Source: Pseudomonadaceae bacterium SI-3 (GTDB lineage: Bacteria; Pseudomonadota; Gammaproteobacteria; Pseudomonadales; Pseudomonadaceae). Taken from it: a stretch of 64,000 bases of DNA. Shown one piece after another: positions 1-64,000 of this stretch. Numbering within the stretch: the stretch's first letter is position 1; the number at the start of each line of letters is the position of its first letter. Below the pieces are notes generated by a model that was given only the letters and a program-made list of their open reading frames with translations, did not search any database and had not been told where the DNA came from. The position numbers were made by a program, and so were the translations under genes. Where the stretch lies: assembly GCA_004010935.1 (NCBI GenBank), contig CP026511.1, forward strand, positions 186,001-250,000, written 5' to 3'.

Positions 1-307
1 ACAGTGTCGATACCCCTCTCTGTCCCACCCTCGACATCTTGCCCACTCGCCGGTGCGAGCCGACCCTGTTTCAGCTGCGTCTGCTGTTCCAAAAGAAGAC
101 CGGTGATGCCACTACCAATCCGAGCATGGCCAAGCGTGCGGCCGGATCGGGCCGGCGCCGGAGGCTGGTTGCTGCTTCGGGCCCGACCCGCTTATGACGA
201 GTGAGCCGGCGCGAACTCGCCCCGTCTGCACCTGTCGCACCTGTTCGACCGGTGCTCTTCGGTGCGCCTGAAATTGTCCGGCAACTCGCAACCCAACGGA
301 GACAGGC
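1..307. other. Left-edge stretch without a recognised gene
   Basis: No open frame here has recognisable protein content. The short frames lack a convincing ribosome-binding site and resemble no family I know. The last bases (about 295-306, CAACGGAGACAGGC) form the leader of the next gene, with GGAGA just upstream of its ATG. The stretch may hold the promoter of the hydrolase gene or the trailing end of a gene outside the window. Confidence 0.4.
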
Positions 308-1003
308 ATGACTTCACAGTGGATCGACATTCCCGCGCAAGACGGCAAGACCTTCAAGGGCTACCTGGCACTGCCGCCGGCCGGCCATGGCCCCGGCATC
401 GTGCTGATTCAGGAAATCTTCGGTGTGAACGAACACATCCAGTCGGTCGCCGATCAGTACGCGTCCGATGGCTACGTTGTAGTGGCCCCGGACCTGTTCT
501 GGCGCAGCGAACCGGGCGTCCAGCTCGGTTATGGCGAGGAGGACTGGGAGCAGGCCTTCTCGCTGATGCAGGCGCTGGATTTCGATCTGGCGATCGACGA
601 CCTACGGCGCAGCGTCGAGCTGCTGCGCGGGCGCGATGACTGCAACGGCCGCGTGGCGTCGGTGGGCTATTGCATGGGCGGCGTGCTGTCGTTTCTGAGC
701 GCAGCCAATGCGGGCGTCGATGCTGCAGTCTGCTACTACCCCGGCAGCATCGAGAAACGCCTGGACCATGCCGAGCGGATTACCTGCCCGACGCTGTTCC
801 ACTTCGCCGAAGAAGACGACCACATCGATAGTGACGCGGTGGCCGCCGTGCAGGAAAAGATGGCCCAGGTCGGTCAGGCGCAGATCGAGACCTATCCGGG
901 CGTCGACCACGGCTTCAACTGCTGGGCACGGCCCATGTACAACCAGAACGCTGCGGCGCTGGCCCATGGGCGGAGCTTGGTGTTCCTGGCCGAGAACCTG
1001 TAA
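308..1003 (+). CDS. Dienelactone hydrolase family protein
   Basis: An alpha/beta-hydrolase of 231 aa, the usual length of the dienelactone hydrolase (DLH/ClcD) family. The nucleophile elbow GYCMGG places the catalytic Cys at about residue 122. The other expected residues are Glu36 in IQEIFG, Asp171 in EEDDHID and His201 in GVDHGF, so the full Cys-Asp-His triad with its partner Glu is present. Characterised members hydrolyse dienelactone to maleylacetate in chloroaromatic breakdown, but many genomic copies have no known substrate and nothing nearby belongs to an aromatic pathway. The protein should be cytoplasmic, as no signal peptide is seen. The ATG follows a GGAGA box. It is monocistronic and lies outside the flagellar cluster, separated by REP repeats. 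Confidence 0.88.
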   Translation: MTSQWIDIPAQDGKTFKGYLALPPAGHGPGIVLIQEIFGVNEHIQSVADQYASDGYVVVAPDLFWRSEPGVQLGYGEEDWEQAFSLMQALDFDLAIDDLRRSVELLRGRDDCNGRVASVGYCMGGVLSFLSAANAGVDAAVCYYPGSIEKRLDHAERITCPTLFHFAEEDDHIDSDAVAAVQEKMAQVGQAQIETYPGVDHGFNCWARPMYNQNAAALAHGRSLVFLAENL

Positions 1004-1074
1004 GCAATCCAAGCGGGCCGTGCCCTGAGGGCTGTAGGCACACGCTCTGCTGGCAGTCTGCAGCCACGAAGGGC

Positions 1075-1580
1075 CCGTGATCGCGAGCAAGCTCGCTCCT
1101 ACATAAGCAGCTCGCTCGGGGCGAACGGTTGCGCCGTTCCGCACCCGTAGGAGCCAGCTTGCTGGCGATCCTTGGTCGTTCGGGCAGGGCGCTGACAGGC
1201 AGCACGAAACTGGGCGCCCTTGGCCGTCTCACGGCGGGCCAAGGACTGCGACTGGTTAACCCAGCGTCCCGAGAATGTTCACGCCGACCCGATCCGGAAT
1301 TTCTTTCTGCGACAGCACGTGCAGGCCCGGGCTGAACACCCGTGCGTAGCGCGACAGCAGCGGACGCAGCTGCGGCATCACGAGAAACCCGCACGGACAG
1401 TGAGCGGGAGCGCCTTTCCGCACTTGTAGGAGCCAGCTTGCTGGCGATCCTTGGTCTGCATGCGAGTAGCCACGACGGATCCTTGATCGCGACCAAGGTC
1501 GCTCCTACATAAGCAGCCCGCACGGACAGTTAGCGGGAGCGCCTTTCCGCACCCGTAGGAGCCAGCTTGCTGGCGATCCT
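1075..1580. repeat. Cluster of five REP palindromes
   Basis: Five copies of a 24-bp pseudomonad REP-type palindrome lie at 1079-1102, 1147-1170, 1426-1449, 1485-1508 and 1555-1578, in alternating orientation. The core is GTAGGAGC(C/G)AGC...GCT(G/C)GCGATC. A second short unit, GCACGGACAG(T)nAGCGGGAGCG, is repeated at about 1391 and 1520. The block separates the hydrolase gene from flhA and carries a duplicated flhA fragment. Such elements are usually mobilised in trans by RAYT transposases; none is in this window. Confidence 0.9.
1256..1382 (-). pseudogene. Remnant of a second flhA 3' end (42 codons)
   Basis: This minus-strand segment reads as the last 42 codons of flhA including the TAA stop, and nearly matches 1663-1789 of the intact gene. 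The similarity extends past the stop, so 1147-1382 matches 1555-1789 with a one-base indel, and each copy is bounded by a REP element at its left end. Of seven substitutions within the coding part, six are synonymous; the only change is Asn to Lys in the LSQNE/LSQKE segment. That pattern suggests the fragment diverged as a working flhA allele before being stranded here. There is no start and no upstream sequence, so it cannot be expressed as FlhA. Confidence 0.85.
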
Positions 1581-1662
1581 GGTCGTTCGGGCAGGGCTCT
1601 GACAGGCAGCACGAAACTGGGCGCCCTTGGCCGTCTCACGGCGCGCCAAGGTCTGCGACTGG

Positions 1663-3759
1663 TTAACCCAGCGTGCCGAGAATGTTCACCCCGACCCGAT
1701 CCGGAATTTCGTTCTGCGACAGCACGTGCAGGCCAGGGCTGAACACCCGCGCGTAGCGTGACAGCAACGGACGCAGCTGCGGCATCACGGTAAGGATCGG
1801 CGGGTGGCCGTCCTTGCGCAGCTTCTCCTTCACCACGGGCATGCTGTTCTGCAGTTGGTTGAGCAGGCTCGGCTCCACCGGAATGTTGTCCAGGCTCACC
1901 TGACCGGCTTGCTGGGCGATCGCCAGCGCATTGAGCAGGGTGTTTTCCAGTGCATTTTCCAGCACGAACACCGCCAGTTCGCGGCGATCACCAGCAATCA
2001 TCGAAACGATGCTGCGGCGCAATGCGTAGCGTACGTCCGCCGCCAGCAGCACCGGGTCCTTGGTGGTTTCGCTGCATTCGAGCAGGGTGCTGGCGATGGT
2101 TTCGATATCGCGCAGCGGCACTTCCTCCAGCAGCAGCTGGCGATAGACGCGCATCTGTTGCGTATAGCTCAGCGCATTCTTCAGGCTTTCTGCCAGCTTC
2201 GGCGCCTGCAGCGTCAAGCGCTGCATCAGGTGCTCGACGTCGTCGTGCTTGAACAGGTCCGGCAGGTGTTCACGGACCACCTTGTTCAGGTGCGTAGCGA
2301 CCACGCTGGCGCAATCGATGACCTGATAGCCAAGGTTCAGCGCGCGGGATTTGTCCGACGGCTGAATCCAAACCACCTGCATGCGATAGGCCGGGTCGGT
2401 GCCGAGGATGCCGTCGATTTCGCCGTAGAGTTCCGGCGACGGAATCGCCATCAGGCGATCGGCGTGCAGTTCGGCGCCGTCGATCTTCTCGCCGTTGATG
2501 TAGATGTCATATTGCGACGCCTTGAGCCGCAAGCTGTCGCGGATCTGCACTTCTGGCAGCAAAAAGCCCAGGTGTTCGGAAAGGGTCTGGCGCACGCCGC
2601 GTACCCGCGCTGGCAACGGCGCCCCGGAGGCTTCGTTGACCAGCCCGACCAGCTTATAGCCCAGCGAAATCGACAGCCGCTCGACCAGCGGAATGTCTTC
2701 CCAGGCCAGCGATTGGGCCTTTTCCTTGTCCATCGCCTGGCCGATGGCCTGGATTTCCTTCAGATCGGCACCGGCGGCTGGCGGCTCGTGCAGCGACACA
2801 CGCCAGCCGATGAAGCCGATCAGCGCGGCAAAGCCGATGAACGCCAGGTGCGGCATGCCCGGCACCAGGCCGAGCACGAACAGGATGCCGGCCACCGTGT
2901 ACAGCGACGCTGGATTGGCCAGCAGCTGGCGCTGAACCTGGCTGGTGATGTCGCTGGATTCGTTGATGCGGGTGACGATGATCGCCGCCGCGGTGGACAA
3001 CAGCAGCGCCGGAATCTGCGCGACCAGGCCGTCACCGATGGTCAGCAGGGCGTACTGCCTGAAGGCTTCGCCCGCGGCCAATTCATGAACGAAAACACCG
3101 ATGGCGAAGCCGCCGAACAGGTTGATCAGCAGGATCAGAATGCCGGCGATGGCGTCACCGCGAACGAACTTCGAGGCGCCGTCCATTGCACCGTAGAAGT
3201 CGGCTTCCTTGGCTACTTCCTGGCGCCGGGCCTTGGCTTCTTCGTTGGTCAGCAGACCCGCGTTGAGGTCGGCGTCGATGGCCATCTGCTTGCCCGGCAG
3301 GGCGTCCAGGGTGAAGCGCGCAGTCACTTCCGAGATCCGCTCGCCGCCCTTGGTGATGACAATGAAGTTGATGATCATCAGGATGATGAACACCACCAGA
3401 CCGACGATGAAGTTGCCGCCGATGACGACCTCACCGAAGGCTTCGATCACCTTGCCCGCGGCGCCTGTGCCGGTATGACCTTCGAGCAGCACCACCCGCG
3501 TCGAGGCGACGTTGAGCGTCAGGCGCATCAGCGTGGTGATCAGGATCACCGTCGGGAACAGCGAGAAATCCAGCGGACTTTTCGACGACACGCTGACCAG
3601 CAACACCAGAATCGACATGGCGATGTTGAAGGTGAACAGCACGTCCAGCAGCTGCGGTGGCAGCGGCAGGATGATCATCGCCAGGATCGACAGGATGATC
3701 AGCGGGATCCCAATCCGTCCGCTGCTGAAGGTCGGCGTCAGTTTCTGAATCAAATTCAT
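1663..3759 (-). CDS. flhA: Flagellar export gate protein FlhA (lateral system)
   Basis: FlhA forms the nonameric export gate of the flagellar type III secretion apparatus and docks export chaperones. The 698 aa match the family's usual length. The N-terminal third holds about eight hydrophobic membrane segments (residues 15-320), with the FHIPEP-family signature around residues 140-175 (GGERISEVTARF, then LDALPGKQMAIDADLNAG). The cytoplasmic ring domain follows from about residue 350. It is the last gene of the minus-strand block fliMNPQR-flhBA and overlaps flhB by 4 bp (ATGA). No strong terminator is visible downstream, only REP palindromes. The flagellar genes around it distinguish it from injectisome SctV proteins. 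Confidence 0.97.
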   Translation of the reverse strand: MNLIQKLTPTFSSGRIGIPLIILSILAMIILPLPPQLLDVLFTFNIAMSILVLLVSVSSKSPLDFSLFPTVILITTLMRLTLNVASTRVVLLEGHTGTGAAGKVIEAFGEVVIGGNFIVGLVVFIILMIINFIVITKGGERISEVTARFTLDALPGKQMAIDADLNAGLLTNEEAKARRQEVAKEADFYGAMDGASKFVRGDAIAGILILLINLFGGFAIGVFVHELAAGEAFRQYALLTIGDGLVAQIPALLLSTAAAIIVTRINESSDITSQVQRQLLANPASLYTVAGILFVLGLVPGMPHLAFIGFAALIGFIGWRVSLHEPPAAGADLKEIQAIGQAMDKEKAQSLAWEDIPLVERLSISLGYKLVGLVNEASGAPLPARVRGVRQTLSEHLGFLLPEVQIRDSLRLKASQYDIYINGEKIDGAELHADRLMAIPSPELYGEIDGILGTDPAYRMQVVWIQPSDKSRALNLGYQVIDCASVVATHLNKVVREHLPDLFKHDDVEHLMQRLTLQAPKLAESLKNALSYTQQMRVYRQLLLEEVPLRDIETIASTLLECSETTKDPVLLAADVRYALRRSIVSMIAGDRRELAVFVLENALENTLLNALAIAQQAGQVSLDNIPVEPSLLNQLQNSMPVVKEKLRKDGHPPILTVMPQLRPLLSRYARVFSPGLHVLSQNEIPDRVGVNILGTLG

Positions 3760-4895
3760 GATCGGGCTCGGTTGAACAGTTCTTCGGGAATATGGATGTC
3801 ACTCGCCAGCTTGGGCTTGGCCCGGCGACCCTGCTTCCAGGCCTTGAGCTGGAGGATGTAGGTCAGCACATGGGCCACCGCGGTGTAGAGCGGCGCCGGG
3901 ATCTGCTGGTTGACCTGGGTACTGAAGTAGATCGCCCGTGCCAGTGGTGGCAGCTCGACCACCTCCAGGTTGTTGGCCTGGGCCAGCTTGCGGATGTACA
4001 ACGCCGTTTCATCGACACCACGGGCGATGACGAAAGGTGTTTCGGCCTTCTTCGGGTCGTACTTGAGCGCCACGGCGTAATGCGTCGGGTTGACGATCAC
4101 CACGTCGGCGTCCTTGATCACTCGGCTGATCTGCCGTTGGGCCAGCTGGCGCTGCAGCTGCTTGATCCGCGCCTTTACCTCGGGCCGGCCTTCCTGGTTC
4201 TTGTGCTCTTCCTTGCGCTCCTGCTTGGTCATGCGCATCTTTTTCAGAAAGAAGAAGCGCTGCAGCGGGATGTCGATGAACGAGAACAGCACGAATACCA
4301 GCAGCAGCGAAATCGCCAGATCGAAGGTCAGCGAGAACGCGCTGCTGATGGCATTGGTGATGTCGCTGCGCTGCAAGGCGATCAGCTTGGGCGCGGCGTA
4401 ATACAGCTGGCCGACGGCGATGCCCAGCAGGGTGGCGATCTTCAGCAGCGACTTGAGCAGTTCGGTCCAGTTCTGCGCGCCCACCATCCGGCCCAGGCCG
4501 GTAATGGGGTTGAGTTTGCTGAACTGGGGGGAGAAATTCTTCGAGGCGAACACCCAGCCGCCCGGCACCAGGGCGAAGGCGATGACCAAGATCGGCGTGA
4601 CCAGCAACGGCAGCAGCACGCTGATGAACACCAGCAGGTTGTGGGTGAGGATCAGCTGCAGATCATCGACGGTGATTTCGCTCTTGTGAAAGTCGATGTA
4701 CGAGTAACTGAACGCCTGCTGCAGACCGTCGAAAAAAAAGCCCAGGCTGAATTTGAGCACCAGCAGCGTGGCCAGCAGCGAGACGGTGGTGGCGACGTCC
4801 TTGGAGCGGGTGACCTGGCCATCGTCGCGACTCTTCTTGAGTTTCTGCTCGGAGGCCTCTTCGGTTTTTTCCTGGCTGCTGTTCTGCTCAGACAT
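3756..4895 (-). CDS. flhB: Flagellar export switch protein FlhB
   Basis: FlhB switches export specificity from rod/hook to filament substrates. The 379 aa show four membrane segments in the N-terminal half and a soluble C-terminal domain with the autocleavage site NPTHYAVAL (Asn269-Pro270). The N-terminus has the typical charged family start ending in KKSRDDGQVTRSKD. It overlaps fliR upstream by 8 bp and flhA downstream by 4 bp, implying translational coupling. The C-terminal tail is short, without the proline-rich extension of some FlhB proteins. Confidence 0.97.
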   Translation of the reverse strand: MSEQNSSQEKTEEASEQKLKKSRDDGQVTRSKDVATTVSLLATLLVLKFSLGFFFDGLQQAFSYSYIDFHKSEITVDDLQLILTHNLLVFISVLLPLLVTPILVIAFALVPGGWVFASKNFSPQFSKLNPITGLGRMVGAQNWTELLKSLLKIATLLGIAVGQLYYAAPKLIALQRSDITNAISSAFSLTFDLAISLLLVFVLFSFIDIPLQRFFFLKKMRMTKQERKEEHKNQEGRPEVKARIKQLQRQLAQRQISRVIKDADVVIVNPTHYAVALKYDPKKAETPFVIARGVDETALYIRKLAQANNLEVVELPPLARAIYFSTQVNQQIPAPLYTAVAHVLTYILQLKAWKQGRRAKPKLASDIHIPEELFNRARS

Positions 4896-5685
4896 CGCGG
4901 CCGCTCCGCAAGATCTCGCCGATGTTGCCCAGCAGCTCGCGCGTCAGGTGCAGGTAGGCTTCCGACAGGTTTGGCAGGGTCAGGAAAATCAGGATCAGTC
5001 CGGCGATGATCGCCATGGGAAAGCCCAGAGAGAACAGGTTCATCGCTGGCGAGATTCGGTTGAGCAGGCCAAAGCAGAACTGCACCAGCGTCATGCAGAA
5101 GACGATGGGTAGCGCGATCAGCAGGGCGGCGGAAATGACCCAGCTCAGCGACATCGCGATGGTCTGCAGGCCGTCGAAATGGATGCCGCTGCCGATCGGC
5201 CAGAAGATGAAGCTCTGATAGATGATGGTGACGATCACCAGGTGGCCGTCAGTGGCGAAGAACAGCAGCGCCAGCAGGATGAAATACAGCTGATAAACGA
5301 TCGAGGCCGACGACACACCGTTCATGGGGTCGTTGAACACCGCCATGGACAGCCCCAGCTGGGTCGAGACGATGTCGCCGATCAGGGTGAATACCGTGAA
5401 CACCAACATCAGCGCCACGCCCAGCAGCAAACCCATGGCGATTTGCTCCAGCGCGGTGAGAATGCCCTTCATGGACAGCGGGTCGATGGGCGCTGTGGGC
5501 GGCAGGGCGGCGGTGAGCACCACCGTCAGGGCAATCGCCAGCAGCACCCGTGCGCGGATGCTCAGCGACTTGTGGCTGAACATCGGCGCCAGGCTGAACA
5601 CCGCCATGATCCGGCAGAACGGCCACCAGTAGCCCAGCAAGGATTGCAGGTATTGACCGACCTGCATGATGGGTTCGTTGCCCAT
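4888..5685 (-). CDS. fliR: Flagellar export protein FliR
   Basis: FliR is an inner-membrane component of the FliPQR export core. I start it at the ATG giving MGNEPIMQVGQYLQ, two bases after the fliQ stop; a second ATG six codons in (5667) is also possible. The frame is open much further upstream, but that part crosses fliQ and the repeat region and is not FliR-like. The product of about 265 aa has five to six membrane segments and typical motifs such as RVLLAIALT, QLGLSMAVFNDP and LNRISPAMNLFSLGFP. It overlaps flhB by 8 bp. Confidence 0.95.
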   Translation of the reverse strand: MGNEPIMQVGQYLQSLLGYWWPFCRIMAVFSLAPMFSHKSLSIRARVLLAIALTVVLTAALPPTAPIDPLSMKGILTALEQIAMGLLLGVALMLVFTVFTLIGDIVSTQLGLSMAVFNDPMNGVSSASIVYQLYFILLALLFFATDGHLVIVTIIYQSFIFWPIGSGIHFDGLQTIAMSLSWVISAALLIALPIVFCMTLVQFCFGLLNRISPAMNLFSLGFPMAIIAGLILIFLTLPNLSEAYLHLTRELLGNIGEILRSGRDV

Positions 5686-5687
5686 GG

Positions 5688-5960
5688 CTAACCGACCAGC
5701 CGCCCGGCTTGGGTGAAGGTTTCGATGAACAGGTCGCTGAAGGTGCGCAGGATCCAATGCCCGGCGAACACCAGCATGCCGAGGGTGATCAGCAGGCGCG
5801 GCAGAAAGCTGAGCATCTGTTCGTTGATCTGAGTGGCGGCCTGGAAAATGCTCACCAGCAGCCCGCCGAGGAGGCTCGGCACCACCAATACGCAGACCAC
5901 CAGTACGATGACGTGGATGGCGTTGGAGATGATGTTGACGGCGGTGTCGGGGGTCAGCAT
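5688..5960 (-). CDS. fliQ: Flagellar export protein FliQ
   Basis: FliQ is a small two-helix membrane subunit of the export gate. The 90 aa are the expected length, with two hydrophobic hairpin helices (about 17-40 and 52-70) and the family-typical FQAATQINEQ loop between them. It should be co-translated with fliR. Its upstream neighbour fliP, normally adjacent, is 955 bp away behind a block of intergenic repeats, so fliQ-fliR-flhB-flhA may depend on read-through or on a promoter in that block. Confidence 0.96.
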   Translation of the reverse strand: MLTPDTAVNIISNAIHVIVLVVCVLVVPSLLGGLLVSIFQAATQINEQMLSFLPRLLITLGMLVFAGHWILRTFSDLFIETFTQAGRLVG

Positions 5961-6915
5961 GGGAGCACCTGGGAGGTGATACAGCCGCTACAGGTCGCGG
6001 CGAGCCGGTAGTGGCTTTGGCCTCGAGTGTAATGGCTCTTTGTTGTGGTTGGCTGAGGCAGTGGTTTCGCCCTGCTGGGCGAGTCCCTTTTGGCAGTTGC
6101 CGGATGGCCGGCCCCGCCCAAAGGAACAAAAAGGTCTTGCCCCTGCACCGGACTAGGCGTCCCCGGTTCGCTGCGCTCGACTTCCCTCGCTCCGGTGACG
6201 TTCCAGGGGCCCGCGGCGACGGGCCATCCATGCCGATGGCGGCCCCGACCCAACGCCGCTCTCGCGGCATCCATGCCGCTCAATCCCTTCCACGCCACCT
6301 GCGCTCGGCCTTCTGAAAGGGGCGATTCGATGGCGTCTGATGGCCTGTGCAACGAAGCGGAAGTAGGACCTAAACGTAGGGTGGGTAACGCGAAGCTTAC
6401 CCACCGGTTTTCGGAAAGGTTGGGCGCTGACGATTCCAGTGCCAGTTTCGGTGGAAAATGCTCCGCAGTTTTCCACCCTACGAACTTTTGACGGTCATTG
6501 ATTAAGTGATCCTGGCTCGACACGGCTTTCTGCTTTTCCATTGCACGACCTCCCAGACGACGCCGAACGCCCCTTTCAGGAGGCCGAATGGAATCCGCGC
6601 GGAGGGGAGCGAGCGGCATGGATGCCGCGAGAGGCGTAAAGGGCCAGGGATGGCCCTTGTACGCCGGCCCCCGGAGCGCGGATGGAATGAGGGAAGTCGA
6701 GCGAAGCGAGACCCGGATGTAGGGGCAAGCGTTTTTGGTTACTTTTTCGGCGTTTGGAAAAAGTGACTCGCCCAGCAGGGCGAAACCTGAGACTAGGGCC
6801 ACCAGTAGAGCGGCGCCTTCGTTAGCAGGTTGCGCCAACGCTGCCGGATCGCGAGCAAGCTCGCTACGAAAAGCGATAACGGCAGTGAAGGGGCGATGAG
6901 TCATCTCAACGCCCC
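5961..6915. repeat. 955-bp repeat block splitting fliP from fliQ
   Basis: No gene is supported here. The block has two diverged arms in inverted orientation, about 6055-6330 and 6565-6795. Each arm begins at its outer end with TTCGCCCTGCTGGGCGAGTC and shares further tracts: CTTGCCCCT, CTCGACTTCCCTC, GGCATCCATGCCGCTC and CTGAAAGGGGCG. Between them lies a smaller element (6376-6481). A REP-like palindrome sits at 6847-6867, next to the fliP stop. Such segments recur between genes of pseudomonad genomes, but finding one inside a fliPQR operon is odd because these genes are normally contiguous. Confidence 0.8.
6376..6481. repeat. 106-bp double-hairpin element with GTAGGGTGG ends
   Basis: The element begins GTAGGGTGG and ends CCACCCTAC, a 9-bp terminal inverted repeat. 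It contains two hairpins: GGTGGGTAA...TTACCCACC at the left, and GGTGGAAAA...TTTTCCACC at the right. The form resembles a miniature non-autonomous element widespread in gammaproteobacteria. It sits in the centre of the larger inverted-repeat block between fliQ and fliP. Confidence 0.7.
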
Positions 6916-7671
6916 CTAAAACGGCTGAATACTGGTGGTCAGCGTACCCATCAACAACGCCCACCCATCCACCAACACAAACACCATCAGCTTGAATGGC
7001 AACGAGATCATCATCGGCGACAGCATCATCATGCCCATCGCCATCAGCACGCTGGCGACAACAAGGTCGATTACCAGAAACGGCACGAAGATCATGAAGC
7101 CGAGCTGAAAGGCCGTCTTCAGCTCGCTGAGCACGAACGCCGGCAACAGCAGGGAGAAGTCCAGATCATCGAGATTCTCCGGCACTTCTTCGCCGGCCAG
7201 CGACACCATGGTTTCCAGCGAGGTCTTGTTGGTCTGCGCCAGCATGAACGCCGAGAGGCTGGTTTTGGACACGTCGAGCGCCTGCTCCAGGCTGATATCG
7301 TCGTTCTGGAAGGGCTCGAAGGCGGCGCTGTGGATTTCCTGCCAGACCGGGCGCATCACCAGCAGGGTGACGATCAGTGCAATGCCGATCAGCACCTGGT
7401 TCGGCGGGCTCTGTTGCAGGCCGATGGCCTGGCGCAGGATGGCCAGCACGATGATGAAGCGGGTGAAGCAGGTCATCATCATCAGCATCGCCGGCAGAAA
7501 GCCGAGCAGCGTCATGATGATCAAGATCTGCAGCTTGATGCTGAATTCCTGGCCGTTCTCGGTATCGTTCAGGTTGAACAACGTGATCTCGCCACCGGCA
7601 GCCTGCGCCACCAGCGGGAACAGGCCGGCCAGCAGCAGACACAGCAGCGACAGCCCGTGGCGCAGCTTCAT
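6916..7671 (-). CDS. fliP: Flagellar export protein FliP
   Basis: FliP is the pore-forming ring subunit of the export gate. The start is the ATG overlapping the fliN stop by 4 bp (ATGA), giving 251 aa with a cleavable signal peptide (MKLRHGLSLLCLLLAGLFPLVAQA), a FliP hallmark. Family motifs are clear: LGFLPAMLMMMTCFTRFIIVLAILRQA in the first membrane pair, LLPAFVLSELKTAFQLGF, and the C-terminal SLPFKLMVFVLVDGW. No fliO lies between fliN and fliP, where many polar systems have one. Confidence 0.96.
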   Translation of the reverse strand: MKLRHGLSLLCLLLAGLFPLVAQAAGGEITLFNLNDTENGQEFSIKLQILIIMTLLGFLPAMLMMMTCFTRFIIVLAILRQAIGLQQSPPNQVLIGIALIVTLLVMRPVWQEIHSAAFEPFQNDDISLEQALDVSKTSLSAFMLAQTNKTSLETMVSLAGEEVPENLDDLDFSLLLPAFVLSELKTAFQLGFMIFVPFLVIDLVVASVLMAMGMMMLSPMMISLPFKLMVFVLVDGWALLMGTLTTSIQPF

Positions 7672-8039
7672 TGCGTCAGCGCATCCAGGCCGACGCCGGA
7701 CAGTTCGACGATACGCAGGCCGTAGCTGCCGTTCATCACCACCACTTCGGCCTTGGCGAACAGGGTGCCGTTGACCTTCACGTCCAGCGGCTCGCCGGCC
7801 ACCTTGTCGAGCACGATGACGCTGCTGGTGTCGCACTCCATCAGTTCTTTCAGCGAAATCTCTGCCGAGGCCACTTCCAGGGTGACGTTCACTGGGATCT
7901 TGCCGAAGAAGCTCAGGTCCTGGCGTGGTGCCTGGGGCTGGGGAGCGGGCGCGGCGGCTGGCTCGTCGGTGCCGTCGAGGCTCAGGTCGCCCTCGTTGAT
8001 GAGGTTCTCGAATTCGTTGTCGGACAGTTGACCGGTCAT
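7668..8039 (-). CDS. fliN: Flagellar C-ring protein FliN
   Basis: FliN builds the lower part of the rotor/switch complex with FliM and FliG. The SpoA/surface-presentation domain occupies about residues 45-118 (FGKIPVNVTLEVASAEISL, then VIVLDKVAGEPLDVKVNG and SYGLRIVEL). The 123 aa are normal for the family. The N-terminus, MTGQLSDNEFENLINEG, is unusual because it looks like the motif by which FliM proteins bind CheY (LSQ-EIDALL), which this cluster's FliM lacks. It overlaps both fliM and fliP by 4 bp. Confidence 0.95.
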   Translation of the reverse strand: MTGQLSDNEFENLINEGDLSLDGTDEPAAAPAPQPQAPRQDLSFFGKIPVNVTLEVASAEISLKELMECDTSSVIVLDKVAGEPLDVKVNGTLFAKAEVVVMNGSYGLRIVELSGVGLDALTQ

Positions 8040-8875
8040 TGGGATTTCACGCTTTCAAGTGAAGTGAGGAACAAGGCGCCGTCTTCTTCGAAGACAGTCC
8101 CCCGATAGAGCTTCTGCTGGTTGATGCGCACTTCGTAGCGGTCCAGCGGGCGCACCATGAGAATGTCGTTGAGCTGCAGGGCAAGCACCTGCGACAGCGG
8201 CATCTGCACCGAGGCGACCACGCAATCCAGGCGTACCGGCAGGTGCTTGATGTGATCGACCGGATTGCCGGTCAGCCGAGCAGGCAACGGGCCGGCCAGG
8301 CGACTGGTCAGGTCATCGACCAGATCGGTGTCCAAATGAATAAAAATCGATGAGCGGCTATTGGTCAGGTGGCTGATGTATTCGAACTCAGCGACATATT
8401 CCCAGGTGGTTTCTTCGTAATCGTTTTCGTAGCGCTCAAGTGCGCCGAATGTGTCGCCGGATAATATAGAGCGCGCAAAAATATAAGTCAGATCCAAGCC
8501 CAGGCGATCACGCATCCGTTGTTCGGAAGTGCTGATCGGCGGTGCTTCCTGACTGGGCACGATTGTTCCGCCGTAATAGCACTCGAGTGCCTCGGTGAGC
8601 AGGGCCCGGTCAATTGAAAAACCAACTTTTCCCATTGGCGAACGGTAGATGCATTCTGGTGCGTTATCTGCCGGTTCCTGAACATCGACCTTGCTCAGCT
8701 CGAGGCTGATCCGGTAATTGCGCAAGAAGTAGTCGCCGATCAAACGAGGGTTCTTGTTGGTGGTTTCCTTGATGAACTGAGGAATCTTGTGGTGATGCCG
8801 GCCAAGCTTCTGCGGTTTCAATACAGTCAGGCTTTGGGCGGGCACGCCATGGTGGACTTTTGAATTGCCAGACAT
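8036..8875 (-). CDS. fliM: Flagellar switch protein FliM (lateral type, no CheY-binding N-terminus)
   Basis: FliM is the middle layer of the C-ring. I start it at the ATG giving MSGNSKVHHG, about 279 aa; the frame is open 31 codons further upstream. The middle domain (about 45-200) and C-terminal SpoA domain (about 205-275, QMPLSQVLALQLNDILMVRPLDRYEV) are recognisable. Polar FliM proteins begin with an LSQ-EIDALL motif for CheY-P; here the N-terminus is basic and histidine-rich with no such motif. Some secondary flagellar systems, such as that of Shewanella putrefaciens CN-32, are reported to have a FliM of this kind that does not respond to CheY. It is first in the minus-strand operon and divergent from lafK. 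Confidence 0.92.
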   Translation of the reverse strand: MSGNSKVHHGVPAQSLTVLKPQKLGRHHHKIPQFIKETTNKNPRLIGDYFLRNYRISLELSKVDVQEPADNAPECIYRSPMGKVGFSIDRALLTEALECYYGGTIVPSQEAPPISTSEQRMRDRLGLDLTYIFARSILSGDTFGALERYENDYEETTWEYVAEFEYISHLTNSRSSIFIHLDTDLVDDLTSRLAGPLPARLTGNPVDHIKHLPVRLDCVVASVQMPLSQVLALQLNDILMVRPLDRYEVRINQQKLYRGTVFEEDGALFLTSLESVKSQ

Positions 8876-9311
8876 GTTGTGAACGGTAGTTCCTGGTTCT
8901 TGCTCGGCTGGCGAAGGCCTGTCGCGCGGGTATAAGCAGAAGAAGGTTTGGCCAGGGCGGGTGTGCAATGCCTGAGGTCACGGGCACGGCTCTAGCGTGC
9001 CGCCAGTCTAGGCTTGGGCGCGAGGAAGAATTAAATCAATAGGTATCAATTGATCTTTTTTGAGATCACTGATGAGCATTTGATTTTAATTTAGCGGAAC
9101 TGATTGGGCAGTTCCGGGCGGGCTTGTTAGCGTGCGCGCAATTGTTTCGGAGTGGTCGGCTGCAGTTACCTGTCTCGTTCGGCGAGTTGGACAGACAGGG
9201 CGACAAAAGTTCCGAAAGACTTAAATAAATTTTTCAGCGAATCCGGCGTTGTGCTCGAGCAACAGGCGTAACAGCGCCAAGGTGGTCACATTGAACAGTG
9301 TCAGTCATGCA
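8876..9311. promoter_or_regulatory. Divergent control region between fliM and lafK
   Basis: This gap separates the divergently transcribed fliM operon and lafK. A segment at about 9028-9094 is strikingly AT-rich for this genome. Three inverted repeats stand out: GGCACG-N7-CGTGCC (8983-9001), TGATCT-N6-AGATCA (9051-9068) and GGAACTG-N6-CAGTTCC (9096-9115). A longer hairpin, CCTGTC...GACAGG (9169-9199), lies in what would be the lafK leader. These are plausible operators for whatever switches the system on. No sigma-54 site with correct spacing was found pointing at fliM. Confidence 0.55.
8983..8996 (+). promoter_or_regulatory. Possible sigma-54 (-24/-12) element toward lafK
   Basis: The sequence GGCACGGCTCTAGC has GG and GC spaced by ten bases and a perfect GGCACG -24 half; the -12 half is TAGC rather than TTGC. 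It lies about 315 bp upstream of the lafK ATG. It overlaps a 6-bp inverted repeat, so the match may instead reflect an operator. Confidence 0.3.
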
Positions 9312-10697
9312 ATGAACTACTGCCGCGAAGAGCTATTCGCTCCAGCGCCGGCGCGCAAGAAAATACTTATTGTCGGCAATCCCGCAGAGGCGGGTTGCGA
9401 GTTCCTTGAAGCGGGTCTGCGCAAGGAAGGTTGTGCGGTCTTTTCCTATGCCGGCCTGAATGATCTGGATAACGCCGCATTGAAGGGCGCGTCGCTGGTT
9501 TTTATCCTGATCAGCGGCATGCAACAGCCAACTCTCTATACGCAGGTCGATTCACTGATTCGTCGTGGACGCGCCATCAGTGTTATTCCCGTCGTGCAAT
9601 ACGCCGATCAGGAAAAGGCCGCCGCCTTGCTTGAACTGGGTTGTGTCGACTACTTGTTGTCTCCGTTCAGCGAAAGCCAGCTGAGTGCGTTGTTGCGTCG
9701 CCAGGAATTTGCCGACGCGGCCCAGGAAAGTTTCGTCTCCTGTTCCCAGGCTGGCCGTCGTTTGCTGGCCATGGCGCAGCGTGTGTCGCTGACCCGGGCG
9801 CCGATCCTGATCACCGGTGAAACCGGAACCGGCAAGGAGCTGATGGCACGTTACATCCATCGTTTCTCGGCCAGCGCCGACGCACCCTTCATTGCAGTCA
9901 ACTGCGCGGCCATCCCCGAGCAGATGCTCGAATCGATTCTGTTCGGTCACGAGAAGGGCGCCTTTACCGGTGCCGTGACGGCCCAGCCGGGCAAGTTCGA
10001 ACTGGCCAACGGCGGCACCCTGCTGCTCGACGAAATCGGCGAGCTGCCACTGGGGCTGCAAGCCAAGCTGCTTCGCGTACTGCAGGAGCAGCGTGTGGAG
10101 CGCCTCGGCGGGCGCAAGGAAATCGAACTCAACGTGCGCATCATCGCCGCCACTAACCGTGATTTGCAGGTGGAAGTGGCACAAGGGCGCTTCCGCGCCG
10201 ACCTTATGTTCCGTCTCGACGTACTGCCGTTGCATATCAGCCCGCTGCGTGAGCGCAAGGAAGACGTACTGCCGCTGGCTCGGCGTTTCGTGACCAAGTA
10301 CGCACCGCAGGAAGCCGGTGAAGAACTGTTCACCAGCGATGCCTGCCGCGCTCTGCTGCAACACGACTGGCCGGGCAACGCTCGCGAGCTGGAGAACACC
10401 GTGCAGCGCGCCCTGGTCCTGCGCAACGGCCTGTTCATTCAGCCGCAGGATCTCGGCCTGGCGGCACCGGCAAAAGCCGAAGTGCGCACCGAGCGGCTGC
10501 CGCTACCCAACGCCGAGACCGGCAAGGCCGCCCTGCGCGCCAGCGGCAAGTGGGCCGAGTACCAGCACGTGATCGACACGATTCGCAAGTTCGACGGGCA
10601 CAAGACCAAGGCCGCAGCCAGCCTCGGCATGACCTCGCGTGCCTTGCGCTACCGCCTCAATGCCATGCGCGAGCAGGGCATTGAGCTGAATTTCTGA
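9312..10697 (+). CDS. lafK: Sigma-54-dependent flagellar regulator LafK
   Basis: LafK is the master activator of lateral flagellar genes with RpoN, the counterpart of FlrA/FleQ. The AAA+ domain (about residues 130-360) has the Walker A motif GETGTGKE, the sigma-54-contact motif [16 protein letters not shown] and the arginine-finger region [20 protein letters not shown]-type helix-turn-helix ends the protein ([21 protein letters not shown]). The N-terminal 110 residues fold like a receiver but lack the acidic pocket and phospho-Asp, reading ILIVGNPAE and VFILISGM. I use the ATG at 9312; a TTG at 9291 has a better ribosome-binding site (AAGGTGG). fliE follows after 28 bp. Confidence 0.92.
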
Positions 10698-10725
10698 TTT
10701 AAACAAGGCAAGGGGAGAGCCAGCG

Positions 10726-11046
10726 ATGAGTTCAATCACTCAGGTACAGCAGGAGCTGCTGGGCCGGATGCAGCAGCTCCAGGGTGTCGCCTCAGGCGCG
10801 CCCATCAAGCCGGCTGACCAGGCGGCGCCCGATGCGGGCGGGATGTTCATGGCGGCGATGCGTTCGGTCGATGCCCAGCAACACCAGGCCGGCGCAGCCA
10901 TGGCCGCGGTGGACAGCGGCAAGAGCGATGACCTGGTGGGCGCAATGATCGACAGCCAGAAGGCCAGCGTGTCGTTCTCCGCGTTGCTGCAAGTGCGCAA
11001 CAAACTGACCACGGCGTTCGATGACGTCATGAGAATGCCGCTGTGA
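10726..11046 (+). CDS. fliE: Flagellar hook-basal body protein FliE
   Basis: FliE links the MS-ring to the proximal rod and is an early export substrate. The 106 aa are normal for the family, with the C-terminal helical signature [34 protein letters not shown] good ribosome-binding site (AGGGGAG) precedes the ATG. It is first in the fliEFGHIJ run, between lafK and fliF, as in other Flag-2 loci. Confidence 0.95.
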
Positions 11047-11066
11047 TCGAGCGTGAGAGCTAAGCC

Positions 11067-12746
11067 GTGTTTGAAAAACTGAAAAGCAGGATGCCAGCAG
11101 GTGGCTTCCAACTCGACCCGCGGGTAACGCTCGCCGGCATGGCGGTGATCGCTGCCGCGCTGGCCGTGGCTGTGGCCTTCTACCTGTGGCGCGACAACGG
11201 CTCGTTCCGGCCGCTGCATGGCGCCGGTGAAGCCTTTCCGGTCGCCGAGGTGATGCAGGTCCTTGACGCCGAAGTCGTGCAATACCGCATCCATCCGCAG
11301 AGCGGGCAGATTCTGGTGCGTGAGGACCAGCTGTCCCGTGCACGCATGCTGCTCGCCGCCAAGGGTGTGAAGGTCGCACTGCCGGCCGGCTACGAGCTGT
11401 TCGACAAGGAAGAGCCGCTGGGCACCAGCCAGTTCGTTCAGGACGTGCGCCTCAAGCGCAGCCTGGAAGGCGAGCTGGCGCGCACCGTGATGTCGCTCAA
11501 GGGCATCCAGCATGCGCGTGTGCACTTGGCGCAGGAGGAGAACAGCTCCTTCGTGGTCAGCAAGCGCGCACCGACCAAGGCCTCGGTGATGGTGCAGCTC
11601 GAACCCGGCTACAAGCTGAGCGCGGATCAGGTTGGCGCGATCGTCAATCTGGTGGCCGGTAGCGTGCCCAACCTCAAGGGCGAAGACGTCGGCGTGGTCG
11701 ATCAATACGGTGCACTGCTGTCTCGCGGTCTGAATGTCGGTGGTGGCCCGTCGCAGAGCTGGGGTGCGGTGGAGGAGTACCAGCAGAAGGCCGTGGCTAA
11801 TATCGAGGAAGTGCTGGCGCCGGTGCTGGGCAGCGGTAACTACCGCATCAGCGTGGCGGCCGATATCGATTTCAGCCAGAAGGAAGAGACGCTCCAGTCC
11901 TACGGCGAAACGCCGCGTCTACGTCGCGAAGTGCTGAGCAACGAGAGCGCGCTGGATCAACTGGCGCTCGGCGTGCCCGGCTCGCTGGCCAACCGACCTG
12001 TGGCCCCGCCGAAGGAAGGCGAGGAGCCCAAGCCGGCCCCAGGCGAGACCAAGGGCGCGACCTCCCTGCGCGAAGAATCCACCCGTCAACTGGACTACGA
12101 CCAGAGCGTGATCCACGTGAAGCACGCCGGTTTTGCCCTGCGCCAGCAGAGTGTGGCTGTGGTGCTCAACGCCGCCGCCGCGCCGGAAGGCGGCTGGAGC
12201 GACGAGGCCCGCGCGGAACTCGAGGCCATGGTACGCAGCGCCGTCGGTTTCAAGGAAACGCGTGGCGACCTGCTGACCCTCAGCGTGCTGCCCTTCGCCG
12301 CCGTTGAAACCGTCACTGAACAAGTGCCGTGGTGGGAAAACAGTCAAGTGCATGCCCTGGCCAAGCTTGGCGTGGCCGGCCTGATCGCGCTGCTGCTGCT
12401 GTTGATCGTGGTACGTCCGGCTGTTCGCAGCCTGACCCAGCGCAACGCGCCAGGCGAAGCTGATCCGGTTGCACTGGAAGGCACCCTGGCGGCTGCGCCC
12501 GGGCCGCTGCCCATCGAGGCCGAGACCCGCGCGGCATTGGCCAGCCCACGGCCCAGTGGCGACGGCATCCATGTATTCGGCGAACTCAATCCGCTTTCGG
12601 AAATTCGCCTGCCAGCGCCTGGTTCGGGGCTGGAGCTACAGATCGAGCATTTGCAGATGCTCGCCAAGAACGACCCGGAGCGCGTTTCGGAAGTCATCAA
12701 GCATTGGATAGGCCGCAATGAAAGAGACCTCAACCCAGCCAGCTGA
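11067..12746 (+). CDS. fliF: Flagellar MS-ring protein FliF
   Basis: FliF forms the membrane-embedded MS-ring. It starts at GTG and is 559 aa, typical for FliF. Two membrane helices flank the periplasmic region: residues about 24-42 (LAGMAVIAAALAVAVAFYLW) and about 431-450 (LGVAGLIALLLLLIVVRP). Ring-building motifs lie between, including LAAKGVKVALPAGYELFDKEEPLGTSQF and ELARTVMSLKGIQHARVHLAQ. The C-terminal tail that binds FliG is present. The gene overlaps fliG by 29 bp, unusually long for this pair. Confidence 0.96.
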   Translation: MFEKLKSRMPAGGFQLDPRVTLAGMAVIAAALAVAVAFYLWRDNGSFRPLHGAGEAFPVAEVMQVLDAEVVQYRIHPQSGQILVREDQLSRARMLLAAKGVKVALPAGYELFDKEEPLGTSQFVQDVRLKRSLEGELARTVMSLKGIQHARVHLAQEENSSFVVSKRAPTKASVMVQLEPGYKLSADQVGAIVNLVAGSVPNLKGEDVGVVDQYGALLSRGLNVGGGPSQSWGAVEEYQQKAVANIEEVLAPVLGSGNYRISVAADIDFSQKEETLQSYGETPRLRREVLSNESALDQLALGVPGSLANRPVAPPKEGEEPKPAPGETKGATSLREESTRQLDYDQSVIHVKHAGFALRQQSVAVVLNAAAAPEGGWSDEARAELEAMVRSAVGFKETRGDLLTLSVLPFAAVETVTEQVPWWENSQVHALAKLGVAGLIALLLLLIVVRPAVRSLTQRNAPGEADPVALEGTLAAAPGPLPIEAETRAALASPRPSGDGIHVFGELNPLSEIRLPAPGSGLELQIEHLQMLAKNDPERVSEVIKHWIGRNERDLNPAS

Positions 12747-13785
12747 GTCGGTGACCGGCTCGAGCAAGGAAATCAAAGCGCGCCCGGTGCAGTTGCGCTC
12801 GGTGAGTTCGCTGGATCAAGCGGCGATCCTCATGCTGAGCATGGGCGACGACATTTCCGCTGGCATCCTGCGCAACTTTTCCCGCGAGGAAATCATCAGC
12901 ATCAGCCAAGCGATGGCGCGTCTGTCCAACGTCAAGCAGCCGATGGTTTCCGACGTGATCAGCCGCTTCTTCGACGATTACAAGGAGCAGAGCAGCATCA
13001 AGGGCGCCTCGCGCACCTACCTGTCTGGCATGCTCGGCAAGGCGCTGGGTGGCGACATCACCCGTTCGCTGCTCGACTCCATCTATGGCGAGGAGATCCG
13101 CGCCAAGATGGCCAAGATGGAGTGGCTCGATCCCAAGCAGTTCGCTGCGCTGATTGCCAAGGAGCACGCGCAGATGCAGGCGGTGTTCCTCGCTTTCCTG
13201 CCGCCGGGCATGGCCACCGACGTGCTCGAGTGCATGCCGGCCGAGCGTCAGGACGAGCTGCTCTACCGCATCGCCAACCTCAACGAGGTCAACAGTGACG
13301 TGATCGCCGAGCTGGAACAGCTCATCGATCGCAGCCTGCAGGTGCTCTCAAATCAGGGTTCGCAGGTGCGTGGCGTCAAGCAGGCGGCGGACATCATGAA
13401 CCGCTTCAAGGGCAACCGTGACCAGATGTTCGAGTTGTTGCGCGCCCACAACGAAGAGCTGGTGGGCAAGATCGAGGATGAGATGTATGACTTCTTCATC
13501 CTCTCGCGGCAGAACCAGGACGTGTTGCAGACGCTGCTGGAAGTGATCCCGCTGGAAGAGTGGGTGGTTGCGCTCAAGGGCGCCGAACCCGCGCTGGTCA
13601 AGGCTATTCAGGGTGCGATGCCCAAGCGTCAGGCGCAGCAGATGGAATCGATCAACCGTCGCCAGGGCCCGGTGCCGCTGTCGCGGGTGGAGCAGGTGCG
13701 CAAGGACATCATGGCGGTGGTCCGCGACATGTCCAACGACGGCGATCTGCAGGTTCAGCTGTTCCGCGAACAGACCGTCGAGTAA
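12718..13785 (+). CDS. fliG: Flagellar motor switch protein FliG
   Basis: FliG is the rotor protein that contacts the stator. At 355 aa it carries an N-terminal extension of about 20 residues over E. coli FliG. The armadillo-like middle and C-terminal domains align without gaps around the torque helix (ALKGAEPALVKAIQ onward). Against E. coli FliG recalled from memory, Lys264 and Arg281 are kept (Lys287 and Arg304 here), while Asp288, Asp289 and Arg297 become Ser311, Ile312 and Pro320. The charge pattern used for torque in E. coli is therefore only partly present. It overlaps fliF and is followed by fliH after 6 bp. Confidence 0.95.
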   Translation: MKETSTQPAESVTGSSKEIKARPVQLRSVSSLDQAAILMLSMGDDISAGILRNFSREEIISISQAMARLSNVKQPMVSDVISRFFDDYKEQSSIKGASRTYLSGMLGKALGGDITRSLLDSIYGEEIRAKMAKMEWLDPKQFAALIAKEHAQMQAVFLAFLPPGMATDVLECMPAERQDELLYRIANLNEVNSDVIAELEQLIDRSLQVLSNQGSQVRGVKQAADIMNRFKGNRDQMFELLRAHNEELVGKIEDEMYDFFILSRQNQDVLQTLLEVIPLEEWVVALKGAEPALVKAIQGAMPKRQAQQMESINRRQGPVPLSRVEQVRKDIMAVVRDMSNDGDLQVQLFREQTVE

Positions 13786-13791
13786 GCGCCG

Positions 13792-14490
13792 ATGAGCATC
13801 AAGATCATCAAGGGTGAAGGCCGCTCCTGGCGTCCGTTCCGCTTTCCGCCTCGCGTGCGCACCGCCGCCGAACTGGCCGACAGCGTCGCTGGCGACCCGG
13901 CTGCATTGCAACGAGCGGTCGCCGATGGCTTTCAGGAAGGCATCGACAAGGGTTACGAGCAGGGGCTGGAGCAGGGCCGAGAGGCCGGGCATCGCGAAGG
14001 TTTCGAGCGTGGTGTCGAGGACGGCAAGGCCATCGGCCGTGAAGAAGGCCGCGCCCACGGGCGTCGCGCATTCGACGAAGCGGCCCGGCCGATGGATGAA
14101 CTGGTCGAGCGCTTCGAGCGCTTCCGGCAGGAGTTCGAGCAGGCGCGTCGCGAGCAGTTACTGGAGCTGGTGCAGAAGGTATCCAAGCAGGTGATTCGCT
14201 GCGAACTGACCCTCCATCCGACCCAGCTGCTGACGCTGGCCGAGGAAGCCCTGGCCGCCATGCCGGGCGACCAGGAAGACGTCCGCATCCTGCTCAACCC
14301 GGAGGAATGCACCCGCATCAAGGAGCTGGCGCCTGAGCGCGCAACAGCCTGGCGGCTGGTCCCGGACGAGAAGCTGGCGCTCGGCGAGTGCCGTGTAGTG
14401 ACGGCTCAGGCCGAAGCCGATATCGGCTGCCAGCAGCGCCTGGATTCATGCATGGACACCCTGGCCGAACACATCCGGGCGGAAGCCTGA
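13792..14490 (+). CDS. fliH: Flagellar export ATPase regulator FliH
   Basis: FliH is the stator-like partner of the FliI ATPase. The 232 aa include the characteristic glycine-spaced helical region with Gxxx repeats (about residues 48-90: FQEGIDKGYEQGLEQGREAG and onward) and a conserved C-terminal domain (about 120-228) that binds FliI. It sits directly between fliG and fliI with one base to the fliI ATG. Sequence outside the repeat region is weakly conserved in the family, so the call also rests on position. Confidence 0.93.
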   Translation: MSIKIIKGEGRSWRPFRFPPRVRTAAELADSVAGDPAALQRAVADGFQEGIDKGYEQGLEQGREAGHREGFERGVEDGKAIGREEGRAHGRRAFDEAARPMDELVERFERFRQEFEQARREQLLELVQKVSKQVIRCELTLHPTQLLTLAEEALAAMPGDQEDVRILLNPEECTRIKELAPERATAWRLVPDEKLALGECRVVTAQAEADIGCQQRLDSCMDTLAEHIRAEA

Positions 14491-14491
14491 A

Positions 14492-15823
14492 ATGTCCTTG
14501 CGCGAGAGCTTCCGGCTCGACGAGGCGCTGCGCTCGCTGGATACCGTGCAGCTGGCGAAAGTCAGCGGCCGGCTGGTGCGCGTCTCCGGCATGCTGCTGG
14601 AAAGCCTCGGCTGCCAGCGCATGACCGGCCAGCGCTGCTTCGTCGAACAGGGCGACGGCAGCATGCTCGAAGCGCAGGTGGTGGGCTTCAACCGCGATAT
14701 CACCTATCTGATGCCATTCAAGAAGCCGGTTGGGCTCACCTCCGGCTCGCGCGTGTTTCCGGCACCGGATGACGCCAAGTTGCATATCGACGAATCCTGG
14801 CTGGGGCGGGTGGTCAACGGCCTTGGCGAGCCGCTGGACGAAATGGGCAAGCTCAGCGGGCGTGATCTGCTGCCCACCGAGCTGCCATCGGTGCATCCGC
14901 TCAAGCGCAAGCCGGTCAGCGAACCGCTGGACGTCGGCGTGCGGGCGATCAATTCCATGCTCACCCTCGGCAAGGGCCAGCGCGTCGGCCTGTTCGCCGG
15001 TTCCGGTGTGGGCAAGAGCGTGCTGCTTGGGATGATTACCCGGCAGACCAAGGCCGACGTGGTGGTGGTCGGGCTAATCGGCGAGCGGGGTCGTGAGGTG
15101 CAGGAGTTTCTGCTGCATTCGCTGGGCGAGGAGGGCTTGAAGAAGGCAGTCGTCGTTGTCGCGCCGGCCAACGAATCGCCCTTGATGCGCCTCAAGGCCA
15201 CCGAGCTGTGTCACAGCATCGCTGCCTACTTCCGCGACCAGGGCAACGACGTGCTGTTGCTGGTCGACTCCCTGACCCGCTACGCCATGGCCCAGCGCGA
15301 AATCGCCCTGGCCCTGGGCGAACCGCCGGCCACCAAGGGCTATCCGCCGTCGGTATTCGGCATGCTGCCGGAATTGGTGGAAAGCGCCGGCAATGGTGCC
15401 AACGACAATGGCAGCCTCAGTGCGTTGTACACCGTACTCGCTGAAGGTGATGACCAGCAGGACCCAATCGTCGATTGCGCACGGGCGATTCTCGACGGCC
15501 ACATCGTGCTGTCGCGCCGATTGGCCGATGCCGGGCACTACCCGGCCATCGACATCTGCGCATCGGTCAGCCGCTGCATGAGCCAGGTCGGCCAGCCGCC
15601 GCATCTGGGCGCGGCGCGCCAGCTCAAGGAGTTCTACAGCACCTACGAGAAGATCAAGGAACTGATCCCGCTGGGCGGCTACAGCCCGGGCGCAGACCTG
15701 AAAACCGACCGCGCCGTGAAGCTGGCACCCACCATCGAGCGCTTCCTGCGCCAAGAGGTGGGCGAGGCCGCGGAGCTGGAAACCAGTCTCACCATCCTGC
15801 AGAGCATCATCAAACAACCATGA
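14492..15823 (+). CDS. fliI: Flagellum-specific ATPase FliI
   Basis: FliI is the hexameric ATPase of flagellar type III export, related to the F1 beta subunit. The 443 aa show a Walker A motif in LFAGSGVGKSVLLG (about residues 168-180), Walker B in DVLLLVDSLTRYA, and the family motif KGYPPSVFGMLPELVE. The N-terminal beta-barrel region is also present. It overlaps fliJ by 4 bp (ATGA). The neighbouring fliH and fliJ identify it as flagellar rather than injectisome. Confidence 0.97.
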   Translation: MSLRESFRLDEALRSLDTVQLAKVSGRLVRVSGMLLESLGCQRMTGQRCFVEQGDGSMLEAQVVGFNRDITYLMPFKKPVGLTSGSRVFPAPDDAKLHIDESWLGRVVNGLGEPLDEMGKLSGRDLLPTELPSVHPLKRKPVSEPLDVGVRAINSMLTLGKGQRVGLFAGSGVGKSVLLGMITRQTKADVVVVGLIGERGREVQEFLLHSLGEEGLKKAVVVVAPANESPLMRLKATELCHSIAAYFRDQGNDVLLLVDSLTRYAMAQREIALALGEPPATKGYPPSVFGMLPELVESAGNGANDNGSLSALYTVLAEGDDQQDPIVDCARAILDGHIVLSRRLADAGHYPAIDICASVSRCMSQVGQPPHLGAARQLKEFYSTYEKIKELIPLGGYSPGADLKTDRAVKLAPTIERFLRQEVGEAAELETSLTILQSIIKQP

Positions 15824-16245
15824 AGCAGCAGATCGAAACGCTCACGCGCCTGGCCAGCCTGCGTGGCAACCGGGTCAAGCAGATGCTCGGGCAGGTTCAG
15901 TATCAGCAGAACCTCTGCCAGCGCTATCGCAACAACATCACCGGGTTGAGTCGCCTGTGCGGCTTCAGTGTGCCGATGAGCACGCCGTTGCAGCGTGACA
16001 ACCAGCAGCGCTACAAGGCCACGCTGTACAAGATGGTCGAGCTGCAGCGCCGCGAACTGGCGGTGGCCGAGCAGGCCCTGACGCGCATTCAGCAGGAGCT
16101 GCTGCAGGCCATGCGCAGCGAGAAGGTGGTCGAGCATGTGATCGAGGCCAAGATGCAGCAGTGGCAGCAACTGTTGATGGCGCAGGAACAGAAGATTCAG
16201 GACGGTCTGGCGGCGCAGACCTGGTGGCGAAACCAGATTGCCTAG
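15820..16245 (+). CDS. fliJ: Flagellar export chaperone FliJ
   Basis: FliJ is a small coiled-coil protein that sits in the FliI ring and couples it to FlhA. The ATG overlapping the fliI stop gives 141 aa, the usual size. Almost the whole sequence is predicted helical coiled coil rich in Gln, Glu and Arg (MLGQVQYQQNLCQRYRNN; LYKMVELQRRELAVAEQAL). The frame is open far upstream inside fliI, but only this part looks like FliJ. It is the last gene of the lafK-fliEFGHIJ run. Confidence 0.92.
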   Translation: MKQQIETLTRLASLRGNRVKQMLGQVQYQQNLCQRYRNNITGLSRLCGFSVPMSTPLQRDNQQRYKATLYKMVELQRRELAVAEQALTRIQQELLQAMRSEKVVEHVIEAKMQQWQQLLMAQEQKIQDGLAAQTWWRNQIA

Positions 16246-16257
16246 GTCGCTTCGGCT

Positions 16258-16295
16258 GTAGGAGCCAGGGGGACGCCAAGTCCTTGCTGGCGATC
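16258..16295. repeat. REP palindrome interrupted by a short insertion
   Basis: The two halves of the standard REP, GTAGGAGCCAG and TTGCTGGCGATC, are separated by about 14 extra bases (GGGGACGCCAAGTC) replacing the normal one-base junction. All other REPs in the window are uninterrupted. It lies just after the fliJ stop, in the 173-bp gap before flgM. That gap also holds a GGCGCC-rich palindromic stretch near 16310-16336 and AAGATTTAAGTAATCC at about 16355. Confidence 0.6.
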
Positions 16296-16418
16296 ACGGT
16301 ACACCCGGCGCCGCACGGCGCTAACGGCGCCACTCGTCCGTCCGATTGCAAAAAAGATTTAAGTAATCCGCCCGAGCGGTCGCTTGTTAGGCAGTAACCA
16401 CCGAGTTGGAACGAAATC

Positions 16419-16694
16419 ATGGAAATCAGCCGGCAGTTCAAGCCCGCCATTACAATGCCCACCGAGACCGCCGCGGCGCGTCCGGCCAGCGCCCGTCCTG
16501 CTGCCCAGGCAACCGCACGTCCAGCCGCAAGCCTGCCGCTGGAGCAAATGCAGGATGCCCTGCGCGCCATGCCCGAGGTTGATATGGATCGGGTAGCGGC
16601 CATCAAGCAAGCCCTGCAGCGCGGCGAAATCTCCACCGACGTAGGTGAGCTGGCCAGCAGCATGCTCAGCTACCACCGTGGAAACGATGCGTGA
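16419..16694 (+). CDS. flgM: Anti-sigma-28 factor FlgM
   Basis: FlgM holds the sigma-28 factor (FliA, at 21473) inactive until hook completion allows FlgM to be exported. The 91 aa have a low-complexity Ala/Pro-rich N-terminus (the export region) and a typical FlgM C-terminus: LEQMQDALRAMPEVDMDRVAAIKQALQ, then RGEISTDVGELASSML. It overlaps flgN by 4 bp. In Vibrio lateral clusters flgM follows flgA; here flgMN has moved to sit after fliJ. Confidence 0.93.
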   Translation: MEISRQFKPAITMPTETAAARPASARPAAQATARPAASLPLEQMQDALRAMPEVDMDRVAAIKQALQRGEISTDVGELASSMLSYHRGNDA

Positions 16695-17131
16695 GCCAGC
16701 GTGAGAAGTTGCTGTCAGTCGTCGATGACGACCTGCAACAGGACTGCGGCGATTACCTCGCCCTGCGCGAGCTGATGCAGGAACTCTACGGACGTCTGCT
16801 CGAACGCGATGTGCTGGAGATCGATCGCATCAACCTGCAGATCACCGTCCGCGTCGAAGCCATTGCCGCGCGTGCCCAGCGCCGCAGCAAGGTGCTGGCG
16901 GCTTTCCGTCTGGAAACCTCGGGCGTGGGCATGCGGCGGCTGTTGTCCAGCTGCACGGGTGAGCGCGGCGAATCCCTCCAGCAGCATTGGCGCCAGGTTG
17001 GCGACCTCGCCGTGCAGTGCCAGCAGTTCAACGAGCACAACGGCAAGCTGCTCGCCATGCACCACGACATCCTTCAGCAGCTGCTCGCCGGTGGGCAGGA
17101 CGCGCGGCTCTACTCGCCTCAGGCCTACTGA
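16691..17131 (+). CDS. flgN: Flagellar export chaperone FlgN
   Basis: FlgN is the chaperone for the hook-filament junction proteins FlgK and FlgL. The 146 aa start at a GTG overlapping the flgM stop and are predicted almost entirely helical, as in the FlgN family (LALRELMQELYGRLLERDVLEIDRINLQI). Primary sequence is poorly conserved in FlgN, so the assignment relies on length, helicity and the flgM-flgN order. Confidence 0.87.
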   Translation: MSQREKLLSVVDDDLQQDCGDYLALRELMQELYGRLLERDVLEIDRINLQITVRVEAIAARAQRRSKVLAAFRLETSGVGMRRLLSSCTGERGESLQQHWRQVGDLAVQCQQFNEHNGKLLAMHHDILQQLLAGGQDARLYSPQAY

Positions 17132-17746
17132 GGCGTAACGTTCGACTCCCTGCGCCTTCCCATGAGCAGAGCACGTCGCGCTGGCCTCATGGGGGATAAA
17201 TCATGCAGCGTGTTTTAAAGCGAAACGTTGGATGGGAAAAGCGAACCCGTCTTACGTCCAGTGGTGGTCGAGGTTTCCTCTAGTCCGCCGATCGCCAGCA
17301 AGCTGGCTCCTACAGGAGCGCGCTATCGCGGCGGCGGCTGTCTGTCGTGACGCACCCAACCTGCACGTATCGCTTTTCGTAGGAGCCAGCTTGCTGGCGA
17401 TCAAAGTCTGCGAGCGCCATCAAGTAAAAAGGCTCGTCTCGAGCCCAAGCCTTCCACAGCTCAATCCACTGCATGGCGCTTTTGGGCGCGACCCACGATC
17501 GTCAAGCCGCTCGTGCTGATAAGGATTAATCCTTTTCGGTTGCCGCTTTAACTCCCTCGCCTTTCACGTCGCCTTTATAGACAGATGTTCCGCCATCGGC
17601 CGAGGCGGAAACGGTGCTTCCCCGTTTCCTCGTCTTGTCGCGTTGCGGAAGCCTTTTTTCTGCATGGCCGGCTCTGAAACGCCTGTAATACGGGTATTCG
17701 AGAACTGGCATCCAACTTGCTCTACCTGTTTCAAGAGGGGATGGTG
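17132..17746. other. Gap between flgN and fliD with REP pair
   Basis: No gene is supported in these 615 bp. Two REP palindromes in opposite orientation lie at 17290-17313 and 17379-17402. A perfect 14-bp palindrome is at 17521-17534. Just after flgN, CCCATGAG...CTCATGGG (about 17159-17194) could form a hairpin, but no T-run follows. I saw no sigma-28 promoter with correct spacing, although a GCTGATAA -10-like box occurs at 17515-17522. Confidence 0.6.
17521..17534. promoter_or_regulatory. Perfect palindrome AAGGATTAATCCTT upstream of fliD
   Basis: A perfect 14-bp inverted repeat about 213 bp upstream of the fliD start. Related sites occur upstream of lafA (27591-27604) and lafZ (26446-26455), suggesting a shared operator of a cluster-specific regulator. 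The binding protein is unknown; LafZ is the obvious candidate. Confidence 0.5.
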
Positions 17747-19087
17747 ATGGCTATAAATTCCGATTACGTACAACAGATGTCGACGCAGTTGGCCACCTAC
17801 GAAGTTCAGGGTTCGTTGGATCGGCTTAACCGCAACGAATCGCGCTACAAGGCTCAGCGCGACGCGTTGAGCTCGCTGCGCACGTCGATGACGACTTTCA
17901 AGTCGGCCATCACCAAGCTCAACAGCACTACGACGAGCATGCTGACCAATAGCGCGACCTTCAGCCAGGAGGGGTACGCCACCGCCACGGTCGGAACCAC
18001 AGCGCAATCGGGAAGCTATGACTTCTTCGTCAAACGGCTCGCCAGCAAAGACCAGGTCGCGCTGCAGGGATTTACCGATGCCAGCCTGGCCGGCGGAGGC
18101 ACGCTCACGATCGGACAGGTTGGCGTTCCTTCGTTCGGGGTAGACATGGCTGGCATTACCACGCTTGACGGCCTTGCCAGCGCCATCAACGGTGCAGCTG
18201 ATAATTCAGGTGTTCAAGCCACCCTGGTGCGTAGCGACGGCATCGTCAATCTCGTACTGACCAGCACGACAACCGGTGCCAATCAAGCCATCAGCCTGAG
18301 CGCTGCTGGCAATACAGACGTCGAAGCTGCTGTTACCGCTCCAGTACGCCTGTCCAGTGCGGCAGATGCCGAGGTTTATCTCGGGCGCGATGCGACCGGC
18401 ATCAAACTGACCAGCACGAGCAACACGTTTGCCAACGTCATTGACGGCGTCAGCATGACGTTCACCAAGGCGCATGCGGCCGGAGAGGCACTCACGATCG
18501 ACATTGCGCAAGACAAGGCCGGCACCCAGGCCAAGGCGCAGACCTTCATCGACGCCTTCAATGCGCTGATGACCAGCTTCGATTCGCTGACCGCCAGTGG
18601 CGGTGACAGTGCCAAGCGTGGCGCTCTGGCCGGCGATTCCAGCGTGCGCTCCATCGAGAGCCGCCTGAACGGCTTGCTGCGTGCCGATTTCGGTGGCAAG
18701 AGCCTGATCGAGTTCGGCATCAGTGCCGACCGTAACGGCAAGCTGACGATCGACGCCAAGCGTTTCGAAGCCGCGGTCGCTAATGATCCAGCGGGCTTCG
18801 AGGAGCTGTTCACTGGCACCGACAAGCTGCTCGACAGCATGGACAAAACCGTCGCCGCGTACACCAGCAGCACCAACGGGCTGCTGAAGAACCGCATGGA
18901 CACGCTGGACATGAACCTGCGCCGTATCGACGAGCAGTTCGAGAACCTCCAGCAGCAGTACGACACCCATTACAGCCGCTACCTGCGGCAGTTCACCACC
19001 ATGATGCAGACCATGCAGAGCATGGAGCAGACCAGCGGAATGTTCTCGATGCCAACCACACCGCAAGCTAACGGATTGTTCTCATGA
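17747..19087 (+). CDS. fliD: Filament cap protein FliD (LafB)
   Basis: FliD caps the growing filament and helps flagellin fold. I use the ATG with AGAGGGG six bases upstream (MAINSDYVQQM), giving 446 aa; an ATG two codons earlier is possible. The N-terminal domain has the YDFFVKRLASKDQVA and GGTLTIGQVG segments of FliD_N. The C-terminal domain has FEELFTG and a coiled-coil end that forms the cap legs (about residues 385-430). It overlaps fliS by 4 bp. In Vibrio nomenclature this is LafB. Confidence 0.94.
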   Translation: MAINSDYVQQMSTQLATYEVQGSLDRLNRNESRYKAQRDALSSLRTSMTTFKSAITKLNSTTTSMLTNSATFSQEGYATATVGTTAQSGSYDFFVKRLASKDQVALQGFTDASLAGGGTLTIGQVGVPSFGVDMAGITTLDGLASAINGAADNSGVQATLVRSDGIVNLVLTSTTTGANQAISLSAAGNTDVEAAVTAPVRLSSAADAEVYLGRDATGIKLTSTSNTFANVIDGVSMTFTKAHAAGEALTIDIAQDKAGTQAKAQTFIDAFNALMTSFDSLTASGGDSAKRGALAGDSSVRSIESRLNGLLRADFGGKSLIEFGISADRNGKLTIDAKRFEAAVANDPAGFEELFTGTDKLLDSMDKTVAAYTSSTNGLLKNRMDTLDMNLRRIDEQFENLQQQYDTHYSRYLRQFTTMMQTMQSMEQTSGMFSMPTTPQANGLFS

Positions 19088-19482
19088 ACAGCTATCACCC
19101 TAACGACAGTTATGACAGCTACCGCTCGGTAGACCTTGAGGCGCGTGCAGCCTCGGCGTCCCCTTACGAACTGGTGCTGGTGCTGATGGACGGCCTGCTG
19201 GACGAACTGGCCCGTGCCCGCGGCCACATCGAACACAAGCGTTACCAGCAGAAGGGCGTATCGCTGGAAAAGTGCATGAACATCCTCAACGGCCTCAACG
19301 GTGCGCTCGACGAAGAGGGCGGTGGCGAGGTGGTTCAGGGACTGGCGCGTCTGTACGAGTACTGCATCTATCGGCTTTCGGACGTCAGCGTGTCGCTGTC
19401 GCTGGAAGGGCTGGACGAGGTGATCAACCTGCTCAGCATTCTCCGCGAGGGCTGGGAGGGCGTCAGTGCCGCCCGTAAGTGA
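19084..19482 (+). CDS. fliS: Flagellin export chaperone FliS (LafC)
   Basis: FliS binds the C-terminus of flagellin and prevents premature polymerisation. The 132 aa show typical motifs: EARAASASPYELVLVLMDGLLDELARARGHIE, and EKCMNILNGLNGALDEEGGGE followed by LARLYEYCIYRL. It overlaps fliD by 4 bp and fliT by 17 bp. Confidence 0.95.
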   Translation: MNSYHPNDSYDSYRSVDLEARAASASPYELVLVLMDGLLDELARARGHIEHKRYQQKGVSLEKCMNILNGLNGALDEEGGGEVVQGLARLYEYCIYRLSDVSVSLSLEGLDEVINLLSILREGWEGVSAARK

Positions 19483-19789
19483 CAGCGAGCGCCTGATGGC
19501 GCTGCACGGCGAATTGCAGCAGGCGTTGCAGAGCAGCGACTGGACGGCGGTCGCCGCGGTTGACGCGGCGATCCGCCAGTGTCTCGAAACACTGGCCGGG
19601 CGGCTTGAGCTGGACGAGCCGACCCACGCTGCCAAGAACCGCCTCAAGCAGCTCCACGGTGAAGGCCTGCAAGCCTGTGCCGACGAATGTGAGCGCCTGC
19701 GCCTGTTGTTGTTGAACCACCTCGAACACGCCGAAGGGCGTGCCGCCTATCAGCGCATAGACATGTTCCAAGCCGGAGACAGGGGATGA
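19466..19789 (+). CDS. fliT: FliT-like chaperone (LafD)
   Basis: A 107-aa, almost wholly helical protein in the position of fliT/lafD, starting at GTG inside the end of fliS. FliT proteins chaperone the cap protein FliD and in enterics act on the FlhDC regulator, which is absent here. Sequence conservation in FliT is low; the call rests on size, helix content and the fliD-S-T-K order. It overlaps fliK by 4 bp. Confidence 0.8.
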   Translation: MPPVSDSERLMALHGELQQALQSSDWTAVAAVDAAIRQCLETLAGRLELDEPTHAAKNRLKQLHGEGLQACADECERLRLLLLNHLEHAEGRAAYQRIDMFQAGDRG

Positions 19790-20964
19790 TCATCCAGTCA
19801 ATTTCCGCCCCGCGTGCCGCCGCAGCAAGTGCTGAAGCCGCATTGCCGGTTGCCGCGCGCGCGAGCCACGGTGGGCAAGCCACAGCCGGCCGAGCGATGG
19901 CAGCCGATGCCCTGCGAGGCTTTGCTGAGCGCATGCAGCGGGCGTCGACCACAGCTGATGATCAGCTCTCTGAGTTCTCCGCCGCCCTGTTGCAAGGTGC
20001 GCTGCCTGAGCTGGCAGCCGAGCAGGGCCAGGTGATGCAGGCAGGCGGCAATTCCAGCCAGGGCAATGAAGCGCCCCAAGAGCTGACCCCTGAGCAATGG
20101 TTGTTGGGGATGATCGACCAGCAGCTGGCCGAAATTCAGGCGCGCGATGCGGCACAAGTTGCCGCCGCACCTGTGCCACAGGCACTGTCGCAAACCGCCA
20201 CATCGGCGAGCGACGACCTGCTCAGCCTATTGCCGGGGCAGGCCCAGCTTGCCAATGCCCCGCTCGACGCCGTGCAGGACGATTCGCTGAACATCGTGAA
20301 GATGGCTGTTCAGGGCCGCATCGTCGAGCTGAACCCGGTGGCGACGGCCATGCCCAAGCCCATCGTCGAGATGAGCGTCGGCCAATCCCTGGCCGCCGCA
20401 ATCACGCCGGCCGATGCCATGCCGGCCGCGTCGCTGGACTCGCTTCTGGACGTCGCTGAGCCACTGGAAGCGGGCGACCCGCTGACCGCGACGGTCAAGC
20501 GCGGACAAAGCGCGCCGCTGCAGTCTGCCGACCGTGCGCTGAAGTTGCAGGCACCGGAGGCCAAGTGGGGCGAGCAGATGCTCCACGCCTTGCGCGAAAA
20601 CGTAGATCTGCAAATCCAGCAGAAGATCCAGAGCGCCACCATCCGCCTCGATCCGCCGGAACTGGGCAGCATGGAAATCCTGCTCAGCCACGAGTCGGGC
20701 CGGCTCAACGTGCACCTGTCTGCCGCGAACGCCGACGTGGCGCGCCTGCTGCAGCAGACCAGCGAGCGTCTGCGCCATGAACTGGTGGGCCAGCACTTCG
20801 TCCAGGTCAACGTGCAGGTCGGCGCCGACAGCGGCGGCCAGCAGGGTCAGCCGCGTCAACGGCCTGTGCTTGCAGGGGAAGAGGCACCTCTGGCGGCCCG
20901 GCCGCAGGAGCAGGAACAGCAACGTGAAAGCGGCCGCGCCCGGGACGTCCTGGTAACGGTTTGA
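19786..20964 (+). CDS. fliK: Hook-length control protein FliK (LafE)
   Basis: FliK measures hook length and triggers the FlhB switch. The 392 aa have a low-complexity Ala/Gln/Pro-rich N-terminal region (residues 1-250) and the conserved C-terminal FliK domain at about 265-350, with WGEQMLHALRENVDLQIQQK, IRLDPPELGSMEILL and RLNVHLSAANADVARLLQ. A glutamine- and arginine-rich tail ends the protein. It is separate from the fliM block, as usual for lateral systems. Confidence 0.92.
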   Translation: MIIQSISAPRAAAASAEAALPVAARASHGGQATAGRAMAADALRGFAERMQRASTTADDQLSEFSAALLQGALPELAAEQGQVMQAGGNSSQGNEAPQELTPEQWLLGMIDQQLAEIQARDAAQVAAAPVPQALSQTATSASDDLLSLLPGQAQLANAPLDAVQDDSLNIVKMAVQGRIVELNPVATAMPKPIVEMSVGQSLAAAITPADAMPAASLDSLLDVAEPLEAGDPLTATVKRGQSAPLQSADRALKLQAPEAKWGEQMLHALRENVDLQIQQKIQSATIRLDPPELGSMEILLSHESGRLNVHLSAANADVARLLQQTSERLRHELVGQHFVQVNVQVGADSGGQQGQPRQRPVLAGEEAPLAARPQEQEQQRESGRARDVLVTV

Positions 20965-21000
20965 CCCGTTTCAACCTAATTAGCCATTTGTGAGTGAGTT

Positions 21001-21462
21001 ATGTCGACGTCCCGTATTGTCCTGCTGATGCTGTTGCTCAACGTCCTGACCGTTGCCGGTGGGGTTGGCGTCAGCTACTGGCTGCTCAAGCCTGGCCTGG
21101 AAGGCACTGGCTCGGAACAGGTCGCAGCGGCCGAGCCGGTTGAGCCCTCCGAGTACGAATTTTTCCCTGTCGATAAAGTGATCGTCAGCGTGCGCGGCGA
21201 GGGTCGTGAGCACTATTTCGTGCTCGATCTGGCGCTGCAGGCGGACGCCTCGGACGAGCCAAAGAACTTCGAGCAGGTGGAACCCATCGTGCGTAACTCG
21301 GTGGTGGGCTACCTGTCGTCCCGTTCCTTCGATGAATTGCGTGGACTGAAGATCGGTGAGTTGCAGGAGCGTCTGGAAACAGCCCTGTTCGCCGATTTTG
21401 CAGCCAAGAATGCAGCGGTGCCCTTCAAGCACGTGCTGGTCAACAAGCTGATCGTGCAGTAA
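21001..21462 (+). CDS. fliL: Flagellar basal body protein FliL (LafF)
   Basis: FliL is a single-pass inner-membrane protein around the stator that supports torque under load. The 153 aa have an N-terminal membrane helix (residues about 7-28, VLLMLLLNVLTVAGGVGVSYWLL) and a periplasmic domain resembling stomatin folds (EYEFFPVDKVIVSVRGEGREHYFVLDLALQ). The position before the sigma-28 and stator genes matches lafF. Confidence 0.92.
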   Translation: MSTSRIVLLMLLLNVLTVAGGVGVSYWLLKPGLEGTGSEQVAAAEPVEPSEYEFFPVDKVIVSVRGEGREHYFVLDLALQADASDEPKNFEQVEPIVRNSVVGYLSSRSFDELRGLKIGELQERLETALFADFAAKNAAVPFKHVLVNKLIVQ

Positions 21463-21472
21463 AGGCCGCGCC

Positions 21473-22252
21473 ATGAGTGCCACTTGCCCCATCGACTATT
21501 ACGGCGCTACGCCGGCCGGCCCCTCGGTGTTCGCACCGGCGGTCGAACAGCGCTGGCTGATGCAGTACCTGCCGCTGGTCAAACGCATCGTTCGCCAGCT
21601 GTCACTGCAGGCCAACCAGGTGCTCGACCGCGAGGACATGGAACAGATCGGCATGATGGGGCTGCTCGAAGGCCTACGCCGCTACGGCGAGCCGGACGAA
21701 GGCTTCGGCAAGTTCGCGTCCCTGCGAATCCGTGGTGCCATTCTCGATGAGCTGCGCCGCCAGGACTGGCGCCCGCGCCAGGTCCGCCAGCAAGCCCACA
21801 AAGTCCGCGATGCGATCCGCGATCTGTCACGTCAACTGGGCCATGAACCCAGCGATGAAGAGATCAAAGCCCACACCGGCCTCGATGAAAAGGAATACCA
21901 GGAATTCCTCTGTGCTGACTCATCCGAAGCGATCGAAAGCCTCGATGAGCTGTTGCAGAGCGGCCACGAGCACTTCCCTGACACCACCGAGCTATTCGAG
22001 GAGCGCCTGATCAAGGAGCGCGTGCTGGCGCAAGCGCTGGCGCGACTGGACGAGCGCGAACGCCTGGTGCTGACACTGTATTACCAGCACGAACTGAGCC
22101 TGAAGGAAATCGCCCTGGTGCTGGAAGTCAGCGATGCCCGGGTTTGTCAGCTAAGCAAGCAGGCGATCGGCAAGGCCTGTCGGTTTTTAGGGGCTTCTGA
22201 CGCTTCGATCGCGGCCGCGCGGGAGCCTGTTTTTGCGCGCGGCAAGGCATGA
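21473..22252 (+). CDS. fliA: Flagellar sigma-28 factor FliA (LafS)
   Basis: This sigma factor directs transcription of late genes such as flagellin, cap and stator. The 259 aa contain region 2 (LPLVKRIVRQLSLQ; MEQIGMMGLLEGLRRY; FASLRIRGAILDELRR), region 3 (VRDAIRDLSRQLGHEPSDEEI) and region 4 (LVLTLYYQHELSLKEIALVLEVSDARVCQLSKQAI). It is distinct from any polar-system FliA and is presumably restrained by FlgM at 16419. No clear cognate promoter could be recognised by eye upstream of lafA or fliD. Confidence 0.95.
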   Translation: MSATCPIDYYGATPAGPSVFAPAVEQRWLMQYLPLVKRIVRQLSLQANQVLDREDMEQIGMMGLLEGLRRYGEPDEGFGKFASLRIRGAILDELRRQDWRPRQVRQQAHKVRDAIRDLSRQLGHEPSDEEIKAHTGLDEKEYQEFLCADSSEAIESLDELLQSGHEHFPDTTELFEERLIKERVLAQALARLDERERLVLTLYYQHELSLKEIALVLEVSDARVCQLSKQAIGKACRFLGASDASIAAAREPVFARGKA

Positions 22253-22324
22253 GGAGAGAAGTTTGGTTACTCCAAATGAACGACGAATAACGCTGAACCG
22301 CGCAAAAACAGGCCCGGCCCTTCG

Positions 22325-22425
22325 GGTTGCGCGGCAAATGACGCCATGCGGCGTTGCGGGACTTGGCAAGGGAATAACCATTACCGGCGTCCCGCGCCTT
22401 ACCTGGCGTCATTTGGCGCAGCAAC
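22325..22425. repeat. Nested palindromic intergenic element before motA
   Basis: In the 225-bp gap between fliA and motA there are nested inverted repeats: AAATGACGCCA (22336-22346) pairs with TGGCGTCATTT (22404-22414), and inside it GCGGGAC (22356-22362) pairs with GTCCCGC (22389-22395). The symmetry suggests a palindromic intergenic element rather than a simple terminator, as no T-run follows. It could reduce read-through or stabilise the transcript end. Confidence 0.65.
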
Positions 22426-22477
22426 GCGGCTCGCGCCGAAGCGTCAGCAGCCCCTTAACCGAGAGAAGTCAGTAGTC

Positions 22478-23350
22478 ATGCAGAAAGTATTAGGTGCCTT
22501 CATCATCATCGGTTGCGTGCTGGGCGGCTACGCCATGGCCAATGGCGATATGCGCATGCTCTGGCAGCCAGCCGAGGTGGTCATCATCCTCGGCGCCGCG
22601 CTCGGCAGTCTGGTGGTCGGTAACCCCAAGGAAGTCCTGATCGAGATGCTGCATCAGATCAAGGGCGTCTTTGCCTACCAGCGCCGTGGCGAGGAATTTC
22701 AGCGTCAGTTGCTGATGCTGCTCTATGAATTGCTGGAGATGGTCGACGTGGGTGGTCTGAAGGTTCTCGACTCGCATATCGAAGAGCCGGAGCAGAGCGA
22801 CCTGTTCGTGCGCTATCCCCTGATCCTCCAAGAAAAGAACCTGATGGCCTTCATCGCTGACAATTTCCGTCTGATGGCCATGGGCAAGATCACCGCGCAC
22901 GAGCTGGAAGGCTTTCTCGAACAAGAGCTCGAAGCCATGGAGCACGCCCTCCTGCAGCCGGCGCGCTCGCTGCACAAGATCGGCGAAGCCATGCCGGGCT
23001 TCGGCATTCTCGCGGCGATCATGGGCATCATCATCACCATGGGCAGCATCGGCGGCAGCGTCGCGGAAATCGGCGCACACGTGGCCGCAGCGCTGGTGGG
23101 TACCTTCCTCGGCATCTTCTTCTGCTACTGCCTGATGGACCCACTGTCGAACGCCATGAGTCAGCGGATCAAGACCGAGCTGTCGGCGCTGGAATGCGTG
23201 CGCACCACGCTGGTCGCCCATGTGGCCGGCAAGCCCACGCTGCTGGCGGTGGACGCCGGTCGCAAGCTGATCGAGCAGGACGTCAAACCCGCCTTCCGTC
23301 AGCTGGAAAAATGGGTGACGCAGTACGAGGAAGAAAGGGACGCCGCATGA
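22478..23350 (+). CDS. motA: Flagellar stator protein MotA (LafT)
   Basis: MotA is the cytoplasm-facing stator subunit. The ATG giving MQKVLGAFIIIGC yields 290 aa in the same register as E. coli MotA, with four membrane helices and the conserved QPAE, MPGFGILAAIMG and VGTFLGIFFCY segments. Similarity is to the proton-type MotA. In the cytoplasmic loop the E. coli charges Arg90 and Glu98 are Asp90 and Asp98 here, so the Arg that pairs with FliG Asp289 is reversed in charge, matching the loss of that Asp in this cluster's FliG. It overlaps motB by 4 bp. Confidence 0.95.
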   Translation: MQKVLGAFIIIGCVLGGYAMANGDMRMLWQPAEVVIILGAALGSLVVGNPKEVLIEMLHQIKGVFAYQRRGEEFQRQLLMLLYELLEMVDVGGLKVLDSHIEEPEQSDLFVRYPLILQEKNLMAFIADNFRLMAMGKITAHELEGFLEQELEAMEHALLQPARSLHKIGEAMPGFGILAAIMGIIITMGSIGGSVAEIGAHVAAALVGTFLGIFFCYCLMDPLSNAMSQRIKTELSALECVRTTLVAHVAGKPTLLAVDAGRKLIEQDVKPAFRQLEKWVTQYEEERDAA

Positions 23351-24261
23351 GGAGCCGGGACAAGAGCAAGGGCGGCGGCGAGCACGAGATCATCATCAAG
23401 CGCCGCAGCAAGAAGGGCCATGGCGACGAACATGGTGGTGCCTGGAAGGTGGCCTTTGCCGACTTCACCCTGGCGATGATGGCGCTGTTCATGGTGCTCT
23501 GGATCATCCAGCCGCAGATGAATCAGACCAACCCCTCCTATGGTGAGATGGAAAGCAACCCACTGGTTGATGGCGGAGCCGGTATCTTCGATGGCACCAG
23601 CACCTCGCCGCTGGAGCTCGACGGCGTGCCGGTGCGCCCACCGCAGGCTGACGACACCGACCACAAGGAAGGGAAAGGCGATCGGGATGGCAGCCACAAC
23701 TATGGCTCGACCGAAGAGCTGAAAAAGCTCGCCGAGCTGATGCGCGAGGTCGCCAGCGAAGTCGATGCTTTGGCCAACCTGGAAGTAGACGTGGTCCCGC
23801 AGGGGCTGCGCATTCTGATCAAGGACGACCAGCAGCGCTTCATGTTCCAGCGTGGCAGCGCGACGCTCAATCCGCATTTCCAGAAGCTGCTAGGCGTGCT
23901 CGCCGGCGTGCTGGCCAAGGTCGACAACAAGCTGATCATCAGCGGTCACACTGACGCCACGCCGTACCGGCAGAAGAATGGCTACAACAACTGGAACCTC
24001 TCCGGGGATCGCGCCTTGCGCGCCCGCAATGCACTGGTCGACTCAGGCCTGGGCGAAGGCTCGGTGCTGCAGGTAACGGCTCAGGCGGACGTCATGCCGC
24101 TGCACCCCGAAGACCCACAGAGCGGCGCCAACCGCCGGGTAGAAATCCTGTTGCTCACCGCCTCGGCCGAGGCGCTGTACAAGGAATTGTTCGGCGACAG
24201 CTACGGCAAGGTGCGCTTTTCCGAAAGCGGGGCGAGCTATAGCGGAGCGTCCGCGGATTAA
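23347..24261 (+). CDS. motB: Flagellar stator protein MotB (LafU)
   Basis: MotB couples ion flow to torque and anchors the stator to peptidoglycan. The 304 aa have a charged N-terminus, one membrane helix (about 35-55, WKVAFADFTLAMMALFMVLWI) containing the ion-binding Asp (Asp39), a linker, and an OmpA-like peptidoglycan-binding domain (about 210-290, LIISGHTDATPYR...LSGDRALRARNALVDSGL). The ATG overlaps the motA stop. It ends block 3 and is followed by a REP array. Confidence 0.95.
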   Translation: MRSRDKSKGGGEHEIIIKRRSKKGHGDEHGGAWKVAFADFTLAMMALFMVLWIIQPQMNQTNPSYGEMESNPLVDGGAGIFDGTSTSPLELDGVPVRPPQADDTDHKEGKGDRDGSHNYGSTEELKKLAELMREVASEVDALANLEVDVVPQGLRILIKDDQQRFMFQRGSATLNPHFQKLLGVLAGVLAKVDNKLIISGHTDATPYRQKNGYNNWNLSGDRALRARNALVDSGLGEGSVLQVTAQADVMPLHPEDPQSGANRRVEILLLTASAEALYKELFGDSYGKVRFSESGASYSGASAD

Positions 24262-24320
24262 CCAGCTCGGGGGCGGTAGGCGCGAATGAGCGCCTACGGA
24301 GCGTGCCACTAAAGCTTGGA

Positions 24321-24765
24321 TCGCGAGCAAGCTCGCTCCTACAGAATTGGCCGGTGGCTGGGCCGACATCCTGAACAATATATCGGGTTGGATCTAGCAG
24401 ATAGGCCGTTCGTAGGAGCCAGCTTGCTGGGGTGGGATATTTGCAGAAACCGGCTCTTGGAGTTCGCTGCGCCTTGTTCGCGAGTGAGCTCGCTCCTACA
24501 GAATCTGCCAACGGCAGGCCCGACATCCGGAACAATATGTCGGGGCGGATCTAGCAGATAGGCCGTTTGTAGAAGCCAGCTTGCTGACGATTGGGCATTT
24601 TGCAGAGACTGGCTCCTTGGAGCTCCCTGTGCCTTGATCGCGAGCAAGCTCGCTCCTACAGAATTGGCTGACGGCAGGCTCGGCATTCGGACCAAAATGT
24701 CGGGTTTGGATCTAGCAGATAGGCCGTTCGTAGGAGCCAGCTTGCTGGCGATGGGCCGTATCGGT
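24321..24765. repeat. Tandem array of about 160-bp units built from REP pairs
   Basis: Three head-to-tail units begin at 24321, 24478 and 24638 (unit lengths 157 and 160 bp; the third is truncated). Each contains a REP palindrome in one orientation (TCGCGAGCAAGCTCGCTCC), a shared spacer including CGGGTTGGATCTAGCAG and ATAGGCCGTTCGTAG, a second REP in the other orientation, and then TTTGCAGA--C-GGCTC-TTGGAG. Units differ by scattered substitutions. The array lies between motB and the convergent lafZ operon. Confidence 0.9.
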
Positions 24766-24895
24766 GCTGGATCACGCGGGCGCCGTTACGGGTTCAGGCG
24801 CTGGTGTTCACTGCATGGGATGGATTGCAGCGCCTATATCGCGATTCCGATAGGCGCTCTGTCAGGCGCATCGCAGCCGCTGGCGGGTATGTATT

Positions 24896-25378
24896 TCAGC
24901 CGCGGTTAGGGTGGTCGTCTGCGCAATAGACCTGTCGGGTTTCGACGCCGTACAGGCAGGCGCCGACCTGCTCGAGGGTGATGCGTGCGCCCTTGTGGGA
25001 GCCGTAGAACAGGTTGAATACCAGCTCATCGTCCATCTGGTCTTTCGGCCCCAGGCCGTGCACCTGACCTTCTTCCACCACCAGCGATGCCCGCCCGAGC
25101 AGATCTGTTTCCAGGCGACCGGACGCCTCGACGATGGCCGGCGCGTTGCGTGTCATCGAGTAAAAGCGGCCCTTGTTGAAGACCAGGCTCTGACTGACTT
25201 TGAGGGTCGTACCGTCGCTCAGCAAGACATGTCCGCTGGAACTGTAATGACCGTCGAGACTCGACGAAGCCGTGCCAGTGGTGCCCATTGCCACGAACGC
25301 CCATAGCAGCAGCGCAGCAGGTGCCATCACCCGCAGCATGCGTTTGCCGACTGCGCCGGTTTCGTTCTGGCTATTCAT
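24896..25378 (-). CDS. LafZ-coupled exported protein of unknown function
   Basis: A 160-aa protein starting at the ATG that overlaps the lafZ stop by 4 bp (ATGA). An N-terminal hydrophobic segment (residues about 15-32, LRVMAPAALLLWAFVAMG) acts as a signal peptide or anchor, and the rest is predicted periplasmic. Two Cys near the C-terminus (Cys141 and Cys152) could form a disulfide. I do not recognise the family. Tight coupling to a ToxR-like membrane regulator recalls ToxS or TcpH, which stabilise their partner regulators in the periplasm; that role is inference only. Confidence 0.8.
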   Translation of the reverse strand: MNSQNETGAVGKRMLRVMAPAALLLWAFVAMGTTGTASSSLDGHYSSSGHVLLSDGTTLKVSQSLVFNKGRFYSMTRNAPAIVEASGRLETDLLGRASLVVEEGQVHGLGPKDQMDDELVFNLFYGSHKGARITLEQVGACLYGVETRQVYCADDHPNRG

Positions 25379-26247
25379 TGCAGGCACTCTTGTAAATGGT
25401 CGCTGGGAATGGTCTGGACGCGGCTCTTGTGTACCTTGAGCCAATTGACCCGGCCGTCACCTTGCAGGCAACGGATCTCGTAGAAGCCCGGGGACATGTT
25501 GACGATCAACCGCGCCGGCTCGGCACTTATGTTGCTCATCGTATCGACCAGCAGCCCTGTTTCCTTAATCAGCGAATCGAGCAGGTGTTGGCTCTTCTCC
25601 ACATACAGCACCTCAAGCGCCCCGACATCGACCGTTTGAGTAAACGACGGCGCAGAGCTGCTGGCCAGGCGAAAGCCGAGGGTCGCCAGGCCCAGCAGCA
25701 CCATCATTCCCGAGCCGGCGAGTGCCATGCTTTGCCACGAACGGTAACGACGTGCGGCTTTAGGCTGCTCGGTCTTTGGCAAAACGCTCGGCGCCGGCAG
25801 GTCCATCACCACCGCGCCATGCTTTTCAGCAATGACCGTCAACGGCGCGGCTTTGATTGAGGGCTGCGCCTGGTCGACTTTCAAATACTGCGGATTGAAC
25901 AGGTAGCCGCGGCGCGGCAACGTCTGGATGATCTGGTTGCCCGCATCGAACAGGGCCTGGCGCAGCGTGTAGATCTGCTGATTGAGGCTGCCTTGGCCAA
26001 CTACCCGACCCTCCCAGGCATAGGTCATCAGCTCCTCGCGGGACACCACCTGTCCTGGCACCTGCAGCAGGCGCTCCAGCACTCGGCTACCGGAAAAACC
26101 CAGATCGAGCGTTTCTTCGTGTTCATCATGGGTCAGCACGAGCTGGAAGAGCGCGCGGTCGAAGCGAGCCGTGCAACCGTCGCGCCCGGTTTTCAACAGG
26201 TGACAGATGAGGGCATCGGTGGCCGGTGGGGTCAGAGATGAGGTCAT
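25375..26247 (-). CDS. lafZ: ToxR-like transmembrane regulator of lateral flagella (LafZ)
   Basis: I start at the ATG giving MTSSLTPPATD (290 aa); the frame is open 34 codons further. The N-terminal domain (about 25-115) is an OmpR-type winged helix (VLERLLQVPGQVVSREELMTYAWEG; SLNQQIYTLRQALFDAG; IIQTLPRRGYLF). One membrane helix lies at about 172-195, followed by a periplasmic region of about 95 aa with two Cys (260, 288). This is ToxR/CadC architecture. A membrane-bound regulator named LafZ occurs in Vibrio lateral clusters next to flagellin, as here. It probably senses an envelope or surface signal. Confidence 0.85.
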   Translation of the reverse strand: MTSSLTPPATDALICHLLKTGRDGCTARFDRALFQLVLTHDEHEETLDLGFSGSRVLERLLQVPGQVVSREELMTYAWEGRVVGQGSLNQQIYTLRQALFDAGNQIIQTLPRRGYLFNPQYLKVDQAQPSIKAAPLTVIAEKHGAVVMDLPAPSVLPKTEQPKAARRYRSWQSMALAGSGMMVLLGLATLGFRLASSSAPSFTQTVDVGALEVLYVEKSQHLLDSLIKETGLLVDTMSNISAEPARLIVNMSPGFYEIRCLQGDGRVNWLKVHKSRVQTIPSDHLQECLQ

Positions 26248-26445
26248 GAGCGCCTGAGTTCGGGTTTTGCGGATTAATGGTTTTACCGGTGTGATGACCT
26301 TGGCAAAACGGGACGCCGGCATATTGGCGTCGTTTTTTTGATAGGGCAAGCGGGTAGACCATTAAAAGCGCTGAGCGGCGAGGGGCCGAGCGCTCCGAAC
26401 AGGTGCCGTTGGAAGGGCAGATATAGCGTTTTACGGCTGAAATTT

Positions 26446-26455
26446 AGGATTAATC
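26446..26455. promoter_or_regulatory. AGGATTAATC site upstream of lafZ
   Basis: Ten bases of the AAGGATTAATCCTT palindrome found upstream of fliD recur here, 199 bp upstream of the lafZ ATG; a further GGATTAAT is at 26271-26278. The right half is degraded (CGG instead of CCT). If LafZ or another regulator binds this motif, lafZ may be autoregulated. Confidence 0.35.
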
Positions 26456-26534
26456 GGGCATATCTGGTGTGCGGACGTCTGGCTAAAAATAGCCGCCGTT
26501 TGTCGGAGCTTCCATGGGGCTGGGCTTGGAAAGC

Positions 26535-26563
26535 AAAAAGCCCCGAACCAGTCGGGGCTTTTT
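26535..26563 (-). terminator. Rho-independent terminator after flagellin
   Basis: A GC-rich stem (AAAAAGCCCCGA / TCGGGGCTTTTT) with a short loop lies 37 bp past the lafA stop. It has A/T runs on both sides, so it could work in both directions. It isolates the heavily expressed flagellin transcript from lafZ. Confidence 0.9.
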
Positions 26564-26599
26564 GATCCGGTCTTAGCGACCAGCGGTACTGCGTGCGGC

Positions 26600-27511
26600 T
26601 TAGCCCAGCAGGCCCATGACCATGCCTGGCATCTGGCCAGCCTGCTTGAGCATAGAGATGCCCGACTGCATGAGCATGGAATTCTTGCTCATGTTGGCGC
26701 TTTCGATGGCGAAGTCGGCGTCCATGATCCGGCCTTTGGCCATGTCGGTGTTGTCTTTCATGTTCGCCAAGTTGTTGTTGACGTGGTTCAGGCGGTTGAT
26801 GGTTGAACCGAACTTGGCGCGCATTGAACCCAGGTCATTCAATGCCGTCTCAAGCAGCGTGATAGTTGCACCAGCGTTGGTGTTCACGGCCGTTGCTGCA
26901 ACCTGAGTGCTTGCGATCTCGGTACCAGGCGTGCCCGGAACGCTGTAGGTATCGGCTGCTGCGGCCAGGGACCCAGTAATTTTGGTGAGAGCGGCAGTTG
27001 CGTCAAAGCTAAGTGTCTCGGCTTGGCTTGCTCCGATCTGGAAGCTGACGGCTGCGGAGAATTTACCCACGGTACCGTCTACGGCTGTGCCGTTACTGAA
27101 TAGTGTTTCGCCAGCATAACGAGTGTTCTTGACGATGTTGGCCAGCTCTTTGCCAAGTTCGTCGAACTCTGCTTGAAGAGAGATCAGGTCGCTGCCGCTG
27201 TTGGTTCCGTTGGCACCTTGTGTGGTGAGGTCCTTCATGCGCTGAACGATGTCAGTCATCTCGCTGAAGGCGCCTTCGGCGGTCTGCAGCATGGAGGTCG
27301 CATCACCCGTGTTGCGCATTGCAACACCCATGCCGCGGCTCTGGGCGTTCAGGCGAGTGGCGATCTGCAGGCCAGCGGCATCGTCGGCAGCGGAGTTGAT
27401 GCGCAGACCAGTACCCAGACGCTGCTGGTTGGTGCTCAGAGCGCTGTTCGACTTGTTCAGTGCAGTGTTGGTGGTCAGTGCGGAGTAGTTGGTGTGAATG
27501 GACAGGGCCAT
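26600..27511 (-). CDS. lafA: Lateral flagellin (LafA)
   Basis: Flagellin forms the filament. The start MALSIHTNYSALTTN is chosen because AAGGATG precedes it; an ATG three codons earlier is less likely. The 303 aa have highly conserved N-terminal (residues 1-140: LGTGLRINSAADDAAGLQIATRLNAQSRG) and C-terminal (about 215-303: ANMSKNSMLMQSGISMLKQAG) D0/D1 helices and only a short central part, so the surface domains D2/D3 are nearly absent. Short flagellins are usual for lateral filaments. It is monocistronic, with its own terminator and a long leader. Confidence 0.96.
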   Translation of the reverse strand: MALSIHTNYSALTTNTALNKSNSALSTNQQRLGTGLRINSAADDAAGLQIATRLNAQSRGMGVAMRNTGDATSMLQTAEGAFSEMTDIVQRMKDLTTQGANGTNSGSDLISLQAEFDELGKELANIVKNTRYAGETLFSNGTAVDGTVGKFSAAVSFQIGASQAETLSFDATAALTKITGSLAAAADTYSVPGTPGTEIASTQVAATAVNTNAGATITLLETALNDLGSMRAKFGSTINRLNHVNNNLANMKDNTDMAKGRIMDADFAIESANMSKNSMLMQSGISMLKQAGQMPGMVMGLLG

Positions 27512-27590
27512 GGTGATCATCCTTCGTGCGTTGGGCTGTTAGGAGCTGGCTTGACTGCCTGCTGAAAAGGTAAGGCGACAGCACCAAGCG

Positions 27591-27604
27591 AAGGATTAAA
27601 TCCT
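27591..27604. promoter_or_regulatory. Palindrome AGGATT-A-AATCCT upstream of lafA
   Basis: A 13-bp inverted repeat with a single central base (27592-27604) lies 80 bp upstream of the flagellin ATG, where a promoter or operator is expected. It is nearly the same as the fliD-upstream palindrome, but with the half-sites one base further apart. Confidence 0.5.
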
Positions 27605-27709
27605 GACGTCAAATTTTTTCGAAATCGATCGGCGCGTCGGATAAGGCATCGGTTTGGTCGCGGCTGGGCTGTAGGGTTAAGCCTCGTCTGTACCGCTTAT
27701 TGCCGCTCG

Positions 27710-27733
27710 GATCGCCAGCGAGCTGGCTCCTAC
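27710..27733. repeat. REP palindrome between lafA and flgA
   Basis: A single copy of the 24-bp REP (GATCGCCAGC...GCTCCTAC) lies in the 287-bp gap between the flagellin start and the flgA stop. No gene is seen in this gap apart from the lafA leader. Confidence 0.85.
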
Positions 27734-27798
27734 AGAACGGGACGATCGGGCGCCGGTGATCCACCGCTTCTTTGTAGGGGCTGGCCCGCAAACAGCTT

Positions 27799-28593
27799 TT
27801 AGAAAGTGCTGGTGACGACCCCTGCTTCCACGACCTTCGCGTCGATCACCTTGCCGCTACCGACGTTGCGCACGCGGATGACGTCGCCTGGCTGGCCGTC
27901 GGCCAGGGCTTCGCCGGAGGTGGAGGCTTCGATGCCTTCGTTGTTGGCGACGATCTTTACCGGCTGGCCGCGTTTGACCGCCATGGCTTGTTCGAGCAGT
28001 GCTGGGGTGATGGTCTGGCCGGCGCGGATGCGGCGTTTGGCCGCCAGGCCGACCACCTCTTCGATGCGGTTGTAGTAGCCGCGCCGGGCCTTGGCGACGT
28101 TGATGCGTTGCAGTTTGAGGTCGTTGGCGGTCAGGGTCTGGCCGCGGTCGATGATGCCTTCGGCGTGGACGGCCGGAAGGAAGACGTGGGCTTGGCCTGT
28201 GGCGTTCGTTGACCAGCCGGGTGTGTCGACGCAGCGAAGCTTCAGGTTCTGCCGCTCCATGGCCGATGGCGCCTCGCCAGTCGCCCGGACCTGGAGTGCT
28301 TCGGAGCAGCGCGGCAGATTGGCCGCGCTGGCCGGCACGCTGATGTCGTAACGCAGTTGCATGCCTTGCCAGCCCTGCCGCGTGGCCTGCTGTTCGAGCA
28401 TCAGCCGCAGGTGGTTTTCCACGACCTGCTGAACCTGCGTTGTGGCGTCCGCCTGCGCCTGGGGCATGACACCCATCAGGAGAAAGGTGACGAGCCACCA
28501 TGCGGAAGGCGCTTTTCCGCTTCCGCATGGCCGCTTCTTGCCAAGCGGAAAAAGACGCTCGCTGCGTTCTGCCCTGTTCTCTTTTTTTGCCAT
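27799..28593 (-). CDS. flgA: P-ring assembly chaperone FlgA
   Basis: FlgA is a periplasmic chaperone for FlgI P-ring assembly. From the ATG giving MAKKENRAERSERLF the protein has 264 aa with a basic N-region and a signal peptide (WWLVTFLLMGVMPQAQA); an ATG at 28614 would add seven residues. The C-terminal SAF domain (about 145-264) is clear: VHAEGIIDRGQTLTANDL, RRIRAGQTITPALLE and GDVIRVRNVGSGKVIDAKV. It is divergent from flgB. Confidence 0.92.
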   Translation of the reverse strand: MAKKENRAERSERLFPLGKKRPCGSGKAPSAWWLVTFLLMGVMPQAQADATTQVQQVVENHLRLMLEQQATRQGWQGMQLRYDISVPASAANLPRCSEALQVRATGEAPSAMERQNLKLRCVDTPGWSTNATGQAHVFLPAVHAEGIIDRGQTLTANDLKLQRINVAKARRGYYNRIEEVVGLAAKRRIRAGQTITPALLEQAMAVKRGQPVKIVANNEGIEASTSGEALADGQPGDVIRVRNVGSGKVIDAKVVEAGVVTSTF

Positions 28594-28626
28594 GAAAATC
28601 AATGGATTACCCATATCTGTAGGTTC

Positions 28627-28640
28627 GGCACGCTTTCTGC
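28627..28640 (+). promoter_or_regulatory. Sigma-54 promoter of the flgB operon
   Basis: GGCACGCTTTCTGC has GG and GC exactly ten bases apart, the full GGCACG -24 half and a TGC -12 half, matching the RpoN consensus. Transcription would start near 28652, about 50 bp before the flgB ATG. A CAGCCTG-CA-CAGGCTG hairpin (28672-28687) falls in the leader. LafK is the likely activator. Confidence 0.75.
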
Positions 28641-28703
28641 AAAAAGTAACAGCAAAGCGGTGGGCTGGGTTCAGCCTGCACAGGCTGCAAAGGGTATCGG
28701 CAA

Positions 28704-29069
28704 ATGAGTATACGGATTGATGATGCGCTGGGCGTTCACGAGCGCGCCCTCGGTCTGCGCATGCAGCGCAGCGAGATTCTCGCGGCAAACCTGGCCAACG
28801 AAGACACCCCGGGCTTCCAAGCGCGGGACATCGACTTCAACAAGGAGATGCGTCGCCTGGAAAGCAGCACCGCACCGCGCGCCAGCATGGCCAGTAGCGA
28901 CCCACATCTGCTGTTCCGCGTACCGGGCCAGGCTTCTCAGGACGGCAATACCGTCGAGCTGTCGACCGAGCAGGCGCAGTTCTCGCGCAACTCCATGGAT
29001 TTCCAGACCAGCCTGACCTTCGTCACGATGAAATTTCGTGGCTTGAAGCAAGCCATCGAGGGCCGTTAA
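28704..29069 (+). CDS. flgB: Flagellar proximal rod protein FlgB
   Basis: FlgB is the first proximal rod subunit. The 121 aa show the rod-family N-terminus (RSEILAANLANEDTPGFQARDIDF) and the C-terminal helix (FSRNSMDFQTSLTFVTMKFRGLKQAIEG). It is first in an unbroken run flgB-flgL behind the sigma-54 promoter, and flgC follows after 3 bp. Confidence 0.96.
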   Translation: MSIRIDDALGVHERALGLRMQRSEILAANLANEDTPGFQARDIDFNKEMRRLESSTAPRASMASSDPHLLFRVPGQASQDGNTVELSTEQAQFSRNSMDFQTSLTFVTMKFRGLKQAIEGR

Positions 29070-29072
29070 GCC

Positions 29073-29501
29073 ATGTCATTCGATTCTATCTACCGCATCG
29101 CCGGCTCGGCGATGAATGCCCAGACCGTGCGCCTTAATACCGTGGCGAGCAACCTGGCCAACACCGACTCGGCCGCCAACAACGCGGCCGATGTCTACCA
29201 GGCGCGCAAGCCGATGTTTGCCGCCGTGTATGAGAACAACTCGCTGACCCGCGGCGTCGGTCTCGGTGGTGCCCATGTACAGGTGCTCGACGTAGTCACC
29301 TCCGGCGCCGAGCCCAAGCGCCGCTATGAGCCGGGCAATCCGCTGGCCGATGGCGATGGCTACGTCTATTACCCAGACATCAACGAGATCGAAGAGATGA
29401 CCGACATGATGTCGGCCACGCGCAGCTTCGAGACCGGCGTCGAGGTGCTTAACCGCGTGAAAAGCATGCAGCAGAGCCTGTTGCGGCTGGGAGAATCCTG
29501 A
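29073..29501 (+). CDS. flgC: Flagellar proximal rod protein FlgC
   Basis: FlgC is a proximal rod subunit exported by the flagellar apparatus. The 142 aa have the N-terminal rod signature (YRIAGSAMNAQTVRLNTVASNLANTDSA), the central KPMFAAVYENN, and the C-terminal EEMTDMMSATRSFETGVEVLN helix. It shares one base with flgD (stop/start overlap TGATG). Confidence 0.96.
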   Translation: MSFDSIYRIAGSAMNAQTVRLNTVASNLANTDSAANNAADVYQARKPMFAAVYENNSLTRGVGLGGAHVQVLDVVTSGAEPKRRYEPGNPLADGDGYVYYPDINEIEEMTDMMSATRSFETGVEVLNRVKSMQQSLLRLGES

Positions 29502-30184
29502 TGGCGGTGACCAATAACCTACAGGGCAGCGGTCTGTCCGGCGCTGCAGCGAGCGATCTGCCCAAGCAGGCGGTGAACATCAGCGACGCCACGCAGATGG
29601 AGAACAATTTCATCAGCCTGATGGTTGCGCAGATCAAGTATCAGGATCCGACCAAGCCGGTCGACAGCACCGAGTTTCTCAATCAGTTCTCGGCGATGTC
29701 TCAGGTCAAGAGCATGGAGAACCTGGCCACCCTGGCGCAGAACAATCTGGTGCTGACCGACAACCTGCAGACCCTGACCGCGGCTGGTCTGGTCGGCCAG
29801 CAGGTGAGCGTGGCGGTCGAGTCGCTGGATCTCAGTGGGCAGGCCGTCAGCGGTGGCTTCGATTTAAGCCATGCCTCGACCCGCACCGCAGTCCTCCTGA
29901 CCGATTCCAACGGCACCCAGACCCGCATCGAGCTGGGCGCGCAGTCCGCTGGCAAGGTGCCCTTCGTCATCGACCCGGCCAAACACGGGCTGCGCGATGG
30001 CCAATACAGCGTCAGCATCGAATCGGAGAACGGTGAATTCCCACAGGTGGAAGTCGCCGGTCAGGTCTCCAACGTGCGCGTCAGCGCCGAAGGTCCGGTG
30101 CTCCAGGTTAAGGGCGTCGGTTCGGTGCCTTTCTACAACATCCTTGAATTTGCCCAGGCCGATGCCGGGCTGCTCGGCGGCTGA
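29501..30184 (+). CDS. flgD: Hook-capping scaffold protein FlgD
   Basis: FlgD caps the growing hook and is discarded later. The 227 aa contain the conserved N-terminal region (MENNFISLMVAQIKYQDPTKPVDSTEFLNQFSAMSQVKSMENL) and the C-terminal beta-rich FlgD Ig-like/tudor region (about residues 85-220). The order flgC-D-E is standard. The length is normal. Confidence 0.95.
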   Translation: MAVTNNLQGSGLSGAAASDLPKQAVNISDATQMENNFISLMVAQIKYQDPTKPVDSTEFLNQFSAMSQVKSMENLATLAQNNLVLTDNLQTLTAAGLVGQQVSVAVESLDLSGQAVSGGFDLSHASTRTAVLLTDSNGTQTRIELGAQSAGKVPFVIDPAKHGLRDGQYSVSIESENGEFPQVEVAGQVSNVRVSAEGPVLQVKGVGSVPFYNILEFAQADAGLLGG

Positions 30185-30234
30185 GCCCCAGGGCTCGCCA
30201 GTCTTCATTTCCCTTTAAGTATCGAGATCAGCCC

Positions 30235-31422
30235 ATGAGCTTCAACATCGCCCTGACCGGCCTGTCCGCCGTCAACGAGCAACTCAACACCATCGGTAAC
30301 AACATCGCCAACGCCGGCACCGTCGGCTTCAAGTCATCCCGGACCAACTTCGGCAGTCTCTATGCCGAAAGCCAGGCCATGGGCGTTGAAGTGACCGGCA
30401 CCAGCCAGAGCATCAGTCAGGGCGGTGCCTTGACCACCACCAATCGCAACCTCGACCTGGCCATTTCCGGCGGTGGCTTCTTCGTCACCCGCGCCAGTAA
30501 CGGCGATGTGGCCTACACCCGTGCGGGCGTGTTCGGCACCGACAAGGACAGCTACCTGACCAACAGCCTCGGCCAACGCCTGCAAGGTTATCCGGCCGAT
30601 GCAACTGGCAACCCGCAGACCGGCGTGGTCAGCGACCTGCAAATGAAATCCGGTGGTCTGCCCGCCAAAGCCACCGATGCGCTGAGCTTCGTTGCCAACC
30701 TCGACGCGAACCAGGAAGTCCCTGCGGTCGCTTTCGATCCGCTGGTCGCCGACAGCTACAACTCCACCTACACCACCAAGCTGTACGACTCCCAGGGCAA
30801 GGAACACACCCTGACCCAGTACTTCGCCAAGACCGCTGATAACAGCTGGAACGCCCATTACTACGTCGACGGCGCTGCGGTTGCCGGCCCGCAAGCGTTG
30901 ACCTTTGACGGCGCCGGCACGCTTGCCGCGCCCATCGGCAAGGTTGCGATCAATGCGGCGCTGACCGGCGGCGTCGATCCGCTGGCCATCCAGCTCGACT
31001 ACAGCGGCACCAGCCAGTACGGCTCTGAATTCAGCGTCACCAGCAACCGCGCCACCGGCTACTCGGCCGGCGAGCAGACCGGCATGAGTGTCGAGAAGGA
31101 CGGCAAGGTCTACGCCAGCTATTCCAACGGCGAGCGCCTGCTTCAGGGCCAGGTGGTGCTGGCGAACTTCGTCAATGCCGAAGGCCTGAAGAACATCAGT
31201 GGCACCGCCTGGACCGAAACCGCGGCGTCCGGCGCGGCCATGCTCGGGGCGCCGGGTGTCGGCCAGTACGGCAACCTGGCCAGCGGCGCGCTGGAAAGCT
31301 CCAACGTCGACCTCACCCAGCAGCTGGTAGGCCTAATGGAAGGCCAGCGTAACTACCAGGCCAACACCCAGGTTATTTCCACCAACAAGGAACTGACCCA
31401 GGTTCTGTTTAGCGCACTCTGA
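30235..31422 (+). CDS. flgE: Flagellar hook protein FlgE
   Basis: FlgE polymerises into the hook. The 395 aa have the N-terminal signature SFNIALTGLSAVNEQLNTIGNNIANAGTVGFKSSR, the DLAISGGGFFV segment, and the C-terminal ESSNVDLTQQLVGLMEGQRNYQANTQVISTNKELTQ. The length is typical for a plain hook protein without extra surface domains. Confidence 0.96.
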   Translation: MSFNIALTGLSAVNEQLNTIGNNIANAGTVGFKSSRTNFGSLYAESQAMGVEVTGTSQSISQGGALTTTNRNLDLAISGGGFFVTRASNGDVAYTRAGVFGTDKDSYLTNSLGQRLQGYPADATGNPQTGVVSDLQMKSGGLPAKATDALSFVANLDANQEVPAVAFDPLVADSYNSTYTTKLYDSQGKEHTLTQYFAKTADNSWNAHYYVDGAAVAGPQALTFDGAGTLAAPIGKVAINAALTGGVDPLAIQLDYSGTSQYGSEFSVTSNRATGYSAGEQTGMSVEKDGKVYASYSNGERLLQGQVVLANFVNAEGLKNISGTAWTETAASGAAMLGAPGVGQYGNLASGALESSNVDLTQQLVGLMEGQRNYQANTQVISTNKELTQVLFSAL

Positions 31423-31431
31423 GGCTGATCC

Positions 31432-32160
31432 ATGGATCGTTTGGGATACACGGCGATGACCGCTGCGAGCCGCACGATGATGTCGCTGCAGGTGCGCTCC
31501 AACAACCTCGCCAACGTCAACACACCGGGCTTTCGCGCCGACCTCGAGCGCGCTCAGGCCGTCGCCGTGGAAGGCTACGGCTATGACAGCCGCCACATGG
31601 CGGTGGTCGAGAACAACGGTGTCAGCCTGGCCGCCGGCCCGATGGTCGCCACCGGTCGCGAGCTGGATTTCGCCGTCAAGGGCACCGGCCTGATCGTCCT
31701 GCAGGACGGCGAAGGCGAGGCCTATACGCGCCAGGGCAGCATGCAGATCGATGCCGAAGGTCGCCTGACGCTCAATGGCCGCGCGGTCATGGGCGAGGGC
31801 GGGCCGATCGAGCTGCCCGAGCATGAGCGGGTTGAGATTGGCAATGACGGCACCGTGTCGATCATGGCGCCGGGCGACTGGATGATGGCCGAGGTCGACC
31901 GCATCCGCCTGGTCGACGTGCCGGCTGCGGACCTGATGAAGAACGAGGCCGGCTTGCTGGTCACGCGCAACGGCGAGCCCGCCGCGCCCAGCGAAGACGT
32001 GCGCCTGGCCAGTGGTTTCCTCGAGTCGAGCAACGTCTCGGCCATCGACGAGCTGGCCTCGACCATGAGCCTCAACCGCCTGTTCGAGACTCAGGTAAAG
32101 ATGATGAAAGCCGCCGAGGACCTCTCCGACGCCGGCAACCGAATGATCCGCGGCAGCTGA
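31432..32160 (+). CDS. flgF: Flagellar proximal rod protein FlgF
   Basis: FlgF is a rod subunit between FlgC and FlgG. The 242 aa have the rod-family N-terminus (MTAASRTMMSLQVRSNNLANVNTPGFRADLERAQ), DFAVKGTGLIVLQDGEGEAYTR, and the C-terminal SGFLESSNVSAIDELASTMSL. It is followed by flgG after 14 bp. Confidence 0.95.
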   Translation: MDRLGYTAMTAASRTMMSLQVRSNNLANVNTPGFRADLERAQAVAVEGYGYDSRHMAVVENNGVSLAAGPMVATGRELDFAVKGTGLIVLQDGEGEAYTRQGSMQIDAEGRLTLNGRAVMGEGGPIELPEHERVEIGNDGTVSIMAPGDWMMAEVDRIRLVDVPAADLMKNEAGLLVTRNGEPAAPSEDVRLASGFLESSNVSAIDELASTMSLNRLFETQVKMMKAAEDLSDAGNRMIRGS

Positions 32161-32174
32161 TCGGGAGATAACGC

Positions 32175-32960
32175 ATGAATTCCGCACTTTGGGTCAGCAA
32201 GACCGGCCTGGCTGCACAAGACACCGCCATGGCGACCGTCGCCAACAACCTGGCCAACGTCAACACCAACGGCTTCAAGGCCGACCGCGCGGTCTTCGAG
32301 GATCTGTTCTACAGCATCGAGAAGCAGCCCGGCGCCCAAGCGGATGAGATCAACACCGTGCCGTCCGGCATTCAGCTGGGCAGCGGCGTGCGCGTCGCCG
32401 GCACGCAGAAGGTGTTCACCGAAGGCAGCATCCAGACCACCGGTCAGCCGATGGACCTGGCGATCGTCGGTCGTGGCTTCTTCCAGGTCGAGTCGCCCAA
32501 CGGCGACATCCTCTACACCGAGAACGGCCAGTTCCAGCTCAACGCCGAAGGCGTGATGGTCAATGCCCAGGGCTTGCCGCTGACGCCTGCCATCGAAGTG
32601 CCGCAGGGCAGCACCGGCTTTACCGTGGGCGCCGATGGCATCGTTACGGCCGTTCTGCCCGGTGACACACTGCCGTCCGAGCTGGGCCAGATCACCCTGG
32701 TCAACTTCACCAATCCGGGTGGCCTGGAAGCACTGGGCGGCAACCTCTATCGCGAAAGTGTCGCCAGCGGCGAAGCGGTGGAAGGCGTGCCGGGCGAGGA
32801 GGGCCTCGGCCAGCTCAAGCAGGGCGTGCTCGAAGGCTCCAACGTGCAGGTGGTCGAGGCCATGGTAGCGATGATCGCCATCCAGCGCGCCTACGAGGCC
32901 AACGCCAAGGTCCTCGATGCCGCCAGCGGCATGCAGCAGTTCCTCAACCAGACCGTCTGA
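32175..32960 (+). CDS. flgG: Flagellar distal rod protein FlgG
   Basis: FlgG forms the distal rod. The 261 aa are the canonical length, with LWVSKTGLAAQDTAMATVANNLANVNTNGFKADR at the N-terminus, GSIQTTGQPMDLAIVGRGFFQVE, and the C-terminal LEGSNVQVVEAMVAMIAIQRAYEANAKVLDAASG. A ribosome-binding site (GGGAGA) precedes the ATG. Confidence 0.97.
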   Translation: MNSALWVSKTGLAAQDTAMATVANNLANVNTNGFKADRAVFEDLFYSIEKQPGAQADEINTVPSGIQLGSGVRVAGTQKVFTEGSIQTTGQPMDLAIVGRGFFQVESPNGDILYTENGQFQLNAEGVMVNAQGLPLTPAIEVPQGSTGFTVGADGIVTAVLPGDTLPSELGQITLVNFTNPGGLEALGGNLYRESVASGEAVEGVPGEEGLGQLKQGVLEGSNVQVVEAMVAMIAIQRAYEANAKVLDAASGMQQFLNQTV

Positions 32961-32965
32961 GAATC

Positions 32966-33631
32966 ATGATGCGTACGCCCATTCTGCTCGTCGCTCTGGC
33001 CTTGCTCGGCGGCTGCGCCAGCTTCAACGAAATGCTGCCGGAAGAGCCCTCCACCGAGTACGAACCGCTGGAGTTGGACTACAGCCTGCCGCCGACCACC
33101 GGTGGCGGCCTGTTCCGCTCCGGTTACAGCGGCTCGCTGATCAGCGACAGGCGCGCGGTGCGGGTCGGCGACATCCTCACGGTGGTGCTGGACGAGTCCA
33201 CGCAGTCGAGCAAGAGCGCCGGTACCAGTTTCGGCAAGGAATCGAGCGTAGGCATCGGCGTGCCGACCATTCTCGGCAAGACCTACCCGGACGTTGAAAC
33301 CTCAGCCTCCGGCGAACGCGAGTTCAAGGGCTCGGCCAAGAGCTCGCAGCAGAACACCCTGCGCGGCTCCATTGCCGTCAGCGTGCACCGCGTGCTGCCC
33401 AACGGCACCTTGCTGATCAAGGGTGAGAAGGCCCTGCGGCTGAATCAGGGCGACGAATACATCCGCCTGACCGGCCTGGTGCGTATCGACGACATCAACC
33501 GCTACAACCAGGTGTCCTCGCAAAGCGTGGCCAACGCCAAGATTTCCTACGCCGGGCGCGGCGTGCTCAACGACAGCAACTCGGCCGGCTGGCTGACGCG
33601 GTTCTTCGCGTCGCCGCTGTTCCCCCTTTAA
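32966..33631 (+). CDS. flgH: Flagellar L-ring lipoprotein FlgH
   Basis: FlgH forms the outer-membrane L-ring. The 221 aa begin with a lipoprotein signal peptide and lipobox (LALLGGCAS, Cys17). Family motifs include GGLFRSGYSGSLISDRRAVRVGDILTVVLDEST, VSVHRVLPNGTLLIKGEKALRLNQGDEYIRLTGLVR and the C-terminal WLTRFFASPLFPL. The presence of L- and P-ring genes fits a Gram-negative envelope. Confidence 0.97.
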   Translation: MMRTPILLVALALLGGCASFNEMLPEEPSTEYEPLELDYSLPPTTGGGLFRSGYSGSLISDRRAVRVGDILTVVLDESTQSSKSAGTSFGKESSVGIGVPTILGKTYPDVETSASGEREFKGSAKSSQQNTLRGSIAVSVHRVLPNGTLLIKGEKALRLNQGDEYIRLTGLVRIDDINRYNQVSSQSVANAKISYAGRGVLNDSNSAGWLTRFFASPLFPL

Positions 33632-33647
33632 GCGAGCCGATCTCCAC

Positions 33648-34757
33648 ATGACTAGCCTCATGCGACCACTCAAGCTGTTCCTCGCCGCCGTCGCGCTGTG
33701 GCAACTGCCGGCCCAGGCCGTGCCGTTGATGGACCTGGTGGATGTCGAGGGCATCCGTGGCAACCAGCTGATCGGCTACGGCCTAGTTGTGGGCCTCGAC
33801 GGTACCGGCGACAAGAATCAGGTCAAATTCACCAGCCAGTCGGTGACGAACATGATCAAGCAGTTCGGCGTGAACCTGCCGCCGAACGTCGACCCGAAGC
33901 TGAAGAACGTCGCCGCGGTGACCATCACCGCGACGGTGCCGCCGTCCTACAGCGCCGGCCAGACGGTGGATGTCACCGTCTCCTCGCTGGGCGACGCCAA
34001 GAGCCTGCGCGGCGGCCAACTGCTGATGACCCCGCTGCAGGGCGTCGACGGTGAGATCTATGCCCTGGCTCAGGGCGCGGTGATCGTTGGCGGCGTCAGC
34101 GCCGAAGGTGCAGACGGCTCCAAGGTTTCCATCAACACCTCCAACAGCGGCCTGATCCCCAACGGTGCGACGGTCGAGCGGATGATTCCCAGCGACTTCA
34201 CCGAACGCCCGGAAGTGATGCTTAACGTGCGCCAGCCGAGCTTCCAGACCGTCACCCGTGTGGTCGACGCGGTGGATGCCTATTTCGGCAAAGGCACCGC
34301 CACGGCGCTCAACGCCACCAAGGTGTCGATCCGTGCGCCCCTTACCAGCACTCAGCGCATGAGCTTCATGGCCATGCTCGAACGCCTGGAAGTCGAAGAG
34401 GGCCGCACCCGGCCGAAAGTGGTGTTCAACAGCCGCACCGGCACTGTCGTGGTCGGTCAGGGTGTGCGGGTCAAAGCCGCGGCGGTGGCCCACGGCAGCC
34501 TGACCGTGACGATCAGCGAGAATCCCCAGGTCAGCCAGCCAAACGCATTCGCGGACGGCGAAACCGTGGTCACGCCGCAGTCGGACGTCACCATCGAGCA
34601 GGACCGCAAGGCGATGTTCAAGTGGCCCGAAGGCGCCAGCCTGGAAAGCATCATCAGCACCATCAACAGTCTTGGCGCCACACCCGACGACGTGATGAGC
34701 ATCCTGCAGTCGCTGGAACGTGCCGGCGCCCTGAACGCTGAATTGATCGTGATGTAA
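33648..34757 (+). CDS. flgI: Flagellar P-ring protein FlgI
   Basis: FlgI forms the periplasmic P-ring, assembled with FlgA. The 369 aa carry a signal peptide (LKLFLAAVALWQLPAQA) and strongly conserved segments: LVDVEGIRGNQLIGYGLVVGLDGTGDK, SLGDAKSLRGGQLLMTPLQG, and RTGTVVVGQGVRVKAAAVAHGSLTV. The length matches the family. Confidence 0.97.
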   Translation: MTSLMRPLKLFLAAVALWQLPAQAVPLMDLVDVEGIRGNQLIGYGLVVGLDGTGDKNQVKFTSQSVTNMIKQFGVNLPPNVDPKLKNVAAVTITATVPPSYSAGQTVDVTVSSLGDAKSLRGGQLLMTPLQGVDGEIYALAQGAVIVGGVSAEGADGSKVSINTSNSGLIPNGATVERMIPSDFTERPEVMLNVRQPSFQTVTRVVDAVDAYFGKGTATALNATKVSIRAPLTSTQRMSFMAMLERLEVEEGRTRPKVVFNSRTGTVVVGQGVRVKAAAVAHGSLTVTISENPQVSQPNAFADGETVVTPQSDVTIEQDRKAMFKWPEGASLESIISTINSLGATPDDVMSILQSLERAGALNAELIVM

Positions 34758-34762
34758 CAAGC

Positions 34763-34784
34763 GCCTGCTTCTGATGAAGCAGGC
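34763..34784. promoter_or_regulatory. Hairpin between flgI and flgJ
   Basis: GCCTGCTTC-TGAT-GAAGCAGGC forms a 9-bp perfect stem just after the flgI stop. No T-run follows, so it is more likely an intercistronic stabilising or attenuating hairpin than a terminator. Confidence 0.5.
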
Positions 34785-34818
34785 CTGACGCGCAGCAGAT
34801 TGAATAGGTTTTTGTCGG

Positions 34819-35844
34819 ATGAGCATCGTATCCCTCCCCCAGCACCTCAACACCCTGCGCAACCGCCAGGACGGCCCGACCGCGGCCCGGCGCCAGCAGC
34901 TGGAAGTCGTTGCCGAACAGTTCGAGGCGATGTTCCTGCAGCAGATCCTCAAGCAGATGCGCAAGGCCGGCGACGTGCTCGGTGCCGGCAACCCGATGCG
35001 CAGCCGCGAGCTGGATACCATGCGCGACTTCTATGACGAAGTGCTCGCCGACACCCTGGCCGGCAAGCGCCAGACGGGGATCGCCGACATGCTGGTTCAG
35101 CAGCTAAGTGGTGAAGCCGGCAGCGCGCCCGCGCCGACAGCCCTGGCCGGTCACGCTGGCAGCGGTTTGCAGGGTGGCGGCTTGCATGCGCTGCGTGGCA
35201 CCTGGCAGCGAGGCGTCGATGCGCTGGACAGTGCTTGGGAAAGCGGCAAGGCCGGCTTCAAGTCGCTGGTCGACAGCGTCATCAAGCATGAGTCCAGTGG
35301 CAACATCGCCGCCGTCTCGCCGAAGGGCGCGCGTGGCCTGATGCAGTTGATGCCGGGTACGGCGCGGGACATGGCGGCCGAGCTGGGTTTGCCGTTCAGT
35401 GAAGCGCGGCTGACCACCGATGCGGAATACAACAAGCGCCTCGGCAGTGCCTACCTGAACAAGATGCTCGACCGCTACGACGGCCATCAGGCGCTGGCGC
35501 TGGCCGCCTATAACGCCGGCCCCGGCCGGGTAGACGAGTGGCTGAAGAGCCACGGTGACCCCCGCAAGGGCGAGATCGGCACCGGCGCCTGGGTGCAGAA
35601 GATCCCTTTTGCGGAGACCCGCAACTACACCCGCAACATCCTCAACGATCTGAGCGCCGCCGCGCCTCGGCAGGCCGAACCGCGTGCGCAGCTGCAAGCC
35701 GTTCCGCCTGTTGTGCCGTCGCCGCTTAATTCCGCTGGCGATTCGGTCGCTCTTTCTACTGGGCACAGTGTTGTTGCTGGCGCCCGCCTCTCGGTGGCGT
35801 TCGCGCAACCGATCCGGATCGAGCCGAAGGAAGTCGTGTCGTGA
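34819..35844 (+). CDS. flgJ: FlgJ rod cap fused to a lytic transglycosylase domain
   Basis: FlgJ caps the rod and opens the peptidoglycan. The N-terminal rod-binding domain is present (residues 25-95: VAEQFEAMFLQQILKQMRKAG; ELDTMRDFYDEVLADTLAG). The C-terminal half is not the GH73 glucosaminidase domain of enteric and Pseudomonas polar FlgJ but a GH23/SLT lytic transglycosylase (about 148-290), with catalytic Glu158 in IKHESSGN, then GARGLMQLMPGTA and LALAAYNAGPGRVDEW. A Pro/Ala-rich tail of about 50 residues follows. It overlaps flgK by 4 bp (GTGA). Confidence 0.93.
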   Translation: MSIVSLPQHLNTLRNRQDGPTAARRQQLEVVAEQFEAMFLQQILKQMRKAGDVLGAGNPMRSRELDTMRDFYDEVLADTLAGKRQTGIADMLVQQLSGEAGSAPAPTALAGHAGSGLQGGGLHALRGTWQRGVDALDSAWESGKAGFKSLVDSVIKHESSGNIAAVSPKGARGLMQLMPGTARDMAAELGLPFSEARLTTDAEYNKRLGSAYLNKMLDRYDGHQALALAAYNAGPGRVDEWLKSHGDPRKGEIGTGAWVQKIPFAETRNYTRNILNDLSAAAPRQAEPRAQLQAVPPVVPSPLNSAGDSVALSTGHSVVAGARLSVAFAQPIRIEPKEVVS

Positions 35845-37208
35845 GTATTCTTGGTCAAATTGGCTACAGCGGCGTTCGCGCCTCGCAGATCGCCCTCTCG
35901 GCGACCGGGCAGAACATCGCCAACGTCAACACGCCGGGCTTCAGCCGTCTGACGCCAGACATGAAGTCGGTGGGCGGGCAGACCTCGGTCAGCATCGGTG
36001 GTGGCGTACAGGTCAGCAGCATCCGGCGTCTGTCCAACGACTTCCAGAATCAGCAGCTCTGGCGCGCCAGCACCGACGAGAACTACTTCAACACCAGCCA
36101 GCAATACCTCACCGCCCTCGAAGGCCTGATCGATAGCGAAGGCTCGAGCGTCAGCGTTGGCCTGGACAACTTCTTCGCCGCCCTCAGCGAAGCCAGTTCG
36201 ACCCCCGAATCCATCGCCCTGCGCCAGCAGATCATCGGCGAGTCGAAGCAGTTGGCGCAGCGCTTCAACGGGCTGAACAGCAACATCGGCACCCAGCTCA
36301 ACGCCCTGCAGGGCCAGCGCGTGGCCATGACCAGCGAAATCAACGGGCTGTCCGGCAACATCGCCGAGTTGAACGCACAGATCCGCGAGATGGAATCCTC
36401 GGGCCGTGATACCGCGACCCTGCGCGATTACCGCGACAACCTGGTCAAGGACCTTAGCCAATACGCCGGCATCCGCGTGCAGGAAGCCGCTGATGGCACT
36501 CTGAATGTCTCGCTGGCCAACGGTCAGCCGCTGGTTGCCGGTGCGACGGCGGGCCAGTTGAAGGTCAACGCCAACCTCGCCGGCGAGCAGGAGATGACGC
36601 TGGTGTTCGCCAAGACCACCTTCCCGCTCAACCAGCAGGGCATCGGCGGCTCGCTCGGCGGTCTCTACGACATGGAGTACGGCGCGCTGCGCCCGGCCCA
36701 GCAGGATTTGCACGACATGGCCTCGGCCGTGGCGACCATGGTCAACGACGCCCTCGCCGGTGGCTTCGACCTCAACGGCAACCCGGGCCAGCCGCTGTTC
36801 AGCTACAACGCGGGCAGCACCAGCGGGATGCTGGCGGTCAACGCGTTGGGCGCTTCGGAACTGGCGTTTTCCGGCACCGCAGGCGAGGTGGGTAACAACA
36901 AGACCCTGCTCACCATGCTTGAACTCAAATCAGCGGGTGTCACGGTCGCCGGCAACACCGTACCGCTCAACGACGCCTACGCCGGCCTGGTTGGCCGCGT
37001 TGCCAGTGCCAGCCGGCAGAACCAGGCGGATCTGCGCGCCGCGACCACGGTAGCCGAGCAGGCTCAGGCGCAGCGCGACAGCGTCAGTGCGGTCAACCTG
37101 GACGAGGAGGCCGTCAATCTCATGGCCTACGAGCAGGCCTACCAAGCCAACATGAAAGTCATCAGCACATCCAACGATCTGTTCAACGCCGTACTGGCGA
37201 TGTTCTGA
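35841..37208 (+). CDS. flgK: Hook-filament junction protein FlgK
   Basis: FlgK is the first hook-associated protein. The 455 aa start at GTG overlapping the flgJ stop. The N-terminus SILGQIGYSGVRASQIALSATGQNIANVNTPGFSR and the C-terminus VNLDEEAVNLMAYEQAYQANMKVISTSNDLFNAVLAMF are diagnostic. It is shorter than many polar FlgK proteins (about 550-680 aa), consistent with a compact lateral filament. Confidence 0.96.
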   Translation: MSILGQIGYSGVRASQIALSATGQNIANVNTPGFSRLTPDMKSVGGQTSVSIGGGVQVSSIRRLSNDFQNQQLWRASTDENYFNTSQQYLTALEGLIDSEGSSVSVGLDNFFAALSEASSTPESIALRQQIIGESKQLAQRFNGLNSNIGTQLNALQGQRVAMTSEINGLSGNIAELNAQIREMESSGRDTATLRDYRDNLVKDLSQYAGIRVQEAADGTLNVSLANGQPLVAGATAGQLKVNANLAGEQEMTLVFAKTTFPLNQQGIGGSLGGLYDMEYGALRPAQQDLHDMASAVATMVNDALAGGFDLNGNPGQPLFSYNAGSTSGMLAVNALGASELAFSGTAGEVGNNKTLLTMLELKSAGVTVAGNTVPLNDAYAGLVGRVASASRQNQADLRAATTVAEQAQAQRDSVSAVNLDEEAVNLMAYEQAYQANMKVISTSNDLFNAVLAMF

Positions 37209-37245
37209 GCTGGCGCAAGCCAACTTGACTGACGAGAAAGACACC

Positions 37246-38160
37246 ATGCGCATCTCCAACGCCCAAATCACCGCCATGATGCACGGCTCGATGAACACCA
37301 GCTCCGAGAAGCTCGGCAAGCTGATGCAGCAGATGGCCACCGGCGAGCGCATGCTGATGCCCTCGGATGACCCGATCTCCGCCGTGCGCGTGCTGCGCAT
37401 CCAGCGCGAGGAAGCGACGCTGACCCAGTACCGCACCAACATCGCCAACGTGTCCGGCAACCTGTCCAAGCAAGAAGCCAACCTCAAGGCGACGTCGGAC
37501 ACCATGCTCAACGTGCGCGACCTGCTGCTGTGGGCCGCCAACGGCAGCAACACCAGCGAAGACCTGGCCGCCATCGCCAATGAGATGGGCAATCTGGAAC
37601 GCACCATCGTCAGCTTCGCCAACGTGCGTGACGAGGAAGGCCGTTATCTGTTCTCAGGCACCCTCAGCGACCGGCCGGCCATTACCTTCGATGCCGCCAC
37701 CCAGAGCTACCAGCTGACCGGCAACGATCAATACCGCCAGGCGGCAGTCGCCAATGGCGTACTGGTCGAGGAGAATGTCACCGCCGCGCAGGTCTTCGGT
37801 GGCGGCGTCGGCATGCTCAACGACCTCAACGCGCTGGTCAAAATGCTCGCCGACCCGGCACTGAATGCCAACGATCCGGCAGTACAGGCTTCGATCAGCG
37901 CTACGCTCAACAGCCTCGACAAGACTCACGGCGACTTGCTCGGTGCGGTCTCGGAGTTGGGCGGGCGGCAGAACACCCTGACGTTGCTGTCGAGCAGCAA
38001 CGAGGATGTTTCGCTGGTGAACCAGAAAATCGACGGCGAGCTGTCGCAACTCGACTACGCCTCGGCCAGCATCGACCTGAACAACTATCAGCTGTCGCTG
38101 CAGGCGACGCAGAAAACCTATTTGAAGATCAACGGGCTGTCGCTGTTCGGCATGCTCTGA
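37246..38160 (+). CDS. flgL: Hook-filament junction protein FlgL
   Basis: FlgL is the second junction protein, related to flagellin. I choose the ATG with GAGAAAG upstream, giving MRISNAQITAMMHGSMNTSS (304 aa); a TTG at 37225 would add seven residues. N-terminal helices (LMQQMATGERMLMPSDDPISAVRVLRI) and the C-terminal LSQLDYASASIDLNNYQLSLQATQKTYLKINGLSLFGML match the family. Confidence 0.95.
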   Translation: MRISNAQITAMMHGSMNTSSEKLGKLMQQMATGERMLMPSDDPISAVRVLRIQREEATLTQYRTNIANVSGNLSKQEANLKATSDTMLNVRDLLLWAANGSNTSEDLAAIANEMGNLERTIVSFANVRDEEGRYLFSGTLSDRPAITFDAATQSYQLTGNDQYRQAAVANGVLVEENVTAAQVFGGGVGMLNDLNALVKMLADPALNANDPAVQASISATLNSLDKTHGDLLGAVSELGGRQNTLTLLSSSNEDVSLVNQKIDGELSQLDYASASIDLNNYQLSLQATQKTYLKINGLSLFGML

Positions 38161-38174
38161 CCGAGGTAGCGTGA

Positions 38175-39206
38175 ATGAAGATTGGCAAGCAGCTCCCCGC
38201 TGTTTCCGCAATCAACCCACAGGAACGCCGCGAGGCGCTGCTGCGGGATGCGCCTGCGCCGCTGCGGGCCGGTACGCCGGTTGACACGCCGCACACCGAG
38301 ACGGCCCCCAGCAAGAACACCAGCTTCAGCCTGCAGCTCAATCAGCAACTGTCCTCGATGCAGTCGGCCGACAGCTACCTGGGCGATCTGCAGACGCGCC
38401 TGTCGCAGCTCAAGCTGAACCTCAGTCGCCAGATCAGCTCGCCGCAGCCCAACGGCGAGGAAAGCATTCGCCAGACCGTGCAGCAGGTTGGCGAGTTGCT
38501 CAAAGAACGCAGCAAACGCTCCGGCAACTCCCTGGATGCCAATCTCAAACTGCGACTGACCGAACCGGTGCGCAGCCGCTTCAGCCTGCAAGGGCTGGAG
38601 TCGCTGGAAAAGATTCGCCAGTCAGGCCGCGAGACATTGCTGTTCAGCGGCGGTCGCCAACTGGCCGAGCCGGTGGCCGTAGTGCTCGACGACGAGATGA
38701 GCGACGAGCAAATCCTGCGCCGCTTCAATGGCAGCCTGGGCCAGGCCGGTATCCGCGCCGAACTGGATCAGAACGGCGAGCTGAAGTTTTCCGCTCGCGA
38801 AGGCGACTGGCAAAAGCTCAAGGACCAGCTGGCGGTGCAGGGCGAAGGCAAGCTGTTCGACAAAGGCCGATACGTTCGTGTGCAGAGCGAGGACGAGCAA
38901 CTGCTGAGCTTCCCCGAAGAGCTGCAGCTCGACTCCTTCCGTGAACTGCGCCGTCTGCTCGACTCGGTCGTCGCAGGGCTCGACAAGGTCACCTCGCTGC
39001 GCGAGCAGCTGAGCAACCGCCAGCAGGAAATTCGCGAGTTCCTTGCCCGTCAGGCTCATGCCGATGAGAAGCAGTGGGCGATGGACTTCTCCCGCTCGGT
39101 GTTCAACCTGATGCAGCGCAGCCCCTCCAGCTACGCGGCGGTCACCCAGACGGTGGTGGCCCAGGCGACCATCAGCCGCTTCGCGGTGGTCAGTCTGCTC
39201 TCCTGA
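38175..39206 (+). CDS. Flagellar cluster protein, LafW-like
   Basis: A 343-aa protein directly after flgL, so probably in the flgB operon and flagellar. It has no signal peptide or membrane segment. The N-terminal 60 residues are Pro/Thr-rich, as in export signals, followed by helical stretches (about 50-130 and 285-320; VTSLREQLSNRQQEIREFLARQ) and a C-terminal VTQTVVAQATISRFAVVSLLS that looks like an assembly helix. Vibrio lateral clusters contain LafW, a putative hook-associated protein in a comparable role; that correspondence is from position and character, not from a motif. Function unknown. Confidence 0.7.
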   Translation: MKIGKQLPAVSAINPQERREALLRDAPAPLRAGTPVDTPHTETAPSKNTSFSLQLNQQLSSMQSADSYLGDLQTRLSQLKLNLSRQISSPQPNGEESIRQTVQQVGELLKERSKRSGNSLDANLKLRLTEPVRSRFSLQGLESLEKIRQSGRETLLFSGGRQLAEPVAVVLDDEMSDEQILRRFNGSLGQAGIRAELDQNGELKFSAREGDWQKLKDQLAVQGEGKLFDKGRYVRVQSEDEQLLSFPEELQLDSFRELRRLLDSVVAGLDKVTSLREQLSNRQQEIREFLARQAHADEKQWAMDFSRSVFNLMQRSPSSYAAVTQTVVAQATISRFAVVSLLS

Positions 39207-39252
39207 TCGATCCTGCGCCGGGCCTGCCTTGCTTACGGCCCGGTTCGATCGA
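39205..39252. terminator. Hairpin between convergent lafW-like and lactonase genes
   Basis: GATCGA...CCGGGCC (39218-39224) pairs with GGCCCGG (39237-39243)...TCGATC around a 12-base loop, spanning the 26-bp gap between two converging genes and the lactonase stop codon. There is no clear T-run, so it may act as a bidirectional transcription block or barrier to converging polymerases. Confidence 0.45.
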
Positions 39253-40411
39253 TGAATTTCACATCCGAAGGTCGCCCCATCGGCAACGTCTGCACGGTAT
39301 CGCCCAGCTTGCCGCTGTCGGAGTCGCGCTGCACGATCACCAGCGCATCACTCTTCTGGTTGGCAATGATCATGAACTGGCCGCTCGGGTCGATGGCGAA
39401 CTCCCGCGGCTCGCGGCCCTCACTGTCGCGCTGCTGGATCTCGCGCAGATTGTCGTTCTCCTCGATGGCATACACCATGATGCGGTTCTTCTCGGCGCGG
39501 TCACTGACGTAGAGGAAGCGACCGTCCGGTGAAGGATGAATGGCGCCGGGCGAGTGCAGGCTGACATCGCCGCCAGCGGCTAGATCGACCAACTGACGCT
39601 GCACCAGGCTGCCATCGACATGATCGAAGCGCGCGATCTGGGCGCTCAGCTCCAGCGTCGCGTAGGCCTGGCTGCCATCCGGGCTGAACACCAAATGACG
39701 TGGGCCGCTGCCGTCCGGCAGGCTGATGAAGGCCGGGTCGGCTGGCGACAATGGTCGCTCGGCGTTGGTCGGGTCGTAGCGATAGACGAAGATCTTGTCG
39801 GCGCCTAGGTCGCTGACGAAAAGCGTCTTGCCATCCGGCGACATCACCGCGGAGTGCACGTGAGGCGATTGCTGGCGCTCCGGGTGCACTTCGCTGGCCT
39901 TGTGGGTCGCGATCTGGGTGACCGGCAAAAGCGTCCCATCCTTGGCTAGCGGGACCACCGCGAGGCTGCCACCCGGATTTGCGCGCGACCCGTAGTTGGA
40001 GACGAATAGATAACGCCCGTCGCGGCTCTGGCTCAGGTGCGTGGGTTCGTCGCCCAGGGTGATCTGCTGCTCCAGAACCGACAGCTTGCCACTGGTCGGC
40101 GCCAGGATGAATGCGCTGACCCGACCCACCGGATCAGGATGGCCCGGTCCGTTCTCGTTTACCGCATAGAGCCGGTTGCGGTTGAGATCCAGCGTCAACC
40201 AGGACGGGTTGTGGGTCCGTGCGACCTGTAGCGGTTGCGGTTCGATCTGGCCGCTTTCGGCATCGAACTGCATGCGATAAATCCCTTCGCTGTTTCCTTC
40301 GCTGGTGTAGCTACCGACCAATATCTGATGCATGGGGGCCGCTGCTCCGCTGGTACAAATGGTTAGGAGTGCCGCGGCTATGCCGTGGCGAAAGGTGCGT
40401 GGTTCGTGCAT
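39233..40411 (-). CDS. Exported beta-propeller lactonase (6-phosphogluconolactonase family)
   Basis: The 392 aa begin with a signal peptide (HGIAAALLTICTSGAAA) and continue as a seven-bladed propeller of the YbhE/Pgl type: QILVGSYTSEGNSEGIYRMQFD, NPSWLTLDLNRNRLYAVNE, SPDGKTLFVSDLGADKIFVY, GPRHLVFSPDGSQAYATLE and FAIDPSGQFMIIANQ. Cytoplasmic members hydrolyse 6-phosphogluconolactone, but the signal peptide makes a periplasmic role on another lactone likelier. It converges on the flagellar cluster and marks its right border. Confidence 0.85.
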   Translation of the reverse strand: MHEPRTFRHGIAAALLTICTSGAAAPMHQILVGSYTSEGNSEGIYRMQFDAESGQIEPQPLQVARTHNPSWLTLDLNRNRLYAVNENGPGHPDPVGRVSAFILAPTSGKLSVLEQQITLGDEPTHLSQSRDGRYLFVSNYGSRANPGGSLAVVPLAKDGTLLPVTQIATHKASEVHPERQQSPHVHSAVMSPDGKTLFVSDLGADKIFVYRYDPTNAERPLSPADPAFISLPDGSGPRHLVFSPDGSQAYATLELSAQIARFDHVDGSLVQRQLVDLAAGGDVSLHSPGAIHPSPDGRFLYVSDRAEKNRIMVYAIEENDNLREIQQRDSEGREPREFAIDPSGQFMIIANQKSDALVIVQRDSDSGKLGDTVQTLPMGRPSDVKFIDRTGP

Positions 40412-40654
40412 GCCTGCATCCTTTTGATGGCGGCGCGTGGCTGGGAGCCGTTCTTGCCTGTGGATCGTCTTTGACCAACTTACTGGCGGTACGTTGTGAA
40501 GCTCTCTGCCGAACTGCGTAGGGCGATCTGTGTCATTTCTCTGACTAGACCATTGCCCAAGCGAAAAGCTCGGGCATTATGACGGGGCCAATCCCACCAG
40601 ACTCCATCCCGAACCATTCCGGGCACTGACTCTCATCAGCGTGGCTTATCTCTC
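40412..40654. other. Gap between divergent lactonase and dehydrogenase genes
   Basis: This 243-bp stretch separates divergently transcribed genes and should hold both promoters. No repeat, RNA or clear promoter consensus was recognised. Confidence 0.4.
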
Positions 40655-41809
40655 ATGGAACTACCTGCTTACCTTCAGTCGCTCCAGGAACGCACGGCCG
40701 CTGTCGTTGAAGCCGAAATCGCGCCGCGCTCTTCTCAGGTGGACCAGGCCGCTCAGTGGCCAGCCCATTCGATGAAGGCGCTTGGCGAAGCAGGGCTGCT
40801 GGGGCTGATGGTGCCAGCCGCGCTCGGCGGCCATGGCCAAGGACTACTGGGACTGAGCGTGATTACCGAAGCCATCGGGCGGGCTTGTCCGTCGTCTGCG
40901 CTGTGTTTCGGCATGCATTGCGTGGGCACGGCGGTTATCGCCGCCAAGGCTACCGAGTTCCAGCAGGAGCACTATCTGCGGGCCATCGCTGAAGGGCGTC
41001 ACATCACCACGCTGGCGTTGTCCGAGCATGGTTCCGGTGCGCATTTCTACGTACCCCAGACCCGAATCGAGGATACCGGCCAGCATTTTCTCGTCGACGG
41101 CACCAAGCAGTTCGTCACCAATGGCGGACACGCCGACTCCTATGTTGTTTCCTCGGTCGCGAGTTCGGACAGTGATGCTGGCGACTTCAGCTGTCTGATC
41201 GTTGATTCCGACAGCGCTGGCATGAACTGGCTCGATCCCTGGCGGGGTTTCGGCATGCGCGGCAACTCATCGCGTCCGCTGCATCTGGATCGGGTGCAGG
41301 TGAGGCACGAAAATCTGCTCGGAGAAGAGGGCGACCAAGTCTGGTATGTCTTTGAGGTAGTCGCGCCGTTCTTTCTGATGGCCATGGCCGGCACCTATCT
41401 CGGCCTGGCTCAGGCTGCGCTCGACGTTACCGGTGAGCATTTGCGTGCGCGGCGTTATACCCATTCGGGCGAATCGTTGCGCGATATCGAATCGATGCAG
41501 ACGCGTTACGCCGAAATGTGGATGGCGGTTGAGAAGACCCGTGCGCTGATTCGCGAGGCGAGTCGGCGCGGCGACATGAACCATCCCGAGGCGCTGCCGT
41601 TCATCCTCTCCTGCAAGGCTGACGCCGGTGACACGGTGGTGCGAGTCACCAATGAGGCGATGACGCTCTGTGGTGGAGCTGCGTACCGGGAGAACAGCCG
41701 CATCGGCCAAATGCTGCGTGACGCCCGTGCCGCTCACATCATGAGTCCTACGACCGATCTGTTGAAACTCTGGGCAGGCCGTAGCTTGCTCGGCCTGCCA
41801 CTGCTTTGA
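40655..41809 (+). CDS. Acyl-CoA dehydrogenase-like flavoprotein lacking the usual catalytic Glu
   Basis: A 384-aa protein of the acyl-CoA dehydrogenase fold: an N-terminal helical domain (LGEAGLLGLMVPAALGGHGQG), a middle FAD-binding barrel (ITTLALSEHGSGAHFYVPQTRIEDTG; LVDGTKQFVTNGGHAD) and a C-terminal helical domain. In canonical short- and medium-chain enzymes the base is a Glu in a YEGT motif; the matching segment here reads HIMSPTTDLLKLW. It may therefore be a non-dehydrogenase member, such as a flavin-dependent oxygenase-like enzyme, or use a base elsewhere. Its stop overlaps or closely abuts the following histidine kinase gene, suggesting an operon. Confidence 0.8.
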   Translation: MELPAYLQSLQERTAAVVEAEIAPRSSQVDQAAQWPAHSMKALGEAGLLGLMVPAALGGHGQGLLGLSVITEAIGRACPSSALCFGMHCVGTAVIAAKATEFQQEHYLRAIAEGRHITTLALSEHGSGAHFYVPQTRIEDTGQHFLVDGTKQFVTNGGHADSYVVSSVASSDSDAGDFSCLIVDSDSAGMNWLDPWRGFGMRGNSSRPLHLDRVQVRHENLLGEEGDQVWYVFEVVAPFFLMAMAGTYLGLAQAALDVTGEHLRARRYTHSGESLRDIESMQTRYAEMWMAVEKTRALIREASRRGDMNHPEALPFILSCKADAGDTVVRVTNEAMTLCGGAAYRENSRIGQMLRDARAAHIMSPTTDLLKLWAGRSLLGLPLL

Positions 41810-41823
41810 AGAGGATCGAGGCC

Positions 41824-44637
41824 GTGCAATCGCTGCTCTTGCTCACCGCCGTGGCAAATCAGGAAGCACCGCGCCGCATGCTTGAAGACATTGCGGTAGC
41901 GCAGCAATTACGGCTGGATATCCTTGACCAATCATCATTAAGCGAGCGGCTCCAGACAGAAGATGAACCCTCGCTGGTGCTGCTGGCACCTGGGCTTGGC
42001 AAGACGTTGTCGCTTGCCCGCGCGGTGCGCAAGCGATGGCCGCAATGCGAGCTGATTTTTCTTTGCCTGCCGGGCGGCGTCGATACGCTACGTCAGTCGT
42101 TCGGTATCGCACCGCTCATTGGGACGCACTGGTCCATCGCCGAGATGGAGCGTGACCAGCTCGCCCGTGAGGTGGCTCGCTCGCTGAACGCGGGGCGGCG
42201 GCGTAGCAAGCTGCGAACCACGCTGGACCGTGCCAATGCGACGATTGCAAAACCCCGTACGGAGTTCGAAGGCATATCGCAGCGTCGGCTGAACGCCGAT
42301 TACTACGTGCACAACATCATCGACGCCGCCCGTGATGCCATTGTCGGGCTAGATACCACGCTTGAGGTGTTGTACTGGAGTGCTGGCGCTTGCGAGTTGT
42401 TCCGGCTCTCCGCTCGTGACACGGTCGGGCGGCAGGCCGAGCAGCTGCCGTTCTGGTCGGAAGCGCTGGTAACCGCAGTACGCCAGGTGTTGTCGGGTAG
42501 CGGTACGCAAAGCCATGAATGCAGCTGCGTAGTCGGGGAAGTCGAGCTGGCCCTTGAGGTCAACGTCTCGGCAGTGAGTGGTGGCGATGGTTTGGCTGTG
42601 GGCGCGTCCCTGACTATCCGCGACATTACGGCCCTGGCCGCGGAACGTCGCGCCAACGCAGAGCGGGGGCGTCAGCTGAGCGAGGAGCGCCAGCACCTGC
42701 ATCGGCTGTTTGAACAGGCGCCCGGCTTCATCGCCATCACTCAGGGTCCGCAGCACGTTGTTGAAATCGCCAATCGCTCGTTTCACCAGCTCGTTGGGTT
42801 ACGTGACGTGATCGGCCTGCCCGCTGCAGTCGTGTTTCCTCAGATTGAGGGACAGGACGTTGGCAGCCTGCTGCAGCGGGTCTACATCACCAGGCGGCCC
42901 TACGTGGGGCGCGGCACGCCAATATTGGTCACTCGTGCTGACGAAGAGCAGCCGCGCAGAGGCTATGTCGATTTCGTCTTCCAGCCGGTGCTGTCCGAGC
43001 AGGATCAGCTCACTGGCGTTTTCTGTCAGGGCCATGATGTAACTCAGCAGGTACTGGCGCAGCTGGCGCTGCAGCGTTCACAAGAAGACCTGCAAGCGCT
43101 GGTGGACGAACGGACCCGGGAGCTGGAGCAGAGCCGTCATGCGCTCTACCAGTCGCAGAAATTGGAAGCCATCGGCAAGCTGACCGGGGGTGTGGCCCAT
43201 GATTTCAATAACGTGCTTCAGGTCGTCAGCGGCAATCTACAGCTGTTGCGTCCGCTGCTGAGCGGCAATCGCCTTGGTACCGGCCGGCTCGATGCAGCGA
43301 CCGGCGCTGTTGATCGGGGTGCCAAGCTGGCGGCGGAGTTGCTTGCCTTTGCTCGCAAACAGCCTTTGCGTCCGGCGCCCACGCAACTGGCCCGTCTGTT
43401 GCGCAACATGGATGCACTGCTGCGCCAGGCACTCGGCGAGGCGATCGAGATCGAGACGGTCGTTTCCGGCGGGCTGTGGACCACCATGGTGGACCCGCAC
43501 CAGCTTGAAAACGTCGTGCTCAACCTGGCGATCAACGCGCGCGATGCCATGCAGGCCAGCGGCAAGCTGACGCTGGAACTGAGCAACGCGATGCTTGACG
43601 AGCTGTATACCCAGACTCAAGTGGATGTCGAGCCCGGACAGTACGTGCTGCTGGCCGTGTCCGATACCGGTTCTGGCATGTCGGCGCAAACCCTCGAGCA
43701 TGCGTTCGAACCCTTTTACACCACCAAGCCCGAGGGCGAAGGTACCGGCCTCGGCCTCAGCATGGCTTACGGGTTTGCCAAGCAGAGCGGCGGGCACATA
43801 CGGATCTACAGCGAGCCCGGCAGCGGCACCACAGTGAAGCTGTATCTGCCGCGAACCGAACAGCCGGAAGTCCTAGCCGTGCCACTGCCGGTCGGGCCGG
43901 CTGTGGGTGGCGACGAAACCATTTTGGTGGTCGAGGATGACCTGGCGGTACAGGGTACGGTGGTCGAGCTGCTCAATGGGCTCGGCTATCAGGTGCTGCG
44001 GGCCAACGATGCGCAGAGTGCCCTGAGCATCCTGCAAAGCGGCCTGCGCATCGATGTTTTGTTCACCGACGTGGTCATGCCCGGCGCGCTCAGCACGACT
44101 GAGCTGGCACGACAGGCCAAGCTCTTGCTACCCGATATCGCTGTTCTCTTTACCTCCGGCTACACGCGTAACGCCATCGTCCACGGCGGCAAGCTCGATA
44201 CCGGCGTCGAGCTGCTGAGCAAGCCGTACCGGCAGGAAGAGCTGGCGCGCAAACTGCGGCAATTACTGGCGCCTCGACAGACCCCGGCGCTGCCTCCCGA
44301 AGCGGTGCGGCCAGCGGTATTGGTGGTCGAAGACCAGCTGCAGCTGCTAGCCCTGACCTGCGAGATGGTTCAGGAGCTGGGGCTGACCGCAGAGGGCTTT
44401 CCTTCGGCCGAAGCAGCACTACCAGCCCTGCGCGAGAAGCACTTTGAGTACCTGTTGGTAGACGTGAACCTCCCAGGCATGTCCGGCCCCGAGTTTGCCA
44501 GGCTCGCCTTGCAAGAACAGCCGAAGTTGCAGGTCGTGTTGCTCTCTGGCGAAGGTGCGGTGGAAACCAGCATTCCGGCACGCTCGTTGGGCAAGCCCTA
44601 TACCTTCGAGCAGCTCGAGGCGATCCTCAAGGGCTGA
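41824..44637 (+). CDS. Hybrid histidine kinase with PAS domains and two receivers
   Basis: A soluble hybrid sensor kinase of 937 aa from the GTG preceded by AAGAGG; a TTG at 41806, overlapping the previous stop, would add six residues. Domain order: an N-terminal receiver-like region without a clear phospho-site (1-120), a PAS domain (about 155-280), a second PAS domain (about 295-415), a coiled coil, HisKA with His459 (GGVAHDFNNVLQVV), HATPase (NARDAM; DTGSGM; GTGLGLSMAYG), receiver 1 with Asp749 (LFTDVVMPG) and receiver 2 with Asp880 (LLVDVNLPG). No membrane segment is present, so it should sense a cytoplasmic cue. No output regulator is adjacent. Confidence 0.9.
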   Translation: MQSLLLLTAVANQEAPRRMLEDIAVAQQLRLDILDQSSLSERLQTEDEPSLVLLAPGLGKTLSLARAVRKRWPQCELIFLCLPGGVDTLRQSFGIAPLIGTHWSIAEMERDQLAREVARSLNAGRRRSKLRTTLDRANATIAKPRTEFEGISQRRLNADYYVHNIIDAARDAIVGLDTTLEVLYWSAGACELFRLSARDTVGRQAEQLPFWSEALVTAVRQVLSGSGTQSHECSCVVGEVELALEVNVSAVSGGDGLAVGASLTIRDITALAAERRANAERGRQLSEERQHLHRLFEQAPGFIAITQGPQHVVEIANRSFHQLVGLRDVIGLPAAVVFPQIEGQDVGSLLQRVYITRRPYVGRGTPILVTRADEEQPRRGYVDFVFQPVLSEQDQLTGVFCQGHDVTQQVLAQLALQRSQEDLQALVDERTRELEQSRHALYQSQKLEAIGKLTGGVAHDFNNVLQVVSGNLQLLRPLLSGNRLGTGRLDAATGAVDRGAKLAAELLAFARKQPLRPAPTQLARLLRNMDALLRQALGEAIEIETVVSGGLWTTMVDPHQLENVVLNLAINARDAMQASGKLTLELSNAMLDELYTQTQVDVEPGQYVLLAVSDTGSGMSAQTLEHAFEPFYTTKPEGEGTGLGLSMAYGFAKQSGGHIRIYSEPGSGTTVKLYLPRTEQPEVLAVPLPVGPAVGGDETILVVEDDLAVQGTVVELLNGLGYQVLRANDAQSALSILQSGLRIDVLFTDVVMPGALSTTELARQAKLLLPDIAVLFTSGYTRNAIVHGGKLDTGVELLSKPYRQEELARKLRQLLAPRQTPALPPEAVRPAVLVVEDQLQLLALTCEMVQELGLTAEGFPSAEAALPALREKHFEYLLVDVNLPGMSGPEFARLALQEQPKLQVVLLSGEGAVETSIPARSLGKPYTFEQLEAILKG

Positions 44638-44653
44638 GTTTTTTTCAGCAAGC

Positions 44654-44680
44654 TGTCGATTTCCGGCACGGCCAGACGAC
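44654..44680 (+). promoter_or_regulatory. Candidate ECF42-type promoter
   Basis: TGTCGA (44654-44659) and CGAC (44677-44680) are separated by 17 bp, about 37 bp before the first YCII gene. This matches my recollection of the motif described for ECF42 sigma factors (TGTCGA at -35, CGAY at -10), fitting control by the sigma factor gene three genes downstream. Confidence 0.5.
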
Positions 44681-44716
44681 CAGTACACAAGAGAAGCCGC
44701 TGCCGAGGAAGCTGCG

Positions 44717-45073
44717 ATGCGCTATCTGTGCCTGGTCTACCTGAATGAAGACGCCGTGGCGGCACTGCCGCCAGGCGTTCACGCCGCGCTCGATGCCGAA
44801 TGCTGTGAGTACCACGCGCAGCTGCGGCACAGCGGCGAGCTGGTCGTCGGCGAAGCCCTGCAGCCGGTGTCGAGCACCACCACCGTGCGCCGACAAGGCG
44901 ACCGCCTGCTTCTGCACGACGGGCCAGTGCGCGACGGCCACGAGCAGCCTGCGGCCATCTATCTGTTCGAGACCCAGGACCTCAACGGCGCGATCCGTCT
45001 GGCATCCCGCCTGCCCTCGGCGCGGCTGGGCTGCGTCGAGGTGCATGCGCTGGAGGCGCGAGCGCCGCCTTGA
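44717..45073 (+). CDS. YCII/DGPF-family protein, first copy
   Basis: The ATG giving MRYLCLVYLNEDAVAAL yields 118 aa with the YCII fold (ferredoxin-like alpha+beta). The signature DGPF is altered to DGPV (LLHDGPVRDGHEQPAAIYLFE). YCII/DGPF proteins are typical partners of ECF42 sigma factors; their reaction is not established. It is first of four co-directional genes ending in the sigma factor. Confidence 0.85.
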   Translation: MRYLCLVYLNEDAVAALPPGVHAALDAECCEYHAQLRHSGELVVGEALQPVSSTTTVRRQGDRLLLHDGPVRDGHEQPAAIYLFETQDLNGAIRLASRLPSARLGCVEVHALEARAPP

Positions 45074-45122
45074 GTGCTAGCGACTGTGATCGGCCCGAAC
45101 CATCGACCCCGAGGATTACGAC

Positions 45123-45590
45123 ATGAACAACCTTACCCAAACGCAGGACGAAGCCCGGATCCGCCAACTCACCGAAACCTTCCAGCAGGCCACCGTGCGC
45201 AAGGATCTGGACACCATCATGGCGCAGTACGCCGCAGACGTACGGGCCTTCGATGCGGTTGGCCCGCTGCAATTCAAAAGCGCCGAGGCGTACCGCCAAC
45301 ACTGGCAAAGCTGCTTCGATTTTTGCCAGGGCGAAGGCTTTTTCGACATCAGTGAGCTCGAGATTAACGTCAGCGGCGACCTGGCCTATAGTCATTTCCT
45401 GAGCCACTGCGGCGGCACCGATGAAAAAGGTGACATGCAGTCCGGATGGATGCGCGGCAGCCGCTGCTGGCGTCGTCAGGACGGCGACTGGAAGGTCGTC
45501 CATGAGCATTTCTCGATGCCATTCGACATGGCCAGCGGCCAAGTCAATTTCGGCATCGAACCCGAACCACAAGTTGGCGTAGCCGGCTGA
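45123..45590 (+). CDS. SnoaL-like/NTF2-fold protein
   Basis: A 155-aa protein of the nuclear-transport-factor-2 fold (SnoaL-like/DUF4440). It has the helical N-terminus with DLDTIMAQYAADVRAFDAVGPL, a core with FDISELEINVSGDLAYSHFLSHC, and RCWRRQDGDWKVVHEHFSMPF near the end. Members are often isomerases, hydratases or of unknown activity. It sits between the two YCII genes, so it probably belongs to the same sigma-controlled operon. Confidence 0.85.
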   Translation: MNNLTQTQDEARIRQLTETFQQATVRKDLDTIMAQYAADVRAFDAVGPLQFKSAEAYRQHWQSCFDFCQGEGFFDISELEINVSGDLAYSHFLSHCGGTDEKGDMQSGWMRGSRCWRRQDGDWKVVHEHFSMPFDMASGQVNFGIEPEPQVGVAG

Positions 45591-45652
45591 TCGGCCCTTC
45601 GTCCCGTCGCGGCTGCCAGGGTGGCAGCCGACGGGCGCCATCGGAGAATGAA

Positions 45653-46009
45653 ATGAAATACCTGTGTCTGGTCTATTACGACGAGCAGCGCGTGGATTCG
45701 ATGACTGACGAGCAGTGGGCGGCGCTGGTCGAGCAATGCATTGCCAACAGCGAGCGGCTCAAGCAGAGCGGGCAGTTCATCGCCGGCGAGCCGCTGCAAT
45801 CGGTGCGTACCGCCAAGACGGTGCGGGTCCGCGAGGGCGCGGTTTCGGTCGTCGACGGCCCGTTCGCCGAAACCCGCGAGCAATTGGCGGGCTTCTATCT
45901 GCTCGAAGCGCAGGACCTGGATGAGGCCCTGCGCTTGGCGGCAAAGATCCCACCCGCGCAACTGGGCAGTATCGAAGTTCGCCCGTTGCGCCAGTTACCT
46001 GATCGTTAA
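45653..46009 (+). CDS. YCII/DGPF-family protein, second copy
   Basis: A 118-aa YCII protein with the intact DGPF signature (VVDGPFAETREQLAGFYLLEAQDLDEALRLAAKIP). It is a paralogue of the protein at 44717 with the same length and MKYLCLVY start. It ends 3 bp before the sigma factor gene, indicating tight coupling with it. Confidence 0.9.
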   Translation: MKYLCLVYYDEQRVDSMTDEQWAALVEQCIANSERLKQSGQFIAGEPLQSVRTAKTVRVREGAVSVVDGPFAETREQLAGFYLLEAQDLDEALRLAAKIPPAQLGSIEVRPLRQLPDR

Positions 46010-46012
46010 TCG

Positions 46013-47302
46013 ATGCCTGAGCGGGGCAGGCCAACACCAACCGATCATGTCGGTAACGGGCCGACTCTGGCCGAAATCGACAGTCTTTACCGCACTCAAT
46101 CGCGGCGGGTGCTGGCGACGCTGATTCGCTTGTTGGGTGATTTCGAACTGGCCGAAGAAGCCTTGCACGACGCCTTTATCGCAGCGGTGCAGCAGTGGCC
46201 GCGTGATGGTCTGCCCTCCAATCCCCGTGCCTGGCTGGTCTCGGCGGGTCGCTTCAAGGCCATCGACGGGCTGCGCCGGCGGGCACGTTTCGATGCATCG
46301 CTGAGCCTGCTGGCCGATCAGCTGGACAGCCATGAAGAACCCGAATGGGAGCATGAAGACCTCGAAGATGATCGGTTGCGACTGATCTTCACCTGCTGCC
46401 ACCCGGCGTTACCGGCCGATGCGCAGGTGGCGCTGACGCTGCGAGAGGTCTGCGATCTCAAGACCGAAGAGATTGCGCGAGCCTTTCTCGTCTCCCCCAG
46501 CACCATTGCCCAGCGCATCGTGCGGGCCAAGCAGAAGATCCGCGACGCGGGGATTCCCTACCGGGTGCCCACACGCGAAGAGCTGCCGGCTCGACTGGAT
46601 AACGTGTTGCGGGTGATCTATCTGGTCTTCAACGAAGGCTATTCCGCCTCCAGCGGCAGCAAGCTGACCCGTGCAGACCTCAGCGCGGAGGCCATCCGTC
46701 TCGGTCGTCTGCTGCTCGAACTGTTGCCGGACCCCGAGCTGATGGGGTTGCTAGCGTTGATGCTGCTGCACGACTCGCGCCGCGCCGCGCGTACCGATGA
46801 GGCCGGCGAGCTGGTGCGCCTCGACGAGCAGGACCGCAGCCGCTGGAATCAGGCGCAGATCGTTGAAGGTGCCGCGCTGGTTGAGCGAGCGCTCGCCTCT
46901 GGGCGCTTCGGCCCTTATACCGTTCAGGCCGCCATCGTCGCCGTACACGCCGAGGCCGCATCTTCTGCTGAGACTGATTGGGCGCAGATTGTCGGGCTCT
47001 ATGACCTGTTGCTGCGCATCTGCCCGTCGCCGGTCATCGAGCTAAATCGTGCGGTGGCGCTGGCGATGCGTGACGGTGCCACGGTCGGGCTGGCCGCGAT
47101 CGACAGATTGCTGGCCCGCGGCGAACTGCGTGACTACCACCTGCTGCACGCCGCCCGCGCTGACTTTTGTCGCCAGCTGGGCCGTCTGGACGAGGCCCGC
47201 GAGGCCTACCGAACCGCGTTGGCCTTGGCCCATTTGGAGCCGGAAAAGCGCTTTTTGCAGCAGCAGCTCAATGAGCTGGATACCGGGCCGCGGGAGGCTT
47301 GA
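46013..47302 (+). CDS. ECF sigma factor, ECF42-like with C-terminal extension
   Basis: The 429 aa contain sigma region 2 (VLATLIRLLGDFELAEEALHDAFIAAVQQWP; NPRAWLVSAGRFKAIDGLRRR), region 4 (LTLREVCDLKTEEIARAFLVSPSTIAQRIVRAKQKI) and a long C-terminal extension (about 190-429) with helical-repeat character (LARGELRDYHLLHAARADFCRQLGRLDEAREAYRTAL). This architecture and linkage to DGPF proteins define the ECF42 group, which has no conventional anti-sigma factor and where the extension is thought to control activity. The operon promoter at 44654 fits autoregulation. Confidence 0.88.
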   Translation: MPERGRPTPTDHVGNGPTLAEIDSLYRTQSRRVLATLIRLLGDFELAEEALHDAFIAAVQQWPRDGLPSNPRAWLVSAGRFKAIDGLRRRARFDASLSLLADQLDSHEEPEWEHEDLEDDRLRLIFTCCHPALPADAQVALTLREVCDLKTEEIARAFLVSPSTIAQRIVRAKQKIRDAGIPYRVPTREELPARLDNVLRVIYLVFNEGYSASSGSKLTRADLSAEAIRLGRLLLELLPDPELMGLLALMLLHDSRRAARTDEAGELVRLDEQDRSRWNQAQIVEGAALVERALASGRFGPYTVQAAIVAVHAEAASSAETDWAQIVGLYDLLLRICPSPVIELNRAVALAMRDGATVGLAAIDRLLARGELRDYHLLHAARADFCRQLGRLDEAREAYRTALALAHLEPEKRFLQQQLNELDTGPREA

Positions 47303-47860
47303 AGGCGATCGCGAGCAAGCTCGCTCCTACAGGGCCTTGCTGCGCGTCCGCGCGGGGTTAGTCATCCCGACGGCTTTCTGCGATTACCGTTGCAGCGCAC
47401 GAAGCATGTTTGCGCCCGGCTCAAGGGCACGTTCGCACAAGCTTTCTAGGAGCCAGTTTCCTGGCGAAACGGTACACCCAAGCTGTGCTAAGGATTCGCG
47501 AGCAAGCTCGCTTCTACGGGTGTGACTTTGCCGGAGAGCTCCTTCCTCGGATCTAGGCGCTTCACCGGCCTTCACGATGAGACCCGAATTGCCGTACAGG
47601 GTGTAGGTGAGGGCAGTTTCCGGGGTAGGGATAGTCAGCGGAGTCGAGGAAATAGCCCAATCAGCCGCCCTGTACTGATCGCTTTCCGCCTGCTGTCGCT
47701 GCACCTCATGGCCCGCTTATCGTAGGAGCGAGCTTTGCTCGCGATCCGCTGCTGCACGGTGCGCCGGTGATGGCCAGCAACGACTCGGCGTGCCCTGGCT
47801 TCTACAAAAGCGTGCAGGCTGATCGGCCCCGATCCCGATCCCGATTCCCTTGGCAACTGC
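47303..47860. repeat. REP-containing gap between convergent sigma and dctD genes
   Basis: Four REP or REP-like palindromes lie at 47307-47330, about 47446-47466 (degenerate), 47493-47517 and 47722-47747. No gene is convincing in this 558-bp gap; the short frames have no family resemblance. The genes on either side converge here, but no classical terminator was seen, so REP hairpins may serve as transcript ends. Confidence 0.75.
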
Positions 47861-49216
47861 TCAACCCTCTGCAGCGCCGGCGGGCAGGTAATCGCTGCGG
47901 CTCAGCCCGTGGCGTTGCATCTTTTCGTTGAGGGTGCGGCGGGGCAGCTGCAGTTGCGCCATGACTTCGCTGATGTTGCCTTTGTGCTGTTGCAGGGCGC
48001 TGTGCAGGCACTGGGCTTCGAAGGCTTCCATCTGGTCGGCCAGTGACGTGCCGGTGATGGCTGTCGGGGGCGTGGCGGGTGAAGGTGGCGTCAGGCCCAG
48101 GGCGTGGCGCTCGGCGGCGTTGATCAGTTCGCGCACGTTGCCGGGCCAGTCGTGGGTGAGCAGCTGCGCCAGTTCGGCCGGGCTGGCCGGGACCGGATCG
48201 CGGCCGTGGCGTTGTGCAGCCTGGGTGGCAAAGTGATCGAACAACAGGGGAATGTCCTCGCGGCGATCACGCAGCGGCGGGATGTGCAGTTCGGCGACGT
48301 TCAGGCGGTACAGCAGATCCTCACGGAAGCGCCCGCCACGCACCTCTTCCAGCAGGTCCGGCTTGGACGCGCTGATCACGCGCAGGTCGACCTCGATGCT
48401 GCGGTTCGAGCCCAGCCGTTCCAGCGTTTTTTCCTGCAGGACGCGCAGCAGCTTGACCTGCTGGGCCAGCGGCATGCTCTCGATCTCGTCGAGAAACAGG
48501 GTGCCGCCGTGGGCATGCTCGATGCGGCCGATGCGTTTGCCCTGGGCACCGGTGAACGCGCCGCTCTCGTGGCCGAATAGCTCGCTTTCGAAGATGGTTT
48601 CCGGAATCGCCGCGCAATTGAGCGCGACGAAGGGGTTGCGCGCCCGCGGGCTGAAATCATGCAGGCAGCGCGCAACCTGCTCCTTGCCGCTCCCCGTGTC
48701 GCCGCGAATCAGCACGTTGACGTCCGTGCCCGCCAGTTCCAGCACCTGGCGGCGAAGGTTCTCCATCGTCCGCGAGACACCAAGCAGCATCGATTCGATG
48801 CGGCCTTTACGGGTGAACTGTTCCCGCAACTGCCGGTTCTCGCAGACCAGCCGGCGCTTGTCCTGCGCACGGCGGACACTGTCGAGCAGGCGCTCCGGGG
48901 TGAAGGGCTTCTCGATGAAGTCGTAGGCTCCCTGGCGCAGCGCCTGGACCGCCATCGGCACATCGCCGTGGCCGGTCACCATGATCACCGGCAGCTCCGG
49001 GTCCAGCGCCACCAGCTTCTCCAGGAGGCCAAGGCCGTCCAGGTCCGGCATCCGCACGTCGCTGATCAGCACGCCGGGAAAGCCCCGGTCGACGATAGCC
49101 AGCGCTTCGTGGGCACGGGCGCAGGTTTGCACGCTGAAGCCGGACAGCTCCAGCCACTGCTGCACTGCGTGGCGAATTGCCGCCTCGTCATCGATGAAGA
49201 TCACCTGACCGCTCAT
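47861..49216 (-). CDS. Sigma-54 response regulator, DctD family
   Basis: The 451 aa comprise a receiver domain (phospho-Asp53 in VLISDVRMPDLDG), a sigma-54 AAA+ domain (Walker A GDTGSGKE; GAFTGA; GTLFLDEIESMP) and a C-terminal FIS-type helix-turn-helix (NISEVMAQLQLPRRTLNEKM). With the sensor gene upstream it forms a DctB/DctD-like pair, which typically activates C4-dicarboxylate transporter genes with RpoN. No dctA or dctPQM operon is adjacent, so the actual target is uncertain. Confidence 0.9.
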   Translation of the reverse strand: MSGQVIFIDDEAAIRHAVQQWLELSGFSVQTCARAHEALAIVDRGFPGVLISDVRMPDLDGLGLLEKLVALDPELPVIMVTGHGDVPMAVQALRQGAYDFIEKPFTPERLLDSVRRAQDKRRLVCENRQLREQFTRKGRIESMLLGVSRTMENLRRQVLELAGTDVNVLIRGDTGSGKEQVARCLHDFSPRARNPFVALNCAAIPETIFESELFGHESGAFTGAQGKRIGRIEHAHGGTLFLDEIESMPLAQQVKLLRVLQEKTLERLGSNRSIEVDLRVISASKPDLLEEVRGGRFREDLLYRLNVAELHIPPLRDRREDIPLLFDHFATQAAQRHGRDPVPASPAELAQLLTHDWPGNVRELINAAERHALGLTPPSPATPPTAITGTSLADQMEAFEAQCLHSALQQHKGNISEVMAQLQLPRRTLNEKMQRHGLSRSDYLPAGAAEG

Positions 49217-49243
49217 GTCTCACTCCTCTTGCGAGTCGCCAGT

Positions 49244-51007
49244 CTACTCGGCGCCGGGCGATTCGGCCGCTGGCATATGCAGTTCGAACACCGCGCCCTG
49301 CGCATCGTTGTGCACGCTGAGGCTGCCGCCAAGGTCGCGCACGATGCCGTAGGAGACGGCAAGGCCGAGGCCGAGCCCGTGGCCGACCGGTTTGGTGGTG
49401 AAGAACGGCTCGAAGACCTGGTCCAGATGCTCATCAGCGATGCCACCACCACTGTCGGCGACACTCAGCGTCCAACCGTCGCCCTGAGCCTGGCAGAGGA
49501 TGCGCAGCGTTTTGGTCTCGGCATTGCACATGGCGTCTAGCGCGTTGGTCAGCAGATTGATCAGCACCTGCTCCAGGCGAATCGCATCGCCATTGACCCA
49601 GGCCTCAGACGGCACCTGACAGATCACCTCAACCCCTTCGCTGCGAATACGCGGCCCGAGCAATTGCAGCGCCTGGCCCAGTACCTCGGCCAGGCTCAAT
49701 CGTTGGCGCAGCCCGGCGGGGCTCTTGCGCGCGAAGGTCTTCAGGTGACTGGTCAGCGCGGCCATGCGTTCGAGCAGGCCTTCGACCTGGCCGATGCCTT
49801 CGCGCACGGCGTCGGTGCGGCCACTGTCCAGCAGCAACCGCTGGCTGGCCAGTTGCATGCGCAGGGCCGTCAGTGGCTGGTTGATTTCGTGGGCGAGGGC
49901 GGCCGACATCTGCCCCAGCGCGGCCATGCGCGCGGCATGCACCAGTTCATCCTGCGTTGTGTTCAGCTCGCGGGTACGTTCCTCTACCAGGCGCTCCAGC
50001 TCGTTTCGGCTGCGTCGCTCCACACGCAGGGTCTTGCGCCGTTGGGCCAGGTACAAGAGCAGGAACGCTAGCGTCATCCAGACGCCCGCCGCGGCCAGGC
50101 GATAGCTGCGGACATTGGCGGCCACCAGTTGCGGCTCCTGTAGCAGGTGCAGGGTCCAGTCTTCCTCCGGCAGCGCCAAGCGTTGCCAGAGGTAGTCGCG
50201 GCGGCCATCGGGCCCGTCGACCAGGCGCCGTTCGCTGTTATCGGCGATATGCTGCAGGCTTTGGCTGACCAGCGGCTGCAGGTTCTGTTCGGCGTAGCGG
50301 CGGACCGCGACAAGGCGGTCGCGCACCGCGTCGCTGAGCGGGCGCAGGTAACGGAAGCGCCAGGCCGGACGGTTGGTCAGGATGACGATGTCCAGCGAGT
50401 CGGAGATCAGCAGGATGCCGGACTGTCCGACCCATTCGCGCTGCATGTCTTCAAGTTCGAGCTTGACCACCAGCACGCCGATCACTTCGCCGTCGGCATT
50501 TTTGACCGAGCTGGAGAGGAAATAGCCGGGGATGCCTGTGGTTACGCCGACGGCGAAGTAGCGGCCCGAGTCGTTGGCCACCGCATCGATGAAATAGGGC
50601 CGAAAGGCGTAGTTGTTACCGACGAAGCTGCTCCAGTCGCGCCAGTTGCTGGCCGCCAGGGTTTCGCCATGGCGGTCGAGCAGGTAGAGCACCGACGAGC
50701 CTGCGGCCTGATTCTGCTCCTCCAGTCGATGATTGAGTTGCCCGCGCAGGGCTTGGTCGCTAGGGTTGTTCAGCAGCGCCTGAATGTCACTGTCGAGCGC
50801 CAGCAGCGCGGGCACCGAGCGGAAGCGTTGCACCTGGGTGTGGATCGCTTGGGCATATAACTCGAGCTGGCCAGCGGCCTCCTGGCTGCGCTCGGTCCAG
50901 GCACGTTGCTCGGCGATGCGCCCGGCCCAATACATGCTCAGCAGTAGCCCGGCCAGAATGAGCGAAGTGATCAGGGCGACGCGGTAGCGGCTGGTCTGGG
51001 CTGGCAT
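49244..51007 (-). CDS. Sensor histidine kinase, DctB family
   Basis: A membrane sensor of 587 aa from the ATG giving [14 protein letters not shown]; an ATG at 51034 would add nine residues. Two membrane helices (about 9-28 and 298-318) flank a periplasmic double-Cache/PDC domain with motifs typical of DctB ([45 protein letters not shown]). HisKA carries His373 ([12 protein letters not shown]), followed by the ATPase domain ([29 protein letters not shown]). The gene precedes the regulator with 27 bp between. The ligand is likely a dicarboxylate or related acid, by family. Confidence 0.9.
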
Positions 51008-51213
51008 GGTCGGCTCGCGATAGTGGAATCGCATGGTAAAGCGCGGCACACGTTCGATTCCAATACCTGTACATCTTTTGGGTAATGTACAGGCCTGGTT
51101 GAGTGGTGGCACGATAATGCCGTGTCGTCCGAAATGTTGACTGGCTAGCAGGGACGACAGGTTACAGCGAGATCAGCTCTACCTACCGTGCGTAGTGTCG
51201 TCTAGAGGCGCCC

Positions 51214-52410
51214 ATGCTGAAGAAAATTCCTGCCGATGCGGTGCGCTTAGGCATGTATCTCCACGCATTCGAAGGCAGCTGGCTTTCGCATCCGTTCTGG
51301 AAAAATAAGTTCATCCTCGACGATCCTGTAGATGTGCAGCGTCTGCGCCAGAGCGGGCTGTTGGCCGTTTGGATCGATACCAGCAAGGGCGTCGATGTCG
51401 TCGATCCGGCGGTGGTGCTTTCCACGCCGGCCTCGACTCCTCCGCCTGAAGCGCCTACCGCTCCGGTCGTGGCGCGCTGCAGTGCGCGTGATGAACTGCA
51501 GCGAGCTGCCCGCGTGCTCAACCGTTCGAAGAAGGCGATCACCGAACTCTTCAACGAGGCACGGCTGGGCAATGCGATCAACGTCGAAAGCTGCCTGCCA
51601 CTGGTGGCGGAGATCAGCGACTCGTTGGTGCGCAACAGCTCGGCGTTGATCGGCCTGGCGCGGCTCAAGCACAAGGACGAATACACCTACATGCACTCGG
51701 TGGCCGTCTGCGCATTGATGGTATCGCTGGCTCGGCAGCTCGGCCTGAGCGAAGACCTCGTGCGTGAGGCCGGCCTGGCGGGGTTGTTACACGACGTGGG
51801 CAAGATGGCCATGCCAGTGGAGGTACTGAACAAACCCGGCAGCCTGACCGATGCCGAATACGCCGTGATGCGCAGCCACCCCGAGCGGGGGCATGCGCTG
51901 CTGCTGGCAGCAGGATCAATTCCCGCATCCGCACTGGACGTCTGCTTGCACCACCATGAAAAATCCGACGGCAGCGGCTATCCGCATCGCTTGCAAGGCG
52001 AGGCCATCAGCCTGTTCGCGCGGATGGGTGCGGTCTGCGATGTATACGACGCCATCACCTCCAACCGTCCTTATAAGAAGGCATGGAACCCGGCGGAGTC
52101 GCTGGCCCGCATGGCGCAATGGACTGGCCACTTCGATATCCAAGTGTTTCACGCCTTCGTACGTTCGGTGGGCATCTATCCGCTCGGCTCCTTGGTGCGG
52201 CTGGAATCCGGCCGGCTCGGTGTGGTGATCGACCAGCACCCAGAAAAACTCACCGAACCGCTGGTGCGGGTGTTCTTCTCGGCGAAGGCCAAGGCCCCAA
52301 TCCAGCAGCTGGACCTGGATCTCTCTCGGCCGGGTGCGAATGACCGCATCGTGGGCCGGGAGGACCCTGCTCAGTGGGGCTTCGGCAACCTCGATGACTT
52401 CTGGCGGTAG
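51214..52410 (+). CDS. HD-GYP domain c-di-GMP phosphodiesterase
   Basis: The 398 aa have an N-terminal DUF3391 domain (LKKIPADAVRLGMYLHAFEGSWLSHPFW) and an HD-GYP domain (about 145-330). Metal-binding residues include His193-Asp194 in LLHDVGKMAMP and HHEKSDGSGYP, with an intact GYP (255-257), then FARMGAVCDVYDAITSNRPYK. Intact signatures predict c-di-GMP hydrolysis, which would favour motility over biofilm; a link with the lateral flagella is possible but not shown by gene context. Confidence 0.9.
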   Translation: MLKKIPADAVRLGMYLHAFEGSWLSHPFWKNKFILDDPVDVQRLRQSGLLAVWIDTSKGVDVVDPAVVLSTPASTPPPEAPTAPVVARCSARDELQRAARVLNRSKKAITELFNEARLGNAINVESCLPLVAEISDSLVRNSSALIGLARLKHKDEYTYMHSVAVCALMVSLARQLGLSEDLVREAGLAGLLHDVGKMAMPVEVLNKPGSLTDAEYAVMRSHPERGHALLLAAGSIPASALDVCLHHHEKSDGSGYPHRLQGEAISLFARMGAVCDVYDAITSNRPYKKAWNPAESLARMAQWTGHFDIQVFHAFVRSVGIYPLGSLVRLESGRLGVVIDQHPEKLTEPLVRVFFSAKAKAPIQQLDLDLSRPGANDRIVGREDPAQWGFGNLDDFWR

Positions 52411-52787
52411 GCCGGTCATGCCGGGCTTGGAGGCCCTCGACCAGATCCGTCGGGAGCGTCGGATGCGACGGCGGAGGCTCGGACGGCCGCTGTGGGTCGC
52501 GCCAGGCGGCTTGCTGCGCTATCATTCGCGGCCTGTTTTCAGCGGCTTCGAGCTGTCGAAGCCCGCCACCGAATAAGTTCTGTCGCATGATCTGGCTGCC
52601 CAGTCCGCCTTAGCGCAATGCCCCGCCCCGTCTCGCCGCGATCGCCTGTAATCGGATGCGGGTGAACACGGCTGCGCGCCACGTCGCATGTGCGCGAATC
52701 GCACGTTAATCGAATTCAGAAACTAGCCTTGTATCAACCGCGTGCCGCCTCCGGCCTGCCGGCGATGCCTTTGCTCCGGAAATCACC
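52411..52787. other. Gap without recognised gene
   Basis: These 377 bp between the HD-GYP and SulP genes contain no REP and no convincing open frame. The last part is less GC-rich (near 52710-52735) and probably holds the SulP promoter. Confidence 0.4.
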
Positions 52788-54275
52788 ATGCTTCATTCAC
52801 TGAAACAAAACTGGTTCTGCAACATTCGTGGCGACGTGCTCGCCGGTCTCGTCGTAGCCCTGGCATTGATTCCGGAAGCGATCGCCTTCTCGATCATCGC
52901 TGGGGTCGACCCACGCGTCGGCCTCTATGCCTCCTTCTGCATCGCCGTGGTGATTGCCTTCGTGGGTGGCCGCCCGGGCATGATTTCCGCCGCCACCGGG
53001 GCGATGGCGCTGCTGATGGTGACGCTGGTGCGCGAGCACGGCCTGCAATACCTGCTGGCGGCGACGCTGCTCTGCGGCGTGTTGCAGATCGGCGCCGGCT
53101 ATCTGCGCCTCGGCTCGCTGATGCGCTTTGTCTCGCGCTCGGTGGTCACCGGCTTCGTCAACGCCCTGGCGATTCTGATCTTCATGGCGCAGCTGCCGGA
53201 GCTGATGAACGTCACCTGGCACGTCTACGCCATGACTGCGGCAGGCCTGGGTATCATCTACCTGTTCCCCTACGTGCCGACGATCGGCCGGATCATCCCG
53301 TCGCCGCTTGTCTGCATCCTCTCGATGACTGCAGTCGCTGTGTACTTTGGCTTGGATATCCGCACCGTGGCTGACATGGGCGATCTGCCGGATACGCTGC
53401 CGATTTTCCTCTGGCCCGAAGTGCCGCTGAATTTCGAGACCCTCGCGATCATCTTCCCGTACTCGGCCGCATTGGCCGTGGTCGGCCTGCTGGAGTCGCT
53501 GATGACGGCGACCATCGTGGACGACCTCACCGACACTGGCAGCGACAAGAACCGCGAGTGCAAAGGCCAGGGCGTCGCCAACATCGTCTCTGGCATGTTC
53601 GGTGGTATGGCCGGCTGCGCGATGATCGGCCAGTCGGTGATTAACGTGAAATCCGGCGGCCGCACCCGGCTGTCGACCCTGATCGCCGGCGTCGTGCTGC
53701 TGCTGATGGTGGTGTTCTTGAGCGACTGGGTCGGCCAGATACCCATGGCGGCGCTGGTGGCCGTGATGATCATGGTCTCCATCGGCACCTTCAGCTGGGA
53801 TTCGCTGCGCAACCTGAAACGCTACCCGCTGTCGACCAACATCGTGATGGTGGTCACCGTGGTGGTGGTGGTCTTCACCCACAACCTCGCGTACGGCGTG
53901 CTGGCGGGTGTGCTGCTGGCGGCGCTGTTCTTCGCCAACAAGGTCGGCCACTACCTGCGTATCGATTCGCAACTGGACGCCGACGGCAACCAGCGTACCT
54001 ACCGAGTGGTGGGCCAGGTGTTCTTCAGCTCGTCCGACAAATTCACCGCCGCGTTCGACTTCAAGGAAGCGCTTTCCCGCGTCATCATCGACCTGACCCA
54101 TGCGCATTTCTGGGACATCACCGCGGTTGCCGCGCTTGATAAGGTCGTCGTCAAACTCCGTCGTGAGGGTTCCGATGTCCAAGTGCTAGGGTTGAACGAA
54201 GCCAGCGCGACCATCGTCGACCGCTTCGGTGTACATGACAAACCCGAAGCCATCGACGAGCTGATGAGCCACTGA
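52788..54275 (+). CDS. SulP family inorganic anion transporter
   Basis: A 495-aa SulP/SLC26 transporter with 11-12 membrane segments. Typical motifs are [33 protein letters not shown] near the N-terminus, [16 protein letters not shown], and [40 protein letters not shown] domain ends the protein (about 400-495; [23 protein letters not shown]). SulP substrates include sulfate, bicarbonate and dicarboxylates, and sequence alone does not tell which. A tandem Usp protein follows after 14 bp. Confidence 0.92.
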
Positions 54276-54289
54276 CCAGGAGCACAACA

Positions 54290-55141
54290 ATGAACAACGT
54301 ATTGGCTTGCATCGACGGTTCCCCACAAGCTGCGGCCGTCTGCGATTGCGCCGCCTGGGCCAGCCTGCAGCTGGATGCACCGTTGACCTTGCTGCATGTG
54401 CTCGACCAGCAGCAGTACCCGGCAGCCGGCAACCTCAGCGGCATCATCGGCCTCGGTAGCCGTGAGTACCTGCTCGAAGAACTCGCCGCGCTGGACGAGA
54501 AGCGCAGCAAGCTGGCGCTCGAGGAAGGCCGGATGATGCTCGACTCAGCCAAGCAGCGCGTCGTGACTGCCGGGGTGATGCAACCTGACGTCCGCCAGCG
54601 CCATGGCGACCTAGTGGAAAGTCTGCGCGAGCTGGAGTCCGACACGCGCCTGCTGGTGATCGGCAAGCAGGGTGAGGACAGCGGCACCGACCTGCAGCTC
54701 ATCGGCAGCCAGCTGGAAAGCGTGATTCGTACCTTGCACCGGCCGATGCTGGTCACCCCCGCGAGCTTCTCTGTGCCCAACAGCGTCATGCTCGCGTTCG
54801 ATGGCAGCGCTACCACCCGCAAGGGCGTAGAAATGCTGGCCTCCAGTCCGCTGTTCAAAGGCATACCGATCCATCTGGTGATGGTCGGTGAGGATACCGG
54901 CGACAGCCGCGCACTGTTGGAGTCCGCGCGCGATGCGCTGACGGCGGCAGGCTTCGAAGTGCACATCGCGATTCGTGCCGGCGAAGTAGGACCGACCTTG
55001 CATGCCTACCAGGCCGAACATGGCATCGGGCTGCTGGTGATGGGCGCTTATGGGCACTCACGGATTCGCCAGTTCCTCGTTGGCAGTACGACCACCAGCA
55101 TGATTCGCTCGACCACCACGCCACTGCTGCTGTTGCGCTGA
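54290..55141 (+). CDS. Tandem universal stress protein
   Basis: A 283-aa protein with two UspA domains (about 1-145 and 155-283). The second has the ATP-binding-type end GLLVMGAYGHSRIRQFLVGSTTTSMIRSTTTPLLLLR. It starts 14 bp after the SulP gene behind AGGAG, so the pair is probably one transcript; SulP-Usp pairing recurs in proteobacteria and suggests a regulatory link. The biochemical role is unknown. Confidence 0.9.
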   Translation: MNNVLACIDGSPQAAAVCDCAAWASLQLDAPLTLLHVLDQQQYPAAGNLSGIIGLGSREYLLEELAALDEKRSKLALEEGRMMLDSAKQRVVTAGVMQPDVRQRHGDLVESLRELESDTRLLVIGKQGEDSGTDLQLIGSQLESVIRTLHRPMLVTPASFSVPNSVMLAFDGSATTRKGVEMLASSPLFKGIPIHLVMVGEDTGDSRALLESARDALTAAGFEVHIAIRAGEVGPTLHAYQAEHGIGLLVMGAYGHSRIRQFLVGSTTTSMIRSTTTPLLLLR

Positions 55142-55294
55142 ATTGGCGTTATGCCGCCAGTAAGGCAGGCGTCTTACCGCCAGGGCAGGCCCCGTTTCGC
55201 CAGTTGACCGGTGTGGTGCCGGAACAGATAGATGCAGCCGGGTCTGGCTGTCGCATGAAGCATGCGAGCAATCAACCGACTTGCCTGAAATAAG

Positions 55295-55321
55295 AAGCCC
55301 ACCGTTGCTCGGTGGGCTTTG
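55295..55321. terminator. Terminator between convergent usp and cfa-like genes
   Basis: AAGCCCACCG-N5-CGGTGGGCTT is a 10-bp perfect stem followed by TTTG on the plus strand and an A/T-rich flank on the other. It lies 154 bp after the Usp stop and 31 bp past the stop of the opposing methyltransferase gene. Confidence 0.85.
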
Positions 55322-55351
55322 TCATTGGCCACGGCGCGGCGCGGGCATTCG

Positions 55352-56533
55352 TTAACGGTAGATGTCTGCCCGCGACCAAGGCAATTCATGGCCGCCATCA
55401 GGCAAGGGTTTACTTGCCAGGATCTGATGCAGGTTGATCCAGTTGCGGCGAAAGCCATAGGCACAGCCTGCCAGATACACCCGCCAGATGCGCAAGGCGC
55501 GGTCTGGAACTATCCGCTGCGCCTCTTGCAAGCTCGATTCCAACCGCTCGCTCCAGAACTGCAGGGTACGTGCGTAATGCAGGCGCAGGCTCTCCACATC
55601 GACGATTTCAAGCCCTGATTCGCTGATGCAGGCACCGATGCTCGTCAAATGCGGCAGCTCGCCGTGGGGGAACACGTATTGGTCGATGAACTCGCCCGCG
55701 CCATGGGAAACCGGCCGGCCATCGGTGTGCCGTGAGGTGATGCCATGGTTGAGGACCAAGCCGCCTGGGCGAACCACCGCGGACAGCTGTTGGCAATACA
55801 GCGGCATATTGGCGTGCCCGACATGCTCGAACATGCCGACACTGACTACCTTGTCGAACTGTCCTTCCTGGGGTAAATCTCGATAGTCCATCAGCTCAAT
55901 CTGGACTCGATCTTCCAGCCCCTCGGCCGCGACCCGTTCACGCCCGAGCTTCAGCTGTTCAGCGCTGAGCGTTATGCCGAGCACCTGTGCCCCGTATTCA
56001 CGAGCTGCAAACCGCGCCAGCCCACCCCAGCCACAACCGACATCCAGCAGCCGATCGCCGGGCTGCAGGCGCAACTTGCGACACAGGTGCCGGAGCTTGG
56101 CCTGCTGCGCCTGATCGAGGTCTTCGCTGCCCGTCTCGAAATAGCCGCAGGAGTAGACCATGTCGCGGTCGAGCCAGAGCTGATAGAACTCGTTGGACAG
56201 GTCGTAGTGATAGGAAATCGCCTCGGCGTCAGTGGCCTTGTCATGGGCTTCACGCACCGGCAGCTGCGAATGTTGGTCGCCCAGTGCCCGGCTGATCTCG
56301 TCGCCGATGCGGATCACCTCTTCCAGCGGGCCGTGAAGATCGACTTTTCCTTCGACGTAAGCGCCGCCAAGCAAGGCCAGGCTGGGGTGGGCCAGCTGCG
56401 GAATCAGGTTGGGATCCTTGATCTCCAGTGTCACGCTGGGTGCGGGCCCGAGATCGATCTCATTGCCGTCCCAGAGCCGCAGACGCAACGGCAACTCCAA
56501 TTCTCGCAAGGTAGGAAGCAATGTGGCCAACAT
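55352..56533 (-). CDS. Cyclopropane fatty acid synthase-like methyltransferase
   Basis: A 393-aa SAM-dependent methyltransferase of the CFA synthase family. The start is the ATG giving MLATLLPTLRELELP, preceded by AGGAGAA; an upstream ATG at 56560 lacks a site. Motifs are AISYHYDLSNEFYQLWLDRDMVYSCGYF, the SAM-binding LLDVGCGWGGLARFAA, and VSVGMFEHVGHANMPLYCQQ. Such enzymes add a methylene bridge to unsaturated phospholipid chains, usually protecting membranes in stationary phase. Related branches modify other lipids, so the exact product is not certain. Confidence 0.9.
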   Translation of the reverse strand: MLATLLPTLRELELPLRLRLWDGNEIDLGPAPSVTLEIKDPNLIPQLAHPSLALLGGAYVEGKVDLHGPLEEVIRIGDEISRALGDQHSQLPVREAHDKATDAEAISYHYDLSNEFYQLWLDRDMVYSCGYFETGSEDLDQAQQAKLRHLCRKLRLQPGDRLLDVGCGWGGLARFAAREYGAQVLGITLSAEQLKLGRERVAAEGLEDRVQIELMDYRDLPQEGQFDKVVSVGMFEHVGHANMPLYCQQLSAVVRPGGLVLNHGITSRHTDGRPVSHGAGEFIDQYVFPHGELPHLTSIGACISESGLEIVDVESLRLHYARTLQFWSERLESSLQEAQRIVPDRALRIWRVYLAGCAYGFRRNWINLHQILASKPLPDGGHELPWSRADIYR

Positions 56534-56803
56534 GCTCGTTCTCCTGGATTTGGCGTGCATGAAAGCCTAGCCCAGCTTTTTTCCGCTTGCGCTCCATCGG
56601 CCGATGGTTTCGGCTATCGGGAGATGGACGGAAGTGATTCGAGCAATGTTAGGAGTGACGGCTGTATGCGAAAGCCTTCGCCCCAGATGCAGTGGGCTTT
56701 GCAGGCGGTAACCTGTCGCTAGAGCGACAGCGATAAACCTGTTTCGTGTACTCCTGTTGGAAACTACGGCCTGTTTGGCGTGCGAACAATAAAAGGCAAA
56801 GTG

Positions 56804-57016
56804 ATGACCGATTTCGACTGGCATAGCGATTCGATAACGAACGAAACAGTGGTGAACGCTAGCTATAGAAACACGCAGAACGTACGAAGGTTCATGGCCG
56901 AGGCTTGCGGGCCCGATTTCAAGTTCGACCGGGATTTTATGGGCTGGATAAAGGATGGAACATCCAAAACCATGGGGCAGGTGGCCAGCGAGTGGCTGCG
57001 GCGTCATGAGCGCTGA
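56804..57016 (+). CDS. Small DUF6434-like protein
   Basis: The ATG giving MTDFDWHSDSITNETVVN yields 70 aa. The sequence resembles a small family of unknown function (DUF6434): a conserved FDWHSDSIT start, YRNTQNVRRFM and a C-terminal WIKDGTSKTMGQVASEWLRR helix. It is monocistronic and converges on the tRNA-Sec gene, from which it is 33 bp away. Confidence 0.75.
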   Translation: MTDFDWHSDSITNETVVNASYRNTQNVRRFMAEACGPDFKFDRDFMGWIKDGTSKTMGQVASEWLRRHER

Positions 57017-57049
57017 CGCGCTGCCCGGCTAACGAGGCTGCTTCGAAGA

Positions 57050-57145
57050 TGGCGGAAGGCAGTGGGAGTCGAACCCACCCAGGAACGGCTGCCGCCCCCA
57101 ACCGGGTTTGAAGCCCGGCCGCACCACCGGGTGCGATTGCCTTCC
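57050..57145 (-). tRNA. selC: tRNA-Sec (anticodon TCA)
   Basis: The reverse complement begins GGAAGGCAATCGCACC and ends CACTGCCTTCCGCCA, 96 nt with an encoded CCA and discriminator G. It has the selenocysteine hallmarks: an 8-bp acceptor stem (GGAAGGCA/TGCCTTCC), a long variable arm, the GTTCGACTC T-loop, and TCA in the loop CTTCAAA between CCGGG and CCCGG. It lies directly downstream of selB on the same strand. Confidence 0.97.
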
Positions 57146-57177
57146 GAGAAATTGACCTGGTCATCGTGTGCGACAGC

Positions 57178-59094
57178 CTACCTGAGCTCAGTGTCCGAGG
57201 CCAAGGCGCTGTCGCGTCGCACCTTGCGTTCGTTGCCGAACCGACGGGTAAGGCCGATGCGGTCGAAATGTTCGAGCAGTTGAATGCTGCGTTTACGGCC
57301 CAGCTGGATCTGGTCGCGGAAGGCGGCGGCGCGGATCACGCCGGACTGGCGCTCCATGTCCAGTACCTGGCTGGCCAGTTGGCGGATCGTCGCATCGGGG
57401 TAGAAGAGGTCTTTGACGACCTGCTGCAACTCGCCGATGCGCGACAGCTTGCGCAGCAGGTGCCGGATGCGGTCCTCCTCGACATCCAGCGCGCTGGCCA
57501 GGTCGCGGACCCAGGGCGGGTTGAAACGCGCCGCTTCGAGCAATGGCCAGAGCCGGGCCTTCAGGGCTTCTTCTTCCTCGCTCAGGCGAACCCGGTGTCC
57601 GGGGAGGTGCAGCCACGGGCCGCTGGCTTCGATGGTGCCAACCGCCAGCAGGCTTTCCAGCAGTGCCAGGTAGGCCGGTCGCTCAAGCTGAGGTAGGGCG
57701 TAGCGGCGCAGGCGATCACGATCCGGCCCAAGCTCGTCCGGCTGGGTTTCGTGAAAGCGTTGCAGAGCCGCTACCAGGCTTTGACCGAGGTAATCCCAGG
57801 TGCCGCGTTCGAACAGCCTCGGGCCCAGCCGCGTATCAATCTCCAGCGCTTCGTCTGGCAGCCGCCAGGTCTGCCGGGGACGATTGAATTGCCGCTCCAG
57901 CAAGGCGGGGTCCAAACCGTTGAGGGCGCTTGGCAGCAGCCCCGGCAAAATGTCTTCCAGAGTGTCGCCAGCCAGCGCGCGCAGCACCGCAAGGCGGGCC
58001 TGACGGTGTCGATTGCGTGGCGGTGCGGAAGGGTCGAGGACGCGGCCGCCGCCAAGGGTGCGCTGGGCGGATTGATCGCGCAGCACCACGCGGTCGCCAT
58101 GCACCGCATGCGCGGGCGCATTGAGCAGCAACTGCGCATGCACGTGCCCACCGGGAGCCAGACATTCGCCTTCTAGCAGGGCGATACGGCCGGTCACATC
58201 TTGGGCGCCAAGGTGGACGTGTACCGGTGTCCAGTGGCGCAGCTCACGGGTTTCGCTGGGAAGGAGCGTGAATTCGATGTCGATACGCTGGCTTCCGGCC
58301 TGCAGCTCGGGCGTTACCAGCCAATCGCCGCGCCTGATATCAGCTACCGAGAGCCGCTCACCGCTGAGGTTGAGGGCGACGCGCTGGCCAGCCTTAGCCT
58401 CCTGGGCCTTCTGATTCTGCGCATGCAGCCCGCGGACGCGGACCTTGCGGCCGGATGGCCCCAGACTCAGTTCGTCACCCACCTTGACGCGACCTGCGAA
58501 GGCGGTGCCGGTCACGACCACGCCAGCGCCAGTCACGCTGAACGCCCGGTCGATGGAGAGGCGGAAATGCCCTTCTTCGCGGCGCGCGCGCACTTCGCTG
58601 GCCTGCTCGAGCAACTGGGCGCGAAGCGCGTCAATGCCTTCGCCGGACACGCTGGACACTGGAAGGATCGGCGCGCCGCAGAGCGGCCCAGGCTCCAGCA
58701 GTGCTTCGACTTGCAGCTGCACTTCGGCGATGCGCGATGGCTCGACCCGGTCAATTTTGGTCAGTGCCACCAATGCCCGGCGGATGCCCAGCAGCTCGAC
58801 GATCGCCAGGTGCTCGCGGGTCTGCGGCATCACGCCGTCATCTGCGGCGACGACCAGCAGCACGCAGTCGATACCGCAGGCGCCGGCGAGCATGTTGTGG
58901 ACGAAGCGTTCATGACCGGGCACGTCGATGAAACCGGTCAGGTCGGGTTCGCCCAGCGAGGCGTAAAGGTAGCCAAGATCGATGGTAATGCCGCGCAGAC
59001 GTTCTTCCTGGCGCCGGTCGCCGGCCTGCCCGGTCAACGCCTGGAGCAGGGCCGTCTTGCCATGGTCGATGTGTCCCGCGGTGCCGATGATCAT
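57178..59094 (-). CDS. selB: Selenocysteine-specific elongation factor SelB
   Basis: SelB delivers Sec-tRNA to UGA codons carrying a SECIS hairpin. The 638 aa contain the GTPase domain ([46 protein letters not shown]), EF-Tu-like domains 2 and 3, and C-terminal winged helices that bind SECIS RNA (from about residue 380; [28 protein letters not shown]). It overlaps selA by 4 bp. Together with selA and selC it supplies the decoding machinery; no selenoprotein gene was seen in the window. Confidence 0.96.
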
Positions 59095-60500
59095 GATGCC
59101 AGCGCCTGCTCGAGGTGCGGCAGCTGGGCGAGAAATGCCGGCTCGTCATCCAGCTGGCGCAGGTCGAGCCAGAGCGCGTCGTCGGCGACTCGACCCAGAA
59201 TCGGGATCGGCAGGTCACGCAGTGCCTCTTCTAACAGCCGCAGGCTGCGGCCGCGCAGACGCCTGGGCTGGTGCGGGCGAATGCACAAGGCGGCGCTCGG
59301 CAGGCGCGCCACGGGTTGTGCACCACTGCCGATCATGCCGAGGGCGTCTTCAACCGCGACCTGCCAGGACTCGCCCAAGGCGCCGGTCAGCGCCGGTGCC
59401 AGGCGTTCGGCCTGGGTGCGGATGTCCGGCTGCGGACGGCTGAGCAGACGCAGGCTGGTCAGTCGTTCACCGAGGCGATCCGGATCGCGATAGAGGTTGA
59501 GCACCGCTTCCAGTGCGGCGAGGGTCAGCTTATCGACGCGCAGGGCGCGCTTGAGCGGATTTTTCTTGATCTTCTGGATCAGCTCGCGGCTGCCGACGAT
59601 CAGCCCTGATTGCGGGCCGCCGAGCAGCTTGTCGCCGCTGAAGGTGACGATGTCGGCACCGTCGCGCAGGGCTTCCTGCACGGTGGGCTCCCTGGGCAGG
59701 CCCCAGCGCGAAAGGTCGACCAGGCTGCCGCTGCCGAGGTCTTCTAGTAGCGGCAGATCGTGCGCACGGGCAATCTGTGCCAGCTCGGCGGTAGCGACGC
59801 TGGCGGTAAAGCCCTGCACGCTGTAATTGCTGGTGTGCACGCGCATCAACAACCCACTGCGGGGGTTAATCGCGGCTTCGTAATCCTTGGCGTGGGTGCG
59901 GTTGGTGGTACCCACTTCGTGCAGCTTCACGCCGGCGCGGGCCATGATGTCCGGGATGCGAAAGGCGCCGCCGATCTCGATCAGCTCGCCGCGGGAAATG
60001 ATGCCTTCCTTGCGTGCGCCAAGGCTGTTCAGCGCAAGCAGCACGGCGGCGGCGTTGTTGTTCACCACGGTGACGGCTTCAGCGCCGGTCAATTCGCGGA
60101 TCAGGCCTTCGATGAGGTCGTCGCGGTCGCCGCGCTTGCCCGTGGCCAGGTCGAACTCCAGGTTCAGCGGATAGCGCGCCGCCAGAGTGATCGCCTCGAT
60201 GGCTTCATCCGGCAACAGCGCGCGGCCGAGGTTGGTGTGCAGCACCGTGCCAGTCAGGTTAAAGACGCGGCGCACTCGGCTGCGGTGCTGATTGGCGAGA
60301 CGTTCGCCCGCGCGGCCTGCAAGCACTGCTTCGGACAGCTCCAGTGCCGCCAGCTGACCGTGGCGGGCCGGTTCTCGCAATTCATCGAGCAGATCGCGCA
60401 GGGTGCCGAGCAGGGCGTCGCGGCCGTAACGCTGTTGCAGTGGCGCACAGGCGGGAGCGCGCAGCAGCTTGTCGACGGAAGGTAGGCGAACGCTATTCAT
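59091..60500 (-). CDS. selA: L-seryl-tRNA(Sec) selenium transferase SelA
   Basis: SelA is a PLP enzyme that converts Ser-tRNA(Sec) to Sec-tRNA(Sec) with selenophosphate. The 469 aa match bacterial SelA, with the N-terminal region ([30 protein letters not shown]), [40 protein letters not shown] and the PLP-lysine segment [17 protein letters not shown]. It is first in selA-selB(-selC). Confidence 0.97.
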
Positions 60501-60816
60501 CGTGGGTGTACCCAGTACTGGCGTGCGGTGAACACATCGCTCTGGCTACAGCAGTGGCGCCAACCCTTGTTTCGATGCTGCCTGACACGCAGGACCTCTC
60601 GACTATTGCTGTTATGCGAACAGCATAGACGTCCATTTGCTGGCAGGGTTCAGATGGCCTCGCCAGGATGGGCAAGGGTTGGAACCGGTGGGGGTGTGTT
60701 GAATAGGTGTGCCGACAGGCGCTGTAGGGCCGGCTCTATTCAGCCATGGGCGCGGTCGGGGAGGGCTGCTCGACGCCTGCCGGTTCGTTGCGCTCAGGAA
60801 GCAAAGCAAGCGCGCA
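60501..60816. other. Leader region of selA
   Basis: No gene is supported in this 316-bp stretch. It lies between selA and the terminator of the next minus-strand gene and should contain the selA promoter; no consensus was recognised by eye. Confidence 0.4.
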
Positions 60817-60850
60817 ATAAAAAGCCCCGCCAGTGCGGCGGGGCTTTTAT
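60817..60850 (-). terminator. Rho-independent terminator after the Tim44-domain gene
   Basis: ATAAAAAGCCCCGCC-AGTGC-GGCGGGGCTTTTAT gives a strong GC stem with T-runs on both strands, 42 bp past the stop of the minus-strand Tim44 gene. It separates that gene from the sel operon. Confidence 0.92.
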
Positions 60851-60891
60851 CAAACGACTCTGTGCGTAGCAGAGTCGCGTCAAACCTCAAC

Positions 60892-61737
60892 TCAGGCGTT
60901 CTGGCGGATACCGGCCACCAGCCAAGGCTGGTTCTCGCCCTGTGCACGCTCCATGCGCCAGCTCTCGCTGAACGGCTCGCCCTGGTCGAAGCGTGAGTTC
61001 TTCGACACGCCTACGAAGGTCAGGGTGGCGACGGTCTTGTCGGCCTGATCATCGACGCCATCGAGCTGAATCTGCAGGTCGTCAACGTAGGTGGATTGAT
61101 AGGCATCGCCGATCTCGGCACGTTCGCGCTGGAGGAATTCGAACAGCTGCGGCGTGACGAACTCGCTGATCTTGTCCATCTCGTTGGCATCCCAGTGCTG
61201 CTGCAGCGAGATGAAATGTTCGCGGGCGGCTGCCACGAAGTTCTGCTCGTTGAACCAGGCCGGTGCAATGATCACCGGTGCGGCAGCCGGACGTGCAGCG
61301 CTAGCGCCGCCGAAAATCGATTGCTGGGCAGGCATTTCGCGCTGCATCGGTGCGTTTCCGTGTCCAGCCATGACCGGTTGCTGCTGGCGACGACGCGCCG
61401 CAAGGAATCGGAACAACAGGAAGGCGATGCCGCCGAAGATCAGGATGTCCATGAACTGGATGCCTTCGAAGCCATCTCCCATGAACATCGAAGCCAACAG
61501 GCCACCTGCGGCGAGACCGGCCAGCGGGCCGAGCCAACGCGACGCGCCACTGGCAGCTGCGGGAGTTTGACGGCCAGCCTGGTTGGGCGCCGCCTGAGTT
61601 TGTTGGGGTGCCTGGCGAGTCTGATGGCTGGGCGCCGAGCCGAAGCTCTTGCCGCCGCCGAAACGCTTGGCGTGGACGTCAAGGCTGAAGGTCAGGCTGA
61701 TACACAGCGCCATGAATATGCTGAGCACACGTTGCAT
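60892..61737 (-). CDS. Tim44-domain exported/membrane protein
   Basis: I start at the ATG giving MQRVLSIFMALCISL, for 281 aa. An N-terminal signal peptide (to about LDVHA) is followed by a Gln/Pro/Ala-rich linker, a membrane stretch (about 70-115; GPLAGLAAGGLLASMF and MDILIFGGIAFLLFRFLAARR) and a C-terminal Tim44-like domain (about 150-280; FNEQNFVAAAREHFISLQQHWDANEMDKISEFVTPQLFEFL). Bacterial Tim44-like proteins are membrane-associated, and their role is unclear. Single-gene transcript. Confidence 0.85.
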   Translation of the reverse strand: MQRVLSIFMALCISLTFSLDVHAKRFGGGKSFGSAPSHQTRQAPQQTQAAPNQAGRQTPAAASGASRWLGPLAGLAAGGLLASMFMGDGFEGIQFMDILIFGGIAFLLFRFLAARRRQQQPVMAGHGNAPMQREMPAQQSIFGGASAARPAAAPVIIAPAWFNEQNFVAAAREHFISLQQHWDANEMDKISEFVTPQLFEFLQRERAEIGDAYQSTYVDDLQIQLDGVDDQADKTVATLTFVGVSKNSRFDQGEPFSESWRMERAQGENQPWLVAGIRQNA

Positions 61738-61827
61738 TTGGTATTCCTGAGTAATGAACAAACTGAGCGGATGGTGCACGGCCCGGCGCGGGCGCGCCAG
61801 TTGTAGAGTGTTTCGGGCTTTTGCTTC

Positions 61828-61859
61828 GTTGCGCTTGTCGGCTCACCGACAAGCGCAAC
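61828..61859. terminator. Perfect 14-bp stem after the TRAP binding protein gene
   Basis: GTTGCGCTTGTCGG-CTCA-CCGACAAGCGCAAC is a perfect hairpin 13 bp beyond the stop of the minus-strand dctP-like gene. The downstream flank on that strand is GAAGCAAAAG, without a T-run, so it may stabilise the 3' end or terminate imperfectly. Confidence 0.55.
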
Positions 61860-61871
61860 GGATCGTCTGAC

Positions 61872-62981
61872 TCAACGCCAGTTGTACAGCTCTTTCTCGG
61901 AGATTTCGTGCATCGGCTTGACCTGCGCCTGGAACGCCTTCATCGAGGCCCAGATGCGGCCATTCAGTTCGCTTTGTGCGGCCAGTTCGCCGAGGACAAC
62001 GTCGGACTGCTCGCGCATGGCGTTCAGCACCTCGTCAGGGAAGCGCTTGAGTTGCGTACCTTGTTGCTTGAGCTGCTCGAGCGCCATGGCGTTGTTATAA
62101 ACGTAATCGTCGATCATGTCGCGGCTGGCGGCACCGGCGGCCTCGGTGAGGATGGCGCGCAAGTCGTCCGGCAGGGTGTCGAGCGCCTTCTGGTTGATCA
62201 ACAGCTCCAGCACAGCCTGGGGTTCCTGCCAGCCGGGGTAGTAGTAGTACTTGGCGGCCTTGTGCAGACCAAAGGCGAGGTCGTTGTACGGGCTGACCCA
62301 GTCGGTGGCATCGATCGCGCCGGTTTGTAGCGCGGTGAACACTTCGCCGCCAGGCATGTTGACGGTGGTCGCGCCGAGACGGGTCAGCACTTCGCCGCCC
62401 AGGCCTGGGGTGCGGATCTTCAGGCCCTGCAGGTCCTGCAGCGAGTTGATTTCCTTGTTGAACCAACCGCCCATCTGCATGCCGGTGTTACCCACGACCA
62501 TCGGCTTGACGCCGTAGGGTGCGTAGGCTTCGTCCCAGAACGCCTGGCCGCCGCCGCGGGTCAGCCAGGCGTTCATTTCGCTGGTCGACAGGCCGAACGG
62601 CACCGAGGTGAAGAACTGCGCAGTGGGCACCTTGCCCTTCCAGTAGTAGGCCGCGCCATGGCCTAGCTCGGCGGTACCGCGCGAGACGGCATCAAACACT
62701 TCGAGGGCGGGAACCAGCTCACCTGCGGCATAAACCTTGATGGTCAGGCGACCATCGCTCATGGCCTCGACCCTATCGGCCAGACGCTGGGCGGCAGTGC
62801 CCAGGCCCGGGTAGTTCTTCGGCCAGGCGGTGACCATTTTCCAGTTGTAGGTCTCGGGTGCTTCGCTGGCGGCGGCCTTCGGCTCGGCGGAGGGTTCGAC
62901 TTTCTTTTCGTCGTTGCAGCCTGCGAGGCTGAGGGAGGCAAGCAGGGCAGCGGCGGCACCAAACAAGTGACGGCGTTTCAT
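61872..62981 (-). CDS. TRAP transporter substrate-binding lipoprotein (DctP family)
   Basis: The 369 aa begin with a lipoprotein signal (LFGAAAALLASLSLAGCND), a low-complexity linker, then a DctP-type solute-binding domain: WKMVTAWPKNYPGLGTAAQRLADRVEAMSDGRLTIKVY, KIRTPGLGGEVLTRLGATTVNMPGGEVFTALQTGAIDATDW and YYPGWQEPQAVLELLINQ. Ligands in this branch are organic acids, often 2-oxo acids, by family; the specific ligand is not visible. No DctQ/DctM membrane subunits are adjacent, so it is an orphan or works with a distant system. Confidence 0.9.
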   Translation of the reverse strand: MKRRHLFGAAAALLASLSLAGCNDEKKVEPSAEPKAAASEAPETYNWKMVTAWPKNYPGLGTAAQRLADRVEAMSDGRLTIKVYAAGELVPALEVFDAVSRGTAELGHGAAYYWKGKVPTAQFFTSVPFGLSTSEMNAWLTRGGGQAFWDEAYAPYGVKPMVVGNTGMQMGGWFNKEINSLQDLQGLKIRTPGLGGEVLTRLGATTVNMPGGEVFTALQTGAIDATDWVSPYNDLAFGLHKAAKYYYYPGWQEPQAVLELLINQKALDTLPDDLRAILTEAAGAASRDMIDDYVYNNAMALEQLKQQGTQLKRFPDEVLNAMREQSDVVLGELAAQSELNGRIWASMKAFQAQVKPMHEISEKELYNWR

Positions 62982-63037
62982 GAATGGCTATTTCCTTTGG
63001 CGAATTTTATTAGTATCGGTATAGGTTGACGTAAACG

Positions 63038-64000
63038 TCATAGCGGTTCCAGTTTGGCATAACTGAGCATCAACCACTTGCTTCCTTCACTTTCGAAATT
63101 CACCTGCACCCGCGCCTGGGCGCCGGAGCCTTCGAAGTTGAGGATGGTGCCTTCGCCAAACAGCGAATGGCGGACGCGCTGACCGAGGTTGAACGGGGTA
63201 TCCGGCACATTGGCGCCGTCGAACAGCGAGCCGCCACCCATGCCACGTGTGTTGAAGCTGCGGCTGACGGTATTGCTCAGACGGACTTCGCTGATCAACG
63301 CCGGCGGCAATTCGCGGATGAAGCGCGAGATTTTATTGTAGGTCTCGCTCCCGTAGAGCCGACGGGTTTCTGCGTAGGTGACGATCAGCTGCTGCATGGC
63401 GCGGGTGATGCCGACGTAGGCCAGGCGGCGCTCCTCTTCCAAGCGGCCCGGTTCTTCCAGGCTCATCTTGTGCGGGAACAGGCCTTCTTCCATGCCGACC
63501 AGGAACACCAACGGAAACTCCAGGCCCTTGGCGCTGTGCAGGGTCATCAGCTGCACGCTGTCTTCGTGGTCGCCGGCCTGCTGTTCACCGGCTTCCAGCG
63601 AGGCGTGATCAAGGAAGGCGGCGAGCGGTGTCTGCTCGTCTTCCTGGTCTTCGCTGTAGTTGTCGAAGGCGCGCGCGGCGGAGACCAGTTCCTCTAGGTT
63701 TTCCACCCGTGCCTGGGCTTTCTCACCTTTCTCGTCACGGTGGTACGCCAGCAGGCCGGACTGTTCGATGACCAGCTGCGCCATGCTGTGCAGCTGCATG
63801 CCCTCGACCTTCAGCGCGAGGGTGTCGATCAGCTCGACGAAGCCGTTCAGCGCGCTCGCCGCGCGGCCCGACACCACCTTGGTGCCGACCGCCTGATGCA
63901 GCGCGGCCCACATCGAGCTTTCCTGCTGCCGGGCCAGCTGGCGAAGGCATTCGACAGTCTTCTCGCCGATGCCACGGGCCGGCACGTTGATTACCCGCTC
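63038..64000 (-). CDS. uvrD: DNA helicase II UvrD (C-terminal part, runs off the right edge)
   Basis: The frame stays open to the window edge, so only the C-terminal ~320 residues are present. They carry superfamily 1 motifs V and VI (VQLMTLHSAKGLEFPLVFLVGMEEGLFPH; LEEERRLAYVGITRAMQQLIVTYAETR) and the UvrD-specific C-terminal Tudor-like end (GQRVRHSLFGEGTILNFEGSGAQARVQVNFESEGSKWLMLSYAKLEPL). That ending separates it from Rep and PcrA. UvrD acts in mismatch and nucleotide excision repair. Confidence 0.95.
   Translation of the reverse strand, partial: ERVINVPARGIGEKTVECLRQLARQQESSMWAALHQAVGTKVVSGRAASALNGFVELIDTLALKVEGMQLHSMAQLVIEQSGLLAYHRDEKGEKAQARVENLEELVSAARAFDNYSEDQEDEQTPLAAFLDHASLEAGEQQAGDHEDSVQLMTLHSAKGLEFPLVFLVGMEEGLFPHKMSLEEPGRLEEERRLAYVGITRAMQQLIVTYAETRRLYGSETYNKISRFIRELPPALISEVRLSNTVSRSFNTRGMGGGSLFDGANVPDTPFNLGQRVRHSLFGEGTILNFEGSGAQARVQVNFESEGSKWLMLSYAKLEPL

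Follow-up and report, generated by a model that had tools for sequence, protein, structure and literature searches.

The 64,000-nucleotide window analysed here belongs to a closed, one-contig genome of 4.84 Mb and contains, at positions 1663–39206, a complete gamma-proteobacterial lateral (Flag-2/Laf) flagellar cluster, identified gene by gene with NCBIfam and Pfam models. Judged by its relatives, the host is a Stutzerimonas (Pseudomonas stutzeri group), and we regard it as highly probable that the cluster represents a complete, selected lateral system of a strain which also possesses a FleQ-type polar flagellum. The lateral system is real, of a known kind and not rare; many relatives have it too.

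Gene content and order of the lateral cluster

A single locus houses the full basal body, export gate, hook, cap and flagellin, and the cluster has its own copies of LafK, LafZ, LafW, sigma-28, FlgM and MotAB. The first-pass annotation had claimed all structural genes together with an own sigma-54 activator, sigma-28, FlgM, stator and ToxR-like regulator; the family scans bear this out, FliT being placed by position, and the cluster bounds had been drawn correctly. Several family matches (FliG, FliL, FlgD, MotB and others) lie below the model cut-offs. The minus strand carries the lateral export gate gene flhA (1663–3759; TIGR01398 with 772.0 bits at a cut-off of 772.1, and the FlhA tree), flhB (3756–4895; TIGR00328 above cut-off), an ORF with fliR (4888–6270; FliR domain at residues 214–450, true start near 5,680, TIGR01400 above cut-off), fliQ (5688–5960; PF01313), an ORF with fliP (6916–7836; domain at residues 107–302, true start near 7,670, TIGR01103 and PF00813), fliN (7668–8039; PF01052) and a lateral-type fliM (8036–8875), which keeps the FliMN_C domain. 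Next to flhA lies a second copy of its 3′ end. A non-coding repeat of ca. 950 bp (5961–6916, minus strand) with nested inverted arms and further copies elsewhere in the genome separates fliP from fliQ and could divide the operon. The same element accounts for two sets of rejected matches: FliR matches in G040 corresponded to its copy within the over-long fliR ORF, and the fliP–fliR spacings in the short loci L017 and L021 were false for this reason.

The adjacent plus-strand block starts with lafK (9249–10697), the sigma-54 activator in LafK position (PF00158 and HTH_8; 51% identity over 215 residues to the E. coli Flag-2 locus), whose true start probably lies downstream of the ORF start. It continues with fliE (10726–11046; TIGR00205) and fliF (11067–12746; TIGR00206), both above cut-off, fliG (12718–13785; TIGR00207 with 184 bits, below cut-off, 53% identity to E. 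coli Flag-2 FliG), fliH (13792–14490; NF009925) and the export ATPase gene fliI (14492–15823; NF005535), both above cut-off, an ORF with fliJ (15475–16245; domain at residues 119–252, true start near 15,815, TIGR02473 below cut-off), the anti-sigma-28 gene flgM (16419–16694; PF04316) and flgN (16691–17131; PF05130). On the same strand follow fliD/lafB (17717–19087; NCBIfam FliD models below their cut-offs, 35% identity to E. coli Flag-2 FliD), fliS/lafC (19084–19482; TIGR00208 above cut-off), an ORF in lafD position (19466–19789), which gave no family match, is found in two relatives and is called FliT-like from its position, fliK/lafE (19786–20964; PF02120), fliL/lafF (21001–21462; NF005435 weak, 26% identity to E. 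coli Flag-2 FliL, E 2e-14), the sigma-28 gene fliA/lafS (21473–22252; TIGR02479 above cut-off), an ORF with motA/lafT (22346–23350; true start near 22,478, TIGR03818 above cut-off) and an ORF with motB/lafU (23194–24261; true start near 23,347), whose best NCBIfam match is the LafU model with 276 bits at a cut-off of 383.

Three genes on the minus strand come next: lafZ (25375–26349), a ToxR/CadC-type winged-helix regulator in LafZ position (PF00486; 32% identity over 167 residues to the E. coli winged-helix gene) with a putative membrane segment by our reading, the lateral flagellin gene lafA (26600–27520; NF038071 with 374 bits at a cut-off of 365) and an ORF with flgA (27799–28788; true start probably below 28,704, TIGR03170 above cut-off). 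The remaining plus-strand genes are flgB (28704–29069; TIGR01396), flgC (29073–29501; TIGR01395), flgD (29501–30184; NF007198, below cut-off), the hook gene flgE (30235–31422; NF005286), flgF (31432–32160; TIGR02490), flgG (32175–32960; TIGR02488), flgH (32966–33631; NF009072), flgI (33648–34757; NF003676), flgJ fused to a lytic transglycosylase (34819–35844; PF10135 and PF01464), flgK (35841–37208; TIGR02492) and flgL (37225–38160; TIGR02550), the matches other than those of FlgD and FlgJ being above cut-off. The last ORF (38175–39206, plus strand) matched no family and is 24% identical to E. coli LafW over 307 residues (E 2e-13); this putative hook-filament protein was, like LafZ, assigned by weak similarity and position.

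A general family scan found no fliO, flhF, flhG or che gene among the cluster ORFs, as the first-pass annotation had stated, and the overlap of the fliN and fliP ORFs leaves no space for fliO between them. The gene list printed for the E. coli 042 Flag-2 locus likewise contains none of these genes (PMC7526173), indicating that their absence belongs to this kind of system. The gene order, initially described as peculiar, is so only in part. An flgMN-type block, with N before M, also follows fliJ in the locus as printed for E. coli 042 (PMC7526173), whereas the placement of fliD to motB ahead of lafZ-lafA-flgA indeed differs from E. coli, where fliDSTKLA-motAB comes after lafA. The order of the window recurs in G006 and G002, two other genomes from the genus that were read throughout. 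Altogether, E. coli Flag-2 (lfh/lfi/lfg/laf) offers the same gene complement including LafK, LafZ, LafW and LafA (all but FliT found similar by tblastn), the same fliM-fliN-fliP order, a FliM without a CheY motif as read by eye and a sigma-54 site before flgB; its FliM, however, is only 26% identical. The likeness to the Laf systems of Vibrio, Aeromonas and Plesiomonas is drawn through the NCBI lateral flagellin model matched by LafA and through published description.

The putative sigma-54 promoter of flgB (28626–28641, plus strand) emerged from a consensus scan against shuffles preserving single-base content only. In nine of ten distinct flgB upstream sequences, the window included, the best site lies 52–78 bases upstream, G002 being the one without a site at the usual place; the mean score was 9.0 of 11 consensus matches (n = 10) compared to 5.2 in shuffles, with 11 of 11 in E. 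coli Flag-2 and 9 of 11 in the window. No fliM or lafK upstream reached 10 of 11 (lafK mean 6.3 versus 4.5). Sigma-28 type sites before lafA, motA, fliD and flgM found no support and were set aside, the means being about those of the shuffles (lafA 8.05 versus 7.87 of 12), although scores of at least 10 of 12 occurred in 10% of lafA and 14% of lafK upstreams versus 1–2% of shuffles.

A separate polar set and distinct lateral proteins

A second FlhA, 51% identical to the lateral one, is encoded at 3,160,011 of the same contig alongside a GTPase of FlhF type, an ATPase of FleN/FlhG type, CheA, CheB and a FliM in which both FliM domains are present. The polar set also includes fliC-flaG-fliD, FlgI, FlgJ, FlgK and FlgL, an apparently FliO-like ORF as suggested by sequence and position, two proteins which we take to be FleQ and FleR from their sequence starts and similarity to LafK, and FleS, assigned by its position between them. 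The proposed surface apparatus beside a presumed polar one withstood both refuting outcomes named in the first-pass annotation, a genome lacking a second flagellar cluster and, for FlhA, a tree placement inside the polar clade. Such systems are more widespread in pseudomonads than first implied. Lateral FlhA shares more with E. coli Flag-2 FlhA (63% identity) than with its polar counterpart, and in a tree of 121 rows one branch with a support of 100 splits 65 lateral from 56 polar rows, placing the cluster outside the polar proteins; E. coli is the only reference Flag-2 sequence therein and sits on a long branch flagged by the program. The Stutzerimonas-type lateral FlhA proteins form a single group of 16 rows, again with a support of 100. 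A class-wide search of 229 genomes with lateral FlhA yielded no full-length match above 51% outside its own cluster, and fragments of up to 66%; its contribution to the tree consisted of polar rows, with no named protein of Vibrio or Aeromonas.

LSQDEIDALL and a PF02154 match are found in polar FliM, whereas lateral FliM has neither, and a motif scan which detected the polar FliM as positive control found the CheY-docking motif in none of 68 lateral loci. The lateral motor, lacking this motif, probably does not switch under chemotaxis, as far as can be judged from sequence. Gamma-proteobacterial lateral motors are described as non-chemotactic with long-branched FliM and FliG by Ferreira et al. 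2021 (PMC8042155). A point against this view is that chemotaxis genes can matter for swarming, since a cheW mutant of V. parahaemolyticus swarmed 80% less (PMC5090175).

FlgJ differs in its enzyme domain. The lateral protein combines a rod-binding domain (residues 45–95) with an SLT domain (144–249) in which the transglycosylase motifs ES(158), GLMQ and AYNAG are all present; polar FlgJ carries a glucosaminidase instead, and E. coli Flag-2 FlgJ has neither. We somewhat favour the broader interpretation that pseudomonad lateral flagella are a distinct Flag-2 branch, its rod cap bearing its own lytic transglycosylase, and that the 38 kb machine is ancestral in Stutzerimonas, strongly selected where kept and repeatedly cut out from one spot.

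Distribution, selection and alternative origins

A contig scan with a pseudomonad FliM alignment detected lateral FliM in 68 named loci, mostly of Pseudomonas sensu lato and from several pseudomonad genera, and listed no Vibrio or Aeromonas. Within the genus, 28 of 56 genomes have it; half of the genus lives without the lateral system, which counts against our best explanation. A lactonase gene lies 28.7–31.3 kb from lateral fliM in 21 of the 28 carriers, this strain included. The 28 genomes without lateral FliM comprise three (G045, G042 and G026) in which the flanking dienelactone hydrolase and lactonase genes are 26–31 bases apart, three (G053, G039 and G003) with deletion remnants at the same site, 17 with the lactonase only, four (G007, G009, G024 and G044) with no lactonase match, and G022, which is 71% complete with a contig ending inside lafW and hence probably a carrier. 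No flagellar match was found in the 4.6–9.3 kb read beside the lactonase in the 17 genomes; the match limits for remnants were E 1e-3 in one search and 1e-6 in the other. The dienelactone hydrolase of G026 matches in two pieces. In G051, a fragment of a sigma-54 activator close to the lactonase was rejected as a remnant, since it is located on the far side of that gene from the site.

A recently acquired island, i.e. a 38 kb block inserted from elsewhere with the cluster-less genomes as the original state, would explain the closely adjoining flanking genes in three genomes and the patchiness of the left flanking gene itself (19 of 56 genomes at a minimum of 66% identity). The same kind of system also occurs in Cellvibrio and in the betaproteobacterium Parazoarcus communis (75% FlhA identity), hence some transfer probably occurred. 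We nevertheless consider such an insertion unlikely, as the flagellar remnants occupy the same site in genomes without lateral FliM, the lactonase keeps its distance in most carriers, the GC content of the cluster (62.1%) resembles that of the right flank (63.1%; means of 18 and 12 2-kb windows) and the lateral FlhA proteins of the genus form one group. Moreover, lateral divergence tracks polar divergence: lateral and polar FliM identities to this strain show a Spearman correlation of 0.85 over 27 genomes, which are related and thus not independent points. At least part of the patchiness within the genus stems from loss, given the remnants in three genomes, and we infer that the cluster was inherited there largely by descent and deleted more than once.

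The frequent absence in the genus, some of it by loss, together with the separation of fliP from fliQ and the duplicated flhA end, would also fit a decaying relic which makes no flagellum in this strain or serves protein export only. This appears improbable in view of the complete equipment with flagellin, cap, hook and stator and the nearly full-length alignment of most cluster genes with two relatives. Strong purifying selection acts on the seven genes tested: against five relatives, dN/dS was 0.011–0.099 in 28 of 29 gap-free pairs, the outlier being one FlhB pair (0.27). Least plausible of all, and very improbable, is a duplicate of the polar Pseudomonas genes or the FlhDC-type system of P. 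fluorescens F113, which is likewise a second flagellar set in a pseudomonad, alongside one of FleQ type (PMC5031763). The marks of a FleQ-type polar system, FlhA among the polar proteins and FlhF, FlhG or che in the locus, are absent by the FlhA tree and the ORF scans. A sigma-54 activator is part of the cluster, and none of its scanned ORFs came out as FlhD or FlhC, the flhDC master operon being the mark of the F113 type. The F113 system is further set apart by its description there, with another regulator, closest homologs in Azotobacter and a polar tuft, and its island is reported for seven of 2,535 strains, F113 among them (PMC5031763).

Proposed working and biological meaning

We propose the following scenario for a functional lateral system. 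LafK with sigma-54 would switch on the basal-body and hook genes, and the rod cap would cut its own cell-wall hole via the fused transglycosylase. Upon completion of the hook, FlgM might leave and the cluster's own FliA drive lafA and motAB, while LafZ may link lafA to a signal from the envelope or surface. Without their own FlhF/FlhG, the motors would be placed along the cell side and, without a CheY dock, rotate without chemotactic switching. Cells on surfaces would then bear additional side flagella, presumably for swarming.

Decades ago, electron microscopists reported side flagella for the P. stutzeri group, and the cluster is their likely genetic basis. Lateral systems span several pseudomonad genera, although passages of a review on Pseudomonas flagella present pseudomonads as polar apart from F113 (PMC8036289). 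If the broader interpretation is true, one cell pierces its wall with two chemically different enzymes, a transglycosylase for the lateral and a glucosaminidase for the polar flagella, and these two FlgJ types within one cell are open to a simple biochemical test. With a locus that is occupied, empty or half deleted at a single position, the genus lends itself to studying what a second flagellum costs and brings its host. On the same premise, Stutzerimonas would form a natural series in which to measure at what point a swarming motor repays its cost.

Gene content of the lateral cluster and the polar set

The host genome is a single contig of 4,838,607 bases, of which the window covers 186,001–250,000. 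Scans with NCBIfam and Pfam models named nearly all expected parts of a complete flagellar cluster at window positions 1663–39206, bearing out the lateral flagellar cluster which the first-pass annotation had placed there. The minus strand carries the export gate and C-ring operon flhA-flhB-fliR-fliQ-fliP-fliN-fliM, as well as lafZ (a ToxR/CadC-type regulator), lafA and flgA. The plus strand carries lafK (the sigma-54 activator), fliEFGHIJ, flgM, flgN, fliD, fliS, a FliT-like ORF, fliK, fliL, fliA, motA and motB, and further flgB to flgL with lafW, encoding a putative hook-filament protein. The flagellin scores 374 bits against the cut-off of 365 for the NCBIfam model "lateral flagellin LafA". 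The same scans returned no family match for the FliT-like ORF, which is assigned by position only, and none for the last ORF of the cluster, which was named by its similarity to LafW of the E. coli Flag-2 locus (24% over 307 residues). Some ORF calls are overlong, their start being set at the first possible start codon upstream of the real gene start. The position of flgMN and the absence of fliO, flhF, flhG and che genes are as previously described; as a correction to that description, both are normal for Flag-2.

Upstream of flgB, a sigma-54 type site was found at a distance of 52–78 bases in nine of ten distinct upstream sequences, the exception being genome G002, with a mean best score of 9.0 of 11 versus 5.2 in shuffles. 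At this site, E. coli Flag-2 reaches the full score of 11 of 11, compared with 9 of 11 for the window. The scans gave no support for other promoters in the cluster.

Three further features of the window were recorded. At 1062–1789, a tandem duplication comprises the 3′ end of flhA together with the REP-like repeats that follow it, 1173–1382 (210 bases) recurring at 1580–1789 with 95% identity, ca. 407 bases apart. Genes fliP and fliQ are separated by a non-coding insert of 956 bases (5961–6916), in which inverted arms are nested. The insert has 28 matches in the host genome, own copy and inverted arms counted, the longest other copy (728 bases) being at 850 kb, and looks like a non-autonomous mobile repeat. 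The fliP–fliR spacing is 1,134–1,769 bases in 12 of the 15 named Stutzerimonas-type loci with both genes placed and 341–346 bases in the other three; outside the genus it is 326–392 bases except in loci L050 (552) and L052 (884). A selenocysteine tRNA resides beside selB and selA on the minus strand at 57050–60500.

A second FlhA, 51% identical to that of the cluster, is encoded at 3,160,011–3,162,071 of the host genome. Nearby are an FlhF-type GTPase, a FleN/FlhG-type ATPase, CheA, CheB, a MotA-family protein, a FliM with the FliM middle domain, homologs of fliE, fliF, fliG, fliH, fliI and fliA, and a FliO-like ORF, called without a family test. FleQ and FleR, with FleS between them, are located at 3,132,825–3,137,024, FleQ and FleR being assigned by their sequence starts and by similarity to LafK, and FleS by position. 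Polar FlgI, FlgJ, FlgK and FlgL are encoded near 3,045–3,051 kb, the polar hook gene lies near 3,053 kb and fliC-flaG-fliD near 1,989–1,992 kb. The polar apparatus, so far presumed, therefore exists in the same genome. Its genes are dispersed over at least four chromosomal places (1,989 kb; 3,045–3,055 kb; 3,132–3,137 kb; 3,149–3,179 kb of G000:C1, the host chromosome), compared to the compact lateral cluster.

Divergent FliM and FlgJ in an intact cluster

The N-terminus of polar FliM, MAVQDLLSQDEIDALL, contains the CheY-docking motif. In a pattern scan which polar FliM matches, this motif was absent from lateral FliM and from all 68 related loci, and it was not seen by eye in the FliM of E. 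coli Flag-2. The FliM middle-domain model likewise gave no match in lateral FliM versus 250 bits in polar FliM. Over 27 genomes, mean identity to the window protein is 86% for lateral and 96% for polar FliM; lateral FliM evolves faster. These features agree with the lateral motors of gamma-proteobacteria as outlined in excerpts of Ferreira et al. 2021 (PMC8042155), which are non-chemotactic and have long-branched FliM and FliG, the C-ring being indistinct in Plesiomonas. Caution is advised by a cheW mutant of Vibrio parahaemolyticus, the swarming of which was reduced by 80% (PMC5090175, in excerpt).

In lateral FlgJ, the rod-binding domain is fused to an SLT lytic transglycosylase domain, which retains the ES-GLMQ-AYNAG motifs as defined in PMC8517470. 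The polar FlgJ of the host has a glucosaminidase in place of the transglycosylase, and the annotated FlgJ of E. coli Flag-2 (99 residues) consists of the rod-binding domain alone. The best 120 of 7,309 database matches all have both domains; the remainder likely include plain transglycosylases. The SLT domain aligned in 14 of 16 named lateral genomes examined, and the short FlgJ of the other two (Serpens gallinarum and P. flexibilis) aligns over the first 118–119 residues only. Excerpts of PMC8517470 describe dual-domain FlgJ with glucosaminidase, and transglycosylases as separate partner proteins; no report of the SLT fusion was found in titles and abstract starts among the matches listed. 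The domain swap at the rod cap merits a test.

The gene order of the window is that of two relatives covered end to end (G006 and G002), in which most genes align near full length and FliK partially; fliJ and fliN were dropped there by the overlap filter or score limit, and both were detected in a further genome, G052. Pairwise dN/dS values for seven genes against at most five close relatives, gapped pairs excluded, are 0.011–0.099 in 28 of 29 pairs, with one FlhB pair at 0.27. The cluster is intact and selected.

Kinship, distribution and loss

In a tree of 121 FlhA rows, 65 lateral and 56 polar rows are split by one branch with a support of 100 (quick method, SH-aLRT; ca. 10 duplicate or overlapping rows removed beforehand). 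Row labels reflect best similarity, the test being the single well-supported branch and not the labels. The E. coli Flag-2 row, flagged by the program for a long branch meeting the polar side, has 63% identity with the FlhA of the window and 49% with polar FlhA. A single group (support 100) takes in all 16 Stutzerimonas-type rows. Together with the gene content and the polar set in the same genome, the tree upholds the initial lateral (Flag-2) interpretation. Closeness to the Vibrio/Aeromonas lateral systems is suggested by the LafA model and the gene content, with E. coli as the only Flag-2 reference.

Since the nearest lateral FliM proteins belong by name to Stutzerimonas, Pseudomonas stutzeri or close kin, the host is, judged by sequence, a Stutzerimonas. 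In agreement, FliM of G031, a genome of the host's genus, has exactly the contig coordinates of locus L034 in S. stutzeri 4C29. Of the 56 genomes examined in the genus, 28 have lateral FliM, host included (27 of 54 good-quality ones), and all 56 have polar FliM. A profile search with a FliM alignment yielded 68 lateral loci in named genomes, distributed over Stutzerimonas, many Pseudomonas sensu lato (mendocina, alcaliphila, citronellolis, nitroreducens, straminea, flexibilis, otitidis and others), Serpens, Cellvibrio mixtus, one gammaproteobacterial MAG and the betaproteobacterium Parazoarcus communis. Thus, the lateral system occurs commonly across this region of the tree, and the system described here is another case of a known lateral flagellar type, widespread in its group. 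For S. stutzeri MJL19, one sentence of a paper from 2025 states that the sequence indicates "two flagellar systems" (PMC12125118, in excerpt); among the matches listed, the open-access literature yielded no more detailed account of such a LafK-type system for pseudomonads.

Two lafA copies lie close together in Parazoarcus communis (locus L097, G067:C187:275052–276909) and P. fluorescens PS910 (L095, G065:C1:520756–526430). In Pseudomonas thermotolerans (L058, G070:C13:27321–29593), the matches to LafA residues 4–40 and 277–306 are separated by ca. 2.1 kb and fall in two long open frames of different phase (755 and 809 aa), the flagellin being either very large or broken.

The cluster is flanked by a dienelactone hydrolase gene (308–1003) and a lactonase gene (39233–40411). 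In 21 of 28 carriers, the host included, the lactonase and lateral fliM are separated by 28.7–31.3 kb; the distance is 6 kb in G014 and G002, the lactonase of the latter being at the flhA end. In two carriers the lactonase is on another contig, and in three it has no match. Of the 28 genomes that lack lateral FliM, three (G045, G042, G026) have the flanking genes 26–31 bases apart, three keep remnants and 17 show no match to flagellar genes next to the lactonase; G022 was placed in none of these classes and four fall outside the site comparison. The remnants comprise scraps of flgK and flgL in G039, lafW and part of flgL in G003, and, in G053, flhA, the last two thirds of flhB joined to the last three quarters of flgJ, flgK, flgL and lafW. 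Judged by the layout of the window, the G053 state reflects one deletion of ca. 30 kb, which is probably recent because the polar FliM of G053 is 100% identical (rounded) to that of the host. Divergence of lateral FliM runs parallel to that of polar FliM (Spearman 0.85, n = 27 genomes). The best reading of the patchy presence is descent with repeated loss, based on the remnants, the FlhA tree and the parallel FliM divergence. According to earlier work cited in PMC7526173 (in excerpt), Flag-2 was at first prevalent in Enterobacterales, and deletions have since removed it extensively.

The genus offers a setting in which the loss of a large machine is in progress. Side flagella have reportedly been observed in the P. 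stutzeri group, and the cluster would explain them.
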